A stretch of 64,000 bases of DNA from Muribaculaceae bacterium. Lineage in GTDB: Bacteria > Bacteroidota > Bacteroidia > Bacteroidales > Muribaculaceae. The stretch lies in contig JAFQZK010000020.1 in NCBI GenBank assembly GCA_017405965.1, positions 52,516 to 116,515 of the forward strand, read 5' to 3'. The notes beneath the pieces are model-generated. The model saw only the letters and a program-made list of their open reading frames with translations. It was not told the DNA's origin and made no database searches. Below are positions 1 to 64,000 of this stretch, piece after piece (positions within the stretch are counted from its first letter, which is position 1; each line of letters begins with the position of its first letter). Both the position numbers and the translations under genes were made by a program.

Positions 1-1062
1 GCTCAGTTTGTACTTGGCCTCGAGGATGCGGCGGCAGGCCTTGTCGATTTCGGCCATGGTCACCTTACCCTCGCTCAGCGATTTCTCTAACGTGCCCAGG
101 AAGCCGTCGGCCACCATATCCATGTCGGTGCCGGCCTTGAGAGCCAGCGCCGATACGGTCTGCAGGTCACCCATGCCATGGTTGATCATCTCGCTGATGG
201 CGGTGTAGTCGGTCACCACAAAGCCGTTGAAACCCCAACGGTCGCGCAGCACCTCGGTCATGAGCCAGCGGTTGCCCGTGGCAGGGATGTAATCAATGAC
301 GTTGAATGAGGTCATGAAACTGCCTGCTCCAGCGTCCACACCGGCCTGATAGGGCGGGAAATACTCGTTGAACATGCGCACGTGGCTCATGTCCACCGTG
401 TTGTAGTCACGGCCAGCCTCAGGAGCACCATACAGGGCAAAATGCTTCACACACGCCATCATGGTGGCCTTGTCGGCCAGGTCGGCTCCCTGATAACCCT
501 CGATCATCGCGCGGCAGATGGCTGACCCCAGGAAAGGATCCTCGCCGTTGCCCTCGCTCATGCGGCCCCAACGCGGCTCACGGCAGATGTCCACCATGGG
601 GCTGAAAGTCCAGCAGATACCGTCGGCGGTTGCCTCAATCGAGGCGATGCGTGCCGAGTTGCGGATGGCATCCATGTCCCAACTCATTGACATGGCAAAG
701 GGGATGGGGAATACCGTTTCATAGCCGTGGATGACGTCCATGCCGAATATCAGTGGAATACCCAAACGGCTCTGCTTGACAGCGACCTCTTGCAGTTGAC
801 GGATGCTTTGCACGCCCTTCATGTTGAACAGACCGCCCACCTGGCCGGCCTTGATCCTGTCAACCACATTGCCACTCACCGCCGAACCGGTGATGATGTC
901 GCCGGTCACGGGCAGGTTGAGTTGTCCGATTTTCTCTTGCAGGGTCATTTTACCCATCAATTCATCGATGAACTGGTTCATCTTGGCTTGATCTACAGCC
1001 TGGGCCGTTAAGGCGCCCAACGCCACGGCCAGTGTGAAAACAATACTTTTAATTCTCATCAT
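1..1062 (-). CDS. GH3 beta-glucosidase, BglX-like (C-terminus cut by window edge)
   Basis: Secreted or periplasmic family GH3 beta-glucosidase that would release glucose from oligosaccharides made by the upstream enzymes of PUL 1. 354 residues are visible from ATG at 1062 to the window edge with no stop, so only the N-terminal (alpha/beta)8 domain is seen. Residues 1-22 form a signal peptide ending in TAQA. Family motifs are present: KMTLQEKIGQL, GMDVIHGYETVFPIP, SPMVDICREPRWGR, CVKHFALYG and FVVTDYT, whose Asp285 is the expected nucleophile. It is the last visible gene of the PUL 1 operon, 52 bases after the GH144 stop. In known PULs, GH3 next to GH144 is a sophorose/beta-1,2-glucan pairing. 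That specificity is inferred from context, but the family call is firm. Confidence 0.93.
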   Translation of the reverse strand, partial: MMRIKSIVFTLAVALGALTAQAVDQAKMNQFIDELMGKMTLQEKIGQLNLPVTGDIITGSAVSGNVVDRIKAGQVGGLFNMKGVQSIRQLQEVAVKQSRLGIPLIFGMDVIHGYETVFPIPFAMSMSWDMDAIRNSARIASIEATADGICWTFSPMVDICREPRWGRMSEGNGEDPFLGSAICRAMIEGYQGADLADKATMMACVKHFALYGAPEAGRDYNTVDMSHVRMFNEYFPPYQAGVDAGAGSFMTSFNVIDYIPATGNRWLMTEVLRDRWGFNGFVVTDYTAISEMINHGMGDLQTVSALALKAGTDMDMVADGFLGTLEKSLSEGKVTMAEIDKACRRILEAKYKLS

Positions 1063-1114
1063 AATTATTTTAGTTTTTAGTTATTGGTTGCTATTGTGGT
1101 CTAGAATATCTAGA

Positions 1115-2491
1115 TTATTTAGAGTATTGGGTGAATCCCAGTTTGTCAAGACCCTGTTGCACCTCGGGGCAGCTCATGAACAGGCGCCAGAGAAGCCCGG
1201 TGCGGTAGTTCTCGATCATCGGTGCGATGGTACACTGGTCAATGGCCAAATAACGGGGCAACGTCCAGCCGCTGGCGGGGCTGAAAGCGTCATAGAAGCC
1301 ATATTTGCCCCAAATCGACTCGCCACGGCCGTAGAACCCCTTGAGTGCCGCCATCGACTGCTCGGGCGTGTAGGGGAACGATGACAGTGCCGCTGTGGGC
1401 GTGATGACGCCCAAGTCGTTGCCGGGACTGTGAGCCGAGTAGCCTTCGGTCGAGTAACTGGCGGTCAATCCCCAACAATCGGGACCGTAGCCAGTGTAGT
1501 GCTTGGGATTCTCGACACAATACTGATAGTTGCTCATAGCATGATTGCGCACCACGTTCCAATAGTCGGCATACTGGTCCTTCAATCCCTTGGGATTCAG
1601 GCCTATCCAGCTGTAGTGCGCCCAGAACAACGGGCCGCCCGTCTGCTCTGCGCCGTTGTGCTTCACCTCCAGCGGGTAGCCATAGGGGGCTGCATCGCTC
1701 TTGATGCCGCCACTGCGGGCCCAGCCCTTATGGTAGCACGAGGCGGGAACGGTGTGGGTGGGGGACGCCGCTGCCAGCACATACACGATGAGACACTCGT
1801 TATAGCCCTCGAGCGGGAAATTCATCTCCCACTCATATTGGGGCGACCAGTGCCAGTAGATGACATCCTGTCCGCCACGGGTGTACCAGTCAAACTCCAT
1901 GCCATGCCACAGGGCGTTGATGCGCTGTACCAGGCTCTTTTCGGCATCGGTGTCGCGGTTGAGGTACTGGCGGGCACACAGCAATCCCTGCATCAGGAAA
2001 CTGCTCTCCACCAGGTCACCGCCGTTGTCTTTCTGGCCAAAGGGTTTCACTTTGCCCGTGGGACCATGGAGCCAGTGAGGCCACACGCCATGGAAGCGAT
2101 CGGCACGCTCCAGGAAGTCCACGATGCGCGTGAGCCGTTCAACACCCTGATCACGGGTGATGAAACCGCGCTCCATCGCCACGATGAGTCCTGCGATGCC
2201 AAATCCGCTGCCGCCCGTGGTCACCACATCCTGGTCATGCTCAGGGTATTCCCCGTCGAGGTGGATGCGTTCACGGGCCAGTCCCGACGTGGGCTCGGCG
2301 CCGTCCCACATGTAGTTGAAGTGGACGCGCTCGATGTAGTCCAGCATGGCGTCATCGCTGGTAAATGATGCAGGCCTCGTCGGATCGTCTTGAGGCGTAG
2401 GTTCCTTGGGGACCGTGCTGCCGTCGCTCTTGCAGGCGCTGAGCGCCATGAGCAGGATGAGTGCGAGTGATTTCAATAATGTCTTTTTCAT
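1115..2491 (-). CDS. GH144-type (glycoamylase-domain) lipoprotein, probable endo-beta-1,2-glucanase
   Basis: 458-residue lipoprotein. The start is ATG at 2491, giving MKKTLLKSLALILLMALSAC with lipobox Cys20; the longer open frame upstream overlaps the previous gene and lacks a signal. The rest matches the (alpha/alpha)6 'glycoamylase-like' fold used by GH144 beta-1,2-glucanases: HFNYMWDGAEPTSGLARER, TTGGSGFGIAGLIVAMERG, VWPHWLHG, DNGGDLVESSFLMQGLL, and a C-terminal WGKYGFYDAFSP region. The protein is probably at the outer membrane or cell surface. It lies 13 bases after the GH43-like gene and 52 bases before the GH3 gene. The fold call is strong. The linkage specificity rests on family knowledge and the GH3 neighbour, and related families (for example GH162) cannot be excluded. 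Confidence 0.82.
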   Translation of the reverse strand: MKKTLLKSLALILLMALSACKSDGSTVPKEPTPQDDPTRPASFTSDDAMLDYIERVHFNYMWDGAEPTSGLARERIHLDGEYPEHDQDVVTTGGSGFGIAGLIVAMERGFITRDQGVERLTRIVDFLERADRFHGVWPHWLHGPTGKVKPFGQKDNGGDLVESSFLMQGLLCARQYLNRDTDAEKSLVQRINALWHGMEFDWYTRGGQDVIYWHWSPQYEWEMNFPLEGYNECLIVYVLAAASPTHTVPASCYHKGWARSGGIKSDAAPYGYPLEVKHNGAEQTGGPLFWAHYSWIGLNPKGLKDQYADYWNVVRNHAMSNYQYCVENPKHYTGYGPDCWGLTASYSTEGYSAHSPGNDLGVITPTAALSSFPYTPEQSMAALKGFYGRGESIWGKYGFYDAFSPASGWTLPRYLAIDQCTIAPMIENYRTGLLWRLFMSCPEVQQGLDKLGFTQYSK

Positions 2492-2504
2492 ATATACCTG
2501 ATGT

Positions 2505-4610
2505 TTAATGATTGATTTTGACAGTCTTGGATCGCGGACCGCAGCCAGTCTCGGCCAGGGCCTCGATAGTGAAGTAGTAATCGGTGCCCACATCCAGGCC
2601 ACGCATGTCATATTGTGTGTCACCGTTGACCGTGATGCAGTGATATAGTTTGTCGGGAGCAGTACCGTAATAAATGTTGTAGCCGTAGGCACCCTCTGCA
2701 GCAGTCCACGTGATCATGGCGTTGCGGCGGTCGGCCTTATCGCGCTTGACGGTGAAACGCTTGACCTCGGAGGGCAGGTTGCCGGTATAATCCAGGCCAA
2801 AAACTCGCACCTCGCTTAGGCAGAAATATCCGCCCGAGGGCATGTGAATGTTCTCGATGCGCAGGTAGCGGGTGTCGAGGCTCTCGCGCAACTCGATATA
2901 ATCGTGGGGCACATCGCGGTCGTTATCGCTCTTGTCAACCACCAGTGTCCAGTGCTCACCATCATTGCTGGCGAGGATGCGGTACTGGTGGTAGATGTCG
3001 TTGGCGCGGTTGTGCTGCACCGTCTTGTGGTCATAGAAATTGAGTTGCAGGGCACGCACCTCGCGGGTACCGCCCAAGTCCATCTCGACCCATTCCTGGT
3101 CGCTGCCGCTGGCCGCACTCCAGTAGGTGCGCATGTTCTCGTCGGTAAGGCTGGTGGAGGTCAAGGTGCTGTCGCAACTCGACACAGTACAGTTTTTCCC
3201 GTAGGATAGCAGCATCCATCCCGTGAAGCGTTCCGATGGGTTAGAAATATCATTGTCGGCATTCAACTGCGGATAGTCACCGAAGGCCGTGATGCAGTAC
3301 ATCACGCCATCACTGTCAAACCCGGTGGGGTAGAGCCCGATGCGCCGCTCAAACTTGTACTTGAGCGAGAGCATGCAGGTGCCCACATGCCAATAGTTGC
3401 CCTTGAGGTCGGCGAACGTGCCGCCGTGCCCCACTCCCTGCACAAACCCGCCGGGCTTGTAACTCATGGGATTGTGCTGCTGATAGGTGAACGGGCCCAG
3501 TGGATAATCGGAGACATAGACGCCGTCGGCATACACCTTGAACTCGGTGCCCGGAGCACCATATTGCAGATAGTATTTGCCGTCATGCTTGGTCATGAAA
3601 GCGCCCTCGGTGAATGGTTTTAGCGTCATCTCGTCGTCATTGTTCATCCCGAAGCGTTCCCAACCATGGCGGTCGGGATGCAACCGCACAAGGTCGTATA
3701 TCTTGCTGATGGGGGTAAAGTCTTCACGGCTGATCTCAACGCCCTTGAGGGGGTACTCGTTGCTTGAGCCGTAGTATTCGTAGAGGCGCCCGTCGTCATC
3801 CAGGAAGATGTAGGGGTCCCACGTGGGCAGCGTGTTGCGTTCGATGGCGCGGCGCCACCGTCCGCTCTTGGGGTCGGTGGAGTACCAGATGGGCAGGCCC
3901 TCATAGGTCGAGCCCGTATAGAACAGCGTGTCGCCCACGACCCACGCTGCGGGAGCGCACTCGTCGTCATCGGCGGGGTAGCGCTGGAACGAGGCTTGGC
4001 TGAAGTTCCAGTCGCTCAAGTTGCGAGAATAGTGGAAACCGCCCTGATTGGTGGAGAACAGGTAATACTCGCCCTTGTAGGTGAGTGCCATGGGGTCGGC
4101 GCTGGAGCGGAACGAGCCGCCCTGACGCGTGTTGTTGTTCCATGGCTCATAGTTGTAACTGATGTTGAGCGGATTGCAGTAGGTGATGCTGGCGTTGTCG
4201 CGTGGATCATACCAGCGTGTGGCTTGTGCCACGCGACGTGGAGTCGCGATGCTGCCGCTGGTCTTGACAGGCAGTATGATGCTGACCTGTCGTTGACCGT
4301 TTTGACGAACCGTGATGGTCATTTCCTTGCCGGGGTAGTACACGCAGAGCAGACTGTCGGTGTCGGTGCCCACGAGCGAGAAACGGCCTTGAGCATCGGT
4401 GTTGCTGTGGGCAGGGCTGTAGAGCCACATCACGGTGGCACCCTCCAGGGGCAGGCCTTGTTCGTCAGTCACCACGCCTGTCACGTTATACTCGGTGACC
4501 ACGGGGATGTAGTAATCGCTCACCTGGCCCTTGACGACCTTTACCGAGTCGGTGCTGCCATGCGCGGCAAACGCTGTGCAAATGGCTATTGCGGCAATAA
4601 AACGGTTCAT
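2505..4610 (-). CDS. GH43-like five-bladed propeller glycosidase with F5/8-C and Fn3 domains
   Basis: 701-residue secreted multidomain protein. After a signal peptide (1-18) comes a carboxypeptidase-regulatory-like Ig domain (about 40-115; GVVTDEQGLPLEGATV). A GH43-like beta-propeller (about 140-450) follows with all three expected acidic residues: Asp172 (SSADPMAL, base), Asp265 (TWDPYIFLDDDG, modulator) and Glu335 (PFTEGAFM, acid). A discoidin/F5/8-C domain (about 465-615) and a fibronectin III domain (about 625-700) complete it. GH43 members act on arabinosides, xylosides or galactosides; which substrate applies here is not visible. It is third in the PUL 1 operon, after SusD and a conserved-looking hairpin. 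An active enzyme is likely, since the catalytic triad is complete. Confidence 0.82.
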   Translation of the reverse strand: MNRFIAAIAICTAFAAHGSTDSVKVVKGQVSDYYIPVVTEYNVTGVVTDEQGLPLEGATVMWLYSPAHSNTDAQGRFSLVGTDTDSLLCVYYPGKEMTITVRQNGQRQVSIILPVKTSGSIATPRRVAQATRWYDPRDNASITYCNPLNISYNYEPWNNNTRQGGSFRSSADPMALTYKGEYYLFSTNQGGFHYSRNLSDWNFSQASFQRYPADDDECAPAAWVVGDTLFYTGSTYEGLPIWYSTDPKSGRWRRAIERNTLPTWDPYIFLDDDGRLYEYYGSSNEYPLKGVEISREDFTPISKIYDLVRLHPDRHGWERFGMNNDDEMTLKPFTEGAFMTKHDGKYYLQYGAPGTEFKVYADGVYVSDYPLGPFTYQQHNPMSYKPGGFVQGVGHGGTFADLKGNYWHVGTCMLSLKYKFERRIGLYPTGFDSDGVMYCITAFGDYPQLNADNDISNPSERFTGWMLLSYGKNCTVSSCDSTLTSTSLTDENMRTYWSAASGSDQEWVEMDLGGTREVRALQLNFYDHKTVQHNRANDIYHQYRILASNDGEHWTLVVDKSDNDRDVPHDYIELRESLDTRYLRIENIHMPSGGYFCLSEVRVFGLDYTGNLPSEVKRFTVKRDKADRRNAMITWTAAEGAYGYNIYYGTAPDKLYHCITVNGDTQYDMRGLDVGTDYYFTIEALAETGCGPRSKTVKINH

Positions 4611-4629
4611 CTGAAAGATTTTATGAAAA

Positions 4630-4669
4630 TCAGGCAGGGTGATTCCTGGGGGCGTTACACCCTGCCTGA
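4630..4669 (-). promoter_or_regulatory. Intercistronic stem-loop between susD and the GH43-like gene
   Basis: Perfect 12-bp inverted repeat (arms 4630-4641 and 4658-4669, TCAGGCAGGGTG and its complement) with a 16-base loop, just after the susD stop and before the next start. On the minus strand it is followed by a short weak T-rich run (ATTTTCAT). It could be a leaky terminator or an mRNA-stabilising hairpin that keeps susCD transcripts more abundant than the downstream enzyme genes. The structure is plainly visible; its role is inferred. Confidence 0.6.
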
Positions 4670-4695
4670 TGATTAGTTAGTGATTATCGGCGGGT

Positions 4696-6144
4696 TTATT
4701 CGTTCTTGGGCTCATTCTTGAGCGTGGGAACGGTCTGCAACTGGGTCAAGGGCAGGGGATAGTACTTCACACTCTCGCTCCAGCCCGTGAGCACGCTGGC
4801 AGCCAATCCGGTGCGGATGAGGTCGTTGTAGCGCTCACCCCACTCGCACACAAGCTCCATGCGGCGCTCATCGAGAATCTGTTCGGCGGTGACGTTACTC
4901 ATCGTCGGCATATTGGCACGGGTGCGCACCAGGTTGAAGGGCTGGTCGCCATTCTTGCCCTGGCGAACCTTGGCCTCGGCGTTGATGAGCAGCACATCGG
5001 CATAGCGCAGGATGCGGATGTTGTTGTTCGAGCCGTACTTGCTGCGGCCGGGTGTCAATTGGTTCCTCGGCGTGTAGGCCTTGCCGTTCCACGTGTTGGT
5101 GTTGTTGACGTTACCCATCACGTTGATCTCGTCTCCGTCGCGTGTGGTCGTACCTCCGAAGAGTACCGAAGTTTCCAGACGGATGGTCTCACCACGGGCT
5201 TGAGCCCAATTGATGAACCTGTCGGTGATGCCGACGAAATTCCATCCACCCAGGTTGCCGGGACCTTGGAACACAAACCACTGGTCGGCGTCAACCTCCT
5301 CGCCACTGCCCTGGCCTAAGTCGGTACACTGGCACTCAAAGAGGCTCTCGTTACACAACTTGCCGGGAATCTTGAACAGGTTGTAGAAATCGCTGTACAG
5401 CTGGAACTTGTTGCTGGCGATGATGTCGTCGGTCAAGGCCTCGGCTTGAGCATATTCGCCACGGTTCAAGCGAATCTTGGCAGCAAGTGCCTCGGCAGTG
5501 TAGGCGGTTACGGCGCCAAAGTGCGTGGCCTCGTTAGGACGTACCTTGGGGCAGTTCTCAATGGCATACTGCAAGTCCTCGAGCATGTAGCGCTCAACTG
5601 CGTCCTTGGTCGAACGCGTGAGGTCACTCTGGTTGTTGTCGCGCAAGATAGTCACATCGCCAAAGGCCTGAGTGAGCCTGTAGTAGGCATAAGCACGCAG
5701 GATGCGCACCTCGCCGCAATAGGCGCGATAGGTTGTCCGGTCGGCGTCATTGCTGATGTGCTCGGCATAGGAGTCGAGCGAAGTCAAGGCGCCGTTGGCA
5801 ACCTTAATCATGCCGTAATACTGGTTCCACATCTCATTCAGACCCCAGAACGAGTTGTCGTACCTGAAGTTGCCGAAGTCAACGAGCAGACCTTGGTCAT
5901 CGACACGTCCACTCCAAACATCGCCGTCGCGAATGATGGTCAAGGGCCAGATGACCCAGTGCATGCCACCGGTGCGCAGCTTGGCGTACACACCCGATAC
6001 CGGCATGTACATCTCGCTAGTCTTGGTATAATCGACATCCGACTCGGGCAACGTGCTCTCGGGAAGAATGTCCAGCCAGTCATTGCAGGAGGTGGCTCCC
6101 ACCATCAACAAACCTGCAATCATGATATATTTCAAAAATTTCAT
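4696..6144 (-). CDS. SusD-like surface glycan-binding lipoprotein (PUL 1)
   Basis: 482-residue RagB/SusD family lipoprotein that caps the SusC barrel and delivers glycan on the cell surface. The start is set at ATG 6144 (MKFLKYIMIAGLLMVGATSC, lipobox Cys20) rather than the upstream ATG at 6183, which would add a charged stretch before the signal. The rest is typical: CNDWLDILPES after the lipobox, YYGMIKVANGALTSLDS, EVRILRAYAYYRLTQAFGDV, the TPR-like helical core, and the C-terminal ILDERRMELVCEWGERYNDLIRTG and YYPLPLTQLQ signatures. It follows the SusC gene by 39 bases, the usual susC-susD order. Family certain; glycan unknown, though the operon suggests a beta-glucan. Confidence 0.96.
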   Translation of the reverse strand: MKFLKYIMIAGLLMVGATSCNDWLDILPESTLPESDVDYTKTSEMYMPVSGVYAKLRTGGMHWVIWPLTIIRDGDVWSGRVDDQGLLVDFGNFRYDNSFWGLNEMWNQYYGMIKVANGALTSLDSYAEHISNDADRTTYRAYCGEVRILRAYAYYRLTQAFGDVTILRDNNQSDLTRSTKDAVERYMLEDLQYAIENCPKVRPNEATHFGAVTAYTAEALAAKIRLNRGEYAQAEALTDDIIASNKFQLYSDFYNLFKIPGKLCNESLFECQCTDLGQGSGEEVDADQWFVFQGPGNLGGWNFVGITDRFINWAQARGETIRLETSVLFGGTTTRDGDEINVMGNVNNTNTWNGKAYTPRNQLTPGRSKYGSNNNIRILRYADVLLINAEAKVRQGKNGDQPFNLVRTRANMPTMSNVTAEQILDERRMELVCEWGERYNDLIRTGLAASVLTGWSESVKYYPLPLTQLQTVPTLKNEPKNE

Positions 6145-6183
6145 TGTCTTTCTCTTTTTAATGATTGTTGGTAATGTGCTCAT

Positions 6184-9100
6184 TTAGAAGTCGATGGTTA
6201 CGCCAAAGGTGTAGGTCGCAGTCAGCGGGTAAACCTCGGTGTCCCAGCCCTCGGGATCGTTCAACTCGGGCGTGAAGCTGTTGGCCTTGAACAAGGTGAG
6301 GGGACGGTCGGCAGTGGCGCTCAGGCGCAGCGAGGGCAGGATGTAGCTGCCCATCTTGATGTTCCTGAAGGTGTAGCCGAGGGTCACGTTCTGGATGCGG
6401 AAGAAGTCAGCATCCTCGACAAAGAATGAGTTGACGCGCTGGTCACTCACGTTCCATGAGCGAATCCAACCTTCGGCCGACGGATACTTGTTGGTCGAGC
6501 CGGCACCGGTCCAGCGGTTAGCCACCTGGTCGTGGTCGAAGTTGTAGTTGGACTGGGCATAACGCAACGCACGCTTGCGGTTGTACATCTGAGCGCCGGC
6601 GTTGCCGTAGGTGGTCACTGCAAAGTCCAGATTCTTCCACTGGAAGCCAAGGTTGATGCTGTAGATGAAATTGGGCAGATACGAACCCAGGGTGGTGCGG
6701 TCCTCGCCGTCAACGATGCCGTCACCGTTCAGATCCTTGTACTTGAAGTCACCGGGTTGCAGACCGTTGGCCTGAGCCGTCTTGTCGGCAGCGCATTCCT
6801 GCTCGGTCTGATAGATGCCGTCAACCACATAGCCGTAGAACGAGTTCATCTCCTTGCCCACAAACTGGTAGGTCTTGCCGCCTGCGATATAGGGGTTACC
6901 GGCCAGATCCTTTACTTCGTTCTTGAGGTAGGACAGGTTGGCGTTGATGTAGTACTTGAAGTCGTCGCCCACACGGTCGGCCCAGTTGATGCTCACGTCA
7001 ACACCGGTGTTGAGAATCTTACCGATGTTCTGCAGCAGCGTGCCGTTCTCGAAGGGCAGGCGCGGTGCGATAACAGCCTTGCGGGTCATGCGGTAGAACC
7101 AGTCGATGTCAACGCTCAGGCGGTTGCGCAGGGTGGCGAACTCAACGCCCACGTTGGTCTCGTCAACTACCTCCCACTTCAGGTTGGTGAAGTAGCTGTT
7201 GTTCTGGAAACCGGCAATGGTGGAGTTGCCGAACACACCCGACGACCAGGTGCCGGTGGAAACCGAGCGGAAACCGTCGCTGGCGGGAACGGCATTGTTG
7301 CCCAGGCGTCCCCAGCTGGCGCGCCACTTCAGGTAGTCGATGGCGTTCTGGTTGGCCATGAAGTCTTCCTTGCTCATCACCCAAGCGACACCGAACGAGG
7401 GATAATAGCCCCAAGTCTCCTGGTACTTGCTCGTACCGTCGGCACGGAAGGTGGCCATGAACAGGTATTTGCCCATATAGTCGTAGTTGATACGACCAAA
7501 GTAACTGTTGCTGCGATAACGGGTACCACCGTCACTGGCGCGGCGGCTGTCGCTCTCGGTACTGATTCCGATGTACTTGTAGGCGTCGTCACCGTCCACG
7601 ATGCCGTAGCCGATGCCGTACAGATTGTGATACTTGTCCTCGCGCAGCGACTGACCCAACATCACACCTAGGTTGTGGTCACCGAAGGTGTCCTTGTAGG
7701 TCAGCACGTTGTCCCAAATCCAGTTGTTGTAGCTAGACTCGTTCTTGCTAACCCACGACTTGTCGTTGCGTTGCACTGCGCTCACGTAGTACTCAGGCAT
7801 GTAGGAGCGGTTGTGGATTGCAGTGAAGTCATAGGAGTAGCTGGTCTTGAAGTTCAGCTTGCTGGGAATGAAAGTGATCTGAGCGTAGTAGTTGGTCAGA
7901 TACTTGTTGATGTCGTTCACGCTGTTCTGGTAGTTGGCCGTAGCGATCGGGTTGTAGAAGTTGTTGGTGAAGCCGACCGACTCAGGCGAACCGTAGTGGG
8001 TGGGGAAGGTGTTGTCGTTCTTCTCGTCCATCACGGGATAGATGCCAGGAGCGTTGAACGCCTGTTGCCAAGCGGCATTGTTGGGCGTGCGCTGTTTACC
8101 TTTCGAGAAAATGCCGTTGAAGCCCACCTTGAGCCAGCTGGTGGCCTCGTAGTCGAGGGCTGCACGGAAGTTCATTCGCCGGTAGTAGTTCTTCACATCC
8201 ATGACACCATCCTGATGCAGGTAGTTGATGCCGAGTGAATAGGTTGCCTTCTCGCCACCGCCGGTGATGGTGAGGCTGTGGTCGGTGATGGCAGCCGTGC
8301 GCAGCAACTCCTTGTACCAGTCGGTGTCCGAGCCGTAGATCCAGTTGTGGAAGTCACCGCTGTAGTTGCCGCCGTAGCGGTCGATAGAAGCCTTCATCGT
8401 CGATACATAGGCGTCGTAGTTGGCTTCCATCAGCATCGTGGCATACTCGCTTGAGTTCGCCATCTTCAGCACGTTGGTGGCCTTCTGGATACCATAGTAG
8501 CCGTTGTAGGTGATTTTGGCGGGTTGGTTCTTGTTGCCGTGCTTGGTGGTGATCAGGACGACACCGTTGGCGGCGCGCACACCGTAGATGGCGGCTGCCG
8601 AAGCGTCCTTCAATACCGACATGTCGGCAATGTCGTTGGCGTTCAAGAAGTCGATGTTGTCATAGAACATGCCATCAACAACATACAGTGGGCTGCCGCT
8701 GGTAAACGAACCGTTACCGCGGATGTGGACCTTAGGACCCTCGCCTGGGGTACCGCTGTTAACGACGTTCACACCTGCCACCTTTCCTTGCATGGCGGCC
8801 ATGGGCGATGCCGTGGGCACGGCAAGCAGTTCCTCGCCCTTGACAACGCTGATGGGCGCCGTCAAGTCCTTGGCTTGTGCCGAACCGTAACCGATCACGA
8901 CCACCTCATCAAGATTGCGCACATCGTCCAGCAGCTGGACGTTCATCATCTCGCTGGCAACCATCTCCACTGCCTGCATGCCCATGAAAGTGAATTTCAG
9001 CGTTGCACCATCGGGCACGTTGGCAATCTCAAAGTTGCCGTCAAAGTCGGTGACTGCACCCATCGTGGTCCCGAGGACCTTGACGGTGGCACCGATCACG

Positions 9101-9204
9101 GGCTCGTTGACCTGGTCAACGACCGTACCTCTTACCGTAAGTGCCTGTGCGCTCACAATGGCGCAAGCCACGACGAGTAAAAGCATTAGGATTCTTTTTT
9201 TCAT
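6184..9204 (-). CDS. SusC-like TonB-dependent outer-membrane glycan transporter (PUL 1)
   Basis: 1006-residue SusC/RagA family TonB-dependent transporter, first gene of PUL 1. A signal peptide (1-21, ending VSAQA) precedes a carboxypeptidase-regulatory-like domain (about 22-95; VRGTVVDQVNEPVIGATVKV, AVTDFDGNFEI). The TonB box/plug follows (about 98-230; LDEVVVIGYGSAQAKDLTAP, VHIRGNGSF, PLYVVDGM, VLKDASAAAIYGVRAANGVV), then a 22-strand barrel ending in an aromatic residue (TFGVTIDF). Length and motifs are standard. It imports oligosaccharides captured with the adjacent SusD. A good Bacteroidota promoter lies about 57 bases upstream. Confidence 0.97.
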   Translation of the reverse strand: MKKRILMLLLVVACAIVSAQALTVRGTVVDQVNEPVIGATVKVLGTTMGAVTDFDGNFEIANVPDGATLKFTFMGMQAVEMVASEMMNVQLLDDVRNLDEVVVIGYGSAQAKDLTAPISVVKGEELLAVPTASPMAAMQGKVAGVNVVNSGTPGEGPKVHIRGNGSFTSGSPLYVVDGMFYDNIDFLNANDIADMSVLKDASAAAIYGVRAANGVVLITTKHGNKNQPAKITYNGYYGIQKATNVLKMANSSEYATMLMEANYDAYVSTMKASIDRYGGNYSGDFHNWIYGSDTDWYKELLRTAAITDHSLTITGGGEKATYSLGINYLHQDGVMDVKNYYRRMNFRAALDYEATSWLKVGFNGIFSKGKQRTPNNAAWQQAFNAPGIYPVMDEKNDNTFPTHYGSPESVGFTNNFYNPIATANYQNSVNDINKYLTNYYAQITFIPSKLNFKTSYSYDFTAIHNRSYMPEYYVSAVQRNDKSWVSKNESSYNNWIWDNVLTYKDTFGDHNLGVMLGQSLREDKYHNLYGIGYGIVDGDDAYKYIGISTESDSRRASDGGTRYRSNSYFGRINYDYMGKYLFMATFRADGTSKYQETWGYYPSFGVAWVMSKEDFMANQNAIDYLKWRASWGRLGNNAVPASDGFRSVSTGTWSSGVFGNSTIAGFQNNSYFTNLKWEVVDETNVGVEFATLRNRLSVDIDWFYRMTRKAVIAPRLPFENGTLLQNIGKILNTGVDVSINWADRVGDDFKYYINANLSYLKNEVKDLAGNPYIAGGKTYQFVGKEMNSFYGYVVDGIYQTEQECAADKTAQANGLQPGDFKYKDLNGDGIVDGEDRTTLGSYLPNFIYSINLGFQWKNLDFAVTTYGNAGAQMYNRKRALRYAQSNYNFDHDQVANRWTGAGSTNKYPSAEGWIRSWNVSDQRVNSFFVEDADFFRIQNVTLGYTFRNIKMGSYILPSLRLSATADRPLTLFKANSFTPELNDPEGWDTEVYPLTATYTFGVTIDF

Positions 9205-9260
9205 TCGCTTTAATTGATGTTAATGGTTGATAAAAAAAGTACAATATCTTCATTTTTTTG

Positions 9261-9292
9261 CAAATATAGTGTTTATTCTTAAAAAAAACAAT
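9261..9292 (-). promoter_or_regulatory. Promoter of PUL 1 (susC)
   Basis: Read on the minus strand, TATATTTG (9261-9268) matches the Bacteroidota -7 consensus TAnnTTTG, and ATTG (9289-9292) lies 20 bases upstream at the -33 position. This leaves a leader of roughly 50 bases before the SusC start at 9204. It lies in a very AT-rich spacer between the two PULs. Confidence 0.6.
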
Positions 9293-9371
9293 TTTTAAAC
9301 AAAAACTTTACATTTATGCTCCATTTATTTGCTTATTTACCTTTTTTGGCATCGATTTGTTGTGAATTGCA

Positions 9372-9414
9372 ATAAAAAACAGGCAGGAAGCATCGTGTTC
9401 GCTTCCTGCCTGTT
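9372..9414 (-). terminator. Rho-independent terminator of PUL 2
   Basis: Perfect 14-bp inverted repeat (9378-9391 and 9401-9414; AACAGGCAGGAAGC arm) with a 9-base loop, followed on the minus strand by a T-run (TTTTTTATT). It lies 22 bases past the stop of the GH5-GH3 fusion and ends the PUL 2 transcript, so PUL 1 has its own promoter. Confidence 0.9.
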
Positions 9415-9436
9415 GCTACAGGGATGTTCTTGACTG

Positions 9437-12400
9437 TTACTTGACTGTGAAGGCTGCCTTCAAGGGAAGATTGTCGCTGGAGGTTCCCACGAGCAGCGTG
9501 CGCTGACCGAGGGAAGTGGCCCAGTCGCCACGGGTCTCGTCCCAGTACTGGAAGGCGCGGCCACCGATGGTGATGGTGACATCGCGGCTCTCGCCGGGCT
9601 GGAGAGTGACTTTCTGGAATCCGCGCAGTTCCTTGACGGGCATGTCAACAGCCGTGTTGTGGTCGCTGACGTAGAGTTGCACGACCTCGGCACCGTCACG
9701 GTTGCCGGTGTTCTTGACCGTCACGGTGGCGGTCACAGTGCCGTCGGCAGCCACTTCGCGCTTGTCGATGCGCAGGTTGCTCAAGGCGAAAGTCGTGTAG
9801 CTCAGTCCGTAACCGAAGGCGAACGCAGGTTTCTTCTTCTGCTTGTCGGCCCAACGGTAACCCACATAGATGCCCTCCTTGTACTCCTCGTCGATGATAA
9901 TGTGGTCATCGCGCCAGGTACCGGGATAGGTGCCCAGTGCATGTGCGCCCACGTCGTCGAGGCGATCATACCAGGTGAAGGGCAGTTTGCCCGAGGGATT
10001 GGCATCGCCCACAAGAATGCTGGCGAATGCTTTACCCGTCTCGCTGCCGATGAACCAGCCTTGAACGATGGCGGCCACCTTGTCGCGCCACGGCATGGCC
10101 ACGGCGTCGCCCGAGATGTTGACAAACACCACGTTCTTGTTGACGCGGGCCAGTGCCTCGACCAGTGCATCCTGACCGTAGGGCATGTCCATGTGCTTGC
10201 GGTCATGGCCCTCGGCATCCTGGTAGTCGCTCTTGTTCAGACCGCCGAAGATAATGACATAGTCGGCGCCTTGAGCCTTGGCAACGGCCTCGGCGATGAG
10301 TTCGCTGGCCGAGCGGTTATCGGCAAGCGACTGCTTGGCCACAACACCATTGTACTCGCCAGTGGTGTCACCCACATAGCCGCGGGCGTAGTCCACCTCG
10401 ATACCGGTGCCGGCCAGACGCTGCTGGAGACCTTCGAGGGGCAGAATCTCGTGCTGAGCTTTCAGCGAGCTGCTGCCGCCGCCCACGGTCATCATCTTGA
10501 TGGCATTCTCGCCGACGACGAGCACGCGCTTGGCCTTGCTGACGTCGATGGGCAGGACATTGCGCTTGTTCTGCAGCAGTACAATGCCGTCTTGGGCAAT
10601 CTTGAGCGCTGCATCATAGTGTGCCTCGCTGCACAGGAATCCACGAGAACGCTTGTTGCTCATCGTGGTGCGGAAGAACAGACGCAGCACGCGGCTCACC
10701 TTGTCGTCGAGTTCGCGTGTCGTGAACTTGCCGTCCTCGATCAATTTCTTATAGGGCTTGGCCATGTAGTAAGCGTCGTAAGCGTTGCTGGCGCCCCAAG
10801 CCAGACCATCGGTCCAGCTGCCGAACTCCATGTCCAGACCGTTCTTGACAGTCATCTCGGTGTCGTGGGCACCGCCCCAGTCGCTGACCACCACGCCGTC
10901 ATATTTCCAGTCACCTTTCAATATGTCGTTGAGCGTGTACTGGTTCTGACAGCAATGCTGGCTCTTGTACAGGTTATAGGAACCCATGATACCCCAGGTG
11001 TGGCCCTCCTTGACGGCGGCCTCGAACGCGGGCAGATAGATTTCTCGCAGGGCACGGTCGCTCACGATGACGTTGACCTGATGGCGGTATTCCTCATCGT
11101 TGTTGAGGCAGAAGTGCTTGACACAAGCTGCGGTACCGGTACTCTGCAGTCCCTGAACGTAGGGGACAACCATGCGTGAAGCCAACAAGGGGTCCTCACC
11201 CATATACTCGAAGTTGCGACCGTTCAGCGGCGTGCGGTTGATGTTCACGCCAGGGCCCAGGATCATGTCCTTGCCGCGATAGCGTGCTTCCTCGCCCAGG
11301 CTGCGGCCGTACAGCTCAGCCAGTGCGGGATTCCACGAGGCAGCCAGGCAGGTGAGGGCAGGGAATGCCACACACGAGTCGTTGGTCTGTCCAGCCTGTA
11401 CCCATTCGTCCCACAGGACGTCGGGGCGCACACCGTGAGGTCCGTCATCGGTCCAGAAGTCGGGCATGCCCAAACGTTTCACACCAGGCGATGAGAATTT
11501 GCTCTGGGCATGGATGACGGCGATCTTCTCGTCCAGCGTCATGCGCTCGAGAGCGTCTTGAACACGCTGTTCGAGGGGCGCATTGTCATCCAGATAGGCC
11601 GGCATGCGCGGCGTCATTCCCAACGACTGGATATAGTCGGTCTGCGGGGTGCAGTGCTCATAGCGGCTGTTCTCGGCATACTGCATCAGCAGCTGGCGGA
11701 ACGTCTCCTGATCGGGACGTGCCTCGCGCAGTTCCTGATAGGTGGTGCGGGGAGCCTCGGAGTATTTCACCACGATGCTGTCCCACATGGCGGGCCTGGT
11801 GATGCCCATCATGCACGAGCCGTCGATTTTCTTGTAAGGCCAGAACGTGTAGCCGATGTTGGCCTTTTTCATCACATCGACCAACTGGGCTTGCCACTCG
11901 TTGGTGTTGTGGCCCGTCTCGCCCATGTACATGGGCAGACCGGTCTTGTCGCGGAAATCGATGTAGTCCTTGATGGCCTCGGCAGTGGCGTCACCGCCAT
12001 AGCGGTGGCAGGTGTACATGATGTTGTCGTCGAAAGCCCAATCGCTGAACATGTAGAAGTCAGAATTCCAGCGGGCACCGCCCAGCAGGATCACATGGTT
12101 GGGATCCACCTGACGGATGGCTTGTACTGTACGTTTATAGAGCGGTTCGAGCCTCTTGTTCAACTCATCCTTGTTATCGAAGTAGTGGGCGATAGGCTCA
12201 TTCATCAGTTCATAACCGAGAATCACCGGCTCGTCCTTGTAACGGGCAGCAATGCGCTGCCAGATGTCGATGAACAGCTGCTGGCTGGGCTCGCTCTCAA
12301 AGAGCCAGGGATAACCATGACCGTCGTCGATGTTGTCGCCGGTCTGGCCACCGGGGCAGTCATGCATGTCGAGAATCAGGTACAGGCCAGTGGCACGGCA

Positions 12401-12832
12401 CCAGTTCACAACCGAGTCGATGCGTGCAAAGCCGTCCTGATCCTTGGAGCGCCCCATGTAGTCCTCATCGGTGAAGAGCCTGTAGTTGAAAGGCAGGCGG
12501 ATGGTGTTCGCTCCCTGACGTGCGATGAAGGCGATGTCGGCGCGGGTGATGTAGTTATCCTTGAACTGACGCCAGAAATCGGCGGCGAAGTCCGGTCCTA
12601 CGGCCTCCTTGATCATCAGGTCGATCATCCACGGCGAATTGGTCTTGCTCAGGCCGAACATGTAACCCTCGGGGTTGAGCCAGTTACCCAGGTTGGTACC
12701 TTGGATATAGAGCTTCTCGCCGTCAGGTTTCACCAAGTCGGTTCCCTCGACGCGCACGAACTTGTCTTGGGGCTTAGCGTGAAGCCCCAAGGCAAGAACT
12801 AGAGAGATAATTATCAGTACAGTTCCTCTCAT
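9437..12832 (-). CDS. GH5-GH3 fusion beta-glucanase/beta-glucosidase
   Basis: 1131-residue secreted enzyme joining two glycosidases. After a signal peptide (1-19) a GH5 (alpha/beta)8 domain (about 22-365) carries acid/base Glu212 (ELMNEPIAH) and nucleophile Glu305 (MYMGETGH). A linker (about 365-415) leads to a complete GH3 enzyme (about 415-1010) with EKIAVIHAQ, WTDDGPHGVRP, ACVKHFCLNNDEEYRH and nucleophile Asp651 (VVVSDWGGAHD), its alpha/beta-sandwich domain, and a C-terminal Fn3-like domain (about 1030-1115). All catalytic residues are present, so both halves should work: GH5 cutting a glucan and GH3 releasing glucose. It is the last gene of PUL 2, 23 bases after GH16. Each family call is firm; the exact substrate (laminarin, lichenan or cello-oligosaccharide) is inferred from the GH16 neighbour. 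Confidence 0.93.
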   Translation of the reverse strand: MRGTVLIIISLVLALGLHAKPQDKFVRVEGTDLVKPDGEKLYIQGTNLGNWLNPEGYMFGLSKTNSPWMIDLMIKEAVGPDFAADFWRQFKDNYITRADIAFIARQGANTIRLPFNYRLFTDEDYMGRSKDQDGFARIDSVVNWCRATGLYLILDMHDCPGGQTGDNIDDGHGYPWLFESEPSQQLFIDIWQRIAARYKDEPVILGYELMNEPIAHYFDNKDELNKRLEPLYKRTVQAIRQVDPNHVILLGGARWNSDFYMFSDWAFDDNIMYTCHRYGGDATAEAIKDYIDFRDKTGLPMYMGETGHNTNEWQAQLVDVMKKANIGYTFWPYKKIDGSCMMGITRPAMWDSIVVKYSEAPRTTYQELREARPDQETFRQLLMQYAENSRYEHCTPQTDYIQSLGMTPRMPAYLDDNAPLEQRVQDALERMTLDEKIAVIHAQSKFSSPGVKRLGMPDFWTDDGPHGVRPDVLWDEWVQAGQTNDSCVAFPALTCLAASWNPALAELYGRSLGEEARYRGKDMILGPGVNINRTPLNGRNFEYMGEDPLLASRMVVPYVQGLQSTGTAACVKHFCLNNDEEYRHQVNVIVSDRALREIYLPAFEAAVKEGHTWGIMGSYNLYKSQHCCQNQYTLNDILKGDWKYDGVVVSDWGGAHDTEMTVKNGLDMEFGSWTDGLAWGASNAYDAYYMAKPYKKLIEDGKFTTRELDDKVSRVLRLFFRTTMSNKRSRGFLCSEAHYDAALKIAQDGIVLLQNKRNVLPIDVSKAKRVLVVGENAIKMMTVGGGSSSLKAQHEILPLEGLQQRLAGTGIEVDYARGYVGDTTGEYNGVVAKQSLADNRSASELIAEAVAKAQGADYVIIFGGLNKSDYQDAEGHDRKHMDMPYGQDALVEALARVNKNVVFVNISGDAVAMPWRDKVAAIVQGWFIGSETGKAFASILVGDANPSGKLPFTWYDRLDDVGAHALGTYPGTWRDDHIIIDEEYKEGIYVGYRWADKQKKKPAFAFGYGLSYTTFALSNLRIDKREVAADGTVTATVTVKNTGNRDGAEVVQLYVSDHNTAVDMPVKELRGFQKVTLQPGESRDVTITIGGRAFQYWDETRGDWATSLGQRTLLVGTSSDNLPLKAAFTVK

Positions 12833-12855
12833 AGTTTCAATTTAGAGATAAACAG

Positions 12856-13959
12856 TTACTTCTTTTGGAAAACGCGCACGTAGTCCACCTCCATGGTCAC
12901 GGGCAGGGCGCTCTCGTCAACGCCTTGAGCGCCACCCCAGTCTCCACCCCAAGCGAGGTTGAAGATGATGTAGAACGGGTCGTCGTAGGGCCAGTCGTCA
13001 CGGCCCAGGCCACGGTTGTCGTAACTCAGCTGAACCTTACCGTCAACATAGGTGGTGATGTTCTGAGCCGTCCATTCCATGGCATAGGTGTGGAACTCAC
13101 CCTCGGCACCCTTGCAATACATCTCGTGGGTGACCTGCGTACCGTTGGAGTGAACATGCGCATTGGCATGCAGGCTCGACGACACATAGTCGGGGTGGTA
13201 GCCCACCTCTTCCATGATGTCGATCTCGCCGTCGGCGGGCCAGGAACGGAAGTTAACAGGCATCATCCAGAAGGCGGGCCAGGTTCCCTTGCCCTTGGGC
13301 AGCTTGATGCTGGCCTCGATGTAGCCATATTTCCAGCCCTGTTTATCCTTGGCATACACGCGTCCGGAGTAGATCTTGCCGTTCTCCTTGAGTGCGGTGA
13401 TGCGAAGCTTGCCGTCACGAATCTCGGTGACAAGGGCGCCGCCAGGGGTCTTGTGGTTCACATAGTTCTGCAACTCGTGGTTCACCCAACCGCTGTTCTG
13501 CACCTCGTGCCTCCAGTCGTCGCCATTCAGCTCAGAGCCCTTATCGAACTCGTCGTTCCAAACGAGGGTGTAGCCGTCAGGGGCATAGTAGGGTGATTCC
13601 TCGGCAGCCTCCTGCGTGATGGTGATGGACTTGCGGGCAGCACCCGACTGTATGGTCACCTCACCGGTGCGAACCTCGGTCAGGGGATTGGCGTCTACGG
13701 TGATAGTTATTGAACCCGACTGTGACGTGGTGTTCTTGGTGTCAAAGTCGATAAAGTCCTTGTTATCATAGGCGCCCCACTCCTTGCCCGTTGTGGTGAC
13801 ATTGATGTTGTAGGTGCCTCCGCTGGCAGGAACCGCGATGCTTTCCTGCGAGACCGTGATGGTTATCGCAGGTGTCGGCTCATCCTTGCCGTCTCCCCCG
13901 CAGCCCAAAAGGACTGCGGCGAGAGATAGCAAAAGCGTATGAAGCATATAGCGTTTCAT
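12856..13959 (-). CDS. GH16 endo-beta-1,3(4)-glucanase lipoprotein with BACON domain
   Basis: 367-residue lipoprotein (lipobox VLLGC, Cys20). Residues about 32-118 form a BACON-type domain (ISVPASGG-like SIAVPASGGTYNINV, ending SITITQEA), thought to hold catalytic domains away from the membrane. The GH16 beta-jelly-roll domain (about 126-366) has the catalytic ExDxxE motif WPADGEIDIMEEVG (Glu245 nucleophile, Asp247, Glu250 acid/base) and the laminarinase-type KGTWPAFWMM stretch. It would cut beta-1,3- or mixed beta-1,3/1,4-glucan at the cell surface. It sits 9 bases after the glycan-binding protein gene and 23 before the GH5-GH3 fusion, in the PUL 2 operon. Confidence 0.95.
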   Translation of the reverse strand: MKRYMLHTLLLSLAAVLLGCGGDGKDEPTPAITITVSQESIAVPASGGTYNINVTTTGKEWGAYDNKDFIDFDTKNTTSQSGSITITVDANPLTEVRTGEVTIQSGAARKSITITQEAAEESPYYAPDGYTLVWNDEFDKGSELNGDDWRHEVQNSGWVNHELQNYVNHKTPGGALVTEIRDGKLRITALKENGKIYSGRVYAKDKQGWKYGYIEASIKLPKGKGTWPAFWMMPVNFRSWPADGEIDIMEEVGYHPDYVSSSLHANAHVHSNGTQVTHEMYCKGAEGEFHTYAMEWTAQNITTYVDGKVQLSYDNRGLGRDDWPYDDPFYIIFNLAWGGDWGGAQGVDESALPVTMEVDYVRVFQKK

Positions 13960-13968
13960 CTTGAATGA

Positions 13969-15912
13969 TTATTGTGCTTTGTGCTTCTGGATGATGATGT
14001 TGCTCACCTTGGCCTCAAAGCCGGCGGGACATCCACCGAAGTCGAGGATGAACTTGCCCTGATCAAACTCAATCTGATCACCGCCGTTCATGGCAACGAC
14101 GTTAACGAACTGGAGCACGTTCTCGCCATCCTCAAGATAGAACTGGCCATTGTAGCAAAGCGTGTTGGGGTCATTGGTCACATCAGGATCCTTATTGACC
14201 TTGACGGTAGCACGAGCCAATTCCATGTTGGTGGTGATGGTGACACGCACATCATAGCCCTGACCCTTCTCGATGTGCAGGGGCACACCGTTGATGGCGC
14301 ACTGGGCCTGCCACTCCGATACGGTAGCATCGTTGGCAGTGATGGTGTAGACACCGTTGGCATAGGAGAAGCCCGGGTCACTGATCTGTGACCAACCGGC
14401 ATCGGCCCACCAGAAGCTCATCGTGCCTGCGGTATTGAAACCGGCACCCAGGTTATCGGGAGAATTCACGTCAACCCATTCAACTTGGGGCTCGTCGGGC
14501 TCCTGGGGCGGCGTGGTGCCGTCGTCGTTGGCATGGTCCTTGAGCACGATATTATAGATATTGACAGTCGTTCCGGCGGGACAGCCACCAAAGTCGAAGA
14601 ACAGGTTCACATGCTCCATGTCGATACCGGGCATGTCGCTCTTCCAGAAGAGATAGTCCTCGCCAGCCTTCAGGTCGATGCGGTCGGCAAAGTAGAAGAC
14701 GTTGTCATCACCCTCCATCACGAGCTTCACGGTAACACCGTTGATGTCCTTGTCGCTGACGAGGTGGCAGGAGAAGTCATAGTTCTTGTCGGCCGAGGTC
14801 GAAATGTTGGTCGTCTTGAAGGCCATCTGAGCCTGCCACTGGTCGGTTGTTGCCTCGGGCAGGAATACAGAATAGTCATTGTCGCCAGCCTCAAAGGTCG
14901 GGTCGGCAATCTGGCTCCAGCCGGGAGCGTACCAGAAGAACATGTTGTAATCCACGTTCTTCCACATGTTGAAGTCGCTGTTGGGGTCGAAACCGAAGAA
15001 TCCCTTCTCATCGGGATCGCTGGTGAAGATGAAGCGCCATGCGATGCCGCGATCTTTAGGCTCATAAATGAGCACCATCTTCTTGGCAGTCAGAGACTCG
15101 ATGCGGAAGCGCGGGTTCTCGTACTGCTCGTCAGAGCTGATGTAGGGGAAAGCCGTGTTGGGAGCAAGCTGAATGTAGGTCTGCTTGGTCACGTTACCGT
15201 CAGCATCTTCCCAGTCATACACTTCGAAGCTCCAGCTGGAAACCTGCTCGCCCTCAACGACGACGGCATCCCAGTCATCAGGCCCAGTTTTGCCCCACTT
15301 GGTTGTTCCGTTGTTCACATAGGTAACACCGTCTAAACCGGCATTATAGGTGTAAGTGCCTCCCTTGAGAGTCTCGGCCGTGAAAATGATGCGGTCGTCA
15401 TACACGCCGAAGTCCTTCTTCTCATCGGGCTGAGCCGACCACCATCCTGTACCAGCAGTTCCGGCAGGACCGCAGGCCATGTGAGCCACTTCCTTGTGGT
15501 CGATGCGCCACTCTTTGTTGGCGATGCGGCGGAAGTCGTTGGAATAGTCAATCTTGGACTCGTTGAAGGTGTATTCCTTCTTGATACCGGTCTGGCTGAT
15601 GCCGTTGCGGTTGCCCAGGCGCAGCTCGATGGTGTGAGTACCGGCCTCGCTGTTCTTGTAACCCACCTCTTGAAGGGTGGAGTAGGACGTGCCGTCGAGA
15701 ATCCAGACGGGATAGGTACCGGGCTGCGGAGTGTAGTTGGCAATCATCTGGTTGGTCTCCTGGTCAACCGAGAGCGAGAAGTCGATGCCGCTCACCGTGG
15801 GGAGGCCGTTGGGGTCTGCACCTTCAAATTCCTCGGGTGAGCAGGCCGTGAATGCCATAGCCAATAACAGGATTGCTATTGCGCTGCTTATTTTGTTTAT
15901 CTTGGTAATCAT
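13969..15912 (-). CDS. Surface glycan-binding lipoprotein (SusE/F position) with duplicated CBM-like module
   Basis: 647-residue lipoprotein (MAFTAC lipobox) located where SusE/SusF-type surface glycan-binding proteins occur, just after susD. The N-terminal part (about 30-330) has an Ig/PKD-like start and a beta-rich middle. The C-terminal half is a duplication: about 331-465 and about 495-647 share MxFWxAxxGWSQIxDPxF, an xxWQAQ motif and FDFGGCPAG...VNIYNIVLK/DFGGCPAG...VSNIIIQK. The copies resemble CBM4/9-type beta-sandwich modules and are rich in exposed Trp, as expected for sugar binding. No catalytic motif is visible. The glycan is likely the beta-glucan of PUL 2. The domain family is a judgement from motifs and position. 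Confidence 0.78.
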   Translation of the reverse strand: MITKINKISSAIAILLLAMAFTACSPEEFEGADPNGLPTVSGIDFSLSVDQETNQMIANYTPQPGTYPVWILDGTSYSTLQEVGYKNSEAGTHTIELRLGNRNGISQTGIKKEYTFNESKIDYSNDFRRIANKEWRIDHKEVAHMACGPAGTAGTGWWSAQPDEKKDFGVYDDRIIFTAETLKGGTYTYNAGLDGVTYVNNGTTKWGKTGPDDWDAVVVEGEQVSSWSFEVYDWEDADGNVTKQTYIQLAPNTAFPYISSDEQYENPRFRIESLTAKKMVLIYEPKDRGIAWRFIFTSDPDEKGFFGFDPNSDFNMWKNVDYNMFFWYAPGWSQIADPTFEAGDNDYSVFLPEATTDQWQAQMAFKTTNISTSADKNYDFSCHLVSDKDINGVTVKLVMEGDDNVFYFADRIDLKAGEDYLFWKSDMPGIDMEHVNLFFDFGGCPAGTTVNIYNIVLKDHANDDGTTPPQEPDEPQVEWVDVNSPDNLGAGFNTAGTMSFWWADAGWSQISDPGFSYANGVYTITANDATVSEWQAQCAINGVPLHIEKGQGYDVRVTITTNMELARATVKVNKDPDVTNDPNTLCYNGQFYLEDGENVLQFVNVVAMNGGDQIEFDQGKFILDFGGCPAGFEAKVSNIIIQKHKAQ

Positions 15913-15951
15913 AATATCTAATTTCTAATTACTGATTTCTAATTCGTCAAA

Positions 15952-17487
15952 TCAATAGTTATTCTGAACCAGCGTGGGATCAGCATCGAGCTCAGACTGA
16001 GCCAGGGGGATGTACTTCTTGCTCGGAGTCCAGCTGTTGGTGCGGTAGCCGTAGTTGTCAGGAACCAGGACGGTAGAAGCCTTCTGAGTGGCACCGGGGA
16101 TGCCTTCAGCACGCACGAGGTCGAAGTAGCGCTTGCCCTCGCCGCAGAACTCGAGATGACGCTCGGTGAAGATGTCATCGATGGTGACACTAGTCAATGC
16201 GGGGAGACCGGCACGAGCGCGAACCTCGTTTACATAGCCGGTAGCCTCGGATGCGCTGCCTCCGGTCTGAAGAATCAGCTCGGCTGCGTTGAGCAGGGTC
16301 TCGGCATAGCGGTAGATGCGCTTGTTGTTGTTATAGTTCAGGTTCTTGGAAGTCGGGCAGTCCTTGTTGTTGTCGGACTGGGGACGATACTTGCCGTGCC
16401 AGATGTGGGTGTCCTGATAGCGCTCGGTGTAGCTGTAGCCACGAACGTCCCAGCAGGTGACATCGCGACGCAAGTCATTCTCGTCGTACATGCTATAGGC
16501 CTCGAGGCGCATGGGCAGGAAGCCCCAACCGTCGTTGCCGCTGTCCCAGCCTTCGCCGCCGCCCCAGCCGTTAGGTGAGCACAGGGTGGGGAATACGGTA
16601 CCACCGGCAGCCATCGAAGTGCCCCAGTCGCGCTGGGCCTGGTCGTCGTTGTAGTTGATCTCGAAGATGCTCTCGGAGCACCACTCGCCACTCTCCTGCC
16701 ACAGGTCCTTGAAGCTGGGGTTGAGCTTGTAGTTGCTGTCGCCGATGATTTGCTTCATATAGGCGAGCGCCTGAGCATAACGGCTGTTGTCGTTCTGGTA
16801 CATGACCATCTCGGCATAGAGCATATAGGCGAAAGCCTGGCTCACGCGACCAGCCTCGGCATTGGGCCAACGCATGGGCAGCACGTTAGAAGCGATGATC
16901 TCCTCGAGCTCGGGAAGAAGCTGGTTGTAGATCTCGTCGGCACTGATCTGCGGAGCAGTGTAAGGCTGCGAGAGGTTCTCCAGATAGAAGGGCACGTTGC
17001 CGTAGTAGTGCCACAAGATATTATAATAGTACACGCGCAACAGGCGAGCCTGCATCTCCATCGAACGGCGGAAGCTCTCGCTTGCGGCGCCTTCCCAAGA
17101 GGCATACTTGATGGCGTCGTTGCAACGCTTGATGCCGCTGTAGAAGTCGCCCCACAGGGTAGCGAGGGTGTTGTTGCCGTCGGCGGCAAAGTTGAACAGG
17201 CGATGCCAGTGCTGGTTGTCGGTGTTGTCGGAACCGCCTACCCAGAAGTCGTCGCCCATAATCTCACCGTCAACAGTGAGGTCGTTGTAGGCTGTACCAT
17301 CCCAGTCGGGCCAATGCAGAGGAGCATAGGCCGCGGTCAGAGCCTCGTTCAGGGCATCCTCGTTGGAGTAATATTCCTCAAGAGGCTCACCCGTCGGGTT
17401 CTTCACCTCAAGAAAACCGTCGCTGCAGGCTGTCAAGGCCATTAAAACTGCACACAGGCCTGCTATGATATAAATATGCTTATTCAT
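15952..17487 (-). CDS. SusD-like surface glycan-binding lipoprotein (PUL 2)
   Basis: 511-residue RagB/SusD lipoprotein (MNKHIYIIAGLCAVLMALTAC, lipobox Cys21). Typical features are SGIKRCNDAIKYASW, MQARLLRVYYYNILWHYYGNVPFYLE, YAEMVMYQNDN, YAETLLNAAELIL, EVRARAGLPAL, the ERHLEFCGEGKRYFDLVRAEG signature and KKYIPLAQSELD near the C-terminus. It follows SusC by 22 bases and precedes the binding-protein gene by 39. It partners the PUL 2 SusC for beta-glucan capture. Confidence 0.96.
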   Translation of the reverse strand: MNKHIYIIAGLCAVLMALTACSDGFLEVKNPTGEPLEEYYSNEDALNEALTAAYAPLHWPDWDGTAYNDLTVDGEIMGDDFWVGGSDNTDNQHWHRLFNFAADGNNTLATLWGDFYSGIKRCNDAIKYASWEGAASESFRRSMEMQARLLRVYYYNILWHYYGNVPFYLENLSQPYTAPQISADEIYNQLLPELEEIIASNVLPMRWPNAEAGRVSQAFAYMLYAEMVMYQNDNSRYAQALAYMKQIIGDSNYKLNPSFKDLWQESGEWCSESIFEINYNDDQAQRDWGTSMAAGGTVFPTLCSPNGWGGGEGWDSGNDGWGFLPMRLEAYSMYDENDLRRDVTCWDVRGYSYTERYQDTHIWHGKYRPQSDNNKDCPTSKNLNYNNNKRIYRYAETLLNAAELILQTGGSASEATGYVNEVRARAGLPALTSVTIDDIFTERHLEFCGEGKRYFDLVRAEGIPGATQKASTVLVPDNYGYRTNSWTPSKKYIPLAQSELDADPTLVQNNY

Positions 17488-17509
17488 ATTGATAATTCTT
17501 TATGGATTG

Positions 17510-20500
17510 TTAGAATGAGATGTTGCAACCGATAGTGTAGGTGCGGGCCTGCGGATAAACACCGTAGTCCACGCCAAGGCTGGTGGCACCAGAGCCGATC
17601 TCAGGATCGAAGCCCCAGTACTTGGTCCAGGTGAACAGGTTCTCGGCACGGCCGTAGATGCGCAGACGGCTGATGCCGATCTTGCTGGTGAGGCTGGGGT
17701 GCAGAGTGTAACCTAGAGTGATGTTCTTCAGACGCAGGTAGCTGCCGTCCTGGATATACATGTCGCTGCATACCCAGTTCTTGGAGTCGCCCAGAGTGGG
17801 CACCTTGTCACTGGTGCCTTCACCGGTCCAGCGCTGGAGCACCCAAGTGGGATAGTTACCCGAAGCGACATCCTGGCGGTAGGTGGCATCGAATACGTCG
17901 GCACCAGATACGCCCTGGAAGAATACGCCAAAGTCAAAGCCTCTCCAGTCCATGTCGAAGTTCAGACCGTAGGCCCAGTCAGGCATACCGTTACCGATGT
18001 TGGTGCGGTCGTCACTGTTGATCTTGTTGTCGCCGTTGGTGTCCACAAAGCGGAAGTCGCCGGGGTTCGACAACGTGCCGTACTGGCTGTTGTAGGCCTC
18101 GGCCTCGGCCTTGGTTTGCAGGATACCATCAGTCTTGTAGCCGTAGAAGAAGGGGAAGGGCTGGCCGTTCTCGGCGCGAGTGCCACCGTCGCTGAACTGG
18201 CTGATGCCGTAGTTCAGGAAGCCGGTGTCGTTACCCAGGTTCTTCAGCTTGTTCTTCAGATAAGAAGCGTTGCCCTTCAAGGCGAAGTGTACGTCAGCAA
18301 TATTCCAACGATAACCGAGCTCAAACTCGATACCGCTGTTCTCCATGTCACCGACGTTGGCCAGCGGACGGGCCTCACCCACGTAGCTGGGGATAGGCAT
18401 CTCGATGATCATGCCGTTGGTCTTCTTGATATAATAGTCAACACTGAAGGTCAACTTGTTGTTCCAGAAGCCGAAGTCGATACCGAGGTCGGTCTGTTCG
18501 CTCTCCTCCCACTTCAGGTCTTCGTTAGCCAGGCGGTTGGCCTTGGAGCCGTAAACCATGGCAGCGGTCTGTCCGAAGTAGTAGTTACTGGTGTTACCAA
18601 TTGTCGTCAGTGTGGTGTAAGCAAAGTCACCGATATTGTCGTTACCGTTCTTACCCCAGCTGAAGCGCAACTTCATGTTGCTCAGCCAGTCGCGCTGATC
18701 CTCCATGAACTTCTCGTTCATGATGTTCCAACCGAGCGAGAATGAGGGGAAGATACCGTACCTGTGGTTGGAACCGAAGCGGCTCGAACCGTCGCGACGT
18801 ACGGTTGCCTGGAACATGTAGCGCTCGTCGTAGTTGTAGCTCACGCGGGCGAACAGTGAAGACAGGCGGTGCTCGGTGTAGGGACCACCCCAAACACCCA
18901 CGAGGCTCGTGGCACCGGTCATCTTGCCATCGGCATCGGTAGAGATCTCGAGATCGCCACCGGTGGTGTAGTTGATGCTGGGCTTATCGGGGTTCACGAG
19001 ATACCAGTGTGAGCCACCCAGTTCGTCACCCTTGAACTTCAAGGCACTCTGACCGAGCACGATACCGATGGTGTGCTTGCCGAAGGTCTTGTCGTAGGTC
19101 ACCGTGTTTTCAATCTGCCAGGTGCAGTTGTTACCCTTGAAGGCGACTGCCGAGGTGTGGTCGGCATTGTTGTTACCCGAGAGGTAGTACTTCTGCTTGG
19201 TGGCGCCATCGTAGCCCCAGAACGAGAGCTCGGCGCTGTAGGTGAAGTGATACTTCAGTGCATCCCACAGTTGCAGGTCAATCGAGAACTTGGGCATGAA
19301 CTTGTGGCTCCAGTTCTTGTTGGGAGTGCCCTGCATCATGGCGATGGGGTTGTTCTGCTCCTGATAGCTGCCGATGAATCCGGGAATGGTGTAAGGATTG
19401 CCGTTCTCGTCCTTGTACAGGTCGAATGCGCTGTAGCGGTCAATCATCTCCTGTGCAACGGCACCCCTCAAGGTAACGGGCAGGGTGGGAGCCAGATAGA
19501 GGGCTGAACCCAGAGGTGAGCCCCAAGTTGAGTTGGCATCGATGCCGGTGCTGTGCACGCGCATATAAGAAAGGTTAGCGCCCAGATCGAGCTTGTTCAG
19601 GAAGTTGCGCTCCTTGGTAGCATCGATGAGGTTGAACTGGTTGTTGGCGCGGATGGTCAGACGGTCATAGTTCGACTGGCCGAAGTTACCGCCGACGATA
19701 CCGTCCTGGGTGAAGTAACCCAGCGAGAGGTAGTAGTTCACCTTCTCCGAGGCTCCGCTCACCGAGATGTCGTGTTGCATGATGGGGGCGTTCTCGTTGA
19801 AGAGCAGCTTCTGCCAGTCAGTGCCGAAGCCCTCGATCTTGTCGCCGTTGGCGTCAATCAGGTTGTAGGGATCGGCATAGAGAGGAGTCATGCCGTTCTG
19901 CACGCGACGCTCGTTCTGCAGGATAGCATAGTCGGTGGCACCGGTAACATCGCGGTAGCGCCAAGGGCTCTGCCAACCATAAGAGAAGTCGTAGTTGATG
20001 CTGGCTTTGCCCTTCTTACCCTTCTTGGTCGTCACGAGGATGACACCGTTGGCGGCGCGAGCACCATAGATGGCGCCCGAGGCAGCATCCTTCAGCACCT
20101 CGATGCTCTCGATATCATTGGGGTTAACGCTCTCCATACCATACTGGTCGGTGGGCATGCCGTCAATGATGTAGAGGGGGTTGGAGTTGTTGATGGTGCC
20201 GATACCGCGCACGCGAACCAACGACTGAGAACCGGGCTGACCTGAGGAAGAAGTGACGCTGATACCGGCGGCCATACCCTTCAGGGCATCTTCGGCGCGC
20301 AGGCGGGTCTTACCGGCCAAGTCTTCCGACGAAACCTTGGCGATAGAGGCCGTCACAACGCTCTTCTTCTGCACACCGTAACCGATCACGACCACCTCGT
20401 TAAGCAACTCAGCGTCCTCGGTGAGGGTGATGTGCATGTCTCGGCCGGCAAGCACGGTCTGCTTACCATAGCCCACATAAGTGATTTCCAATTCGGCACC

Positions 20501-20698
20501 AGCAGGGCAGGTGATCGAAAAATTGCCGTCGAAGTCCGTAACGGTAGTGTTCGACGTGCCTTTTTGCACAACCGTGGCACCAATCACCGGCTCGCCGTTG
20601 GTATCAACGATTGTACCCGTGAAGGTCTGGTTTTGTGCAAATGCCGCTATTGCCAGCATGACTGTCAACAGCAGTGAAAGTAATCTTTTCTCTTTCAT
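17510..20698 (-). CDS. SusC-like TonB-dependent outer-membrane glycan transporter (PUL 2)
   Basis: 1062-residue SusC/RagA transporter, first gene of PUL 2. It has a signal peptide (1-21), a CarboxypepD_reg-like domain (FTGTIVDTNGEPVIGATVVQ, TVTDFDGNFSI), the LNEVVVIGYGVQKKS linker, a plug (about 120-235; LVRVRGIGTINNSNPLYIIDG, VLKDAASGAIYGARAANGVI), and a long beta-barrel ending YTIGCNISF. Overall order, length and motifs are those of an intact family member. A -7 element lies about 113 bases upstream in the spacer shared with the divergent regulator. Confidence 0.97.
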   Translation of the reverse strand: MKEKRLLSLLLTVMLAIAAFAQNQTFTGTIVDTNGEPVIGATVVQKGTSNTTVTDFDGNFSITCPAGAELEITYVGYGKQTVLAGRDMHITLTEDAELLNEVVVIGYGVQKKSVVTASIAKVSSEDLAGKTRLRAEDALKGMAAGISVTSSSGQPGSQSLVRVRGIGTINNSNPLYIIDGMPTDQYGMESVNPNDIESIEVLKDAASGAIYGARAANGVILVTTKKGKKGKASINYDFSYGWQSPWRYRDVTGATDYAILQNERRVQNGMTPLYADPYNLIDANGDKIEGFGTDWQKLLFNENAPIMQHDISVSGASEKVNYYLSLGYFTQDGIVGGNFGQSNYDRLTIRANNQFNLIDATKERNFLNKLDLGANLSYMRVHSTGIDANSTWGSPLGSALYLAPTLPVTLRGAVAQEMIDRYSAFDLYKDENGNPYTIPGFIGSYQEQNNPIAMMQGTPNKNWSHKFMPKFSIDLQLWDALKYHFTYSAELSFWGYDGATKQKYYLSGNNNADHTSAVAFKGNNCTWQIENTVTYDKTFGKHTIGIVLGQSALKFKGDELGGSHWYLVNPDKPSINYTTGGDLEISTDADGKMTGATSLVGVWGGPYTEHRLSSLFARVSYNYDERYMFQATVRRDGSSRFGSNHRYGIFPSFSLGWNIMNEKFMEDQRDWLSNMKLRFSWGKNGNDNIGDFAYTTLTTIGNTSNYYFGQTAAMVYGSKANRLANEDLKWEESEQTDLGIDFGFWNNKLTFSVDYYIKKTNGMIIEMPIPSYVGEARPLANVGDMENSGIEFELGYRWNIADVHFALKGNASYLKNKLKNLGNDTGFLNYGISQFSDGGTRAENGQPFPFFYGYKTDGILQTKAEAEAYNSQYGTLSNPGDFRFVDTNGDNKINSDDRTNIGNGMPDWAYGLNFDMDWRGFDFGVFFQGVSGADVFDATYRQDVASGNYPTWVLQRWTGEGTSDKVPTLGDSKNWVCSDMYIQDGSYLRLKNITLGYTLHPSLTSKIGISRLRIYGRAENLFTWTKYWGFDPEIGSGATSLGVDYGVYPQARTYTIGCNISF

Positions 20699-21061
20699 GT
20701 CACATTTGTTTTGGTTTATAAAATGATTTGGTAATATAATTGTTGGTTGATTCGTTGGATGAATACTTTTGGTTAGGTTGTGTGACTGACTTCAAGTGAT
20801 GGCCACAGCGCAAATTTACTCTAATAATATACGTGTCGCGCGGGTGAAAAACAAAAAAGTGGATGATTTTGGCCATTGATTTTTTGTAGTTGTTTGAATG
20901 ACAAACAGTTGTAAAATATCACCAATCGTTAAAAAGTGGTTAAAATATAGGCCCATTTGTGACGAAAACCATCAATTTTTGCCAACATTTTGCCCTTTTT
21001 GTTGCCCGAGAAGGATTTTACAAGTACATTTGCAACGCTTAGCTAACAACCTAAAAACTGA
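20699..21061. promoter_or_regulatory. Divergent regulatory spacer between PUL 2 and its regulator
   Basis: 363-base AT-rich spacer. On the minus strand TAAATTTG (20811-20818) fits the -7 consensus for susC, although no good TTTG is at the usual distance. On the plus strand TACATTTG (21025-21032) fits the -7 for the regulator gene, with TTTG at 20998-21001 spaced a slightly long 23 bases. Between them is a direct repeat of GTTAAAA (near 20929 and 20938), a possible but unproven operator half-site pair. No gene was found in the spacer. Confidence 0.5.
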
Positions 21062-22732
21062 ATGAAAAGAATCTTCATATTTGCCCTCCTGTCGTTGCTG
21101 TCGTGCCTGAGTGTTACGGCGGCTGGAACCATTGACCTGGAGCAGGAGTATCGCAAACTCGATAAAGCCATTGAGAATACCGATCGCTATGTGCAAGAGC
21201 GTGAAAACCGCATACAAGCCTATAAAACTGCACTCGGTGCAACCAATGACAACCGCGCACAGTACGATTTGAGCAGGACCCTGTATCAGGAGTATCGGCC
21301 TTACATGAGCGACTCGGCTATCCACTACATCAGCCGATGCATTGAACTGGCCGACAGAATGGGCGACCCTGTCCGAGTAGACGAGTGCCGTGTGTTGTTG
21401 GCTCATCAATGTATAGAATCGGGTATGTACCACGAGGCGATGGACGTGATGAACTCCATTGACGAACAGCGCATTAACGAACAGCGCATTAACGACTCCG
21501 ATAACCGACGCCTGTACTATAGCACGCTGGCTCACTTATATGGTGAACTGGGATATTACTGCAAGGTGCCGACTCTCCAGCAGGAGTATTATGCCAAGCA
21601 TGCTCACTACAATGGCATGATTGACACAACACTCCTCTCGATGGACGACGACGCGGCACTGCAGATGAAAGAACTTGAGCACTATGTTACCGGTGATGCC
21701 AAGGGGGCCCTGCACTACAGTGACATGCGACTCAAGCATGTGAAAGAAGGGTCACACGAGTATGCCATTGTGGCGTTTTACCGCTATCTGGATTATGCGA
21801 TGTTGGGCGACTCGGTGCAGGCGCGTTATTGGGTCACCCAGTCGGCCTTGAGTGATGTGGAGAACGCCGTGATGGACCAGGGTGCAATGTGGGAGCTGGC
21901 CAACAAGCTCATGGCCGACGGCGATATGGAGCGGGCTTACCGTTACATCCATTTCGCCTGGCAATGTGCCAGCAAATTCAATACGGTCAAGCGCAATAGC
22001 CAGATTTCGCCCGTGTTGACCGTAATCAGCGATAACTATGAGGCTTCGCTCAAGCGTGCTAACCGCCAACTCACCGTCTTGGCCATAGTGTCCAGCCTGT
22101 TGGCGGCCTTGTTCCTGGCTATCCTGTTCTACAGCAGCAGCCAGCGCAAGAAACTCGCCCGGGCCCGTAACGAACTCAGCGAGAGCAATACGCAGTTGGC
22201 GCAGCTCAACACTCAGCTGTCCGACCTCAACAAGCAGATGCACGAGACCAACCTGAAGCTCAACGAGTCAAACCGTGTCAAGGACGAGTATGTGGGACGC
22301 TTCATCCACCTGTGCTCCTTCTACATCGACCGCCTTGACGAGATGCGCAAGCGCGTCAACAAGATGGTCAAGAGCAAGGATCTAGAGGCGATATATAGAT
22401 TTACCGAGGGTAACGAACTCAGGGACAAAAACCTGACGGAGCTCTACGAGATGTTCGACAGCACCTTCCTGCACCTGTTCCCCAACTTCGTAGATGATTT
22501 CAATGCCCTGTTGCGCCCCGAGTGCAGGATTGCCCTGCCCGAAAAGGGTGCGCTGAACACAGACGTGCGCATCTTCGCCCTCATCCGCTTGGGCATCGAG
22601 GACAGCAGCCGCATCGCCGAGTTCCTCCACTACTCGGTCAACACCATCTACAACTACCGCGCTAAAATCAAGAACGGCGCCCTCGGTGACCGCGAAACCT
22701 TCGAGTCCCAAGTCAAATCCATCGGCATGTAA
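21062..22732 (+). CDS. SusR-like membrane-anchored TPR/coiled-coil/HTH regulator
   Basis: 556-residue predicted regulator of PUL 2. A signal/anchor (1-20) precedes an alpha-helical TPR-like region (about 25-325) that would face the periplasm. One transmembrane helix follows (about 331-352; LTVLAIVSSLLAALFLAILF), then a long coiled coil (about 355-415, heptads of Leu with Asn/Ser) and a C-terminal DNA-binding helix-turn-helix (about 500-545; LIRLGIEDSSRIAEFLHYSV, then NTIYNYRAKIKN). This matches the layout of SusR and the DUF6377-type regulators of Bacteroidota, which sense oligosaccharide in the periplasm and activate susCD. It is divergent from PUL 2 susC, supporting that target. An in-frame 15-base tandem duplication (INEQRINEQRIN) lies near residue 140. 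Confidence 0.85.
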   Translation: MKRIFIFALLSLLSCLSVTAAGTIDLEQEYRKLDKAIENTDRYVQERENRIQAYKTALGATNDNRAQYDLSRTLYQEYRPYMSDSAIHYISRCIELADRMGDPVRVDECRVLLAHQCIESGMYHEAMDVMNSIDEQRINEQRINDSDNRRLYYSTLAHLYGELGYYCKVPTLQQEYYAKHAHYNGMIDTTLLSMDDDAALQMKELEHYVTGDAKGALHYSDMRLKHVKEGSHEYAIVAFYRYLDYAMLGDSVQARYWVTQSALSDVENAVMDQGAMWELANKLMADGDMERAYRYIHFAWQCASKFNTVKRNSQISPVLTVISDNYEASLKRANRQLTVLAIVSSLLAALFLAILFYSSSQRKKLARARNELSESNTQLAQLNTQLSDLNKQMHETNLKLNESNRVKDEYVGRFIHLCSFYIDRLDEMRKRVNKMVKSKDLEAIYRFTEGNELRDKNLTELYEMFDSTFLHLFPNFVDDFNALLRPECRIALPEKGALNTDVRIFALIRLGIEDSSRIAEFLHYSVNTIYNYRAKIKNGALGDRETFESQVKSIGM

Positions 22733-22862
22733 CCCCCTTCGTAATCTTTCACAATGTTAATGCCTATAGATTATCTATCGGTTTATGTGAGCGAAATAAT
22801 TCTCAATGGCAAGATCAAAAATGAGGAAACAATAACTTTATAGTCAAAAGTTATTAATACTG

Positions 22863-25535
22863 CTAATCCGTATCGATGTTTCTCAGTTTATTAATACTCT
22901 CTTTGTACTCAATGACTCGAGGATCTTCAGGGCCATATTCTTTTTCATAAATTAAAAGTGCTTTTTGAAAATACTCAAAAGCATTTATTTTATTATCCAA
23001 TTCTAAATAAATGTTGCCTATATCCACATAAGTTTGAGATTTAGCAGAATCTGTATTATCTATCTTTTCTAATAATAAGAGAGCCTTTTGAAAGAATTCA
23101 AGAGCTTTTTCATACTCTTTCTGTTTGTCAAAAATCTCACCTATGTTAATCATTGTATCTGCAATATCTGACTGCTCAGTTTCATCATTATTCTCTTGAA
23201 TATATAATGCCCTTTGAAGATATTCTATAGCTTTGTTATAATCACCTATTTTATAAAATACAGAACCTATCATATTATTAATTGATGCAACTTCAGGATT
23301 ATAAAATTCATCATACTGTTCTTGTACTATCAGCAATTTTTGATAGTATTCTATGGCTTTTGAATAATCTTTTTTTTGCTCATAGAGAGAACCAATATCT
23401 AAGAGTGTTTTTGCAATTGATGAAGACATTGTATTTGTCATATTCTCTTTAACTGAAAGAGCCTTAAGATAAAACTCTAATGCTTTATCAATGTCGCCGT
23501 TGTTCATAAAATAATATGCATCACCGATACGGTCGAGCGTAGTAGCCTTTTGATTTCCTGTTATATTCATTTTTTCTTCTAAAGATAATGCTCTGAAATA
23601 ATAATCTAATGCTAAATCATAGTTCTCAAATTGTTCATGACAAAAACCGATGGAATTGTATGAATCTATGCATTGCTGGTTTTCTTCTCCAAGATTCGTT
23701 CTTTTTATTTCAAGCGCTTTAAGGCTGTATTCAAGTGCTTTGTTGTAATCACCATTAACGCCATAGATAAGACCTAAAAGATAATAACAATCAGCTGAAG
23801 AAACAGAATTCTTTCCAAGTTTTTTTTCTCTTATTTCAAGAGCCTTGAGGTTGTATTCAAGAGCCTTGCTGTAATCACCTTTACTAGTAAATATTATAGC
23901 TAATTCGTAATAAGCTGTGGCTGTTACTAGAGATTCAGTTCCTTCAATTTTTTCCCATATTTCAAGCGCTTTACAAGTATATTCTGAATCTGAATTATAA
24001 TCACCTTGCATTCTGTAAAAAGTTCCAATTTTAAAGTAGTCATCGGCTACAGATGAGTTATTTGGTCCCAAGTCTTTCAAGTGAATATCAAGCGCATTGG
24101 TTATAAACTCAAAGCCTTGTTCAAAATCACCGCACACCAAATAAGTTTTACCAATATAACTATATGAATCAGCTATATTTCGATTGTCCTCCTGTAAAAA
24201 CTTTTTTCTGATATTAAGGGCCTTGAAATGATACTCGAGTGCTTTCTCATAGTCCCCCAGAATCATATAGCTGTTACCAATACCATGATAAATAAATGCA
24301 ATATTAATATTATCATAATTAGATGACTTTTCATATATGTAGAGTGCTTTTTTATAATAGTCATGGGCCTTTGAATACTCTTCTTTGCTTTCATACACAT
24401 TAGCAATATTAAGATATGAATCTGCTATAGAGCAATCATCTGGGCTACAGAGAGATTCTCTAATGTTAAGAGCCTTATAGTGATAATCTAATGCTAGGTC
24501 GTAATTTTCATTACCTTCATACAGACTTCCTATAGCATTGTAGAAGAGTGCGACCCATTCATTTTGTTCTCCAAATTGTTTTTGAGCTTGATTTAATCCT
24601 CTTTCGAAATAATGCATAGCGAGTTTATCATTGTTCATTCTTCTGCAAGACATAATTCCAGCAAGATTTTGCCAGTCGAGGTTGGTGGTGTCGAGATTGG
24701 CGCGGAGTTCAAGGTAGTAGGCAGCAGAGTCATTTTGGTGATTCATCAAAAAAATCTCAAAGCGTCGGTAACAGTCTTGAGCTATGTCTTCGCGGTCTGT
24801 CTGCTCCATGGCTTCACTTTTCTCTAGTTTATCACGTTCATGTTTGTTTGCTTCATGGTGTTGATTCAGGCGTGCGATGCGGGTGTTGATGTCACCCTTT
24901 GTGCGCAGGAGGGAGTCGGCTTCGGTGAGGCGTCCGTTCAAAATACAATCGCTAATTTGACGATTGAATTCGTCCATCTGATCGAAGTCCAATTGCGCAT
25001 AACGCTCAGCCATGTCGCTGATTAACTTTTCGTTATTCTCTTGTTCAGCATACAGTTGCTGTAACTTTTTCTGATATTCGTCTTGGGTAATCTTATTTTG
25101 CTTTTTGAGGGTCTCAATTTCATCCTCTCGTGCCTGAAGTTGGCGTTGTAGCGTACGGCGGATTTTACGTTCATTGGCAAGTTTCTCTTCGGTTTGCTGG
25201 CTAGGAGTCTCTAACACAAGAATCAGCGGGTTGCTGGAGTAAGTGTATTGCCTGGTGGTAGCTTCGGGGTCAACGAGTATGTAGCCCTGCTTCTTCACGC
25301 TCTGGATGAAGAATTTGTTGGCAGGAATAGGAAACGAAAAGTTTCCGTTCTTGTCAGATTTTACGGTTGAGCGTCCTTTAACTTGAATTGTCGCACCTTC
25401 AATACGATTGCCTGAGATGAGTTTACCGTTACTACCCAGTCGCCCTCGGGTCTTCACAAAGCCGGTCTGGGTCTGTGCAGAAATGCTTAGAGCGAGTGTG
25501 AGGCTGATGCCAAGAAAGAGAATTAACTTCCTCAT
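22863..25535 (-). CDS. Secreted coiled-coil protein with long TPR array (last gene of the 13-gene operon)
   Basis: 890 residues. A signal peptide (1-20) is followed by a carboxypeptidase-regulatory-like Ig domain (about 22-110; RIEGATIQVKGRSTVKSD, NGNFSFPIP), a charged coiled coil (about 112-250; RKIRRTLQRQLQAREDE, YQKKLQQLYAEQE), and about 13-14 TPRs of 42-44 residues (about 300-880; IADSYLNIANVYESKEEY, KALEYHFKALNIRKK). The TPRs resemble the kinesin-light-chain type and probably bind a protein partner. Residues 1-215 are closely similar to the whole of the preceding 292-residue protein, so the two are paralogues. The TPR-coding DNA is far more AT-rich than its neighbours, suggesting separate origin or repeat expansion. 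Molecular function unknown; a scaffold is likely. Confidence 0.85.
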   Translation of the reverse strand: MRKLILFLGISLTLALSISAQTQTGFVKTRGRLGSNGKLISGNRIEGATIQVKGRSTVKSDKNGNFSFPIPANKFFIQSVKKQGYILVDPEATTRQYTYSSNPLILVLETPSQQTEEKLANERKIRRTLQRQLQAREDEIETLKKQNKITQDEYQKKLQQLYAEQENNEKLISDMAERYAQLDFDQMDEFNRQISDCILNGRLTEADSLLRTKGDINTRIARLNQHHEANKHERDKLEKSEAMEQTDREDIAQDCYRRFEIFLMNHQNDSAAYYLELRANLDTTNLDWQNLAGIMSCRRMNNDKLAMHYFERGLNQAQKQFGEQNEWVALFYNAIGSLYEGNENYDLALDYHYKALNIRESLCSPDDCSIADSYLNIANVYESKEEYSKAHDYYKKALYIYEKSSNYDNINIAFIYHGIGNSYMILGDYEKALEYHFKALNIRKKFLQEDNRNIADSYSYIGKTYLVCGDFEQGFEFITNALDIHLKDLGPNNSSVADDYFKIGTFYRMQGDYNSDSEYTCKALEIWEKIEGTESLVTATAYYELAIIFTSKGDYSKALEYNLKALEIREKKLGKNSVSSADCYYLLGLIYGVNGDYNKALEYSLKALEIKRTNLGEENQQCIDSYNSIGFCHEQFENYDLALDYYFRALSLEEKMNITGNQKATTLDRIGDAYYFMNNGDIDKALEFYLKALSVKENMTNTMSSSIAKTLLDIGSLYEQKKDYSKAIEYYQKLLIVQEQYDEFYNPEVASINNMIGSVFYKIGDYNKAIEYLQRALYIQENNDETEQSDIADTMINIGEIFDKQKEYEKALEFFQKALLLLEKIDNTDSAKSQTYVDIGNIYLELDNKINAFEYFQKALLIYEKEYGPEDPRVIEYKESINKLRNIDTD

Positions 25536-25547
25536 TATTAGAGAGAT

Positions 25548-26426
25548 TTATTGTTTAGCTTGTAATTCCTTGATTTTTTCTTCAAGTTGTTGTATTTCGG
25601 TCATGTTCATCTCAAGAACGAATTGGAAAAGTGACATGGCTTTGTTGTAAAACGTTAAAGCCTCATTGATGTTACCCTCGATTTCAGAAATCTGTCCTCT
25701 GTTTTTGCAGTCAATTGCAAGGTCGATTGCCTGTCGTTTCAATAGTTCCTGTGATTCTTCCAGAGCTTTTAGGCGGTCTCGAATATCGCCTTTGCTTTGC
25801 AAGAGCGAATCAGCCTCTACAAGTTTTCCGTTGAGGATGCAATCATTGATGCGGAGATTGAATTCATCCATTTGGTCGTAGTCCGTTTGCAAGTAGCGTT
25901 CTGCCATATTGCTGATCAACTTTTCGCGATTCTCTTGCTCTGCATAAAGTTGTTCTAATTTCTTTTGATACTCGTCTTTTGTAATTCTATTTTGCTCCAT
26001 GAGAGCCTCAATCTCATCCTCTTGAGCTTGAAGCTGACGTTGCATTGTACGACGGATCTTACGTTCTATGGCAAGTCGATCATCCTTTAATTGTTGATCC
26101 GACTCCATGATGATAACTAGAGGGTTGCTGGAGTAATGGTAGACTTGTTGAAGCGCGTCTTTGTCTATGAGGTCATAGCCTTGTTTCTTTACCGATTGAA
26201 TCATAAATGTGCCGCCGTCCACAGGAATAGAGAAACGGCCTTGTGAATCGGTAATCACAGGTGAGTAACCTTTGACTTGAATGACTACACCGTTTAAGTA
26301 CTTACCAGGAACCACTTTGCCGTCATTATTCAGTCGTCCTTTGGTCTTGACATATCCCTGCTGGTTCTGAGCCATAGCGCACAGGGCTAAGCTCATGGTA
26401 ATTGCTAAAAACAATATTTTTTTCAT
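25548..26426 (-). CDS. Secreted Ig-like/coiled-coil protein, short paralogue of the TPR protein
   Basis: 292 residues from ATG 26426 (MKKILFLAITMSLALCAMAQ signal peptide). The open frame extends upstream, but without a credible start. Layout: signal, carboxypeptidase-regulatory-like domain (about 22-115; LNGVVIQVKGYSPVITDSQG), coiled coil (about 120-230; IRRTMQRQLQAQEDEIEALM) and a short helical tail (about 240-292) that looks like one and a half TPRs. It aligns almost without gaps to residues 1-215 of the next gene's product (for example FMIQSVKKQGYDLIDKDA against FFIQSVKKQGYILVDPEA) but lacks the TPR array. It lies 12 bases before that gene. Function unknown; it may pair with its paralogue through the coiled coil. 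Confidence 0.82.
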   Translation of the reverse strand: MKKILFLAITMSLALCAMAQNQQGYVKTKGRLNNDGKVVPGKYLNGVVIQVKGYSPVITDSQGRFSIPVDGGTFMIQSVKKQGYDLIDKDALQQVYHYSSNPLVIIMESDQQLKDDRLAIERKIRRTMQRQLQAQEDEIEALMEQNRITKDEYQKKLEQLYAEQENREKLISNMAERYLQTDYDQMDEFNLRINDCILNGKLVEADSLLQSKGDIRDRLKALEESQELLKRQAIDLAIDCKNRGQISEIEGNINEALTFYNKAMSLFQFVLEMNMTEIQQLEEKIKELQAKQ

Positions 26427-26528
26427 AATCAAATAGTTATGTTTGGGGGTTGTTGCAAATATACGGGTTTTGTTGCGGTGTTGCAACGAAATGCCGAATT
26501 TGTTGGTGGTTGTCGGGATCGGGTTCGG

Positions 26529-27812
26529 TTATTTCGGTTGCAGGCTGTTGAACATTTCACCCAGTTTGTTGCTCTCGTATTTGTAGATGACCGTGGTCAT
26601 GGGTTCGGTGAGGGTGGCGACCCAGCCGGTTCCGCGATAGGCATCGACGATGCAGTCCCAAGCGTTCTTTTGCTCTTCGACACTCTTGCGGTGTGCTTTT
26701 AACTCTTCCCATTCGGGTTTCCATTTGGACTTGTCCCATTTGCGCTTGTCGGGGTCGGTGTTTTTATTGCCAGGTTTGCAGTAGTAGTCGTCGATGATTT
26801 TGCAAGTCTCATTCACTTCCATATCGACGCGGTATTGTCCTGTGCCCCATGCAGGTCGGTAGTTGGTGGCATCGGTAGTGCCGGTGAACGAGCGCGGAAC
26901 GATGAAACAGTCGCCCTCGACGCTGACCAGTTTCTTGTAGTCGGGGTCATTCTTGTCGAACACGAAGATGCTGTCACTGTTCAGCTTTGATTTGTCGATT
27001 CGCGCTGTGATGGTGAATTCACCCAGCTGCTGGTCTTGGAGAATCATGGTCGCTTGGTTCATCCAAGATGAGTAGATGCGCACTTTGATTTGAAATACCA
27101 GATCTTTGCGTTTCTCAAAGTCAAACCGGCTCTCGACGCTGCCGGTCGAGTCGTTGGGCAGGTTACAGAATCGAGGATTGAAATATAGCGTGTCCAGTTC
27201 GACCATGAATTTGGAGTGGTTGACGATGTGCTTGATGCCGACGTCAGGGTCGCGTCTCATCTTGCAATAGACATAGAACACGTCAATGCCTTCGCCAGGT
27301 TTGTCTTTCAGTTCAATAAAGCTTTTGCATCCGAATCCGTTGAATTTCAGGTTCTCGGGGTCCATGGCTCCCTTGGTCGACGGCAGGGCATAGAAGTCGT
27401 CGATTGAACTCTCGGCCGACAACGTGTGGGAGTAGGTGCAGTGCTGTTCAGCGGTTTTGTACCATTTCTCGCGGTCGCCCTTGATGGCATTGGCCAGATA
27501 GCTGATTCCCATTCCGACGACGCCCTGCGAGGCACTTACCGTCTTTTGGGTGAATGCGCTGGTCACACTGTTCAGGATGTCCAGTCCCAGTCCGCGTTTA
27601 GCTTCGGCTGCGGATATGTTTTGCAGCGAGCGCACCTGTTCGTTAAAGTTGTTGATGTTCTTGACGGAATTCTCGTTAGTGACAAGAATCTGGTAGCGGC
27701 GCACGGCATCCACCTTCTCCTGCCCATTTTGTGCACCCTTGTTCTGTGCACTTGCTGTTGTCGATCCAGCGAGTGCCAGAACCATCAGCATCATTGTAAT
27801 CAGTCTTTTCAT
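26529..27812 (-). CDS. Secreted protein of unknown function in the 13-gene operon
   Basis: 427 residues with a signal peptide (1-23, MKRLITMMLMVLALAGSTTASAQ). I do not recognise the family. There is a helical N-terminal part (about 30-115; NINNFNEQVRSLQNIS, and a glycine-rich VVGMGISYLANAIKG that could touch a membrane), then a beta-rich region (about 150-330; FYVYCKMRRDPDVGIKHIVN, LVFQIKVRIYSSW, EFTITARIDKSKL) and a charged tail with many Lys/Trp (DKRKWDKSKWKPEWEE). No catalytic motif is visible. It lies 36 bases after the CHAT gene and 102 before the coiled-coil gene, so probably shares their transcript. Confidence 0.7.
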   Translation of the reverse strand: MKRLITMMLMVLALAGSTTASAQNKGAQNGQEKVDAVRRYQILVTNENSVKNINNFNEQVRSLQNISAAEAKRGLGLDILNSVTSAFTQKTVSASQGVVGMGISYLANAIKGDREKWYKTAEQHCTYSHTLSAESSIDDFYALPSTKGAMDPENLKFNGFGCKSFIELKDKPGEGIDVFYVYCKMRRDPDVGIKHIVNHSKFMVELDTLYFNPRFCNLPNDSTGSVESRFDFEKRKDLVFQIKVRIYSSWMNQATMILQDQQLGEFTITARIDKSKLNSDSIFVFDKNDPDYKKLVSVEGDCFIVPRSFTGTTDATNYRPAWGTGQYRVDMEVNETCKIIDDYYCKPGNKNTDPDKRKWDKSKWKPEWEELKAHRKSVEEQKNAWDCIVDAYRGTGWVATLTEPMTTVIYKYESNKLGEMFNSLQPK

Positions 27813-27848
27813 GTCTTGTCTTTTTTTATGTTGTTTGTATATGATTCA

Positions 27849-30050
27849 TCAGAAAACATCAATCATGATGAAGGGATTGACGTGCTCGGGCTTGTCGTGA
27901 GTGACGATAGTCGGCTCATACATGAATGTTTCAGGGTCGAACACAAACTTCAGCCAGTTGTCTTGCTTGAGACGTTGGCGTGCAGCCAAGAAGGCTTGGT
28001 GTATGTCCAGATTCTCTTGCTGTTCAAGGTTCTCATAGAAGTAGCGCATGAGATTGCCGCTGGACAAGTCCGAAACGCTCCACAAGCTCACGCAGATGCC
28101 GTCAATGCCCGCCGTCTTGAGCGCACGCTGGAGACCGTAAATGCCGTCGTCGGTGAGTTTTCCCAATCCTGTTTGGCATGCCGACAGGATCATCAGTCGC
28201 GTGTCGCCGAAATTCTGTTTGCTCAGTTCTCTCCCCGACAGCACGCCGTCGAACATGTTCTCGTCGAAGTCTTCGTCACTCAATGTGCTGGCCGAGCCGG
28301 CGAAAAGGATTCCGCATTTCGACATGGAATCGTCATTGAGCAGAGGCTTGATGTCTCCCTCAAGATTGAGATAGCCACCATAGAAGCCGTGCGTGGACAG
28401 GTGTATGATGTCATAACCCTTCTGGACTTCCTTCAAGAACGCTTCATCGGTAGCCTGCCAGCCCTTCAAGACAAAATCGCCCTTGTGGTTGCGAATGGCA
28501 TAAATGGAGTCGATTTCCTCTTCGGTGTAGGGCAATTCCTTGATGAAGCCGGCATTCTGATACAGGAAGCGATAGGTCACGATGTCGTTGTCGGCAGTCG
28601 AGGGGGTGATGTCGGCCCCGAATGTGATGCCGCCGCACAATAAGGCATTGCCCGGTTTTTGTGACTTTTTGCGTTTGAGCAGGTTGCGCGTAGAAGACAG
28701 CCGGTAACCAATCATTGTCGTGTCGGGGATTTGATACTCGATGGCCCATTGGTGCAGGATTCCGTCAGGGGCGAAATACACTTTACGGGCATCCTTGATC
28801 ATCGCCATCAATCGCGGAGACCACACCAATTGAGCGAAGGCTTCCGTTTCATAGAAGTCGTTGATGTCTTCGGCATAGTCCGATGACAGGGCTTCGAGAA
28901 CTGTCGAGTATTCGTTCACAGGCTGAATCAGCAAGCTGTCCACCGAGAACAAGTCGATGAACGTGGGCCGAGTGCTGTTGTGCCGCAGTACAAAACATCC
29001 CAAGCGCTTGGTGTCATTCTTGCCGAAGTATTGTACAAACTCCAGGGCGCACTCGTTGCGGCCAAGGGCGCTGCGCACCTGTTGCCAGCGCGTTTGGAGT
29101 TCCTTGGGATTCCGTTCAAACGCCAGCAGGTAGCCCTTGCTGAACAAGGCCAGGTCGTAGAGCATCTCGGGCGCCTCGTTGCCGAGCCGGTAACAATCAT
29201 ACAGGAACTGGTGTGTCCCCAGCCAGTACTGCCCGCGTTGAGAATCATCCATTCCTGCCAGCCGCTGGCCCACCAGAGTGCATTGTGTCTTCACGTATTC
29301 CTCGTAGCACGAGCGAGCCGCTTTCACATTGGTGGTGCCCAGGCGGTCGCCCTGCATCATCAGGATTTTGCCGTGTTTGCGCAGGGTCTCGCCATATTCT
29401 CGACTCTCTTGCTTTGATTTGTAGTATTGCCTTGCTTCACCGATTTGTTTCAGTGCAAGGGCGAACAAGTCGGCGGCTTGGGCATCATCATCACATTCTG
29501 CCCCGATGCGTGCGTTGCACATCGCCAGCTGCGACAATGTCAAGTAGTAGTCGCTCTCAACACTCTTGATGCCGAGGTCGTTCAGCCATTCGTCATACTG
29601 GACCAACACGGTGTCGAGATGGCTCGAGGCGGTTTCGTAAAGCTTGGCCTTATAGTACAGTTGCGCCAGTTCCTGGTGCAGGGTCACCACTTTGTCCTGG
29701 TCGTTGCGTTCCTTGAAGATCCTCATGCTCTCGAGGTAAGATTCCTCGCTGGCGTACAAGAAGTAATTGAAGTTATCGCCCTCGGTGAGACCATAACAGT
29801 AGGAACCCACCATTTTTCTGAAATAACCCTGGAAAACATCCAGCGAATCGCCCAATGCGTCGCTGTACTCGTCAATGATTTCTTTATATTGATCGCAAAG
29901 ATTCTGCAGTTGCTGGTAGTCATCTATCAGATAGCACTGCTCCGCCTGGTTGAACAGCGACGTCAGCCTGAGGCTCACCGGATTCTGGGCAAGACCTAAC
30001 CCCTGAAACAGGATGCAGATGACGGCTGTGATGAGTAATCGTTTTCTCAT
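27849..30050 (-). CDS. Secreted TPR-CHAT protease (caspase-like)
   Basis: 733 residues with a signal peptide (1-21, ending GLGLAQ). Residues about 30-330 are alpha-helical TPR-like repeats. The C-terminal CHAT domain (about 410-725), a caspase/separase-like cysteine protease fold, has both catalytic residues: His554 in IIHLSTHGFY and Cys625 in LMILSACQTGLG, followed by the family's GLQRALKTAGI and VSLWSVSDLS. An intact dyad suggests an active protease, probably periplasmic or surface-exposed, which is unusual because most CHAT proteins act in the cytoplasm. Its start overlaps the stop of the upstream 212-residue gene by 4 bases (ATGA), so the two are translationally coupled. Target and trigger are unknown; TPRs usually serve as the sensing part. 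Confidence 0.9.
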   Translation of the reverse strand: MRKRLLITAVICILFQGLGLAQNPVSLRLTSLFNQAEQCYLIDDYQQLQNLCDQYKEIIDEYSDALGDSLDVFQGYFRKMVGSYCYGLTEGDNFNYFLYASEESYLESMRIFKERNDQDKVVTLHQELAQLYYKAKLYETASSHLDTVLVQYDEWLNDLGIKSVESDYYLTLSQLAMCNARIGAECDDDAQAADLFALALKQIGEARQYYKSKQESREYGETLRKHGKILMMQGDRLGTTNVKAARSCYEEYVKTQCTLVGQRLAGMDDSQRGQYWLGTHQFLYDCYRLGNEAPEMLYDLALFSKGYLLAFERNPKELQTRWQQVRSALGRNECALEFVQYFGKNDTKRLGCFVLRHNSTRPTFIDLFSVDSLLIQPVNEYSTVLEALSSDYAEDINDFYETEAFAQLVWSPRLMAMIKDARKVYFAPDGILHQWAIEYQIPDTTMIGYRLSSTRNLLKRKKSQKPGNALLCGGITFGADITPSTADNDIVTYRFLYQNAGFIKELPYTEEEIDSIYAIRNHKGDFVLKGWQATDEAFLKEVQKGYDIIHLSTHGFYGGYLNLEGDIKPLLNDDSMSKCGILFAGSASTLSDEDFDENMFDGVLSGRELSKQNFGDTRLMILSACQTGLGKLTDDGIYGLQRALKTAGIDGICVSLWSVSDLSSGNLMRYFYENLEQQENLDIHQAFLAARQRLKQDNWLKFVFDPETFMYEPTIVTHDKPEHVNPFIMIDVF

Positions 30051-30685
30051 GGCTTCTGCGGATTGTGATTAAGGATGACGAAGGACTCATACTGAGCCGC
30101 GTCCTTGGCATCAAGCGAGATTGACAGGGTGATGGTGTCGCTGGCCTTGACCTTGTCAAGAACGATGGTCCACACGCCGTCACCAAGGGGTTTTGCCGGC
30201 ACGTTGTTCACGGTAGGTGCCAATTGTGATTTGGGATTGAATGCGATGAAGACAAACTCTTGTTTCCCGGCGTGCCCGGTGATTTTGTAAGTGACAGTTT
30301 GCCCGCGCTTGACCGTTTTCTCGATCATTGAGTAGAAGACGTTTTTCTCGTTGCTGTTGAAATAGTCCCCCTTTGACACCATCTTGGCGTTTTGACGGTC
30401 GTGAACGTGATAGACGAGTTGGTTCATCTTGAATTTGAAGACGTCTTTTCCCCGGTATTCCCCGTCGTGACGCTTGATCTCATCCATCAGGGTGATTTTA
30501 GGTTTGCCGACGGCCGACCAGTTCAGCACAGTTTTATTGAGAATGTCCTTCGTGGCTTTCTTTTTGCGTATGGTTTTCACGTCCTCGGTCAATTTGCTCA
30601 GATAGGTATCGGCAATCGACTGGGACTGACATGGAACATGGCATAGCCAGATGGCGATGATGCAGAGTATTACTTTGGTTTTCAT
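30047..30685 (-). CDS. Small secreted protein of unknown function, coupled to the CHAT gene
   Basis: 212 residues with a signal peptide (1-22; MKTKVILCIIAIWLCHVPCQ, with a Cys that is not a clear lipobox). The mature part is mostly beta-sheet, with KITLMDEIKRHDGEYRG, KGDYFNSNEKNVFYSMIEK, VTYKITGHAGKQEFVFIAFN and a WTIVLDKVKASDTITLSISL stretch that looks like an immunoglobulin-type sandwich. No family recognised. It overlaps both neighbours by 4 bases, the pseudokinase gene upstream and the CHAT gene downstream. Such tight coupling suggests the product works with the CHAT protease, for example as a substrate, inhibitor or partner. That role is inference only. Confidence 0.75.
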   Translation of the reverse strand: MKTKVILCIIAIWLCHVPCQSQSIADTYLSKLTEDVKTIRKKKATKDILNKTVLNWSAVGKPKITLMDEIKRHDGEYRGKDVFKFKMNQLVYHVHDRQNAKMVSKGDYFNSNEKNVFYSMIEKTVKRGQTVTYKITGHAGKQEFVFIAFNPKSQLAPTVNNVPAKPLGDGVWTIVLDKVKASDTITLSISLDAKDAAQYESFVILNHNPQKP

Positions 30686-31248
30686 ATCGTTTCGATCATT
30701 TCTTCGGGCCAGTTTTCTTTTCTTCGCTTATCGCTTTCAGGCGCGGCTTCTTGAGCAGCCTTGCAGCGGCAACGGGTCGTTTCCCGGCAGTTTTCCAATC
30801 CCTTGCGAGCCTCATCCACGAGTTTGCCGATGCTGATGCGCGACGACGGGTCATGTTGCAGGCATTGCTGCATGAGGGCCGTCAGTGACTGGTGGCTTTT
30901 TTGCAGCGAGGGGAGTAAAACGTTGGGGTGAGTCTTCTGGTATGCTCCGCCGTGGCCACCGAACAATGTGCGCCCCGACGAGGCGTGGTAAATGAGTGCA
31001 CCCAAGGTCCACACTTGCTGCATTTGCCCGCATGGTGCCTTGTCGGAGCACTCGGGAGGCATGAATTCAGGTTGCTCGTCGGTTTTCTCACCGATCAGGA
31101 ACGACAGGCCGTCAACGATGACCCCATCAGGCGATGCGGGACACTGGCTGTTGTCTTTGATGCTCTGTCCCAAATCGGCAGCCATTCTCCAGATGGCCTC
31201 TTCGGGACAGTAGCCGGCGATGTCTCTCAGGGTGATGCGTTTATTCAT
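30682..31248 (-). CDS. Truncated protein pseudokinase (C-lobe only)
   Basis: 188 residues resembling only the C-terminal lobe of a Ser/Thr protein kinase. EEAIWRMAADLGQSIKD looks like helix E, PDGVIVDGLSFLIG stands where HRD...N...DFG should be but has none of those residues, FMPPECSD replaces the APE motif, QVWTLGALIYHASSG matches the DVWSLG helix F region, and MQQCLQHDPSSRISI matches the C-lobe 'DPxxRxs' motif. The glycine loop, VAIK lysine, catalytic Asp and Mg-binding Asp are all absent. It therefore cannot be an active kinase and is probably a binding module. It overlaps the FHA-protease gene by 8 bases and the next gene by 4. A short basic tail (KRRKENW) ends it. The kinase relation is my reading of motifs. 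Confidence 0.7.
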   Translation of the reverse strand: MNKRITLRDIAGYCPEEAIWRMAADLGQSIKDNSQCPASPDGVIVDGLSFLIGEKTDEQPEFMPPECSDKAPCGQMQQVWTLGALIYHASSGRTLFGGHGGAYQKTHPNVLLPSLQKSHQSLTALMQQCLQHDPSSRISIGKLVDEARKGLENCRETTRCRCKAAQEAAPESDKRRKENWPEEMIETI

Positions 31249-32575
31249 TGTTGGCTCCTCCTTTCGTCATCTTGATTTCGGTGACCGGCACAGCCCATTT
31301 GTACAGGCCGCTGCTCACGCTGTCCACCCTGGACACGACACCTGCTGCGGCAATGCCTCTTGATGTCTTGATGAGGACGGGACCGCCGGAATAACCGTGG
31401 TTGATGTTGCTCTCGAAAAACAGATTCTCGCTGTTGGCTTTGCTCTCGCGCCTGATAGAACCGCTGGTGCTGGTAAAGTTGTTGTCACCGATACCGGTCA
31501 TGGGATAACCGCACACCATCAGTCGGCTGCCGTTGTGCAGTTTCTTCACTTCTTCGCTCGAGGCGAGTTTTACCTTGCCTTTCTCGTCGAAGCCGTCAAT
31601 CCACAGGATGTCGCCCAGTTCCATCTCACGCTCTACAAAGTAGGGTCTGATGCTGCGCCAGTAGTACTCCTCGCTGAAGTCGCCGAGCAGGAACACAGCG
31701 TCGTGGGCGGTATTGATGTGGACATGGTCGTCGGTGGAGGTGAAGGCATATCGTTTTTCTCCCGTGAAGTCATAGATGCTGAAGTGAACACGCATGATCA
31801 TCAGTGAATCGCCTGTTTCATGCGTCTGGTTATAGGTCTCGGTCTCGATGGCCCACTTGACGATGTCATCGTTGCTCAATGTGCTCACGTCGGTCGTCAA
31901 GTCGAGTTGGGTGCCCAACCAGTATTCCACACAATGGCGGGCGGTGACCATGACGCCGTCGGTGGTCAGGAACGCTGTACCGACGGGCGCCGCTTCGTCA
32001 AGTACCTTGGTGGGATGCAATAACTGTTCTTGCCCTCCGGTAACGAGCAGTTGTTGTACCGAGTCAACCCGTATCTGGTAGATGGACTCCTCAAGCGGAG
32101 CCACGTCTTGCTCATTAATGGGTTGCTCGTGATTGAAGGCGTAGATGAAGCCTGCTGCAGCAGCGATGATGCAAGCGGCGATGACGGCCATGAGGGGCCA
32201 GATGCTTTGACGGCTGTCCTCATCCCGATAATATTCATCGTGGTGGGCATGGAAAAGCAGTGTCATCGGCTGGTCGTCAAATTGGATGATGTCACCGTCG
32301 GCCAGTTGGCAGGCGTAGCCGATAGGTCCCTTGCCTGCTATGCTGACTCCCACGTGCTGGGAACGCTTGACGAGGCGCCAACTCTTGCCGTCCTCGTTCT
32401 GGAGGATGGAGGCATAGTACTCGGGTGTGAAGTCTCCGTTCTCGTAGTGCACGTCACAATCGGCACTCTCGCCGATGTTGACGGTCCTCTCGATGAGCTT
32501 CAGGCGCTGCCCGTCGGTATGGAATGCATTAGCGCCTTTACATGTTAACGATATGTACCATTTCTTTTCACTCAT
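31241..32575 (-). CDS. FHA-like domain / transmembrane / trypsin-like serine protease
   Basis: 444 residues. The N-terminus (about 5-110) reads as an FHA-like beta-sandwich (TVNIGESADCDVHYENGDF, ADGDIIQFDDQPMTLLF), but the canonical Arg and SxxH phosphothreonine-binding residues are not obvious. One transmembrane helix (about 125-147; WPLMAVIAACIIAAAAGFIY) separates it from a chymotrypsin-fold protease (about 165-440) with His214 (VTARHCVEYW), Asp292 (TAHDAVFLLGD) and Ser396 (NHGYSGGPVLI). The triad appears complete. The expected topology is FHA inside, protease in the periplasm, so it could pass a cytoplasmic signal outward. It overlaps the RyR-protein gene by 4 bases and the pseudokinase gene by 8. 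An FHA module beside a pseudokinase is suggestive of a phospho-signalling ancestry. Confidence 0.88.
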   Translation of the reverse strand: MSEKKWYISLTCKGANAFHTDGQRLKLIERTVNIGESADCDVHYENGDFTPEYYASILQNEDGKSWRLVKRSQHVGVSIAGKGPIGYACQLADGDIIQFDDQPMTLLFHAHHDEYYRDEDSRQSIWPLMAVIAACIIAAAAGFIYAFNHEQPINEQDVAPLEESIYQIRVDSVQQLLVTGGQEQLLHPTKVLDEAAPVGTAFLTTDGVMVTARHCVEYWLGTQLDLTTDVSTLSNDDIVKWAIETETYNQTHETGDSLMIMRVHFSIYDFTGEKRYAFTSTDDHVHINTAHDAVFLLGDFSEEYYWRSIRPYFVEREMELGDILWIDGFDEKGKVKLASSEEVKKLHNGSRLMVCGYPMTGIGDNNFTSTSGSIRRESKANSENLFFESNINHGYSGGPVLIKTSRGIAAAGVVSRVDSVSSGLYKWAVPVTEIKMTKGGANNE

Positions 32576-34107
32576 GACTGCTTGGTTTCTCTTTCCTCAT
32601 CGGCAAAGGCTTTGGTGATCAAGGGCAGGCAAGAACACAGGCACAGGTCATAGATGGTGACCGGTTTGCCGGTTTTGTCAAGTTTCAACTCGTTGTAGGC
32701 ACACAGGTCATAATGGATGTGTTGACGTTTCAGTTCTTCCTTCTTGTCGATGTCGGCTTCCACGGCTTGCTGCTCTTCGTCGGTGCAGGGGCGCCATCCC
32801 AGGATGAGTTCCTCGACGCTCCAGCGGTTGTGCTCCACTTGTGCGAGCAATTCAATGTCTTGTTGCGGAATGTCGTAGAACCTGTTCCACTCGCCCTCGT
32901 CAAGTCCGATGGAGCGCAGCTTGACAGGAATGTTCATGGCATTGTAGATGCTCGACATGCGCTTCACGTTCCTCAGTCGCGACCATGAGGCGTCTCGCGC
33001 CTCCTCGTCAATCTCGACGGCATAGCGCAGCTGACCGCTCCAGGCCTCATAGTTGTCGGCATAGCAACGGTCATACACATGATTCACGTTCATGGCCATC
33101 CTGACCAGGGGCAGTGTCACGTCATAGCCTTGGTTCACCATTCCGAATGGCCTGATGTGAGGGCTGTGAGCGAAAGTCTCGGGGTAGGGGCAACGGACAT
33201 ACACCGGCACTTGGCATTGGCCGATGGCCTCAGGCAGTAGCATGGTCTCACTGAGGTTGCGGTTGGCATCGTCATGGGCCAGCACAATGGTCAGTTGCTG
33301 GAGCTCGTCTTTGGCCCAGCGGGCAAGCTTTTCACGCAAAGTGATGTCGTTGGCAGTCGCTTCCACAAACTCCCACTCCACGTCCACGAAATCCTCTCGT
33401 TGGCCTTCATACATCGGTTTGTGGAACAGTTTCACGGCTTCGGGCTCATCGGGCTTCACAATGCGGTAATAGCTGTTGTCGAACAGGTGTCGGTATCTCT
33501 TGATGATGACCTCGCTCTTGCTTATCGCCTGCTCATCGACTAATGTTATGCGGGTGCGGAGTGAGTGGTTGCGCACATAATTCGGGAAATGTGCCATTTG
33601 GGCCGCGTTGATGGCCACCATTTCGCCCATCTCGCTCATCCCGAGGATGACCAGATGTACATGCTTGTCGCTTTGTACCGTGACGGGTTCATGGTCCAGC
33701 CTGATTTGGCGGCTCCACACCTCATCCATCGAGAACGGATACACATCCACGCGCTCGCGCATACCGTCGTTCCAATCGGTGGTCTGAAGCATCCGCAAGG
33801 CCTCGACAGTGTTGACCAGCAGATGACAACGCACTTTCTTGCCGCCCCGTTTCTCAAGGTTCACCCCATCGGCCAACCTTGCCAATTGCGCCATCACCGC
33901 ATGGTCGGCAGCCAGTGCCTTTTGCCTTCCTGCATCAGAGTGATCAGCACAATAATCTGCTGTCAAGAAGAGTTCGTCAACTCCTTCCATATCAATCTCA
34001 TCGGCTTTGGAATCAGTGTGGCAAACGGTCCAGCCGTTCTTTTCGTACTGCCGTCTCACGTCATCCACAACCGGATGATTCCCGACTATCAATACTTTGT
34101 TGTTCAT
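32572..34107 (-). CDS. Soluble Rossmann (TrkA-N-like) protein with C-terminal RyR-like domain
   Basis: 511 residues from ATG 34107 (MNNKVLIVGNHPVVDD); an upstream in-frame ATG at 34161 would add an unlikely aromatic stretch. There are two Rossmann-type segments: about 3-140 (KVLIVGNHPVV) and about 148-345 (HLVILGMSEMGEMVAINAAQ), the second like the NAD-binding domain of TrkA/RCK potassium-channel regulators. The C-terminus (about 415-488; IELLAQVEHNRWSVEELILG, then a W and the YDLCAYNELK region) matches the RyR domain first found in ryanodine receptors and present in some bacterial proteins. No transmembrane helix. It overlaps the FHA-protease gene by 4 bases and is related to the membrane protein two genes upstream. 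Ligand unknown. Confidence 0.82.
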   Translation of the reverse strand: MNNKVLIVGNHPVVDDVRRQYEKNGWTVCHTDSKADEIDMEGVDELFLTADYCADHSDAGRQKALAADHAVMAQLARLADGVNLEKRGGKKVRCHLLVNTVEALRMLQTTDWNDGMRERVDVYPFSMDEVWSRQIRLDHEPVTVQSDKHVHLVILGMSEMGEMVAINAAQMAHFPNYVRNHSLRTRITLVDEQAISKSEVIIKRYRHLFDNSYYRIVKPDEPEAVKLFHKPMYEGQREDFVDVEWEFVEATANDITLREKLARWAKDELQQLTIVLAHDDANRNLSETMLLPEAIGQCQVPVYVRCPYPETFAHSPHIRPFGMVNQGYDVTLPLVRMAMNVNHVYDRCYADNYEAWSGQLRYAVEIDEEARDASWSRLRNVKRMSSIYNAMNIPVKLRSIGLDEGEWNRFYDIPQQDIELLAQVEHNRWSVEELILGWRPCTDEEQQAVEADIDKKEELKRQHIHYDLCAYNELKLDKTGKPVTIYDLCLCSCLPLITKAFADEERETKQS

Positions 34108-34200
34108 TTTATTATCAACATTAAAATAAAACCATTGAAACTGGAATTTATAACACTGCACCTGTATGGACTATATGAACCATCGTTTGCCTTTTTGTGG

Positions 34201-34572
34201 TCATTCTTTTGGTGGCATTATGGGATTTAAGTCCTTGATCAGGCTCTTTAATTCGGCGATGTAAGCGTTGCACTTGGCATCGTCAAAGATAAGATCTTTC
34301 CTGTCTTCTGTCGTTATGCCTTTTGCTTGCATTTCTAAAATGTTTACCAACTTGGAGCGGTAAAGCTCTTTTTCTTCTTCCTTCTTTGCCTCGAGCTGTT
34401 TGTTCTTCATTGCGCAAAGTATAATAGCTAAAACTATACCCAGGAGTAATACCGTGACACAAATGATTATTGTAATCCACACGGCAGAATTACAACTTCT
34501 TGACTGAGATAAGGCTGCTACTTGAGCGCATCGGGCCATTTGGCAATTGGCGAAAATTGTTAAGATTTCCAT
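34201..34572 (-). CDS. Small single-pass membrane protein
   Basis: 123 residues with one strong transmembrane helix (about 31-54; VWITIIICVTVLLLGIVLAI), a Cys-containing N-terminus and a charged, helical C-terminal tail (KNKQLEAKKEEEKELYRSK, then a segment ending LIKDLNPIMPPKE) expected in the cytoplasm. No family recognised. It lies 24 bases after the RyR-like membrane protein gene and 93 before the Rossmann-RyR gene, in the same orientation, and may tether one of them. Small size makes the call less secure than its neighbours, but the amphipathic layout and position favour a real gene. Confidence 0.6.
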   Translation of the reverse strand: MEILTIFANCQMARCAQVAALSQSRSCNSAVWITIIICVTVLLLGIVLAIILCAMKNKQLEAKKEEEKELYRSKLVNILEMQAKGITTEDRKDLIFDDAKCNAYIAELKSLIKDLNPIMPPKE

Positions 34573-34596
34573 ATTGAAGATATTTAAGTAATTGTT

Positions 34597-37128
34597 TTAA
34601 AAACTGTCGTCTGTCAGTGATACGTCCACTGTGTTGTAATCATAGCCTCGAACATCATCATTCAAGTTGGCCCACTCACACATGAAGTTATGCAGTAACC
34701 GGGCTTCGTCTTTGGTGGATGCCATGCGGTAGCCTTGCATTTCATGTGAAGCAATCCAACGCAAATGTTCGGTCTGTGCCAGAGTGTCCATGACAACCTG
34801 GATGTGTTTGATCTCATCTTGAGCTCCGTTCTTCCAACTATAATTGTTTTCTTTATCTCTGATGAGCACATTCCGGAGTATGTTGTTGCGTTCCTCTTCA
34901 CTGAGGGCGTTATGCGCGAGGGTGACTTTGGTTTCGGCATGCAGACTGTTTGCTAAGTTCTGATTCTGCGTTCGCCTCAGGTTCATGATTCCACTGTAAG
35001 TGGGTGAAAACCCTTTGTACTCATCGCTTAATTGCATGAGGTCATTCTGTTGTTCGTCCCAATCGGTGATGGGCCAAGGTTTCTTCTTCTCCTTCTCTTG
35101 ATCATTGTCTGGAATGCTATTATATACTGCCAGCTGATGGTTATAGAGGAACTGGTCATATTCCGCCTTGTATTGCTTGGCTTTTTCTTTCAGTGCCTCG
35201 TCAACGATGTGGGCGTAGGTATAAATCTTTTCGGTCGAGCCGAAAAGTGTAATGGGTTTGTCAACCACTTGGTGGTCGGTGATGGTGGCTTGATGGAATT
35301 TCTTGGTTGGTGTGGCGTTTTCGGCTTCCCAGAGGCGGTTGTAGTATTGAGCTATCTGGTTGAAGTGGCCGTTCTCATCGTGTTGTACACGAACCATGAT
35401 GCGGAATCGTGTTAGATCTTTCTTGTGGCCGATGGCTAGACGGAAGATTAATTCAGCGTTGGCCATGTTCAACTCATCATCGCCTGTAGCCAGGACAACG
35501 TAATTCAGACTGGGTAACCAGTTTTCGAGACATTTGTAGAATGTCAAGCTCTGGCAGTCCATCTCGTGAAGCTCAATCATAGGTCGAGAGGCCGAACAAT
35601 TAAACATCTGTTTCAGTCGCTCTTTTATTGATAAATTGTCAGTCGTTCCTTTAAGTTTTGCTATATACTCCGATTCAAGGTGGAGTTCAGGGGCGGGGTC
35701 TAAGGCAGGTGTGTTGGCCATGAACAAACCCGCTAAAGCAGCCATGTTCTTGTCCACAACATCGCAGTGGAAATCGGAGCGCTCCACATTTTCTTTGCCT
35801 TTTTGGGTGATTTTGTTCTCTTTGTGCTTGACAAATGCGCCGAACTCGTAGAGGAAGCGAACCATGTCCAGGCCCACCTCGCTGAAGCCTACCACCAATG
35901 CATTGAAAGGCGAGGCCACCGTTGCATCGTTTTTGATGTCCACATAGCTGACGGGCTGCAAGTGGATGTTCTCTTTCAGTTTCAGCTGCTCAACGCTCAG
36001 GTGAGATGAGTCAATGACACGCACTTCGATATTCTTGTGCGTGGGCTCATCCTCGATCACGCGCTGGATGCTGTTGTGGCGTGCATGACAATAGAATGTG
36101 ACTTTTTTGTTCTTGACAAATTCGTTAATGGTTATGTCGCGCTTGAGGTTACCCACGGCTTGCAGGTTAAACGCCTCATCGTTGTCAAGGAAGAACATGT
36201 GGACTCTGTTAGTCGTGTTTTTCATCAGTTTGATTACACTGTTCAAGCGTAATTCCGACTTGACGAGGTCGTTGTTGTTGGCGGCTTGGATATCGGTCAG
36301 CGAGCCGAAGGTGCTGCAGGTGAGGCAACCCAGCTTTTGCAGTTCCTGCAGATTGTCCAGGTTGTTGTTAGACAACGACAAGAAACTGAACAGACGGTCC
36401 ATGCCGATGGGCTTGTTGGGGTCCTCTTTAGTGTTGTTCACACGGACGATGATGATACGGGGATCTTTTTCTTTGGTTGTATCTTTTTTATTGGGGGTGA
36501 TGATGTCCTTAGCAAGAAAATAGGTGGCATCGTTCATGCCCCAGAATATATAGAGATTCTCTTTGTTTTTTACAAAAAAGTGCGTTTTGATTACCCTGAT
36601 GAAGCTAGCAACGATGTTGAAGCCGAAATGCTTGATGACAAAAACTAAGCTGATGAATGCAGCCAGCAAGTGGGCGATGGAGAAGAAGAACATGAACCAG
36701 GCGCTGTTGTGACAGCCCTCATGGATCGCGCTCACGTCACTCTGCAAGATGAACATCCCGAACGCGTGGATGACCGCCATCGGCGCTACACCCAGTAACG
36801 CCCAGAAGGCATTGTCTTTCACGCTGTGGTCGGGGTACATACCTACGTCATAGACCACAAAACCTAATATCCACACAATTACAAAAGCATAGGTCAGGTT
36901 TCGGTCGCACCAGTTCAACGCACCCTCCTTTTTGTAGAATAAATAGGCCAAAGCGCCCATCAGCACCACGAAAATAGCAGCCGATACCAGGCCGCCTCCT
37001 GTTAGCGCAACTGCATATTCATTGAATGTGTACAAGCCTTTCTCGCCTAAATGCTCGCAATATGCTCGCAGTTGATCCAGGGTCACCACTACTTTCTCGT
37101 TGGCTGCATTCATCAGTATCATAATCAC
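34597..37128 (-). CDS. Four-helix membrane protein with cytoplasmic RCK/TrkA-like and RyR-like regions
   Basis: 843 residues. Four hydrophobic segments lie near 40-65, 78-97, 107-130 and 142-168 (LVSAAIFVVLMGALAYLFY, AFVIVWILGFVVYDVG, IHAFGMFIL, FMFFFSIAHLLAAFISLVFV). The large cytoplasmic part contains two Rossmann-like segments (about 188-400, NLYIFWGMNDATYFLAKDII; about 405-580, ALVVGFSEVGLDMVRFLYEF and VVLATGDDELNMANAELIFR), reminiscent of RCK gating domains. The C-terminus (about 785-843; LAQTEHLRWIASHEMQGYRM) parallels the RyR-like end of the 511-residue protein. No selectivity-filter (TVGYG-like) motif is seen, so it need not be a potassium channel. Start overlaps the upstream gene by 4 bases. 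Confidence 0.8.
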   Translation of the reverse strand: MIMILMNAANEKVVVTLDQLRAYCEHLGEKGLYTFNEYAVALTGGGLVSAAIFVVLMGALAYLFYKKEGALNWCDRNLTYAFVIVWILGFVVYDVGMYPDHSVKDNAFWALLGVAPMAVIHAFGMFILQSDVSAIHEGCHNSAWFMFFFSIAHLLAAFISLVFVIKHFGFNIVASFIRVIKTHFFVKNKENLYIFWGMNDATYFLAKDIITPNKKDTTKEKDPRIIIVRVNNTKEDPNKPIGMDRLFSFLSLSNNNLDNLQELQKLGCLTCSTFGSLTDIQAANNNDLVKSELRLNSVIKLMKNTTNRVHMFFLDNDEAFNLQAVGNLKRDITINEFVKNKKVTFYCHARHNSIQRVIEDEPTHKNIEVRVIDSSHLSVEQLKLKENIHLQPVSYVDIKNDATVASPFNALVVGFSEVGLDMVRFLYEFGAFVKHKENKITQKGKENVERSDFHCDVVDKNMAALAGLFMANTPALDPAPELHLESEYIAKLKGTTDNLSIKERLKQMFNCSASRPMIELHEMDCQSLTFYKCLENWLPSLNYVVLATGDDELNMANAELIFRLAIGHKKDLTRFRIMVRVQHDENGHFNQIAQYYNRLWEAENATPTKKFHQATITDHQVVDKPITLFGSTEKIYTYAHIVDEALKEKAKQYKAEYDQFLYNHQLAVYNSIPDNDQEKEKKKPWPITDWDEQQNDLMQLSDEYKGFSPTYSGIMNLRRTQNQNLANSLHAETKVTLAHNALSEEERNNILRNVLIRDKENNYSWKNGAQDEIKHIQVVMDTLAQTEHLRWIASHEMQGYRMASTKDEARLLHNFMCEWANLNDDVRGYDYNTVDVSLTDDSF

Positions 37129-37640
37129 ATCAGTTGAGTGCCACAGTTAGGGCAGAATTTAGCTGCTTGGTCAATTTGGGCGCCGCAGTTGGTGCAAAAC
37201 TTGGTGGCAGCGTTCTGGTAAAAGGCCGCAGAGGCGGGGGCTGCTGCCGGAGCGCTGATGGCACTCTCGGCGATAGCAAGGGCCCGGTCGTCAAGTTTGG
37301 ATTGCTCCACGAGGCCCCAGATCTGGGTGATGATCACGGGCCAGAAGAAGAACATCGTGATGACGGTGGGAATCGCCTGCTGGCCGTAGATGCCCACGTT
37401 AGCGTCAAACATGACGCCGTTGGATTGCGGTGTGAGTATGATTTTGAGGGCCGACTTCATGCCCAGGACTGCCTTGAACATGTTGCCCTTAGTGATGCTG
37501 ATATCTTTACCGCCGCTCATCAGGTCGTCAACCATGACCTCAAAACCATCGTTAGTGAATTCGGTGCGAATGGCTTCGGCAATTTTCTCGATTTGTGACG
37601 GATGTGCTTGAAGCAGTTTTTGAGTTTTGTATTTTGCCAT
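37125..37640 (-). CDS. Membrane-associated zinc-ribbon protein
   Basis: 171 residues. The N-terminal alpha/beta part (1-85; QIEKIAEAIRTEFTNDGFEV, SALKIILTPQSNGVMFDANV) is followed by one hydrophobic segment (about 88-110; IPTVITMFFFWPVIITQIWG), an Ala/Pro linker, and a C-terminal zinc ribbon with Cys149, Cys152, Cys163 and Cys166 (KFCTNCGAQIDQAAKFCPNCG). The same kind of ribbon ends the M48 protease two genes upstream, suggesting a shared partner or shared regulation. It overlaps the next gene by 4 bases and follows the 84-residue gene by 2. Function unknown. Confidence 0.78.
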   Translation of the reverse strand: MAKYKTQKLLQAHPSQIEKIAEAIRTEFTNDGFEVMVDDLMSGGKDISITKGNMFKAVLGMKSALKIILTPQSNGVMFDANVGIYGQQAIPTVITMFFFWPVIITQIWGLVEQSKLDDRALAIAESAISAPAAAPASAAFYQNAATKFCTNCGAQIDQAAKFCPNCGTQLM

Positions 37641-37642
37641 GA

Positions 37643-37897
37643 CTATTTCAGGTGTTGAAGTTCATAATACTGGTAAATGGTGGTAAGCACGTTGGTCTCA
37701 GCAAACAGGCGCTTGATGAAGGCTTGGTCTTCCTCGTTGAAACGTTGCTCCACCTCTCGCATGAGGCCGATAACGACGTCGCTCTGCTGGTGCAGCTCTT
37801 CTTCAGTCACTATGCCGTCGGCCATGATGTTCTGGAATGACGGCTCGGCAGCAATCATGCTGTCGATGTCTAAAAAACCTTGTTCGTTGAAAATCAT
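37643..37897 (-). CDS. Small acidic protein, possibly TerB/EF-hand-like
   Basis: 84 residues from ATG 37897 (MIFNEQGFLDIDSMIAAEPS); the open frame runs further upstream but overlaps the M48 gene. It is helical and acidic. The stretch IMADGIVTEEELHQQSDVVI recalls the 'aDGxixxEE' metal-binding turn of TerB-like and EF-hand proteins, but this is a weak resemblance in a short sequence. It lies 19 bases after the M48 protease gene and 2 before the zinc-ribbon gene, so is clearly part of the operon. No confident family assignment. Confidence 0.62.
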   Translation of the reverse strand: MIFNEQGFLDIDSMIAAEPSFQNIMADGIVTEEELHQQSDVVIGLMREVEQRFNEEDQAFIKRLFAETNVLTTIYQYYELQHLK

Positions 37898-37916
37898 AGT
37901 TTTAATAGTTTTAAAG

Positions 37917-38795
37917 TTATAGTTCGTGTCCGCAATTGCGGCAGAATTTCCAATCTTTATCAATCGAATTGCCGCAATGGGGGCAGATGCCCTCGGGGGC
38001 TTCAATCTGGAACTTGCCGTTCTTGATCATGTTGTATTGTTCGCTCTCGCTCCACTTGAGGATTTCGCGCACGCGCACAGCCGAGAACGGGTGATCAAGT
38101 CCCATGATGACCGCCATCTGCAAGGCCTTGTTCCAGAGGCCCGAGTTCTGTATCTTGTCATACTCGTCGGCTTGCTTCGCCCATTCGCGCATGTCGATCT
38201 GCGACGTCAGGCTTTTGGGACCGCCCGACAAGCGTGCCATTGTGCTGGCCACCACATCGGGCGTGGTGATGATGCTTGCAGCACGGTCGGCCGACAGTTC
38301 ACTCTTGCGGTACCAGTACAAGAGCGCGTACTGGATGGGAACTGCCAACGTGCCCAGTATTCCCAGCGAAGCGATGCCGCTGCTCAGCCACTGTGCTACC
38401 GTGTGATAGAGCACATGGCGGCACATGATGTGGCCGCACTCGTGGGCGATGATGGCATCGAGTTCCTCATCGCTCATCATCTCCACCAGGCTCGATGTCA
38501 CGGTGATATAAATGCGGGTGTCGCCCATGGTCCACGCATTGGGAATCGGGTCCATTTTCAGATAAAATTCAGGTTCGGCGATACCCATCTTCTCACAGAT
38601 GGGCGGCAGGCGCTTGTAGATGTGCGGCAACTGTTTCTCGGACAGACGGATTGTCGATGCCATGTTCACGCCATATTGCAGCGTCTCGATGCCGATGGCA
38701 AGAACCTTTTTCACCAATGCCGAAAAACCGGGGATGCTCTCCATTTGACGCAGCGCCGCTGCATCTTCAGGATGGATAAAATCAGAAGGTTTCAT
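37917..38795 (-). CDS. M48-family metalloprotease with C-terminal zinc ribbon
   Basis: 292 residues, first gene of the 13-gene operon. The HtpX/M48 zinc site is complete: His118-Glu119-x-x-His122 (DAIIAHECGHIMCRH) and third ligand Glu166 (YRKSELSADRAA). A hydrophobic hairpin (about 135-160; SSGIASLGILGTLAVPIQYA) lies between them, as in membrane-associated M48 enzymes, but the usual N-terminal transmembrane helices of HtpX are missing. The C-terminus carries a CxxC...CxxC ribbon (GICPHCGN, FCRNCGHEL) like that of the 171-residue protein downstream. It probably degrades membrane or cytoplasmic substrates. A Bacteroidota-type promoter lies about 105 bases upstream. Confidence 0.92.
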   Translation of the reverse strand: MKPSDFIHPEDAAALRQMESIPGFSALVKKVLAIGIETLQYGVNMASTIRLSEKQLPHIYKRLPPICEKMGIAEPEFYLKMDPIPNAWTMGDTRIYITVTSSLVEMMSDEELDAIIAHECGHIMCRHVLYHTVAQWLSSGIASLGILGTLAVPIQYALLYWYRKSELSADRAASIITTPDVVASTMARLSGGPKSLTSQIDMREWAKQADEYDKIQNSGLWNKALQMAVIMGLDHPFSAVRVREILKWSESEQYNMIKNGKFQIEAPEGICPHCGNSIDKDWKFCRNCGHEL

Positions 38796-39245
38796 TTTCA
38801 GTAAACAGTTTTTTGTTAAGATAAAAGATTCATAATGGAGTTAAGGTCTTCACACATCTCATCGCTTGCAGTCGATGAGATCATTCTAGTGAACGTGGCA
38901 AAGATACAGATTTCCCCTCAAAAAAACAAGCATATCCTGCATTTTTCATGGCACCTTGCCAACCACTCGAAGCGGGGAATCATGCATCGGCTATAAATAT
39001 TTGGCCTCAGATAATGTTGTTTATAACTGTTGTTTTTTGTAAATTGCGGTAATATTAGAGCTTTTTTAAATTGCAACCACCTTATTAAAAAGTAATTGTA
39101 TCTTCTGCGTAAAAATTGCTATTTTTAATGAATTAATATTTTCAGTCACTTATCCCTCATTTGATAAACGAGGACGACTATGCAAGAGTGGCGAGAATGG
39201 CCCATTTTGGTGCCCATTTCTGAATCAGGAAACACATGGTGTTTG
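38796..39245. other. Intergenic region upstream of the 13-gene operon
   Basis: 450 bases without a supported gene. It contains the operon promoter (38899-38930) and otherwise AT-rich DNA (39000-39170) with no tRNA, hairpin-plus-T-run or convincing small gene visible. The ABC-type ATPase on the same strand ends at its right border. Confidence 0.5.
38899..38930 (-). promoter_or_regulatory. Promoter of the 13-gene operon
   Basis: On the minus strand TATCTTTG (38899-38906) fits the -7 consensus TAnnTTTG and CTTG (38927-38930) lies exactly 20 bases upstream. No comparable promoter was noticed inside the operon, whose genes mostly overlap or are separated by fewer than 40 bases. Confidence 0.6.
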
Positions 39246-39977
39246 TCATTCATCACCGATGAGGCCGAGTTCCTGGAGGCAGCCTTCGCGGTTGAGCAGG
39301 AAAGCGTAGAGGTCTCGATAGACACTGCAGTCGCGATAACGTGTGGGTACAAGTTGGCCATCCTTGATTTCATGGATGGAAGCGTCTGGATAAGAAAGAA
39401 TTACGGGCGAGTGGGTGGCTATGATGATTTGGGCTCCTTTCTTGACCACATCTTTGATCCACAGCAAGAACTGCAGCTGGTTTTGGAACGACAGCGCCGC
39501 CTCGGGTTCATCAAAGATGTAGATGCCTTTGCCGGTCAATCTGTGTTCAAGCAGGGCCATGAATCCTTCACCGTGGGAGAATTCATGGAAATTGAGATCG
39601 TCATAGTAGATGTTCAAACCTCGGCGATTGATTTCGCTGATGACGTTGTAGTAGCTCTCGGCCCTGAAGAAATACGTGTCATTATAGCTCAGGCTGGCTT
39701 GCGATGCAATCAGCGCCTCGTGCAACGACGAATGGGTCTCCTCGGTATGGAAGTTGAAGTGTCGGGAGCCGCCCTCGGGATTGATTCGCAGCAACACCGC
39801 AATCGCTTCAAGCAGCGTCGATTTCCCCGACCCGTTACCCCCAACGATGTAAGTCACCGACTTCTCAAACCTGAACTCAGTGAAATCCCTGATCACCGGA
39901 ATAGAGAACGGATATTTACTCGTGTCCCATTCCCCCTCACGCCTCCTGATTCTCCTCAAATAAATATTCTCCTTCAT
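39246..39977 (-). CDS. Stand-alone ABC/SMC-type AAA ATPase
   Basis: 243 residues from ATG 39977 (MKENIYLRRIRRREGEW); an ATG two codons upstream (39983) is an alternative, and the longer frame runs into the IS. All ABC ATPase motifs are present: Walker A (YIVGGNGSGKSTLLEA, about 44-58), signature-like FSHGEGF, Walker B (GIYIFDEPEAALS) and the switch histidine (IIIATHSP). There are no membrane helices and no partner permease, so it belongs with the soluble AAA_21/OLD-like ATPases, not transporters. Such proteins occur in DNA repair, toxin and phage-defence settings; the role here is unknown. It is alone on its strand between the operon spacer and the IS. Confidence 0.88.
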   Translation of the reverse strand: MKENIYLRRIRRREGEWDTSKYPFSIPVIRDFTEFRFEKSVTYIVGGNGSGKSTLLEAIAVLLRINPEGGSRHFNFHTEETHSSLHEALIASQASLSYNDTYFFRAESYYNVISEINRRGLNIYYDDLNFHEFSHGEGFMALLEHRLTGKGIYIFDEPEAALSFQNQLQFLLWIKDVVKKGAQIIIATHSPVILSYPDASIHEIKDGQLVPTRYRDCSVYRDLYAFLLNREGCLQELGLIGDE

Positions 39978-40125
39978 AACCATCACTAGCCTTTTTTCCC
40001 GCAAAATAACCCACCCCCAGTGCCACATTCCAGCACACATTTCTCTAAAAACCATAAAAACACCACCAATCCTGTGAACTGCACCCCAAGAGTTAGACAC
40101 AAAATTTTTGGAGTGCAGTTTGTTT

Positions 40126-40635
40126 ATGAAGTATGGTTTTGAAGAAAAGCTGAGTGTTATAAGCGAAATCACGTGTGGAAAAGGTCTGAAAACAGTATGT
40201 CGAGAGCGGCATCTTGACCGTCATGAGGTTAGGAATTGGTTGGCCCGTTTCAGGCTTTATGGCGAGGCCGGTCTTCATGCATCGGCAAGACGCCATTATT
40301 ACACGGTGGCAGAAAAAGAGGAAATCATTTTAGAACATACGAAAAAAGGAGTACCTTTGTCGCATCTGAGCCTCCAATATGACGTGGATCGCAGCACCAT
40401 CAAGTCGTGGCTGAGAACAATCCGTGCTGGAGGCTCCCTAAAAGAGAACAAACGACGAGGACATCAAATGGCAAGACCCAAGAAGAAAGAACCGCAGACA
40501 GAGCTTGAAAAGCTCCAGGCAGAGAACCTCCGCCTGAGGGCAGAGAATGCCTTGCTAAAAAAAGTGAAGGCCTTAGTCGAGGAGGAACAGAAAGCCCGAG
40601 CACGTCTCAATGGGCAAAAGCCATCGACGAACTAA
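40126..40635 (+). CDS. IS3-family transposase OrfA (helix-turn-helix)
   Basis: 169 residues from ATG 40126. Two helix-turn-helix units are visible (EVRNWLARFRLYGEAGLHAS; LSHLSLQYDVDRSTIKSWLR) followed by a leucine-zipper-like coiled coil (LEKLQAENLRLRAENALLKK), as in IS3 OrfA. A run of seven A then G (40557-40564) within the zipper region is the classic slip site for -1 frameshifting into orfB. Confidence 0.88.
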   Translation: MKYGFEEKLSVISEITCGKGLKTVCRERHLDRHEVRNWLARFRLYGEAGLHASARRHYYTVAEKEEIILEHTKKGVPLSHLSLQYDVDRSTIKSWLRTIRAGGSLKENKRRGHQMARPKKKEPQTELEKLQAENLRLRAENALLKKVKALVEEEQKARARLNGQKPSTN

Positions 40636-40655
40636 GGCCGGAATACCCCCTTGAC

Positions 40656-41336
40656 TTGCTGTTGAAGTTGAGGAAGATGGCCCGTTCCGTGTTCTATTAT
40701 CACCTGAAACGTCTGAAAGCCGGTGACAAATACGCCGTGGAGAAAGAGTGTATAAAGTCTGTTTTCCATGAGCATAAAGGCCGCTATGGCTATCGCCGTG
40801 TCACCTCCGAGATGCGCAACAGAGGTTTTGCCATAAACCACAAGACAGTGCAGCGCCTGATGGGCGAGATGTGCCTAAAGAGCAGGATACGCAAAGTGCG
40901 CTACCGTTCGTACAAAGGAGAGGTCGGCAAAATCGCCCCCAATATAATCGCCAGGGACTTTTCTGCCGATGCCCCGAACCGCAAATGGGCGACTGATGTG
41001 ACGCAGATCAACATAGGCCCTGTCAAGCTCTATCTTTCCCCTATATTGGACATGTTCAACGGAGAGATCATATCCTACAACATCTCCAAAAGCCCGAATC
41101 TGGAACAAGTGTACGATATGCTGGACAAAGCCTTCGCCAAGTTCGACAATCTTGACGGCTTGATATTGCACTCCGATCAAGGTTGGCAATACCAGCACTT
41201 CGGCTACCGTCAACGGCTTGCGGAGCATCACATCATGCAAAGCATGTCACGTAAAGGGAACTGCCTTGACAATGCGATGGCGGAGAACTTCTTTGGAATC
41301 ATGAAATCTGAACTTCTGTATGTCGAAGAGTTTTGA
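40656..41336 (+). pseudogene. IS3-family transposase OrfB (DDE integrase), C-terminally truncated
   Basis: Reading frame -1 relative to orfA. It is open from the A7G slip site (about 40560) through an initial TTG at 40656 to the stop at 41336, so the active form would be an OrfAB frameshift product. The catalytic DDE residues are all visible: WATDVTQI, LILHSDQGWQYQ and DNAMAENFFGIMKSE. The protein ends at LLYVEEF, missing the usual final 40-50 residues (the YNxxRxHxxLG region). It is therefore probably inactive. Confidence 0.8.
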
Positions 41337-41636
41337 AGTGAACCCCAAAAGTTGGACAAAAAACTTTTGGGGTTCACTATCATTGAGCATCATCTATTAT
41401 CAATGAATGTCATCAGGAGCCGGGCGCCCCAATAAAACCAACGAGTAACTATCCAAATACTAGATGGTTACTCGTGTTTTTGTGGAGCTGGAGGTTTTAT
41501 CGATTGATATAACACATTTATCCTGTGATAGTATAAACTGATGAAAATATTTGGTTATCAGGCGATTGCAGGATGATGATTAATTTGTCATGTCGCCAGA
41601 TTAGTATGTTATATCCCAAAAAGGGGGAATACAAAT
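41335..41636. repeat. 300-bp repeat copy A with ssrA-3'-end-like sequence
   Basis: Highly similar to 47751-48063 over its whole length. Order: the 17-bp-arm inverted repeat, a GGAGC...GCCCC hairpin, a GAGTAACTATC...GATGGTTACTC hairpin like the ssrA terminator, TGTGGAGCTGGAGG (41481-41494, identical to the 3' end of ssrA plus 2 flanking bases), then about 140 bases ending GGGGGAATACAAA. No gene is seen inside. It looks like an attachment-site scar, although no integrase gene is present in the window. 41637-41781 shows nothing further. Confidence 0.75.
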
Positions 41637-41781
41637 AGGGGTTAGTTCCCCCTTTTCTTCAGTGATTTAAAAGAACTGTCCTCGTATTCCACCAGCGGCG
41701 TACCCATTGCTGTCTCTTGCCTTGGGCGCCTTCAGCGGCCTTGCTTGAGCTCATTAACCTCACATGTGCGCGAGGAACAAG

Positions 41782-41815
41782 AAAAACGCTGGCCGGTTGC
41801 AATAACCAGTCAGCG
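41782..41815 (-). terminator. Terminator of the GH9 gene
   Basis: On the minus strand a 12-bp near-perfect stem (CGCTGACTGGTT / AACCGGCCAGCG) with a 5-base loop is followed by TTTTTC. It lies 44 bases past the GH9 stop. Confidence 0.75.
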
Positions 41816-41858
41816 TCTATCTTTTTAAAAACTTAGCGTGAGGCCTAAATTGTTGCCT

Positions 41859-44384
41859 TTATCGCTTGAGCATCTGCTGGGCGGCGAGGACTAGGAACAT
41901 GTAGTGGGAGGAGCCCCCGCCCAGGACGTATTCGGTCTGCTGCCACAGGAAGGGGAAGGTGAGCAGTTCGGGGAAGTCGGGTCGGATGAGGGCCGTGCCC
42001 GAGACAACGCCGCCGGGGATATAGGACCAGTCGGCGCGGTTGAGGCCGTAGGCCACGGTTGCCGACTTGGCACCGACGCCCGACGCGAATGAGGCCGTGT
42101 TGCTGCCGGGATGGCAGCCGAGCACGAAGTTCAGGGCATTGTAGATGGTTTCGGCAGGGAAGATGTCGGGATAGGCATCGGCCAGAAAGTAATATTGGAA
42201 GCCGAAGCGCTGGATGTCCCACCCTGCACCCCAAATGCTGGGGCGATAGGGCACGCCGTAGGGCGTCTCGGCCGACAGGATGGCAAGCTCAGAGCGATAG
42301 CCGCTCAATGCTTTGCGGAAAGCTGTGGCAAATTTGCGGGCCTTTTTGTCCTTGCTCGCCTCAAGCTGCTTGGCGATGCGAGCGGTGAACCATCCAGTCT
42401 TGTCGATGTCCTTGATGATGTATTCCTGCTGGCTGAGGATAAAGTCAAGATAAGGCTTTTCGCTCGTGGTGAGGTAGAGTTCGGCAGCCGCCTGCAGCTT
42501 ATGTCCCATGACTTTTTCGTTGATGGCGGTCTGGTGGTAAATCGCCGTGGCTATCTCCAGACACTCCTGGCTCAACGCGTCGTTGAATCTGCGCAGCGCT
42601 CTTGCCGAACCTGCCAACTGGGCCGCGGTCGAGAGTTCGCGTGTGGGATTGTCCTCGGTGAAAATCCAGCGGTCATCGCTGTTGCCAGGTTGGCCGTCGG
42701 TCATCGCGGCGGCATCGCCCAGCATGACGTATTGGCGCAGGCTGTTGCAGATGATGCCGCGATAAAGGCGGCCCAGAGCCTGATAGGAACGTACGACGGT
42801 GAGCGCTCCATTCTCCACCTGTTGCAGCAAGTCGTTCTTGCTATCGGCCTCGTGAATCTCAACGCTGTGGCGCTCGTGGTCGATAGCCGTCACATCGATA
42901 TCGGGGTGGAACTGCTCGTAGGCCAAGGCCAGGATATAGGCCTCCCCAGCCTGTGACTCGACGCGCAGATCAAAGTCGCCCGCATCATGCCAACCACCGA
43001 TGTTTACGCCCGGCACAGGTTGCCCTTCGGCAAATTTCGAGAGTCCGGGCTGCTGATCATAGCCGTCGATGTGGTTGCCCACACGGGCCATGAGGGCATC
43101 ATCGAGGTGGCAGGCATCGTGCCAAACGCGATATTTCTCGGCCACGCGCATGTGGCACATCTGCACCGGCAGGAAGTATTCGATGACGGGCTGCCACACG
43201 CCGCGGTCATACACATCGCCGTCGATGCGGAAGACGCTCGACTTGGTATCACCATAGCGCACTTGATAAAGCCCCGCTTGCTCGACGTCGCTAAAGTCGG
43301 CAGTCAGGTAGCGGTAACGCAGGAAATCGCCCCACACGGTAGGTTGCAGCGTGCGCACCACGGTCTCGCCCTGTGGCTCGATGCGCACTAGCTGCGTAGT
43401 GGCAAGGCCCTGATCGCGCTTGTCGGTCTCGATGACGATGTGTTTGGGCTGATGGGGATGATAACCCACCTGCGAGGTCTGCACGACGGGCTCATAGCGC
43501 CACGACAGGTCAACAGCAGGCGTGATAATCCAGCGCACGGCGCCCTTGGTCGCGCCCTTGGCAATCTCGCTGCGCAGTACAAACCAGCCGTTGTTATGGT
43601 TCATGCGACCGTCATAGAGTTTGAGGTTGCCCGTGAGTGACTCGACTGTGAGCCGTTGGTTGGCATCGTCGGGACGGGAGGTGAATTTGCGGCCCTCGGC
43701 ATAGGGCAATGCGATAATGTCATCGGCCCGCAAGGGACTGTATCCCTCGCCGTCGAGCTGCGCCAGATCGGCCTTCTGCCCACGCCCGGCGAAGTAGTCG
43801 CCATCATGGCCGCGGTTGGTGGGCACTTCGAGCAACGGCGAATTGGGCTGCTGTGGGTAGAGGCCTGTCTGCTCGTCCATGATCCAGGGTTTGCCGAACA
43901 GTTCGCCCGGGAAAAACTCAAGATTGAAGCCCACCTTGCCCAACAGGAAATCGGGCACGGGCTTGTCCAAGTCGACGGTGACGACGATGCTCTGGCCCTG
44001 CGGCTCGACGCGCACCACATAGTTGAAATGATAGTCGGGATAGACCATAGGATTGAATCCGGTCAAGTGCCGCGACGAGTCGGGGAAACACAGCGTCGTG
44101 ACGATGCTGTTGCCCTTAACCTTGCGGTCGAGCTGCTTGGGCACGGGCTGCCACTGGCCTGGTGTGGCCTCGAGGCGGATGTCACCGTTGGTGGCTATGC
44201 GGTGGCCGTTCATGATGACGCACACACCGCCCTGGTGGCCCTCGGGGTAAAAGTCGTTGAAGGCCATAATGTCGGTGCCGCCAGCGTTGAAATAGCCGTC
44301 GGCGTTTAGTCGGAAACTCTGTGCTGACAATGCCGCTGCCGCGAGCAGCAACATAGCCAGGATTGTTATCAGTCGATTATTCAT
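41859..44384 (-). CDS. GH9 endoglucanase-family protein with extra N-terminal domain
   Basis: 841 residues with a signal peptide (1-21). The catalytic (alpha/alpha)6 domain (about 395-835) carries the GH9 signature NIGGWHDAGDFD with Asp467 and Asp470 as catalytic-base candidates, and a C-terminal QQTEYVLGGGSSHY stretch where the acid Glu is expected. A CelD_N-like Ig domain precedes it (about 298-390; VQTSQVGYHPHQPKHIVI). The first ~270 mature residues form an additional beta-rich region (FNDFYPEGHQGGVCVIMNGH, LDKPVPDFLLGKVGFNLEFF) that I cannot assign. GH9 enzymes cut beta-1,4-glucans. The gene is divergent from the epimerase-glycosidase fusion and both point to cello-oligosaccharide use. 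It ends at a terminator, so is probably monocistronic. Confidence 0.87.
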   Translation of the reverse strand: MNNRLITILAMLLLAAAALSAQSFRLNADGYFNAGGTDIMAFNDFYPEGHQGGVCVIMNGHRIATNGDIRLEATPGQWQPVPKQLDRKVKGNSIVTTLCFPDSSRHLTGFNPMVYPDYHFNYVVRVEPQGQSIVVTVDLDKPVPDFLLGKVGFNLEFFPGELFGKPWIMDEQTGLYPQQPNSPLLEVPTNRGHDGDYFAGRGQKADLAQLDGEGYSPLRADDIIALPYAEGRKFTSRPDDANQRLTVESLTGNLKLYDGRMNHNNGWFVLRSEIAKGATKGAVRWIITPAVDLSWRYEPVVQTSQVGYHPHQPKHIVIETDKRDQGLATTQLVRIEPQGETVVRTLQPTVWGDFLRYRYLTADFSDVEQAGLYQVRYGDTKSSVFRIDGDVYDRGVWQPVIEYFLPVQMCHMRVAEKYRVWHDACHLDDALMARVGNHIDGYDQQPGLSKFAEGQPVPGVNIGGWHDAGDFDLRVESQAGEAYILALAYEQFHPDIDVTAIDHERHSVEIHEADSKNDLLQQVENGALTVVRSYQALGRLYRGIICNSLRQYVMLGDAAAMTDGQPGNSDDRWIFTEDNPTRELSTAAQLAGSARALRRFNDALSQECLEIATAIYHQTAINEKVMGHKLQAAAELYLTTSEKPYLDFILSQQEYIIKDIDKTGWFTARIAKQLEASKDKKARKFATAFRKALSGYRSELAILSAETPYGVPYRPSIWGAGWDIQRFGFQYYFLADAYPDIFPAETIYNALNFVLGCHPGSNTASFASGVGAKSATVAYGLNRADWSYIPGGVVSGTALIRPDFPELLTFPFLWQQTEYVLGGGSSHYMFLVLAAQQMLKR

Positions 44385-44455
44385 AATTATTGAAGATTGG
44401 TTGTCATGAGGGCGCGGGTCAGCGGTCCCCGTTGCGGCTTATTTTGTTATTTTGA

Positions 44456-44463
44456 CAAAATTA
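44456..44463 (-). promoter_or_regulatory. Probable -7 element of the GH9 gene
   Basis: TAATTTTG on the minus strand matches TAnnTTTG, 72 bases before the GH9 start. No TTTG-like -33 box lies at the standard distance, so support is partial. Confidence 0.4.
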
Positions 44464-44574
44464 TAGTTTTCGGCTCACAAATTCTCCCACATCTCCCTAT
44501 TTAACATCATTTAATGACGAATTAATTAATAAATCTGCCAATACTACTTAAAAAAGTACAATAATTTTACTATT

Positions 44575-44607
44575 CTTGGGCATTAAGAAAAACATTTGTT
44601 ACCTTTG
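44575..44607 (+). promoter_or_regulatory. Promoter of the epimerase-glycosidase fusion gene
   Basis: CTTG (44575-44578), 21 bases, then TACCTTTG (44600-44607): a good match to the Bacteroidota -33/-7 pattern, leaving about 60 bases of leader to the ATG at 44677. Confidence 0.65.
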
Positions 44608-44676
44608 CATGCAAAAGAACTTTGACCTAAATAATCTTCACTGGCAAGCCTGGTGATTCAACTACCACATCACTTT

Positions 44677-47600
44677 ATGAAAAGAACGATTGCCTTATTC
44701 ATCTTTGCCGCGACAATGCTGCTGGGTGTGGCCCAAACCAGCGCCGAAAAGATGAACCTGAGAAACGAGATTGAGAACGATTTGACGGGAAATATCCTGC
44801 CGTTCTGGCTCAATCATGCTTCAGATCCCAACGGCGGGTTCTACGGCGAAATCTCCCGCGAGGGCAAGGGAAACCCCGCGACACCCAAGGGTGCCATCAT
44901 GGGCGCCCGCGTGCTCTGGACCTTCTCCACCGCCTATCGCCTGTATGGCAATAGCGACTATAAGGCGATGGCCGACCGCGTGCAGCAGTACTACATCGAC
45001 AACTTCATCGACAAGCGCTATGGCGGCGTGTTCTGGACTGTTAATCCCGATGGCGGACCCGACAACGACATCAAGCAGACCTATGCGCAAGCCTATGCCA
45101 TCTATGGCCTGGCCGAGCACTTCCGCGCCACGGGCGATGAGAAGAGCCTCGCCGCAGCCATCGGCATCTTCAACACGCTGGAAGAGAAAGTGCATGACCA
45201 CGCCAAGGGTGGCTACCGTGAGGTGCTGGCCCGCAACTTCGGCAAAACCAACAGCAAGGGTGTGGATGGACGTATCGGGCCCACCAAGACGATGAACACA
45301 CACATCCACATGCTTGAGGCCTATACCACACTGTACAAGGTGTGGCCCGACGCATCGCTACGCGACTGCCTGCAGGAACTCATCGGCATCCTCGAGAACA
45401 AACTCTACAGTCCCAAGACGGGACACCTGCTCCTCTTCTGCGACGATGACTGGAACGTGCTCGAGGAAGTGGATTCCTACGGCCACGACATCGAGACCTC
45501 GTGGCTGCTGTGCGAGGCTGCACAGGCCCTGGGCGAAGACGCCATCACGGCACGCATCAAGAAACAGGCCGTGAAAATGGTCGACATAGCCATGCAGGAG
45601 GGACTCAATGCCAACGGCTCGATGATTCTGGAGAAAACCTCCAAGGGCATCGACCGACGCCTGCAGTGGTGGCCTCAGTGCGAGACTATCATCGGCTGTA
45701 TCAATGCTTGGCAGATAACGGGCAACCGCAAATATTTCGACCAGGCAGCCAAGACCTGGCAATTCGTTCGTGACAACTTTGTGGACCGACAATACGGCGA
45801 ATGGTACCGCAACCTCACGCCCGACTTCAAGCCTGTGACCAATGAGGCCAAGGGCAGCCTGTGGAATTGTCCTTACCACAACAGCCGAGTGGGTTTTGAA
45901 CTGGCCGACAGACTGGCCGAGAAGACCGTGCACAGCGAAGTGATGGCTTGGAGCAACATCACGGGTGTGAGGACCGACGGCGAACTCATCGACTTTGAGT
46001 CGGCACTGTGCGTGGGCACTCCCGGTGGCAACATCGAGAAGACAGGACGCGAGCGCCAGCAGAACGTGAGATATCACCGCGAGGGACTGACACAAATCGT
46101 CGACATCCCGCTGCACGGCGCACACTTCCATCAGGAGGTGACCGACCTCAACGACAGCCAAGTGAAGCTGAAACTGAATGTCGAGGCCGACGAGACGCTT
46201 AAAGAAGGCGCCTACTTCAGCATGGCATTCTCACCCAAATACTACTCCAATGCCAAAATCAAGACCTCGGGCAAGAAGGTCACAGTAACCGCCCCAGAGC
46301 GCAACCTGACGTTGGCATTTGACCGCAAGGTCAAAACGACGATTAAAGAGGAGAACGGTGACAAGGTGCTCTATGTCACGATGCTTCCCACGTTGCGCAA
46401 GGGCGACAAGGCCGACCTTGAGGCAACACTCACCGTCGATGGAACCAGGCATCATGAGACGGCCAACATCAACCTGGACCTCTCCAACCCGGGCGCACGA
46501 TTCCTGGGCTTTGGCGGTAACTTCCGCATCCAGAATTCCAAGAAGGACCCCGAGGTGATTGATTATTGCCTCAAGAACATGCGCGTGGCGATGGGCCGCG
46601 TCGAGTTCCCCTGGGCCGCATGGGACAAGGGCGGCAAGACCGACCGCCATGTAGTCGAGAGCGCCCAGATGGCAGCACGGCTCAAGGAAATAGGCATGCC
46701 GGTGGTTGTGAGCTGCTGGTTTCCACCCACGTGGGCACTAGAGCCGGGTTCTAAGCCCCAAAGGCCGGGCGTGGCGGCCTTGCGCCTCGATGCGACAAAG
46801 TTGGACCGCAGCTACGATGCCATCGTTTCCTATCTGTTGTTCCTCAAGAACGAATATGGCGTTGAGGCCGACTATTTCTCGTTCAACGAGTCCGACATCG
46901 GCATCGACGTGCTGCACACCCCGCAGGAGCACTGCGACTTCATCAAGGCCTTGGGTGCCAAGATGGCCCAGAACCACCTGTGCACCAAGATGCTGCTGGG
47001 TGACAACAGCGACGCAACGACACTCGACTTCCTCAACCCCGCCCTGGCCGACAAGGACGCTCACAAGTACATCGGCGCCGTGTCGTTCCACTCGTGGCGA
47101 GGATGTGACGATGAGACCCTGCGCCGCTGGCATGAGGCAGCACAGAGCATCAACGTGCCCCTCATCGTGGGCGAAGGCAGCACCGACGCTGCTGCTCACC
47201 GCTATTCGTCTATCTTCAAGGAGTCGACTTTTGCGCTCTACGAAATCAACCTCTACACGCGCCTGTGTGCCATCTGCCAGCCGCTGAGCATCCTGCAATG
47301 GCAGCTCACCGCCGACTACTCGCTGCTGCAGGGCAACGGCATCCTGGGTGACAACGGCCCGCTCCGCCCCACACAGCGTTTCCACAACCTGCGCCAGCTG
47401 GCCATGACGCCCGACGCCTTCGCCATCCCGCTCACGGTGGACAAGGACAACATCAACACAGCGGCATTCTATAACAAGGCCCAGAACAAGGGCGCGGTAC
47501 ACATCGTGAACAACGGAGCTTCGTGCAAGGCCGAAATCACAGGCCTGCCCACTGGTGCCAAGACGGCCACCGTCTATGTAACCAACGCGCACCAGAATTC

Positions 47601-47682
47601 CGAAGCACAGCAAGTGGAGATCGCTCAAGGCCGCGTCGTCGTCGACATGCCTGCCGAGAGTTTTGTGACCGTCTTATTCTGA
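44677..47682 (+). CDS. Fusion of cellobiose 2-epimerase and clan GH-A (GH30-like) glycosidase
   Basis: 1001 residues from ATG 44677 (MKRTIALFIFAATMLLGVAQ signal peptide); an ATG at 44653 is less likely. Residues about 25-425 form an (alpha/alpha)6 N-acylglucosamine-epimerase-fold domain closely like cellobiose 2-epimerase (LRNEIENDLTGNILPFWLNH, GGFYGEI, NTHIHMLEAYT, SYGHDIETSWL, LWNCPYHNSR). Expected catalytic histidines are His270 and His401. A beta-sandwich (about 440-600) follows. The rest (about 605-1001) is a GH30-like (beta/alpha)8 glycosidase plus beta-domain: LGFGGNFRIQNS, YFSFNESDIG (acid/base Glu738), LIVGEGSTDA (nucleophile Glu833). Both active sites look intact. The signal peptide implies periplasmic epimerisation, unusual for this enzyme. 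Divergent from the GH9 gene. Confidence 0.85.
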   Translation: MKRTIALFIFAATMLLGVAQTSAEKMNLRNEIENDLTGNILPFWLNHASDPNGGFYGEISREGKGNPATPKGAIMGARVLWTFSTAYRLYGNSDYKAMADRVQQYYIDNFIDKRYGGVFWTVNPDGGPDNDIKQTYAQAYAIYGLAEHFRATGDEKSLAAAIGIFNTLEEKVHDHAKGGYREVLARNFGKTNSKGVDGRIGPTKTMNTHIHMLEAYTTLYKVWPDASLRDCLQELIGILENKLYSPKTGHLLLFCDDDWNVLEEVDSYGHDIETSWLLCEAAQALGEDAITARIKKQAVKMVDIAMQEGLNANGSMILEKTSKGIDRRLQWWPQCETIIGCINAWQITGNRKYFDQAAKTWQFVRDNFVDRQYGEWYRNLTPDFKPVTNEAKGSLWNCPYHNSRVGFELADRLAEKTVHSEVMAWSNITGVRTDGELIDFESALCVGTPGGNIEKTGRERQQNVRYHREGLTQIVDIPLHGAHFHQEVTDLNDSQVKLKLNVEADETLKEGAYFSMAFSPKYYSNAKIKTSGKKVTVTAPERNLTLAFDRKVKTTIKEENGDKVLYVTMLPTLRKGDKADLEATLTVDGTRHHETANINLDLSNPGARFLGFGGNFRIQNSKKDPEVIDYCLKNMRVAMGRVEFPWAAWDKGGKTDRHVVESAQMAARLKEIGMPVVVSCWFPPTWALEPGSKPQRPGVAALRLDATKLDRSYDAIVSYLLFLKNEYGVEADYFSFNESDIGIDVLHTPQEHCDFIKALGAKMAQNHLCTKMLLGDNSDATTLDFLNPALADKDAHKYIGAVSFHSWRGCDDETLRRWHEAAQSINVPLIVGEGSTDAAAHRYSSIFKESTFALYEINLYTRLCAICQPLSILQWQLTADYSLLQGNGILGDNGPLRPTQRFHNLRQLAMTPDAFAIPLTVDKDNINTAAFYNKAQNKGAVHIVNNGASCKAEITGLPTGAKTATVYVTNAHQNSEAQQVEIAQGRVVVDMPAESFVTVLF

Positions 47683-47750
47683 AACAGCAAACACACCGAC
47701 TCACCCGTTTTTATCTATTTTCTTCCACAGGAATAATTAAACGGAGGTGT

Positions 47751-48063
47751 GAAGTGAACCCCAAAAGTTGGACAAAAAACTTTTGGGGTTCATTTTCATT
47801 AAGCATCATCTATTATCAATGAATATCATCTGGAGCTAGGCACTCCCATAAAACAAACAAGTAACTATCTGTATATTAGATAGTTACTCGTGTTTTTGTG
47901 GAACTGGAGGTTTTCTCGAATGATATTACACACTAATCACATACTGATTGTGTGATAGTATAAACTAATGAAAATATTTGGTTATCAGTAGATTACAAAT
48001 CAATGATTAATTTGTCATCTCACACGATTAGTATGTTATATCCCAAAAGGGGGGAATACAAAA
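47751..48063. repeat. 300-bp repeat copy B with ssrA-3'-end-like sequence
   Basis: Second copy of the 41335-41636 repeat in the same orientation: inverted repeat (47753-47792), GGAGC...ACTCC hairpin, AAGTAACTATCT...AGATAGTTACTC hairpin, TGTGGAACTGGAGG (47897-47910, one base different from the ssrA end), then the same ~140-base tail ending GGGGGAATACAAAA. It fills most of the 433-base gap between the fusion gene and the helicase gene; nothing else is seen there. Confidence 0.78.
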
Positions 48064-48115
48064 CGGCCTGATTCCTCCTTTGATCTCTATTGTAATGCAA
48101 TAGAAATAGGCCAAT

Positions 48116-50980
48116 TTATATGCTACTTAACGAGTCAATTAGAGTCGTTGCAACCTCAGGATGGCGGAACGTGATGATATTGTCATCTTGTTTGTAAAAG
48201 CCAAGGGGGTTAACGTTGCCATACCATAGACGGGAGCGGTCGATGATGGTGGCTGAGAATGATAGGCTCTCATTAATGATGACTCTTATTCCGTGCCTTT
48301 CCAAGTGTTCGGTATGCTCGTTCTTCTCTCTGGTAGCTACTGCAATCTTGATGCCTTTGGGAATGAGGTCAGCAAGTCGTGTAGCAACTAATGAGCGGTG
48401 GCTAAACTTTACTTTGGGACAAATGATTATGATGGAACTTGTTGCTGAACCAAGAGATGAAATGTAACGAGTTAGGAAATTGGAGCCATTGAAAATCTGG
48501 TTTTCTGGTTCTTGAACATCGGCGAATAGGCCATCTGGCATGAGCGAGTATCCGATGGATGCATAGCCTTTAAGCCTACGTCGATACATAGCTTCACATA
48601 CAGGAATATTAAAGTCGATATAGTCATAAATGCGCACCTCTTGTTTCCCGACGTGATCGCGATGCAGGCGACCTGCATATTGCGCGATGATACCTTTCCA
48701 CGAAACTGGCAGAGCGAGAAACAATGTGTCAAGCCTGGGACAATCAAATCCCTCGCCGATGTACTTTCCTGTGGCGATGATGGCGAGAGGGTCATTGGCT
48801 GAGAGTTGATTTAATCGTTCCATTTTCATCCTCTTATCTTTGGCGCTCTCTGAACCTATCAGTACGATGACATTTGCGCAATGAGGTTTTAGGAGATTAG
48901 CAAGTGAATCAACATGTGTTGTTAGGCTAGAAAGTACTAATGGCGTTCGCCCTTCTTTCAATGCTGTGCAAACGTCATCCATGATAAGGCGGTTACGGTA
49001 TTCATCCTCGGCAAGTTGGTGAATGATTTGCATGTAGGGCAAATTCTTGTCAATAACATCGTGGTAATGTGTGAAACGAGGTACAAGCAATCGGCTAAAA
49101 GACTGCATTTGCATCTGCTGCTTGGCGTCGGCTGTGTATCTGATTGGACCGCATTGCATAAATATGATGGGTTGATGTCCGTCTTTCCTTATAGGAGTTG
49201 CGGTTAGGCCATAGACCCGATGGGCACTTGCTTCTTTCAGAACTCGCTCGAAGTTTACCGCAGACACATAATGGCACTCATCGACAATCACCATGCCATA
49301 GTCCTTGACAAGTGGTTTTACCACTCCATTGGTTATGCAAGACTGAATAAGGGCGATATCAATGATGCCATGCAAAGAGTTTCCGTTGGAGCTGAGTGCG
49401 CCAATAGGGGAAGATTTCTTTGGCCTGCCACGTTTGGGTTTGGTTTCTTCTGGTGTATATTCGATTGACAAAAACTTGCCTAATTCCTTTTCCCATTGTT
49501 CAAGGAGCGCTTTAGTATGCGTTAGAATTAGCGTATTAACTCCGTGTCTTGCAATCAGTCCTATTGCGGTAACAGTCTTGCCAAAAGCCGTTGTAGCCGA
49601 CAACACGCCATTTGTGTTCTCGCTTAATAGTGAAACTGCTTTTGCTTGGTCGCTACGCAACTCTTCAGTGAAAGTGACATGAATAGGTTTCCCATGATTG
49701 GTTTTGTCGATGATCTCATAGTTTGCCTTATTCTCTTCAAGGAATTGGATGACAGCATCTTCACAACCACGAGGTAATGCCAGGTAGTCATCAATGATTT
49801 CAGCGCAAGATATGATGCGGGGAATATTGTAGGTCGTCAGCCGCATAGCCTGTCGGCTATAAAACTCTGGATTCCTGAATGAGGCAATGCGCTTGAAGTG
49901 ATTGATGACCTTTGCAGATAGGGCCCCAATAGGAAAGTAAAGCATGTTCGCTTTTATGATGGTCAGCTTGGCTGAAAAATCACTTTTATCAATCGTTGGT
50001 GCCACAGGAACTTCCCAAGGCTTGTTCTCGCTGGTTGAGGCAAGTGCGCCGAGGGGCTGGGCACTAGTTTTTGACTGAAGCAAGAAGTCAACATCTGCCT
50101 CAGCCAGTCTCTTAATTTTGAGCAAGTAATCCCATTGGTCGGGATAGGGCTCAAAATGCTCGTTCACAAATACGCTGTTTCCTCGTTTTCTTGCCTGCCC
50201 TTGTAACGGCAGCGCCACGAGGTTGCCTAGGCCCCCTTGTGGCAGATAATCTTGGTTTGGAAAGAATCTGTCATAAGATTTGAACGAAATACAACCGTCA
50301 CGATTTGTGGCCTCAGTTAGAATAGCATACCCTAACCGTCGTGCTTTGGCAGCCGAAATAGGAGCATCAAAAAATATCCAGACATGTGCCCCGTTTCCAG
50401 ATCGCGATCGCTCTAAATAGCTGGGGATGTTCCAACTTTTGCAGACGCTGACAAACGTCAACACATCTCCTTTGTAGCCATGCTCGCAGTTCTTGTCATC
50501 GAAGTCGGCACAAAGCAGATGGCAGGTGTTATCATCATTGATGACATACAACGCAATCACATCACGGCAATTAGGCGCTTTCCCTTCAAGATGACGATAG
50601 ATGTCATTGTCAGTGAGCTTAGAGAACTGCCGGTTAGGACATTCACTGCATTTGTGTTGTCGTTTTTTGCAGAGTTGCGGATTCCACTCGTTTTCACAGA
50701 CAGGCTGATAACCACTCTTGCCATTTGAGTGGTTCTGCCATCGCCGGGCAAATACATCTTCCCGTCCACGGAACAAACTGCGAAACAAGGAAACCTTTTC
50801 GTCCAGCGACAATCGGGTCATTGCTGGAGGAGGCGGTGGCTTTTCTTGGCCTGACCGTTGTGGCTCATACTGCATCAGTCGCTCACGGAGTGCCGAAATC
50901 TCATCTTCAAGTTGCGTTATTCGCACTTGAAGAGCATCCCGTTCGCGCTTGAGTTCCTGATATGACACTGAATCATCCAT
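48116..50980 (-). CDS. TOTE-type archaeo-eukaryotic primase / superfamily II helicase with PLD-like end
   Basis: 954 residues. An N-terminal coiled coil (1-38) precedes a Cys cluster (Cys95, 104, 111, 114; possible zinc site) and an archaeo-eukaryotic-primase-like domain (about 60-300) with Asp159-x-Asp161 (LLCADFDDK) and GNGAHVWIFFD. The helicase core (about 420-800) has Walker A (ATTAFGKTVTAIG), DECH (MVIVDECHYVSA), motif III (YGLTATPIRKDGH) and motif VI (QYAGRLHRDHVG). The C-terminus (about 840-954; SATIIDRSRLWYGNVNPLGF) resembles a phospholipase-D-type nuclease with a degenerate HKD. Primase-helicase proteins of this layout are named from TOTE conflict systems, which are linked to mobile DNA and defence. 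It follows the AAA+ ATPase gene by 22 bases, probably one operon. Confidence 0.82.
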   Translation of the reverse strand: MDDSVSYQELKRERDALQVRITQLEDEISALRERLMQYEPQRSGQEKPPPPPAMTRLSLDEKVSLFRSLFRGREDVFARRWQNHSNGKSGYQPVCENEWNPQLCKKRQHKCSECPNRQFSKLTDNDIYRHLEGKAPNCRDVIALYVINDDNTCHLLCADFDDKNCEHGYKGDVLTFVSVCKSWNIPSYLERSRSGNGAHVWIFFDAPISAAKARRLGYAILTEATNRDGCISFKSYDRFFPNQDYLPQGGLGNLVALPLQGQARKRGNSVFVNEHFEPYPDQWDYLLKIKRLAEADVDFLLQSKTSAQPLGALASTSENKPWEVPVAPTIDKSDFSAKLTIIKANMLYFPIGALSAKVINHFKRIASFRNPEFYSRQAMRLTTYNIPRIISCAEIIDDYLALPRGCEDAVIQFLEENKANYEIIDKTNHGKPIHVTFTEELRSDQAKAVSLLSENTNGVLSATTAFGKTVTAIGLIARHGVNTLILTHTKALLEQWEKELGKFLSIEYTPEETKPKRGRPKKSSPIGALSSNGNSLHGIIDIALIQSCITNGVVKPLVKDYGMVIVDECHYVSAVNFERVLKEASAHRVYGLTATPIRKDGHQPIIFMQCGPIRYTADAKQQMQMQSFSRLLVPRFTHYHDVIDKNLPYMQIIHQLAEDEYRNRLIMDDVCTALKEGRTPLVLSSLTTHVDSLANLLKPHCANVIVLIGSESAKDKRMKMERLNQLSANDPLAIIATGKYIGEGFDCPRLDTLFLALPVSWKGIIAQYAGRLHRDHVGKQEVRIYDYIDFNIPVCEAMYRRRLKGYASIGYSLMPDGLFADVQEPENQIFNGSNFLTRYISSLGSATSSIIIICPKVKFSHRSLVATRLADLIPKGIKIAVATREKNEHTEHLERHGIRVIINESLSFSATIIDRSRLWYGNVNPLGFYKQDDNIITFRHPEVATTLIDSLSSI

Positions 50981-51002
50981 GAAAGATATTCATTGGAGAC
51001 AG

Positions 51003-52427
51003 TTATTTGAACAAATCATCCATGGTCAGTGTAGCAACGAATGTGGATGAATGCATTCCGTCCTTCAAGCCATAGGTTGTTACTAACGTGGGCCATAATG
51101 CACCTTTAGCACCAGTCTCCTGCTTAAAGGCAGCGGCACGGTTGCGGAGTTTAATCGTTTCAGCGTTGTTCATGGAAAACTCAGCTTCACTATATTTCAT
51201 TTCGCAAAGATTAATGATGCCATCAGCTCGGTCCAGAATCATGTCGATTTGAGCATTTGGGATGGATTGTTTACTTTGCCAAGAATAGAATTTAGTCGAA
51301 ATACGATCGATGCCCAGGGCCTTCTTGATTTGTGTTACATGGGTCATGCAAATCCTCTCAAAACATAGACCCAACCATGTGTTGATTTCAGGCGTACCAA
51401 TATGATTTGCCCAATAATTGGTTTCGGCTTCTGCACGCGGAACGAATGTCAGATAAAACTGCGAATAGAAATCTGTTAGCTGATAAATAGCGGAACGATT
51501 GCTGATGCGTTTCTCTCTCACCACGTACTTTCGGATGATATCACAATTAACTAAGTCCTCCAACTTCTGGCTGAGCGCACCGTTTGGGGCAGTTCCAAGA
51601 GCAGAGCTTAACTCTTTGCGGGTCATACCATGTTTTTCTTTTGATAATGTATTGACGATAGACATATAAGACTCAGGCGATTGAAACAATGTTGAATACA
51701 ATCGTTTGTATTCCCTGCGTAACTCCTCCTCTTCTCCAAAGAAAAGCCGGTCAATGTTTGTTGCAAAGCTCTCATTATGATGCAAAAGGCTCAAATAATA
51801 GGGCACTCCGCCAAGAGCCATGTATGCCTGTAAAACAGAAAGACGCTCCCACTTGAAATTGCGACTTTTTAGATATGTTTCGGTTTCATGAAGTGTGAAT
51901 GGATGCAGATGTATTTCGTGAGTAATGCGGTCATGGAGTCCGCCCTTATCATTAACAACATTTTTGATCATCCAAGATGTGGCACTGCCGCAAACAATTA
52001 ATGTGAGGTTGTCTTGCATTGATGCCCATGAGTTCCAAAAGTATCCCAAGGCCCGCACAAAACCTGAGCGTTGTGTGTCCATGGATGGAAGTTCATCCAG
52101 GAATACGATGCAACGTCGTTTCAATGTGACTTTTCGTTTTAGGTGCTCCTTCAATAACCTAAATGCTACCATCCAGTTTTCAGGACGTTTGACGGTTTTC
52201 TTGCTGTATTCTTGGAGTGCATCTATAAACGCCTCCATTTGTTCCTCAGAAGTACCGTTAAGTACCCCAGTCATGGCAAAAGCCATTTTGCCATGAAACA
52301 AATGATTGACCAAGAATGTTTTTCCCACACGTCTGCGACCATAAATGGCAACAAATTCAGGACGGTCTGAGGATGTGTATTCTGTCAACAGTTGTATCTC
52401 TTTTTCTCTGCCAATAAGCTTATCCAT
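51003..52427 (-). CDS. AAA+ ATPase (archaeal-type) with C-terminal PD-(D/E)xK-like domain
   Basis: 474 residues. The N-terminal STAND/archaeal-type ATPase domain has Walker A (AIYGRRRVGKTFLVNHLF, about 28-45), Walker B (CIVFLDELPS, about 106-115) and sensor 1 (LTLIVCGSATSWM). A winged-helix segment follows (about 255-330; MTRKELSSALGTAPNGALSQ), then a DUF234/restriction-like end (about 390-440) with QIDMILDRADGIINLCEMKY, fitting the D...ExK nuclease-fold signature. These genes are common, scattered accessory genes in Bacteroidales with unknown role. It has its own promoter (52452-52482), overlapped by a perfect palindrome, and is followed closely by the primase-helicase gene. Confidence 0.88.
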   Translation of the reverse strand: MDKLIGREKEIQLLTEYTSSDRPEFVAIYGRRRVGKTFLVNHLFHGKMAFAMTGVLNGTSEEQMEAFIDALQEYSKKTVKRPENWMVAFRLLKEHLKRKVTLKRRCIVFLDELPSMDTQRSGFVRALGYFWNSWASMQDNLTLIVCGSATSWMIKNVVNDKGGLHDRITHEIHLHPFTLHETETYLKSRNFKWERLSVLQAYMALGGVPYYLSLLHHNESFATNIDRLFFGEEEELRREYKRLYSTLFQSPESYMSIVNTLSKEKHGMTRKELSSALGTAPNGALSQKLEDLVNCDIIRKYVVREKRISNRSAIYQLTDFYSQFYLTFVPRAEAETNYWANHIGTPEINTWLGLCFERICMTHVTQIKKALGIDRISTKFYSWQSKQSIPNAQIDMILDRADGIINLCEMKYSEAEFSMNNAETIKLRNRAAAFKQETGAKGALWPTLVTTYGLKDGMHSSTFVATLTMDDLFK

Positions 52428-52451
52428 AATGAAAGGTTAATTTGGTTGATG

Positions 52452-52482
52452 CAAAGGTATTATTATTATTTAAACTAGCAAT
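52452..52482 (-). promoter_or_regulatory. Promoter of the AAA+ ATPase/helicase pair
   Basis: On the minus strand TACCTTTG (52452-52459) is a good -7 and ATTG (52479-52482) lies 19 bases upstream. The -33 box overlaps the left arm of the palindrome at 52480-52532. Confidence 0.55.
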
Positions 52483-52532
52483 GAGTTTCAGCTAAAACTC
52501 GCAAAAAATCTTTGTTTTAGCTGAAACTCATT
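52480..52532. repeat. Perfect 19-bp inverted repeat upstream of the AAA+ ATPase gene
   Basis: Arms AATGAGTTTCAGCTAAAAC (52480-52498) and its exact complement (52514-52532) flank a 15-base AT-rich loop. It touches the promoter's -33 box and lies 53 bases upstream of the ATPase start, so it could be an operator or a mobile-element trace. There is no T-run to make it a terminator. 52533-52769 shows no supported gene. Confidence 0.8.
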
Positions 52533-52769
52533 TGTGATTTATGTCATTTGCGCTTCCCAAACATCGTCATTTCAAATTTTGCCTTTTTGATGTTAGCAAT
52601 AGCTTTTGGAGCAAAGAACTCCAAAACAAAACGAGATATGGTGAGTTGAGCACAGATGCTTCAAGCCATCATTCAATGTCAGGAAAAAGAGGGGGAATAC
52701 AACGGGGGAATAAAGTGGTAATAAGAAATCATAAATCGCTGAAAATCATTGACTTGAAAGTAAACCTAT

Positions 52770-52850
52770 TGGAGCTAACTGCTCCAATAAAAAACAACGA
52801 GTAACTATCTGATATTTAGATAGTTACTCGCTTGTTTGTGGAGCTGGAGG
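52770..52850. repeat. Third, shorter copy of the repeat at the genuine ssrA 3' end
   Basis: Shares with copies A and B a GGAGC...GCTCC hairpin (52771-52785), CAATAAAA, the GAGTAACTATCT hairpin, and TGTGGAGCTGGAGG (52837-52850). Here the sequence continues into the real ssrA gene, so this is taken as the parent site from which A and B derive. Confidence 0.7.
52791..52830 (-). terminator. Rho-independent terminator of ssrA
   Basis: Perfect 13-bp stem (52798-52810 and 52818-52830, CGAGTAACTATCT arm), 7-base loop, followed on the minus strand by TTGTTTTTTATT. It lies 8 bases past the tmRNA 3' end. Confidence 0.9.
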
Positions 52851-53235
52851 GGTTTGAACCCTCGTCCAAACGTGGAACTAATAAGGTTTCTACATGCTTA
52901 GTCTCGGCTTGGTTTTCGACCGTTGGCAGGCCCGAGACGACCAACCGGCGGCTTATCCTCTGAATTTCGGACTTGGCCCGAGGCTTGCCTTGTCCTATCG
53001 CCGATATTCCTGCACCACCGGATCAACCCGCCTCGGCGCGAGGGCAGTTGGGTGATGTCTCGTCACCGCCCCTTGGGCGATGATAAAGCCGAACTTACTG
53101 TGCTTCGGTTAGGCAGCGAGAGCGTAGTTGTTTTCGCCATTTAATTGTGTCAATGACTGAGATTTAAGAGCCTTGCCATTATCGCTCTGCATGCTTGCTT
53201 ACCACCTCTACACGCTGTCAAAGCCAGTCAGCCCC
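52839..53235 (-). ncRNA. ssrA: tmRNA (transfer-messenger RNA)
   Basis: 397 bases. The tRNA-like ends pair: 5' GGGGCTG (53235-53229) with CAGCTCC plus discriminator A (52846-52839); the terminal CCA is not encoded. The T-arm (GAGGGTTCAAACCCCTC) and the conserved GACTAAGCATGTAGAAACCTT stretch before it, in segments matching known tmRNAs, are present. The tag frame (53138-53109) reads GENNYALAA then stop, following the usual Ala-charged resume. The tmRNA rescues stalled ribosomes with SmpB. GC-rich pseudoknot stems lie in the middle. Its 3' end is a common integration site for mobile DNA, consistent with the repeats to the left. Confidence 0.97.
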
Positions 53236-53265
53236 AAAAGTATGTGTCCGGTTGTAAACGGGCTG

Positions 53266-53296
53266 CAAAGGTACAACAATTTTCGTGCCAAACAAG
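53266..53296 (-). promoter_or_regulatory. Promoter of ssrA
   Basis: Minus strand CTTG (53293-53296), 19 bases, TACCTTTG (53266-53273). This gives a short 5' extension before the mature tmRNA end at 53235, as expected for a processed precursor. Confidence 0.65.
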
Positions 53297-53338
53297 TCAC
53301 GTGTGCTGTTTTTTTCAAAAAAAGTTGAATGGGAGGTG

Positions 53339-53962
53339 TCAGTCTTGCTCGACAAGTTCGTGCCAATAGTGTGACTCTTGGGGGATGAAGTTGCCGGCCA
53401 TCAGGTGGTTGTAGATTTGCAGGCATGCCCATGCGTCGATGGCTGCGTACTGCTGCTGTGCTTCGGTGAGTTGAGTGGCTTCCCAGTTCGAGAGTTGCTG
53501 CCCCTTGCTGATTTTTTGCTCAAAGAGGATGGCGTAGATCTTTTGCAGGCTCATGTCGGTGATCTGGTATTCCTTGACGAGTTTCTGCAGCTCGATGAAA
53601 CCGGCGGGTTGGCAGTCGCACACGCGTGAAAGCTGATGGAAGTCGTCGGTGGTGGAGAGTCCGATCTTGATGATGCTTTTGTCTTCGAGGAAGCGCTTGA
53701 GGGGCTCGGGAACGCCGGTCTTGTTGACGCGAAAGAGGAAGGCGTCGTGTTGGGTCGACAGTTGCAGCAGGGCGATGTTGTGCCGCTCGCCGCGGTGGAA
53801 GCATGGGCGGGTCTCGGTGTCAAATCCCACGATGGGTGATGTGCGCAAAGCGGTGACGGCGCTATTGACTTGTGAGATGGCGTCGATGACGTGAATGTGG
53901 CCCGCGAAGTTGACGCGCGGCAGTTCGTTGATGGCTTGTTTATCTATCGAGACAACGTGCAT
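53339..53962 (-). CDS. DEDDy 3'-5' exonuclease (RNase D-like domain)
   Basis: 207-residue stand-alone 3'-5' exonuclease domain. The four acidic residues of the DEDD family and the tyrosine of the DEDDy subgroup are visible: Asp48 and Glu50 (VGFDTETRP), an Asp at 106-107 (LSTTDDFHQL), and Tyr172/Asp176 (QQYAAIDAWAC). It lacks the HRDC domains of full RNase D, as do many Bacteroidota homologues. It probably trims RNA or DNA 3' ends; the exact substrate is not evident. A -7 element (TACCTTTG, 53971-53978) is just upstream. Next to ssrA by position only. Confidence 0.92.
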   Translation of the reverse strand: MHVVSIDKQAINELPRVNFAGHIHVIDAISQVNSAVTALRTSPIVGFDTETRPCFHRGERHNIALLQLSTQHDAFLFRVNKTGVPEPLKRFLEDKSIIKIGLSTTDDFHQLSRVCDCQPAGFIELQKLVKEYQITDMSLQKIYAILFEQKISKGQQLSNWEATQLTEAQQQYAAIDAWACLQIYNHLMAGNFIPQESHYWHELVEQD

Positions 53963-53970
53963 GATGGGTG

Positions 53971-53978
53971 CAAAGGTA
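53971..53978 (-). promoter_or_regulatory. Probable -7 element of the exonuclease gene
   Basis: TACCTTTG on the minus strand, 9 bases before the start codon. No clear -33 box at 19-21 bases. If used, the mRNA would be nearly leaderless. Confidence 0.35.
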
Positions 53979-54069
53979 ATACTTTTTCAGATAACCGTCA
54001 CTAGATTCTGGCCGTTGGTTTCTTGTTTTTTTTGTTTTGGGTTGATGATTTCGGGTTGACTCTCTCGCG

Positions 54070-56289
54070 TTATAATCGTTCCACTTGCTTGACGCCCTTG
54101 ATGTTGAGGATTTTCCTGATCAGGTCGTCAAGCAGGGCGATGTTGCTGATGTTGACAGTGAGCATGCCCTCGAAGAGGCCGCCTTCGGCCTGGACCGAGA
54201 TGCTGCGCAGCAGGCAGTTGTCGGTCTTGTTGATGACCGAGGTGATCGAGGCCACGATGCCGATGTCGTCACGGCCCAGCACCTTGAGCGTGGCGACGAA
54301 CTGGTTGCCGGCCTTGCCGGTCCAGCGGGTGCGGATGATGCGGTACGGGTAACGGCTCTTGAGGTGCAGCAGGTTCTTGCAGTCGCAGCGGTGTATCTTG
54401 ATGGCACCGTCGCTGGCGACGAATCCCTGGATGCGGTCGCCGAAGATGGGGTTGCAGCATCGCGCCAGTTTGTAGTTCACGCCCTTGACGTCGTCGCCGA
54501 TGGTCAGGATATCGTCGTCGAACCTTTCCTCTTGTGCGGCAGGCTGTTGCAGGACGAATTCCTCGGCCGTGCCGCGCGTCGTGGCCGCCTCGTTCTGCTT
54601 AGCCTGGATTTCCTCGTACTGCTCGACAACGGTGTTCACGTCGATGTCATCCTCCTGGATAGCGGCATAGAACTCGGTGGTGGTCTTGTAGCCCATCTTT
54701 TTTATCAGGCGCGCCAGGATGGCGTCGTCGGGCTCTATCTTGCGGTTCTTGAAGCGCCGTTGCAGGGTCTCGCGCGCCAGCTGGGCCTGCCGAGCCTTAC
54801 GCTCGTTGATGGCGTTCTTGATCTTGTTGCGCGCCCTGCTGGTGACAGCGATGTTGAGCCAGTCGAGGCGTGGTGTCTGGGAGGCCGAGGTGATGATCTC
54901 GACCGTGTCGCCGCTCTTGAGCCGGTAGTTGATTTTCTGGTTCTTGCCGTCAACCTTGCCGCCCATGCAGGTGCTGCCCACGCGTGAGTGGATGTGGAAC
55001 GCGAAGTCCAGGATGGTGGCACCCTGCGGCAGCCTGAAGAGGTCTCCCTTGGGCGTGAACACGAACACCTCGTCGTTGTACAGGTTGGTGTCCATGTTGC
55101 GCATCAGGCTCATCTGGCCCTCCTGGCCGCTGGCTTCCAGCATCTGCCTCACATCGTTCATCCACTTGTCCACGTCGCCATCGCTCTTGATGCCCTTGTA
55201 GCGCCAATGCGCGGCCACGCCACGCTCGGCGGTCTCATCCATGCGGCGGGTGCGAATCTGCACTTCGACCCATTTGTCCCCAGGGCCGTACACAGTGATG
55301 TGCAGCGACTCGTAGCCGTTGCTTTTAGGGATGGTGATCCAGTCCTTGAAGCGCGACGGGTTGGCCTTATAGATGTCGGTGACGATAGAGTAGGCGAGCC
55401 AGCAGGCACGCTTCTCGTCCTTGGGCGTGGTGTCCAGGATGATACGGATGGCGAACAGGTCATAGATGCCGCTCAGGTCCACGCCCTGCTTCTGCATCTT
55501 CTGCCAGATGGAGTTGATGGACTTGGTGCGTCCTTTCAACTCATATTTCAGTCCTTCGGCCTTGAGGCGCTCGTTGATGGGCTTGATGAAGTCCTCGACA
55601 TACTTGTCGCGCTCCTGTTTGGTCTCCTGTAGTCGATTGGCGATTTGGGTGAAGACCCTGCGGTTCAAGTACTTGAGTGACGTGTCTTCCAGTTCGGTCT
55701 TGATGGCGTACAAGCCCAGTTTGTGGGCCAGTGGGGCATACAGGTAGCGGGCCTCGCTGGCAATCTCGTGCACGAATTTCTCGTTCGGGTGGTGGTTGAT
55801 GGCTCGCATGAGCGCCAGGCGGTCGGCGGTCATGATGAGGATGACACGCACATCCTCGGCAAAGGTGAGCAACAGCTTGTGGAAATTCTCATCGGCCACA
55901 GCCGCCTGCTTCTTGTACAGCGGAGCCACATGCAGCAGCCCGTGCACCACGCGGGCGATGTCGTCGTCGAAGAGCGTGCGCACGCGTTCCGTGTCCAGGT
56001 AGTTGCCGCGGCACAGGTTATAGATCATCGTGGCGATGACCATCGTGCGGTCGGGGGCGATGCTGTCGCACAAGGTGAGCGCCGTCCTCAAGTGCCTGAG
56101 CACGGGATTCAATCCGTACTGGTCGCGCTTGAAGACTCCGGCAGTGGTTATGCCCTGCAGAATGAGGTCATGCACCGTGTTGACGTCGCGGCTCGACAGT
56201 TGGCTGCCCAGTCTGTCACTCAAGCCCTTGACGAGTCGTGGCAATTGGGCCCGTTCCTCGGCAGTGAAATATTCCTGTATTGTCGCCAT
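54070..56289 (-). CDS. relA: RelA/SpoT family (p)ppGpp synthetase with degenerate hydrolase domain
   Basis: 739 residues with the full RSH layout: HD region (about 40-190), synthetase (about 235-350; GRTKSINSIWQKMQKQG, IYDLFAIRIILDT), TGS (about 400-465; VFVFTPKGDLFRLPQGATIL), a helical/zinc-finger region, and an ACT domain (about 665-739). The hydrolase signature is lost: where HD-type enzymes have 'LLHDvvED' this has MIYNLCRGN, although ADRL further on is kept. The synthetase motif around SNGYESLHITVYGP is intact. It should therefore make but not degrade (p)ppGpp in the stringent response, like RelA, and a separate bifunctional enzyme is expected elsewhere. TAATTTTG/TAAATTTG elements in the 116-base upstream spacer serve this and the divergent gene. 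Confidence 0.95.
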   Translation of the reverse strand: MATIQEYFTAEERAQLPRLVKGLSDRLGSQLSSRDVNTVHDLILQGITTAGVFKRDQYGLNPVLRHLRTALTLCDSIAPDRTMVIATMIYNLCRGNYLDTERVRTLFDDDIARVVHGLLHVAPLYKKQAAVADENFHKLLLTFAEDVRVILIMTADRLALMRAINHHPNEKFVHEIASEARYLYAPLAHKLGLYAIKTELEDTSLKYLNRRVFTQIANRLQETKQERDKYVEDFIKPINERLKAEGLKYELKGRTKSINSIWQKMQKQGVDLSGIYDLFAIRIILDTTPKDEKRACWLAYSIVTDIYKANPSRFKDWITIPKSNGYESLHITVYGPGDKWVEVQIRTRRMDETAERGVAAHWRYKGIKSDGDVDKWMNDVRQMLEASGQEGQMSLMRNMDTNLYNDEVFVFTPKGDLFRLPQGATILDFAFHIHSRVGSTCMGGKVDGKNQKINYRLKSGDTVEIITSASQTPRLDWLNIAVTSRARNKIKNAINERKARQAQLARETLQRRFKNRKIEPDDAILARLIKKMGYKTTTEFYAAIQEDDIDVNTVVEQYEEIQAKQNEAATTRGTAEEFVLQQPAAQEERFDDDILTIGDDVKGVNYKLARCCNPIFGDRIQGFVASDGAIKIHRCDCKNLLHLKSRYPYRIIRTRWTGKAGNQFVATLKVLGRDDIGIVASITSVINKTDNCLLRSISVQAEGGLFEGMLTVNISNIALLDDLIRKILNIKGVKQVERL

Positions 56290-56306
56290 TCAGCAATTTT
56301 TTTTGG

Positions 56307-56365
56307 CAAATTTAGTCTTTTTGTGGCAATATGCTTGCAAGAACGTGACTAAAAATGTAATTTTG
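56307..56365. promoter_or_regulatory. Divergent promoters of relA and the DUF4301 gene
   Basis: Plus strand: CTTG (56334-56337), 20 bases, TAATTTTG (56358-56365) for the DUF4301 gene. Minus strand: TAAATTTG (56307-56314) for relA, with CTTG 23 bases upstream (56338-56341). The two -33 boxes abut as the palindrome CTTGCAAG, so the promoters are back to back and could compete. Confidence 0.55.
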
Positions 56366-56405
56366 GGGGTTTTTAACCCGCGTGTAACCAAAATACGATA
56401 CAGCT

Positions 56406-57929
56406 ATGCTTAACGACAACGACAAAAAACTGATGGCCTCCAAAGGCATCACCGAGCCCATGATTGAGGCTCAGCTCAAGCGTTTTGAGACCGGCTTCCC
56501 GTGGCTGAAGCTCGAAGCCGCAGCCACTGTGGGCCATGGCATTACTCGCCTTGACGCCAAGCAGCAGGCACAGTGCATCAAGCTCTGGAAGGAGTTCCAG
56601 GGTGGGGGAGCGACGATAGAGAAATTCCAGCCCGCCTCGGGTGCCGCCAGCCGCATGTTCAAGAACCTGTTCGCCTTCATCAACGAGGGCAAGTCGGCCC
56701 CCGAGACCGACTTCGAGCGTCAGTTCTTTGAGGGCGTCACCCAGTTTGCCTTCTTCCCCCAGCTCAACAAGACCTGCGTGAGTCTGTACCAGAGCAATGT
56801 GGGTGAGTTGGTTGCCGCCGGGCGATATGCCGACGTGCTCAAGGCCTTGTTGTTGCCCGAAGGCATGAACTACGGCTCGCTTCCCAAGGGACTGCTCAAG
56901 TTCCACCGTGCAGCAGCGGCTACGGTTCACACACCGCTCGAGGAGCATCTCGAGGAAGGTGCTCAGTATGCTGCCGACCGCAATCGCCGCGTGAGCATCC
57001 ACTTCACGGTTTCGCCTGAGCACCGTGCGGGTTTTGAACGCCTTATCAAGGCCAAGGTGCCCCTGATGGAGAAAGTGTGGGGCGTGAAATATGATATCAG
57101 CCTCAGCGAGCAGAAGGCCTCGACCGACACCATCGCAGTCAACATGGACAACACGCCCTACCGTGACGCTAAGGGCAACCTGCTGTTCCGTCCTGCCGGC
57201 CACGGTGCCTTGCTCGAGAACCTCAACGAGCGCGATGCCGACGTCGTGTTCATCAAGAACGTGGACAATGTGGTGCCCCTGCGCCTGCGCAGCGTCAGCA
57301 CCCGGTTCAAGAAAATCATCGGCGGCTACCTCGTCATGGTGCAGCGCCAATTGAAGAAATACCTCGAGATGCTTGACAAGGGCGACCTCAAGGCCAGCGA
57401 CCTCAAGGCTATGCTGCGTTACGCCCAGCAGACCCTGTGCATCAGCGACAAGGCAACCGAGGGCATGGACGACGCGGCACTGGCGACCTGGCTGCGCGAC
57501 AAGTTCAACAGGCCCATCCGCGTGTGCGGCGTTGTGCCCAACGAGGGTGAGCCCGGTGGCGGCCCCTACCTGGCATATAACGCCGATGGCTCGGCCTCAC
57601 CTCAGATTCTTGAGTCGGCCCAGATCAACCCCGACGATGCAGCCGCCGTCGAGATGATGAAGAGTGGCACCCACTTCAATCCCGTGGACCTGGTGTGCTA
57701 CATCAAGGACTACAAGGGCATCAAGTTCGACCTGCGCAAGTTTGTCGATCAGGAGACAGGCTTTATCAGCATCAAGAGCAAAGATGGCGTGGACATCAAG
57801 GCCCTGGAGTTGCCCGGATTGTGGAACGGCTCGATGAGCAATTGGAACACCATCTTCATCGAGGTGCCCATCGACACCTTCAACCCCGTCAAGACCGTTA
57901 ACGACCTGCTGCGCAAGGCGCATCAGTAA
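56406..57929 (+). CDS. DUF4301 family protein
   Basis: 507 residues, full length for DUF4301, a Bacteroidota family of unknown function. Characteristic stretches: FQPASGAASRMFKNLFAFI near residue 80, LPKGLLKFHRAA, FRPAGHGALLENLNERDADV (a nucleotidyltransferase-like glycine/Asn pattern) followed by VFIKNVDNVVP, and the EPGGGPYLAYNADG loop. The GAASRMFK and GHGALLxNLN motifs recall sugar-nucleotide pyrophosphorylases, but this is resemblance only. Cytoplasmic, no signal. The thioredoxin gene follows 33 bases later on the same strand, so they may be cotranscribed. Confidence 0.85.
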   Translation: MLNDNDKKLMASKGITEPMIEAQLKRFETGFPWLKLEAAATVGHGITRLDAKQQAQCIKLWKEFQGGGATIEKFQPASGAASRMFKNLFAFINEGKSAPETDFERQFFEGVTQFAFFPQLNKTCVSLYQSNVGELVAAGRYADVLKALLLPEGMNYGSLPKGLLKFHRAAAATVHTPLEEHLEEGAQYAADRNRRVSIHFTVSPEHRAGFERLIKAKVPLMEKVWGVKYDISLSEQKASTDTIAVNMDNTPYRDAKGNLLFRPAGHGALLENLNERDADVVFIKNVDNVVPLRLRSVSTRFKKIIGGYLVMVQRQLKKYLEMLDKGDLKASDLKAMLRYAQQTLCISDKATEGMDDAALATWLRDKFNRPIRVCGVVPNEGEPGGGPYLAYNADGSASPQILESAQINPDDAAAVEMMKSGTHFNPVDLVCYIKDYKGIKFDLRKFVDQETGFISIKSKDGVDIKALELPGLWNGSMSNWNTIFIEVPIDTFNPVKTVNDLLRKAHQ

Positions 57930-57962
57930 AAAACGTCCCTCGCCGAGAATCGAGATCAAGAA

Positions 57963-58424
57963 ATGAAGAAAATACTGTTTTTTGTGCTGTTTACGCTGGC
58001 GCTGGCTTTCAGCGCCAGCGCTCAGCGCTATGCCTATGACGACGTTGAACCAAACCCCGACACCGTCTATACCGTACACGCCATCACTCAGGATCAGTTC
58101 AAGGAACTCATAGCCGACTATAAGGAATATGAATGGGTGATGCGCAGCCCGCGCCCTGTAGTGGTGGACTTCTATGCCGATTGGTGCCAGCCCTGCAAGC
58201 GCTTGGTGCCCATCCTGCGCCAGATTGCCCAGCACTACAACGGTGAGGTGGACTTCTACCGCATCGATGTTGATGAGAACAGCGATATCGCCGACGTGTT
58301 CCAGATACGCAGCATCCCCTTCCTGCTCATCTGCCCGATGCAGGGCGAACCCAAGAGCGTCATCGGCCTCTATCCCCAACAAGAATACATCCGCGTCATC
58401 GACATCGCCCTCGGCCGCCACTAG
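57963..58424 (+). CDS. Secreted thioredoxin-like protein
   Basis: 153 residues with a signal peptide (1-20, FSASA cleavage) and a thioredoxin fold carrying the redox motif WCQPC (Cys75, Cys78; VVVDFYADWCQPCKRLVP) and the cis-proline loop SIPFLLIC. It would act as a periplasmic disulfide reductase or oxidoreductase. The motif differs from the WCGPC of cytoplasmic thioredoxin. No dedicated partner gene is adjacent; it follows DUF4301 by 33 bases. Confidence 0.93.
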   Translation: MKKILFFVLFTLALAFSASAQRYAYDDVEPNPDTVYTVHAITQDQFKELIADYKEYEWVMRSPRPVVVDFYADWCQPCKRLVPILRQIAQHYNGEVDFYRIDVDENSDIADVFQIRSIPFLLICPMQGEPKSVIGLYPQQEYIRVIDIALGRH

Positions 58425-58502
58425 TCGTTGTCCCGATAACTGCCTATCCGCCGTTTCTCTTCCTCGAAAAATCTGATTTTGGGGAGAAAAATGGCGGAAA
58501 TC

Positions 58503-58533
58503 ATTGTCAATTCAAAATATTGTTGTAACTTTG
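58503..58533 (+). promoter_or_regulatory. Promoter of rpsF-rpsR-rplI
   Basis: ATTG (58503-58506), 19 bases, TAACTTTG (58526-58533): a good Bacteroidota promoter, about 43 bases of leader before rpsF. Confidence 0.7.
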
Positions 58534-58582
58534 CCCCGCTTTTTAGCACAACATTTATTAATCAACTTATTTTTAACGATTT

Positions 58583-59026
58583 ATGAACAAGTACGAAACC
58601 GTTTTCATTTTGACTCCCGTTTTGTCTGATGATCAGATGAAGGAAACGGTAGAAAAGTTCAAGAGCGTGCTCACCGACAACGGTGCCACCATCGAGAACG
58701 AAGAGAACTGGGGACTGCGCAAGCTCGCATATCCCATCGAGAACAAGAACACTGGTTTTTACACCCTGATTGAGTTTGAGGGCGAACCCACCATCGTTGC
58801 TAAGCTGGAAACCGCTTTCCGCCGCGATGAGAAGGTGATCCGTTTCCTCACCTTCCGTCTGGACAAGTACGCTGCCGAGTACGCAGTTAAGCGTCGCGCC
58901 GTGCGCAAGGCCAAATTGGAGGAGCGTGCCGCTCAGGAGGCTGCCGCCGAGGCTGCTCCCGTTGAGGTTGCTCCCGTGGTAGAAGAGGCCCCCGCTGCCG
59001 AAGAAGCACCTGCTGCCGAGGCATAA
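58583..59026 (+). CDS. rpsF: 30S ribosomal protein S6
   Basis: 147 residues. The S6 ferredoxin-like core (1-100; [40 protein letters not shown]) is followed by an Ala/Glu/Pro/Val tail (about 112-147), longer than in most bacteria. S6 binds S18 on the 30S platform. First gene of the conserved rpsF-rpsR-rplI operon. Confidence 0.98.
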
Positions 59027-59068
59027 AAACCAAACAGTTAAACTTAATTATTGAAGGAAGTAAAAACT

Positions 59069-59356
59069 ATGGCACAAGAACAAATGAGACCCAATAACCA
59101 GGGTGAAATTCGTTATCTGACCCCGCTGTCAGTTGACAACCGTAAGAAGAAATACTGCCGTTTCAAACGCAGTGGTATCAAGTACATCGACTACAAGGAT
59201 CCCGATTTCTTGAAGAAGTTCCTCAATGAGCAAGGCAAGATCCTGCCCCGCCGCATCACCGGTACCTCGCTGAAGTTCCAGCGCCGCGTGGCAAAGGCTG
59301 TGAAGCGTGCCCGTCATCTGGCATTGCTGCCCTATGTGACCGACTTGATGAAATAA
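59069..59356 (+). CDS. rpsR: 30S ribosomal protein S18
   Basis: 95 residues from ATG 59069 ([20 protein letters not shown]); the in-frame ATG at 59051 lies in the likely ribosome-binding region and is less plausible. Family signature [19 protein letters not shown] and [20 protein letters not shown] is present. It partners S6 in the small subunit; the gene lies 42 bases after rpsF. Confidence 0.97.
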
Positions 59357-59371
59357 ACAACACGATTACAC

Positions 59372-59380
59372 AAAGGAGGA
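59372..59380 (+). promoter_or_regulatory. Strong Shine-Dalgarno site of rplI
   Basis: AAAGGAGGA ends 7 bases before the rplI ATG (59388). Near-perfect Shine-Dalgarno sites are rare in Bacteroidota, where most of the genes in this window have none, so this ribosomal gene stands out. Confidence 0.7.
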
Positions 59381-59387
59381 AACAATT

Positions 59388-59990
59388 ATGAAGATTATAT
59401 TGAAAGAAGATATCGTCAATCTTGGTTTCAAGAACGACGTTGTGGAAGTGAAGAACGGCTATGGCCGCAACTATCTCATCCCTCAGGGCAAGGCCATCCT
59501 GGCTACCCCCAGCGCACTCAAGGTGCATGCCGAGAATCTGCGTCAGCAGGCTCACAAGCTGGCTAAGGTGAAAGCCGACGCCGAGGAGGCTGCCAAGGCA
59601 TTCGAGGGCGTATCGCTCACCATCCCCGTTAAGGTCAGCCCCACGGGCACCATCTACGGTTCGGTTGGCGCCGCTCAAGTACACGAGGCTCTGCTCGCCG
59701 CTGGTCACAATGTTGACCGCAAGATCGTGAGCGTTCACGAGAGCATCAAGACCCCGGGCAAGTACACCGGTATCGTACGCCTGCACAAGGAAGTTGCTGT
59801 TGAGATCCCCTTTGAGGTGATCGCCGAGAACGCTGAGGAGCTCGCCGCCGAGCGCGCTGCTCGCAAGGCCGAGGAGGCTGCTCATCAGGCTGCTCTCGCC
59901 GCCGCTAAGGCTGCCGAGGAAGGTGCCGAGGAGGCTGAGGATGCCGAGGCTCCCGCCGAGGAGGCTCCCGAAGCTCCCGCCGCAGAGTAA
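59388..59990 (+). CDS. rplI: 50S ribosomal protein L9
   Basis: 200 residues. The L9 N-terminal domain (MKIILKEDIVNLGFKNDVVE, NGYGRNYLIPQGKA), the central helix and the C-terminal domain (about 80-150; FGSVTxxxI-like GTIYGSVGAAQVHEALLAAG) are intact. An acidic Ala/Glu/Pro tail (about 155-200) makes it about 50 residues longer than the usual 150. Last gene of the operon, 31 bases after rpsR, ending at a strong terminator. Confidence 0.97.
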   Translation: MKIILKEDIVNLGFKNDVVEVKNGYGRNYLIPQGKAILATPSALKVHAENLRQQAHKLAKVKADAEEAAKAFEGVSLTIPVKVSPTGTIYGSVGAAQVHEALLAAGHNVDRKIVSVHESIKTPGKYTGIVRLHKEVAVEIPFEVIAENAEELAAERAARKAEEAAHQAALAAAKAAEEGAEEAEDAEAPAEEAPEAPAAE

Positions 59991-60010
59991 TAAAACAACA
60001 TGATAATGAT

Positions 60011-60054
60011 GAAGACACCGGTCCTCTCCACAAGGCCGGTGTCTTCTTTTATTA
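60011..60054 (+). terminator. Terminator of the rpsF-rpsR-rplI operon
   Basis: 11-bp perfect stem (GAAGACACCGG, 60011-60021, with 60036-60046) closed by a 14-base loop and followed by TTTTATT, 20 bases after the rplI stop. Confidence 0.9.
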
Positions 60055-60071
60055 TAACCTGATTACCTGAC

Positions 60072-60143
60072 GACCTTAAAGACCTTAAAGTCCCTAATGT
60101 CCCTAAGGACCTTAAAGACCTTAAGGACCCTAAAGACCTTAAA
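60072..60143. repeat. Eight tandem 9-bp repeats
   Basis: Eight adjacent units of consensus GACCTTAAA (variants GTCCCTAAT, GTCCCTAAG, GACCTTAAG, GACCCTAAA) fill the spacer between the rplI terminator and the Dabb gene. Because each unit is 9 bases, frame would be kept in translation (Asp-Leu-Lys), but no start precedes it. Not a CRISPR: there are no spacers. Confidence 0.9.
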
Positions 60144-60180
60144 GCCGTCATTAAAAGAATAAACTCTAAACTATTATATT

Positions 60181-60474
60181 ATGACCAAGCACATTGTGAT
60201 GTTTCAACTGCAGGGCTCTGACGAACTGAGGCGCGAGACCGCGTTGCGTTTCAAGCAAGCCCTGGAAGCCTTGCCCGCCCAGATTGACGTGCTCGAGAGC
60301 ATTGAGGTGGGGCTTAACGAGAATCCCGGCGAGGACTGGGACATCGTCCTGACAGCTATTGTCCCCACGATGGACGACGTGGCTACCTACGCCAAGCACC
60401 CCGCACACGTTGCCGCAGCCGCTATCATCAAAGACGTGAAGCGGATGCGCGCATGCGTGGACTATAACTATTAA
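60181..60474 (+). CDS. Dabb (stress-responsive alpha/beta barrel) family protein
   Basis: 97 residues, the normal length for the dimeric Dabb ferredoxin-like fold. Signature MTKHIVMFQL at the start, FKQALEALPAQIDVLESIEV in the middle, and the conserved TYAKHPAHVAA segment. Members are stress-related or polyketide-cyclase-like; the bacterial role is generally unknown. It is alone on its strand, 38 bases after the 9-bp repeat array, and converges with pfkA. Confidence 0.9.
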   Translation: MTKHIVMFQLQGSDELRRETALRFKQALEALPAQIDVLESIEVGLNENPGEDWDIVLTAIVPTMDDVATYAKHPAHVAAAAIIKDVKRMRACVDYNY

Positions 60475-60485
60475 ATAATAAGGTG

Positions 60486-61466
60486 TTAGACCGATAGGCG
60501 CTTGAGTGTCTCAAGCAAGTCGCGGTCGATGGGCTTGTCCTTGCGGATGGCCTTGGAGAACGGTACATACACGATTCTCTCGTCATCGTCACCGATCATG
60601 ATGTTGCGTTGACCTTCCATCAGCGCATCGATGGCTGCTGCACCCATGCGTGAGGCCAGGATGCGGTCTTGGGCCGTGGGGCTGCCGCCGCGTTGCAGGT
60701 GGCCCAGGATGGTCACGCGCACGTCATACTGCGGGAACTCCTTGTTCACGCGTTCGGCCAGGCCCATCGCGCCACCGGTGACAGGGCTCTCGGCAACAAG
60801 CACAATCGATGAATTCTTGCTCTTGCGGAAACCTCTCTCGATGAGTTCGGCCAACTGGTCCACCTCGGTCGAGATTTCAGGGATAATGGCCGCCTCGGCA
60901 CCGCTTGCCAGGGCACCGTTCAGTGCAAGGAATCCGGCTTCGCGGCCCATCACCTCGATAAAGAACAGGCGTTCGTGGCTGCTGGCAGTATCGCGAATGC
61001 GGTCCACACACCACATGATCGTGTTCAGTGCGGTGTCGTAGCCGATGGTGTGGTCGGTGCCGCTCAGGTCGTTGTCGATGGTGCCGGGCAGTCCCACGAT
61101 GGGGAAGTCAAACTCGCTGGCAAATTGGCGGGCGCCGCTCAGCGAACCGTCGCCTCCTATGACCACCAGTGCATCGATGCCGTGCTTCTTGATGTTCTCA
61201 TAGGCCATTTGACGCCCTTCCTCTGTCTTGAATTCCTTGCAGCGTGCGGTCTTGAGGATGGTTCCGCCGTGATGGATGATATTGGAGACGTTCTGGGTCT
61301 TCAAGTCAACGATTTCGTTCTCTACGAGACCCTTGTAGCCCCTGTAGATGCCTTTCACCTTAAATCCATTGTAGATTGCCGAGCGGGTCACCGCACGGAT
61401 GGCTGCATTCATTCCCGGTGCGTCACCGCCCGAGGTCAGTAAGCCGATAGTCTTGATGGCTGCCAT
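60486..61466 (-). CDS. pfkA: ATP-type 6-phosphofructokinase
   Basis: 326 residues from ATG 61466 ([20 protein letters not shown]); the frame continues upstream through the promoter and a terminator, so the longer start is rejected. Family signatures: [26 protein letters not shown] (the Gly after Asp fits ATP rather than pyrophosphate use), [20 protein letters not shown] with the catalytic Asp, [12 protein letters not shown], and [15 protein letters not shown]. It phosphorylates fructose 6-phosphate in glycolysis. The length matches bacterial PfkA. Confidence 0.97.
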
Positions 61467-61507
61467 ATTGCTTCGTTTTTTGGGTTGTGAATATATTGTT
61501 CTGCCTG

Positions 61508-61539
61508 CAAAGGTAATGATATTTTTATTGCAAAGCAAT
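61508..61539 (-). promoter_or_regulatory. Promoter of pfkA
   Basis: Minus strand ATTG (61536-61539), 20 bases, TACCTTTG (61508-61515), about 40 bases before the pfkA start and directly downstream of the terminator at 61540-61571. Confidence 0.65.
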
Positions 61540-61571
61540 AAAAAAACGGCATCTGCTCGCGCAGACGCCGT
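61540..61571 (-). terminator. Orphan rho-independent terminator upstream of pfkA
   Basis: ACGGC and CTGC arms (61546-61550, 61553-61556) pair with GCAG and GCCGT (61561-61564, 61567-61571) around a TCGC loop; on the minus strand a T7 run follows. The nearest upstream minus-strand gene already has its own terminator at 61987-62026, so this one ends some other transcript. Confidence 0.8.
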
Positions 61572-61986
61572 AATTCTCATGTTTTTTATTGCTTGCGTTT
61601 AATGATAGGATTAGAATAAGGCCAGTTTAATCATTTAATCAACATTAACTACCATCAAAAGATTATATTTTTTATTTCGTTTCGTTATGAGGATAGGTCA
61701 CACAAGGTGAACCAGGAATCTTCTATAAAAATTTGGAGAAATGCTATTGACGCTGCAAAATTAGTCTATGCAGTAGCTGCCCGATTATGAATTTCTCGGA
61801 TTTTATTTGCAGGAATTGTCGTTTTTGTGACCAAAAATTTGTCAAAATTTTACCCAAATTTTAGTTAAGTATCTGTTTAATAGCGAAATAAAAATACAAA
61901 TACAAATTTAGCATTTGTAATTTGTTTTCTTTCTTTTTCCTGTGTTTTTTGAGCTTTTTACTTGCTTTGTTTATCACATTGCAGGA
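61572..61986 (-). other. Gene-free spacer, possible small RNA locus
   Basis: About 415 AT-rich bases between two minus-strand terminators. On the minus strand TAATTTTG (61756-61763) and TAAATTTG (61903-61910) could be -7 elements, and a GGTTCACCTTGTGTGACC hairpin lies near 61700. A transcript of about 180-350 bases ending at 61540 would explain the orphan terminator. No open reading frame of note; not a recognised RNA family. Confidence 0.3.
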
Positions 61987-62026
61987 TAGAAAAAGAGGTC
62001 AGCATGGCGATAATGCCATGCTGACC
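61987..62026 (-). terminator. Terminator of the alpha-2-macroglobulin-like gene
   Basis: Perfect 12-bp stem (GGTCAGCATGGC, 61997-62008, with 62015-62026), 6-base loop, followed on the minus strand by TCTTTTTCT. It lies 26 bases past the gene's stop. Confidence 0.92.
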
Positions 62027-62052
62027 GTTGTGATTGATGCCGGGTGATGATC

Positions 62053-64000
62053 CTATTCTTTCACACCGACGTTGATGGTCTTGCCGGCGCTGTGGGCACT
62101 CAGCTGCGGGGCATACTGGCACTGGATGGTGGCGATGCCCGAGGTGAAATCGCCGGGGTTGGTCACCCACACGTCGTAGCCGATGATGTGCGTGCCCTTG
62201 TCAAGGCTGTTCACGAACACGTTGGTCTGGGTGTCCTTGGTCTCCTGGTAGAACCAGGTGTTGTCCTCGCTGCGGTAACCCGAGAGCTGGTCAACGGGCT
62301 CGAAGCAGGCAGCGCGCTCGTCGGTCATGGTCACGAAGTCCATGTCCTTGTTGGTCTTGATGACGACGCGCACCTTGACCTTGTCGCCCACCTTGAACGA
62401 TGTGGCCTGATGCAGGGTGCCATCCTGGGCGTACACATAGTATTCCTTGCTGATGGAAACCTCCTCGATGGCCTTCTCCTTGATCTGAGTCATCGGGGCC
62501 TTGAACTGGCTGTAAACGGCGCCCCATGCGGGTCCGCTGCCCGTGCGGTCGATGACCACGCTGCCGGCGGTGGTGGCGGGCAGGGTAGTGCGGAAGTAGC
62601 CCACATACTGGGCCATCTTGTCAAGGGCGATGGGTTGTCCTGCTACTGTGATTGTCGGATTGTCGGCATGCTCGAGCCACTGGCTACCGGTGCTCAGGAT
62701 GCTGTAGACGGCATCGGCGGCAAGGCTGTAACTGCCCCAGTCGTTGCTCTGCTTCATCAGCAGCATCCACTTGCGAATCAGGTCAATCTCCTGCTGACGG
62801 GGATCGACCTCGTTCATGGCCTGCAGGATGGTGCTGGTATAGGCGACCTTGTCAAACTCCCACCATCCGCGGCCGGTCTGCAGGTTGTCCCAGTACATGC
62901 CCAGGCTGGGCTTCACGATAGCAAACTGGCGTATGCTCTCGACGATGCTGCGGGCTGTCTTCTGGTAGCCGTTGCGGTTGAGCGTCATGGCATAGTATGC
63001 CTTCTGCTTGAGGGTGAGTCCCTTGCTCCAGTTCTTGTCCATGTACTTAACCGTCTTCTTGAACAGATCGGCGCTGGCGCTGGACTGCTGCTTCACCTCG
63101 GGGAAGAGGCTGCGCGTGTAGGCATAGCCGGTAAACTGGTTGTATGGCTCCCTGTTGAATTTCTTGGCCAGGTTGAACAGACGCACGTTCTCGCTGTCAT
63201 AGTAGTTGAGGGCGCGGTTGACCATATCGGTCAGTCGGGTGTCGTCGGGCAGGTAGCCCAGATGCTTGATTTCGCCGACGAGTTGCAGCACGGTACCTGT
63301 TGTCCAGGCGTTGGACTGGCAACCGGGGTAGCGGAACCAGGTGAAACCTCCGTCGCCCATCTGCAGCGACTGCAGGGCGGAGATGATCTTCTCATATTCC
63401 TTCTTGACGATGGCCTCGTCAAAGAGTTCGTTCAGTTTCGACATCCTGAGCGTCTGTCGGTCAGCGTCGCGCATCCACGGAGATGCCAGCAGTGTGCCGA
63501 TCTTGAGGTCCTGGTTCTTCTGCAACATCGACACGAGGGTGGAGTCCTCGTCGTGCTGCTTCCAGTAGTTCACGGCCTCCTTGATCTGGGGTTGCGCCTT
63601 GGCGACTCCCTGTGCCACTTGCAGGGCAAACAGACTGTGTGCAGCGTGGGTGGCGACGTTGTACTGGTCGCTGAAGATAGTGGGCAGTGCCAGCACGCAG
63701 TACCACACGGGGTTGTCGCAGTATTCCAGTGTCACGCGTGCGTCCTTGGGGAACTGCGGCAGCGGCTGCTCGAAGTGGCCTTGTGCTGCTTCAATATAGA
63801 AGGGCTCGGTCTCGATGACGGGCGATACGGTCGTGAGCACGGGCACCATCACCTGCTCGCCGTCACCGAAGCGGTCGTTGGCGGCCTTGATGCGGAAGCC
63901 CACGAAGGCGATGGTGTCGGGCACCTGCCAGTCGATGGTGACTGCCTGGCTGCCCATCGGGTCGAGCGTCAGGTTGAACTTGCGGGTGTCATAGACGTCA
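62053..64000 (-). CDS. Alpha-2-macroglobulin family protein (C-terminal part; 5' end beyond window)
   Basis: The frame is open from the right edge (63999) to the stop at 62053, giving about 649 residues of the C-terminal half; the in-frame ATG at 63957 is not the true start. Visible are an MG10-like segment (VTIDWQVPDTIAFVGFRIKA), the helical thioester-type domain (about 120-440; GGFTWFRYPGCQSNAWTTGT, GRGWWEFDKVAYTSTILQAM), and receptor-binding-like beta domains (DGTLHQATSFKVGDKVKVRV, RSEDNTWFYQETKD). The thioester CxEQ motif is absent: its place reads EYCDNPVWYCVLALP, as in many Bacteroidota members. Likely a large envelope-anchored protease-trapping or structural protein. Confidence 0.88.
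   Translation of the reverse strand, partial: DVYDTRKFNLTLDPMGSQAVTIDWQVPDTIAFVGFRIKAANDRFGDGEQVMVPVLTTVSPVIETEPFYIEAAQGHFEQPLPQFPKDARVTLEYCDNPVWYCVLALPTIFSDQYNVATHAAHSLFALQVAQGVAKAQPQIKEAVNYWKQHDEDSTLVSMLQKNQDLKIGTLLASPWMRDADRQTLRMSKLNELFDEAIVKKEYEKIISALQSLQMGDGGFTWFRYPGCQSNAWTTGTVLQLVGEIKHLGYLPDDTRLTDMVNRALNYYDSENVRLFNLAKKFNREPYNQFTGYAYTRSLFPEVKQQSSASADLFKKTVKYMDKNWSKGLTLKQKAYYAMTLNRNGYQKTARSIVESIRQFAIVKPSLGMYWDNLQTGRGWWEFDKVAYTSTILQAMNEVDPRQQEIDLIRKWMLLMKQSNDWGSYSLAADAVYSILSTGSQWLEHADNPTITVAGQPIALDKMAQYVGYFRTTLPATTAGSVVIDRTGSGPAWGAVYSQFKAPMTQIKEKAIEEVSISKEYYVYAQDGTLHQATSFKVGDKVKVRVVIKTNKDMDFVTMTDERAACFEPVDQLSGYRSEDNTWFYQETKDTQTNVFVNSLDKGTHIIGYDVWVTNPGDFTSGIATIQCQYAPQLSAHSAGKTINVGVKE

Follow-up and report, generated by a model that had tools for sequence, protein, structure and literature searches.

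Do the thirteen genes that share the minus strand of a Muribaculaceae bacterium contig form a single system, and what could such a system do? The genes (g1-g13; Table 1) occupy positions 22863..38795 of the window, by which we mean the whole 64,000-nucleotide stretch of DNA analysed, and open reading frame calls bore out an earlier note on this DNA in that all thirteen are present and co-oriented. Junction measurement likewise agreed with its count of six junctions that overlap or lie within 4 bases, with spacings of +2 at g2/g3, -4 at g3/g4, -4 at g6/g7, -8 at g7/g8, -4 at g8/g9 and -4 at g9/g10. Likely starts fall at 37894 for g2 (83 aa), 34107 for g6 (511 aa) and 26426 for g12 (292 aa), and using these starts gaps of 93 bases at g5/g6 and 102 bases at g11/g12 are left. 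Minus-strand terminator-like sites were absent from both gaps in our scan, in keeping with the earlier claim of no internal terminators. The one clear promoter described upstream was not recovered, as a sigma-70 scan, which is not modelled on Bacteroidales promoters, gave no minus-strand site before g1 and placed sites close to the starts of g6, g11 and g12.

Table 1. Genes of the locus and their RyR regions, in window coordinates; locus counts are out of the 62 loci surveyed
Feature	Position	Strand	Description
g1	37917..38795	-	M48 metalloprotease (HECGH motif) with C-terminal zinc ribbon; accessory; Pfam M48 3.4e-18; 1/62 (L001 only)
g2	37643..37894	-	83-aa protein; accessory; no Pfam match; 1/62 (L001 only)
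g3	37125..37640	-	Zinc-ribbon protein; accessory; Pfam Zn_Ribbon_1 7.1e-10; 1/62 (L001 only)
g4	34597..37128	-	Membrane helices, two RCK domains, C-terminal RyR domain; predicted gated channel/sensor; accessory; 10/62
RyR domain of g4 (residues about 774-838)	34615..34809	-	H788, W791, H813, D830 at RyDEP spacing
g5	34201..34572	-	Small protein, one hydrophobic segment (by eye); accessory; 0/62 with a tblastn relative
g6	32572..34107	-	511 aa; soluble double-RCK gating-ring protein, C-terminal RyR-like region; core sensor candidate
RyR-like region of g6 (ORF residues about 433-510)	32632..32865	-	H444, W447, H483, D505
g7	31241..32575	-	FHA, single TM (by eye), HtrA/trypsin-type protease; core
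g8	30682..31248	-	Kinase C-lobe remnant, C-terminal WPEEM motif; core
g9	30047..30685	-	Small protein, signal peptide (by eye); core
g10	27849..30050	-	CHAT (caspase-clan) protease, signal peptide (by eye), helical repeats; core; Pfam CHAT 1.3e-35
g11	26529..27812	-	Signal peptide (by eye); core; 30 labelled ORFs in gene maps
g12	25548..26426	-	Secreted (by eye), weak TPR match; accessory; 9/62
g13	22863..25535	-	Secreted (by eye) long TPR protein; accessory; TPR_12 6.4e-85; 13/62

A conserved six-gene core and its proteases

The gene-neighbourhood check across Bacteroidales that the earlier note had proposed was run on 62 loci, drawn from a genome scan by two peptide patterns (a non-exhaustive survey), and the order of a six-gene core, g6-g11 (window 26529-34107), was kept in 35/62 loci, with five or six genes collinear. 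The order and conservation of g6-g11 are thus shown across Bacteroidales, many of them gut and rumen members, and given 35 collinear loci this conservation exceeds chance. The core is also present in two strains named in the records, Bacteroides ilei Marseille-P3208 and Prevotella sp. tf2-5, and the distribution of g6 relatives is patchy. A single conserved operon of all thirteen genes is ruled out, with g1-g3 found in one locus and g5 in none, so that of the thirteen-gene system first proposed the conserved set survives and the full thirteen does not. That the genes are several unrelated units sharing a strand, and no system, fits the lack of conservation of g1-g3 and g5 with the core, the separability of g12/g13, and the gaps at g5/g6 and g11/g12; this explanation is refuted for g6-g11 by their collinearity in many Bacteroidales but still holds for the full set of thirteen, and as an account of the locus we consider it highly improbable.

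We found no description of the gene set in the literature searched, which mostly excluded subscription papers, in line with the earlier note, which knew of no published system with this set. PADLOC named no system for g1-g10. At E 1e-5, g6 had no match among 72,556 records of plasmids and 50,697 of phages, and we reject a plasmid- or phage-borne reading. Gene maps were made with a simple ORF caller and count 42 core loci because L027 and L036 were miscalled there; the 44 core genomes referred to below are those of the 44/62 loci with g6 and g7 by tblastn, the other 18 being left out. For alignments A4-A8, labelled ORFs were sampled with a length filter and the window protein was put in place of L001; some of these alignments omit L003 and/or L015.

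Profile searches of the PDB matched g7 to a Do-like protease (2.9e-8) and to the DUN1 FHA domain (E 7e-5). HtrA/Do-like proteases are typical of envelope stress. The FHA domain is visible at profile level only, with a Pfam FHA match in 3/22 members, and comparison by eye with FHA motifs revealed no obvious canonical phosphothreonine pocket in the family. The catalytic residues are invariant in both core proteases, the triad H214/D292/S396 of g7 in 22/22 and the dyad H554/C625 of g10 in 20/20 sequences. Three protease folds with intact active sites had been described, and the trypsin triad, the CHAT dyad and the M48 HECGH motif are indeed present, with M48 g1 lying outside the core.

The kinase remnant claimed for g8 was confirmed as a C-lobe only, covering Pkinase profile positions 161-259, with a Pkinase match in 16/20 members. 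The N-lobe is absent and HRD, DFG and VAIK were found in 0/20 members. On these grounds, and given the lack of an obvious phosphothreonine pocket in the g7 family, we reject a phospho-relay by g8: the relay probably does not run via phosphorylation by g8. In other loci g9 and g8 are fused. PDB profile searches with g9 and g11 returned no significant relative, no fold was found for g2, g5, g9 or g11, and the g13 N-terminus resembles g12.

RCK domains and RyR or RyR-like regions of g4 and g6

Two tandem RCK Rossmann domains are present in each of g4 and g6, and in fold comparisons their models match the RCK gating rings of CASTOR/DMI1, GsuK, TrkA and Slo, rings for which the PDB titles list ions, ADP, ATP-gamma-S or NAD as bound. 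The fold matches listed cover the RCK part and include no RyR chain. The g4 membrane helices aligned partly to GsuK, this part of the model being of low confidence, and by eye a TVGYG-type or canonical K+ filter was not seen.

The RyR family (PF02026) matched g4 with a Pfam E of 0.0067 and a score of 17.1-19.9 against the curated 27.4, the top match in a PDB profile search was a RyR1 chimera (E 0.037), and hhalign placed g4 in register with the RyR family at E 0.0032. Among the matches listed, 9/120 g4 matches carry PF02026 annotation, and scores in relatives reach 25.4 (P0148) and 30 in a g6-relative frame of G020 that includes its neighbours. For g6 the hhalign E was only 0.4, but again in register; g6 has no Pfam RyR match, 0/120 of its listed matches reached iE<0.01, and a PDB profile search gave no significant relative. 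The RyR ligand residues are conserved in alignments A1 and A2 (each made of the window protein plus 23 of 120 listed matches, out of 914 and 605 in all, respectively), with all four H/W/H/D residues of g4 kept in 24/24 homologues, H444, W447 and H483 of g6 in 24/24, and D505 in 23/24. A relaxed H/W/H/D pattern was found in 119/120 g4 and 118/120 g6 matches among those listed; the g4 of L001 lacks the +25 His. The RyR match of g4, weak when taken alone, is therefore borne out by its relatives. The earlier RyR/RCK reading is supported for g4 and, remotely, for g6. Its choice of the RyR/RCK membrane protein as the sensor was not upheld, as it is soluble g6 that is conserved beside the protease, and g4 is present in 10/62 loci.

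Positions 34098..35816 (minus strand), which cover the C-terminal RCK2-RyR half of g4 together with g5, do not align at the nucleotide level with the sister locus L001, and the flanks are 89-93% identical to it. From this pattern, the sensor half of g4 and g5 were likely exchanged between close relatives.

TIR genes and a possible NAD-derived signal

Sister loci carry TIR, SIR2, STAND and RyR genes, which point to NAD-derived signalling. A TIR gene and core genes share one tight run on the same strand in L013, L015, L019 and L054, the order in L019 being g6-g7-g8-g9-TIR-g10-g11, and no TIR was found in the fetched stretch of 19/42 core loci (some stretches end at contig ends) or in 5/44 core genomes. 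The 64-kb window has no TIR. The only one in its own genome is on the same contig at a distance of 51.7 kb from the core; it is surrounded by g12/g13-type genes, with an LRR-caspase gene close by, and would therefore act in trans. ORFs of the F8 family of TIR genes are adjoined by g12/g13-family ORFs in 10/13 cases. F8 TIR proteins, which have a W-x-G-x-E motif, are encoded for example at L063:11221-12381 and L019:14147-15289. Alignment A3 contains 11 of these 13 labelled ORFs, leaving out a near-duplicate in L015 and a fragment in L020, and adds the F8 of the window's genome. Some F8-profile matches in genomes are limited to the TIR portion of a longer frame.

Within the family, TIR was found in 7/9 genomes with g6 relatives versus 10/50 family genomes, where most g6 relatives behind the 7/9 are diverged forms and do not represent the six-gene core (>300 bits only in G000 and G048) and TIR is within 10 kb of the g6 relative in only 2/9. 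RyR genes, like TIR, track g6 relatives, and N6_Mtase, a generic defence marker, does not. The 44 core genomes and the control set are not family-matched and have one genome in common (G102 and G048 give the same TIR place). Small single-domain RyR genes are found near g6 relatives, and PF02026 also occurs in neighbouring genes. Of 126 listed unlabelled neighbours, 78 gave Pfam matches that, among those listed, were mixed and in many cases housekeeping, and 29 PADLOC families were matched among neighbours at E<=1e-10, the 25 listed each coming from 1 or 2 of the 78 proteins; the vicinity thus does include some defence genes. A pure defence-island artefact is disfavoured in part by the behaviour of N6_Mtase and by the mixed neighbours, despite those defence genes.

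The best explanation, which we put forward with a little less than even confidence, is that g6-g11 is an immune-type system in which a TIR-made, NAD-derived signal is sensed by RCK/RyR proteins and relayed to envelope proteases. A TIR enzyme would produce the messenger, for example a cyclic ADP-ribose, which would be bound by g6 and, where present, by channel-like g4. The resulting change would pass via the membrane-spanning FHA-trypsin g7 and the kinase-remnant/g9 pair, from cytoplasm to periplasm, and the secreted CHAT protease g10 would in turn cleave its putative substrates, proteins of the envelope, with a presumed immune outcome. The relay proposed earlier, from sensor to membrane protease to secreted CHAT, remains the most natural reading, with soluble g6 rather than membrane g4 as the sensor.

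The RCK/RyR proteins could instead respond to routine conditions in the cytoplasm (K+, Ca2+, NAD(H) or ADP), with the core as an envelope- or osmotic-stress protease relay and the TIR genes as mere neighbours in a shared accessory island. GsuK, TrkA, CASTOR and Slo among the top structural matches, the HtrA/Do-like trypsin part of g7, the core loci with no nearby TIR and the defence-type genes near other core loci would all fit, yet the patchy distribution, the retained RyR ligand residues, the tracking of g6 relatives by TIR and RyR but not by the generic defence marker, and the TIR genes inside four core runs argue against it, and we judge it unlikely. Another alternative is that the RyR domains remove the messenger by breaking it down or sequestering it, as a RyDEP-like glycosidase or sponge, and that g4/g6 switch TIR signalling off. 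Phage RyR-domain proteins act in this way in the available text of a 2026 preprint (PMC13232231), g4 keeps the catalytic-dyad equivalents H788 and D830, and small single-domain RyR genes lie close to g6 relatives; however, joining RyR to two RCK domains and, in g4, to membrane helices is a gating architecture, separate one-domain RyR proteins would suffice for clearance, and of 8 further phage homologues in that text 6 bound signals and 0 cleaved them. We consider this alternative distinctly improbable.

A bolder form of the immune-type explanation, which we regard as doubtful, sees here a bacterial equivalent of signalling by the ryanodine receptor, with g4 as an ion channel and g6 as its soluble sister ring, both gated by TIR-made cyclic ADP-ribose via their RyR domains. 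The same messenger would set off an inside-out, membrane-spanning protease chain (FHA-trypsin, pseudokinase/g9, CHAT) by which the invaded cell has its envelope taken apart. Strains would swap the RyR half as a way round phage interference, and the one-domain RyR neighbours would be the host's off-switch. If the favoured immune-type explanation is true, RyR domains would be host sensors too, beyond the phage anti-defence proteins reported to bind cADPR-type signals in the available text of PMC13232231. TIR immunity would be joined to gating-ring proteins, the long-disputed link between cyclic ADP-ribose and the ryanodine receptor would gain an ancestral setting, and a nucleotide-triggered protease chain would operate across a bacterial inner membrane.

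Comparison with known systems

Thoeris is an anti-phage system that combines the TIR protein ThsB with a messenger-activated effector (ThsA-type: SIR2, TM-macro or caspase-like). In the available text of PMC12847820, type IV Thoeris uses a caspase-like protease. The loci described here resemble Thoeris in that a TIR-family gene is linked to a predicted ADPR-messenger sensor and a caspase-clan protease, and differ in that the RCK-RyR sensor is a protein distinct from the proteases, which either span the membrane or are secreted, and in that the core block often lacks its own TIR gene. PADLOC found no Thoeris protein among g1-g10, and Pfam gave no SIR2, macro or caspase C14 domain in g1-g13 (for g3 and g13, among the matches listed).

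The multidomain conflict systems of Kaur, Aravind and colleagues, with TIR, trypsin-like and caspase-like peptidases, FGS and STAND (PMC8195603, main text), share domain types with the sister loci. RyR, RCK and TrkA are unmatched in that main text, where the lone "FHA domain" match is a reference, and no EAD/Death-like adaptor was identified in the g6-g11 core. Hachiman/AVAST and canu loci carry trypsin-activated nuclease pairs, as far as the available text of PMC12799240 goes, and likewise use a trypsin-like protease as a relay in immune systems, whereas no nuclease was recognised in the core studied here and its protease is membrane-anchored. The CASTOR/DMI1, GsuK, TrkA and Slo rings share the fold of the g6 and g4 models, to which g4/g6 add a RyR region; unlike these rings, g6 has no membrane part, and g4 shows by eye no canonical K+ filter.

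In the literature searched, RyR domains were tied to TIR signals only in the RyDEP preprint (PMC13232231), in whose available text phage RyDEP binds 2'/3'cADPR. RyDEP is there a single-domain phage protein, whereas g4 and g6 are large bacterial RCK proteins. With RyDEP and PF02026 R12, g4 shares the H-W-H-D ligand residues and their spacing.

Six-gene core and attached modules

We scanned a one-genome-per-species collection with an alignment of the soluble double-RCK/RyR-like protein g6 (two peptide patterns), and this yielded 62 loci, all from Bacteroidetes, Bacteroidia, Bacteroidales or families or genera within them, many from ruminant samples. When all thirteen proteins of the block were compared with these loci by tblastn, g6 to g11 were collinear and co-oriented in 35 of 62 loci, each with five or six of the genes, and 22 loci had all six; g6 and g7 occurred together in 44. 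Several loci end inside this block because the contig ends there. The remaining genes were scarce: g1, g2 and g3 were found in a single locus (L001), g5 in none of the 62, g4 in 10, g12 in 9 and g13 in 13. Based on this collinearity and scarcity, we conclude that the unit is g6 to g11, here called the core, and that the rest are attached modules; the earlier proposal of one thirteen-gene system is thus supported for the core and not supported for g1 to g5, g12 and g13. Seventeen loci carry g6 without other core genes, and these relatives are diverged and mostly longer. Gene maps showed overlapping ORFs in 37/42 g6/g7 pairs and 24/31 g9/g10 pairs.

All thirteen minus-strand ORFs of the earlier note were found as described, with start codons of g2, g6 and g12 likely later than first called. 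PADLOC named no system for g1 to g10, among which its best matches were RT-Protease XI for the g7 trypsin part and the MADS6 kinase for g8 (2.2e-10). PADLOC also matched mad3 to two neighbours sampled at other core loci.

The closest locus, L001, matches the window at 91-99% identity in g1, g3 and the core genes and at 95% in g2. The membrane RCK-RyR protein g4 is 92-98% identical over columns 1 to 180 and drops to 37-64% from about column 480 onward, and the stretch covering its C-terminal half and g5 has no nucleotide alignment to L001, with both flanks 89-93% identical. Judging from these alignments, the sensor half of g4, with g5, was likely replaced between the two lineages.

Features of the window, its genome and the recurrent neighbour families (F) of g6 loci; family identities are from representatives
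Feature	Position	Content	Basis
IS3-type transposase-like ORF pair, upstream of g1	40108-41336	HTH_Tnp_1/HTH_28 and HTH_21-rve	
g1		M48 + zinc ribbon	Pfam
g3		zinc ribbon	Pfam
g4		RyR, weak match	Pfam
Unaligned to L001	34098-35816	RCK2-RyR half of g4, and g5	
g7		trypsin	Pfam
g8	30682-31248	kinase C-lobe	Pfam
End of g8	30682-30720	WPEEM	
g10		CHAT	Pfam
g13		TPR	Pfam
Between block and SusD/SusC-type pair	21062-22732	DUF6377 protein gene, opposite strand	
Downstream of block	15952-20698	SusD/SusC-type pair	
Own core	C15:79044-86622	g6-g11	
Own TIR gene	C15:26223-27347	F8	
Surroundings of own TIR gene	L063:11221-19850, L064:2-11687	minus-strand cluster, same contig, outside window	
g6 relative	L048:9077-11587	RCK part fused to complete N-terminal RyR domain	
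F8		ThsB-like TIR, then TM segment (by eye)	Pfam
F11		SIR2-TIR	Pfam
F12		TIR-FGE	Pfam
F13		nSTAND1	Pfam
F15		RyR, single or joined to C39-like part	Pfam
F19		PrsW	Pfam
F24		MscS	Pfam

Protease arm

The earlier readings of intact trypsin and CHAT active sites and of a kinase remnant were borne out: the g7 triad is invariant in 22/22 members, the g10 dyad is kept in 20/20, and g8 matches a C-lobe with HRD, DFG and VAIK absent from 20/20. Profile matches identified the N-terminal part of g7 as FHA (DUN1 FHA, 7e-5) and its protease part as HtrA/Do-like (2.9e-8), with a single TM segment between them by eye and a predicted N-in/C-out topology. By length, fifteen ORFs could be g8-g9 fusions, and ten of these continue from WPEEM into a hydrophobic segment that leads on to g9; g8 would thus be cytoplasmic and g9 periplasmic. 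WPEEM or a variant is the usual C-terminal end of g8 proteins, its Trp invariant in 20/20. Both g10 and g11 carry signal peptides (by eye), and no known relative of g11 was found in the PDB.

TIR and RyR genes accompanying g6

Among 59 genomes of the family, the window's own included, TIR scored above cut-off in 17, PF02026 (RyR) in 12 and g6 relatives, mostly diverged and not the six-gene core, in 9. TIR was present in 7/9 genomes with a g6 relative vs 10/50 without (p 0.0014), RyR in 7/9 vs 5/50 (p 7e-5), and TIR in 10/12 genomes with RyR vs 7/47 without (p 1.5e-5); N6_Mtase showed no association with g6 (7/9 vs 42/50). Within 10 kb, a PF02026 gene was found for 7/9 g6 relatives and a TIR gene for 2/9. 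In 44 core genomes, a set not family-matched to the 59 and sharing at least one genome with it, TIR occurred in 39 and an F8-profile match in 27.

A TIR gene lies within the retrieved stretch of 23/42 label-defined core loci and is absent from it in the other 19. F8 and core genes form a single run on the same strand in L013 and L015 (close relatives), L019 and L054; in L019 F8 sits between g9 (4-nt overlap) and g10. A g12/g13-family ORF adjoins 10/13 F8 ORFs. The single TIR gene found by PF13676 search in the window's own genome (F8, E 5.5e-187) lies 51.7 kb from the core amid g12/g13-type TPR proteins, with an LRR-caspase (C14) protein and more TPR proteins farther off, so window g12 and g13 are of the kind accompanying F8.

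An F24 gene (identified as MscS-type by Pfam in L042) immediately precedes a 384-387-aa g6 relative in L018, L042 and L014, possibly as a channel/sensor pair. Near or adjoining g6 relatives in L044, L047, L053, L055, L060, G023:C11 and G029:C35 are single-domain RyR genes of about 95-103 aa, which could encode host RyDEP-like off-switches.

Proposed relay and relation to Thoeris

Most likely, a TIR enzyme would make a messenger, by a presumed chemistry, that would act on the RCK-RyR sensors, which would in turn relay to the membrane-spanning protease and then to the secreted CHAT protease. We infer an immune role for the core. Were it not for the TIR reading, the core would match no kind known to us. 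The core differs from Thoeris in the effector test, which does not identify a Thoeris effector in it, and it is therefore not classed as Thoeris. What the proposed relay would have in common with Thoeris is a TIR signal and a protease output; the type IV Thoeris effector is caspase-like, according to the portion of PMC12847820 consulted.
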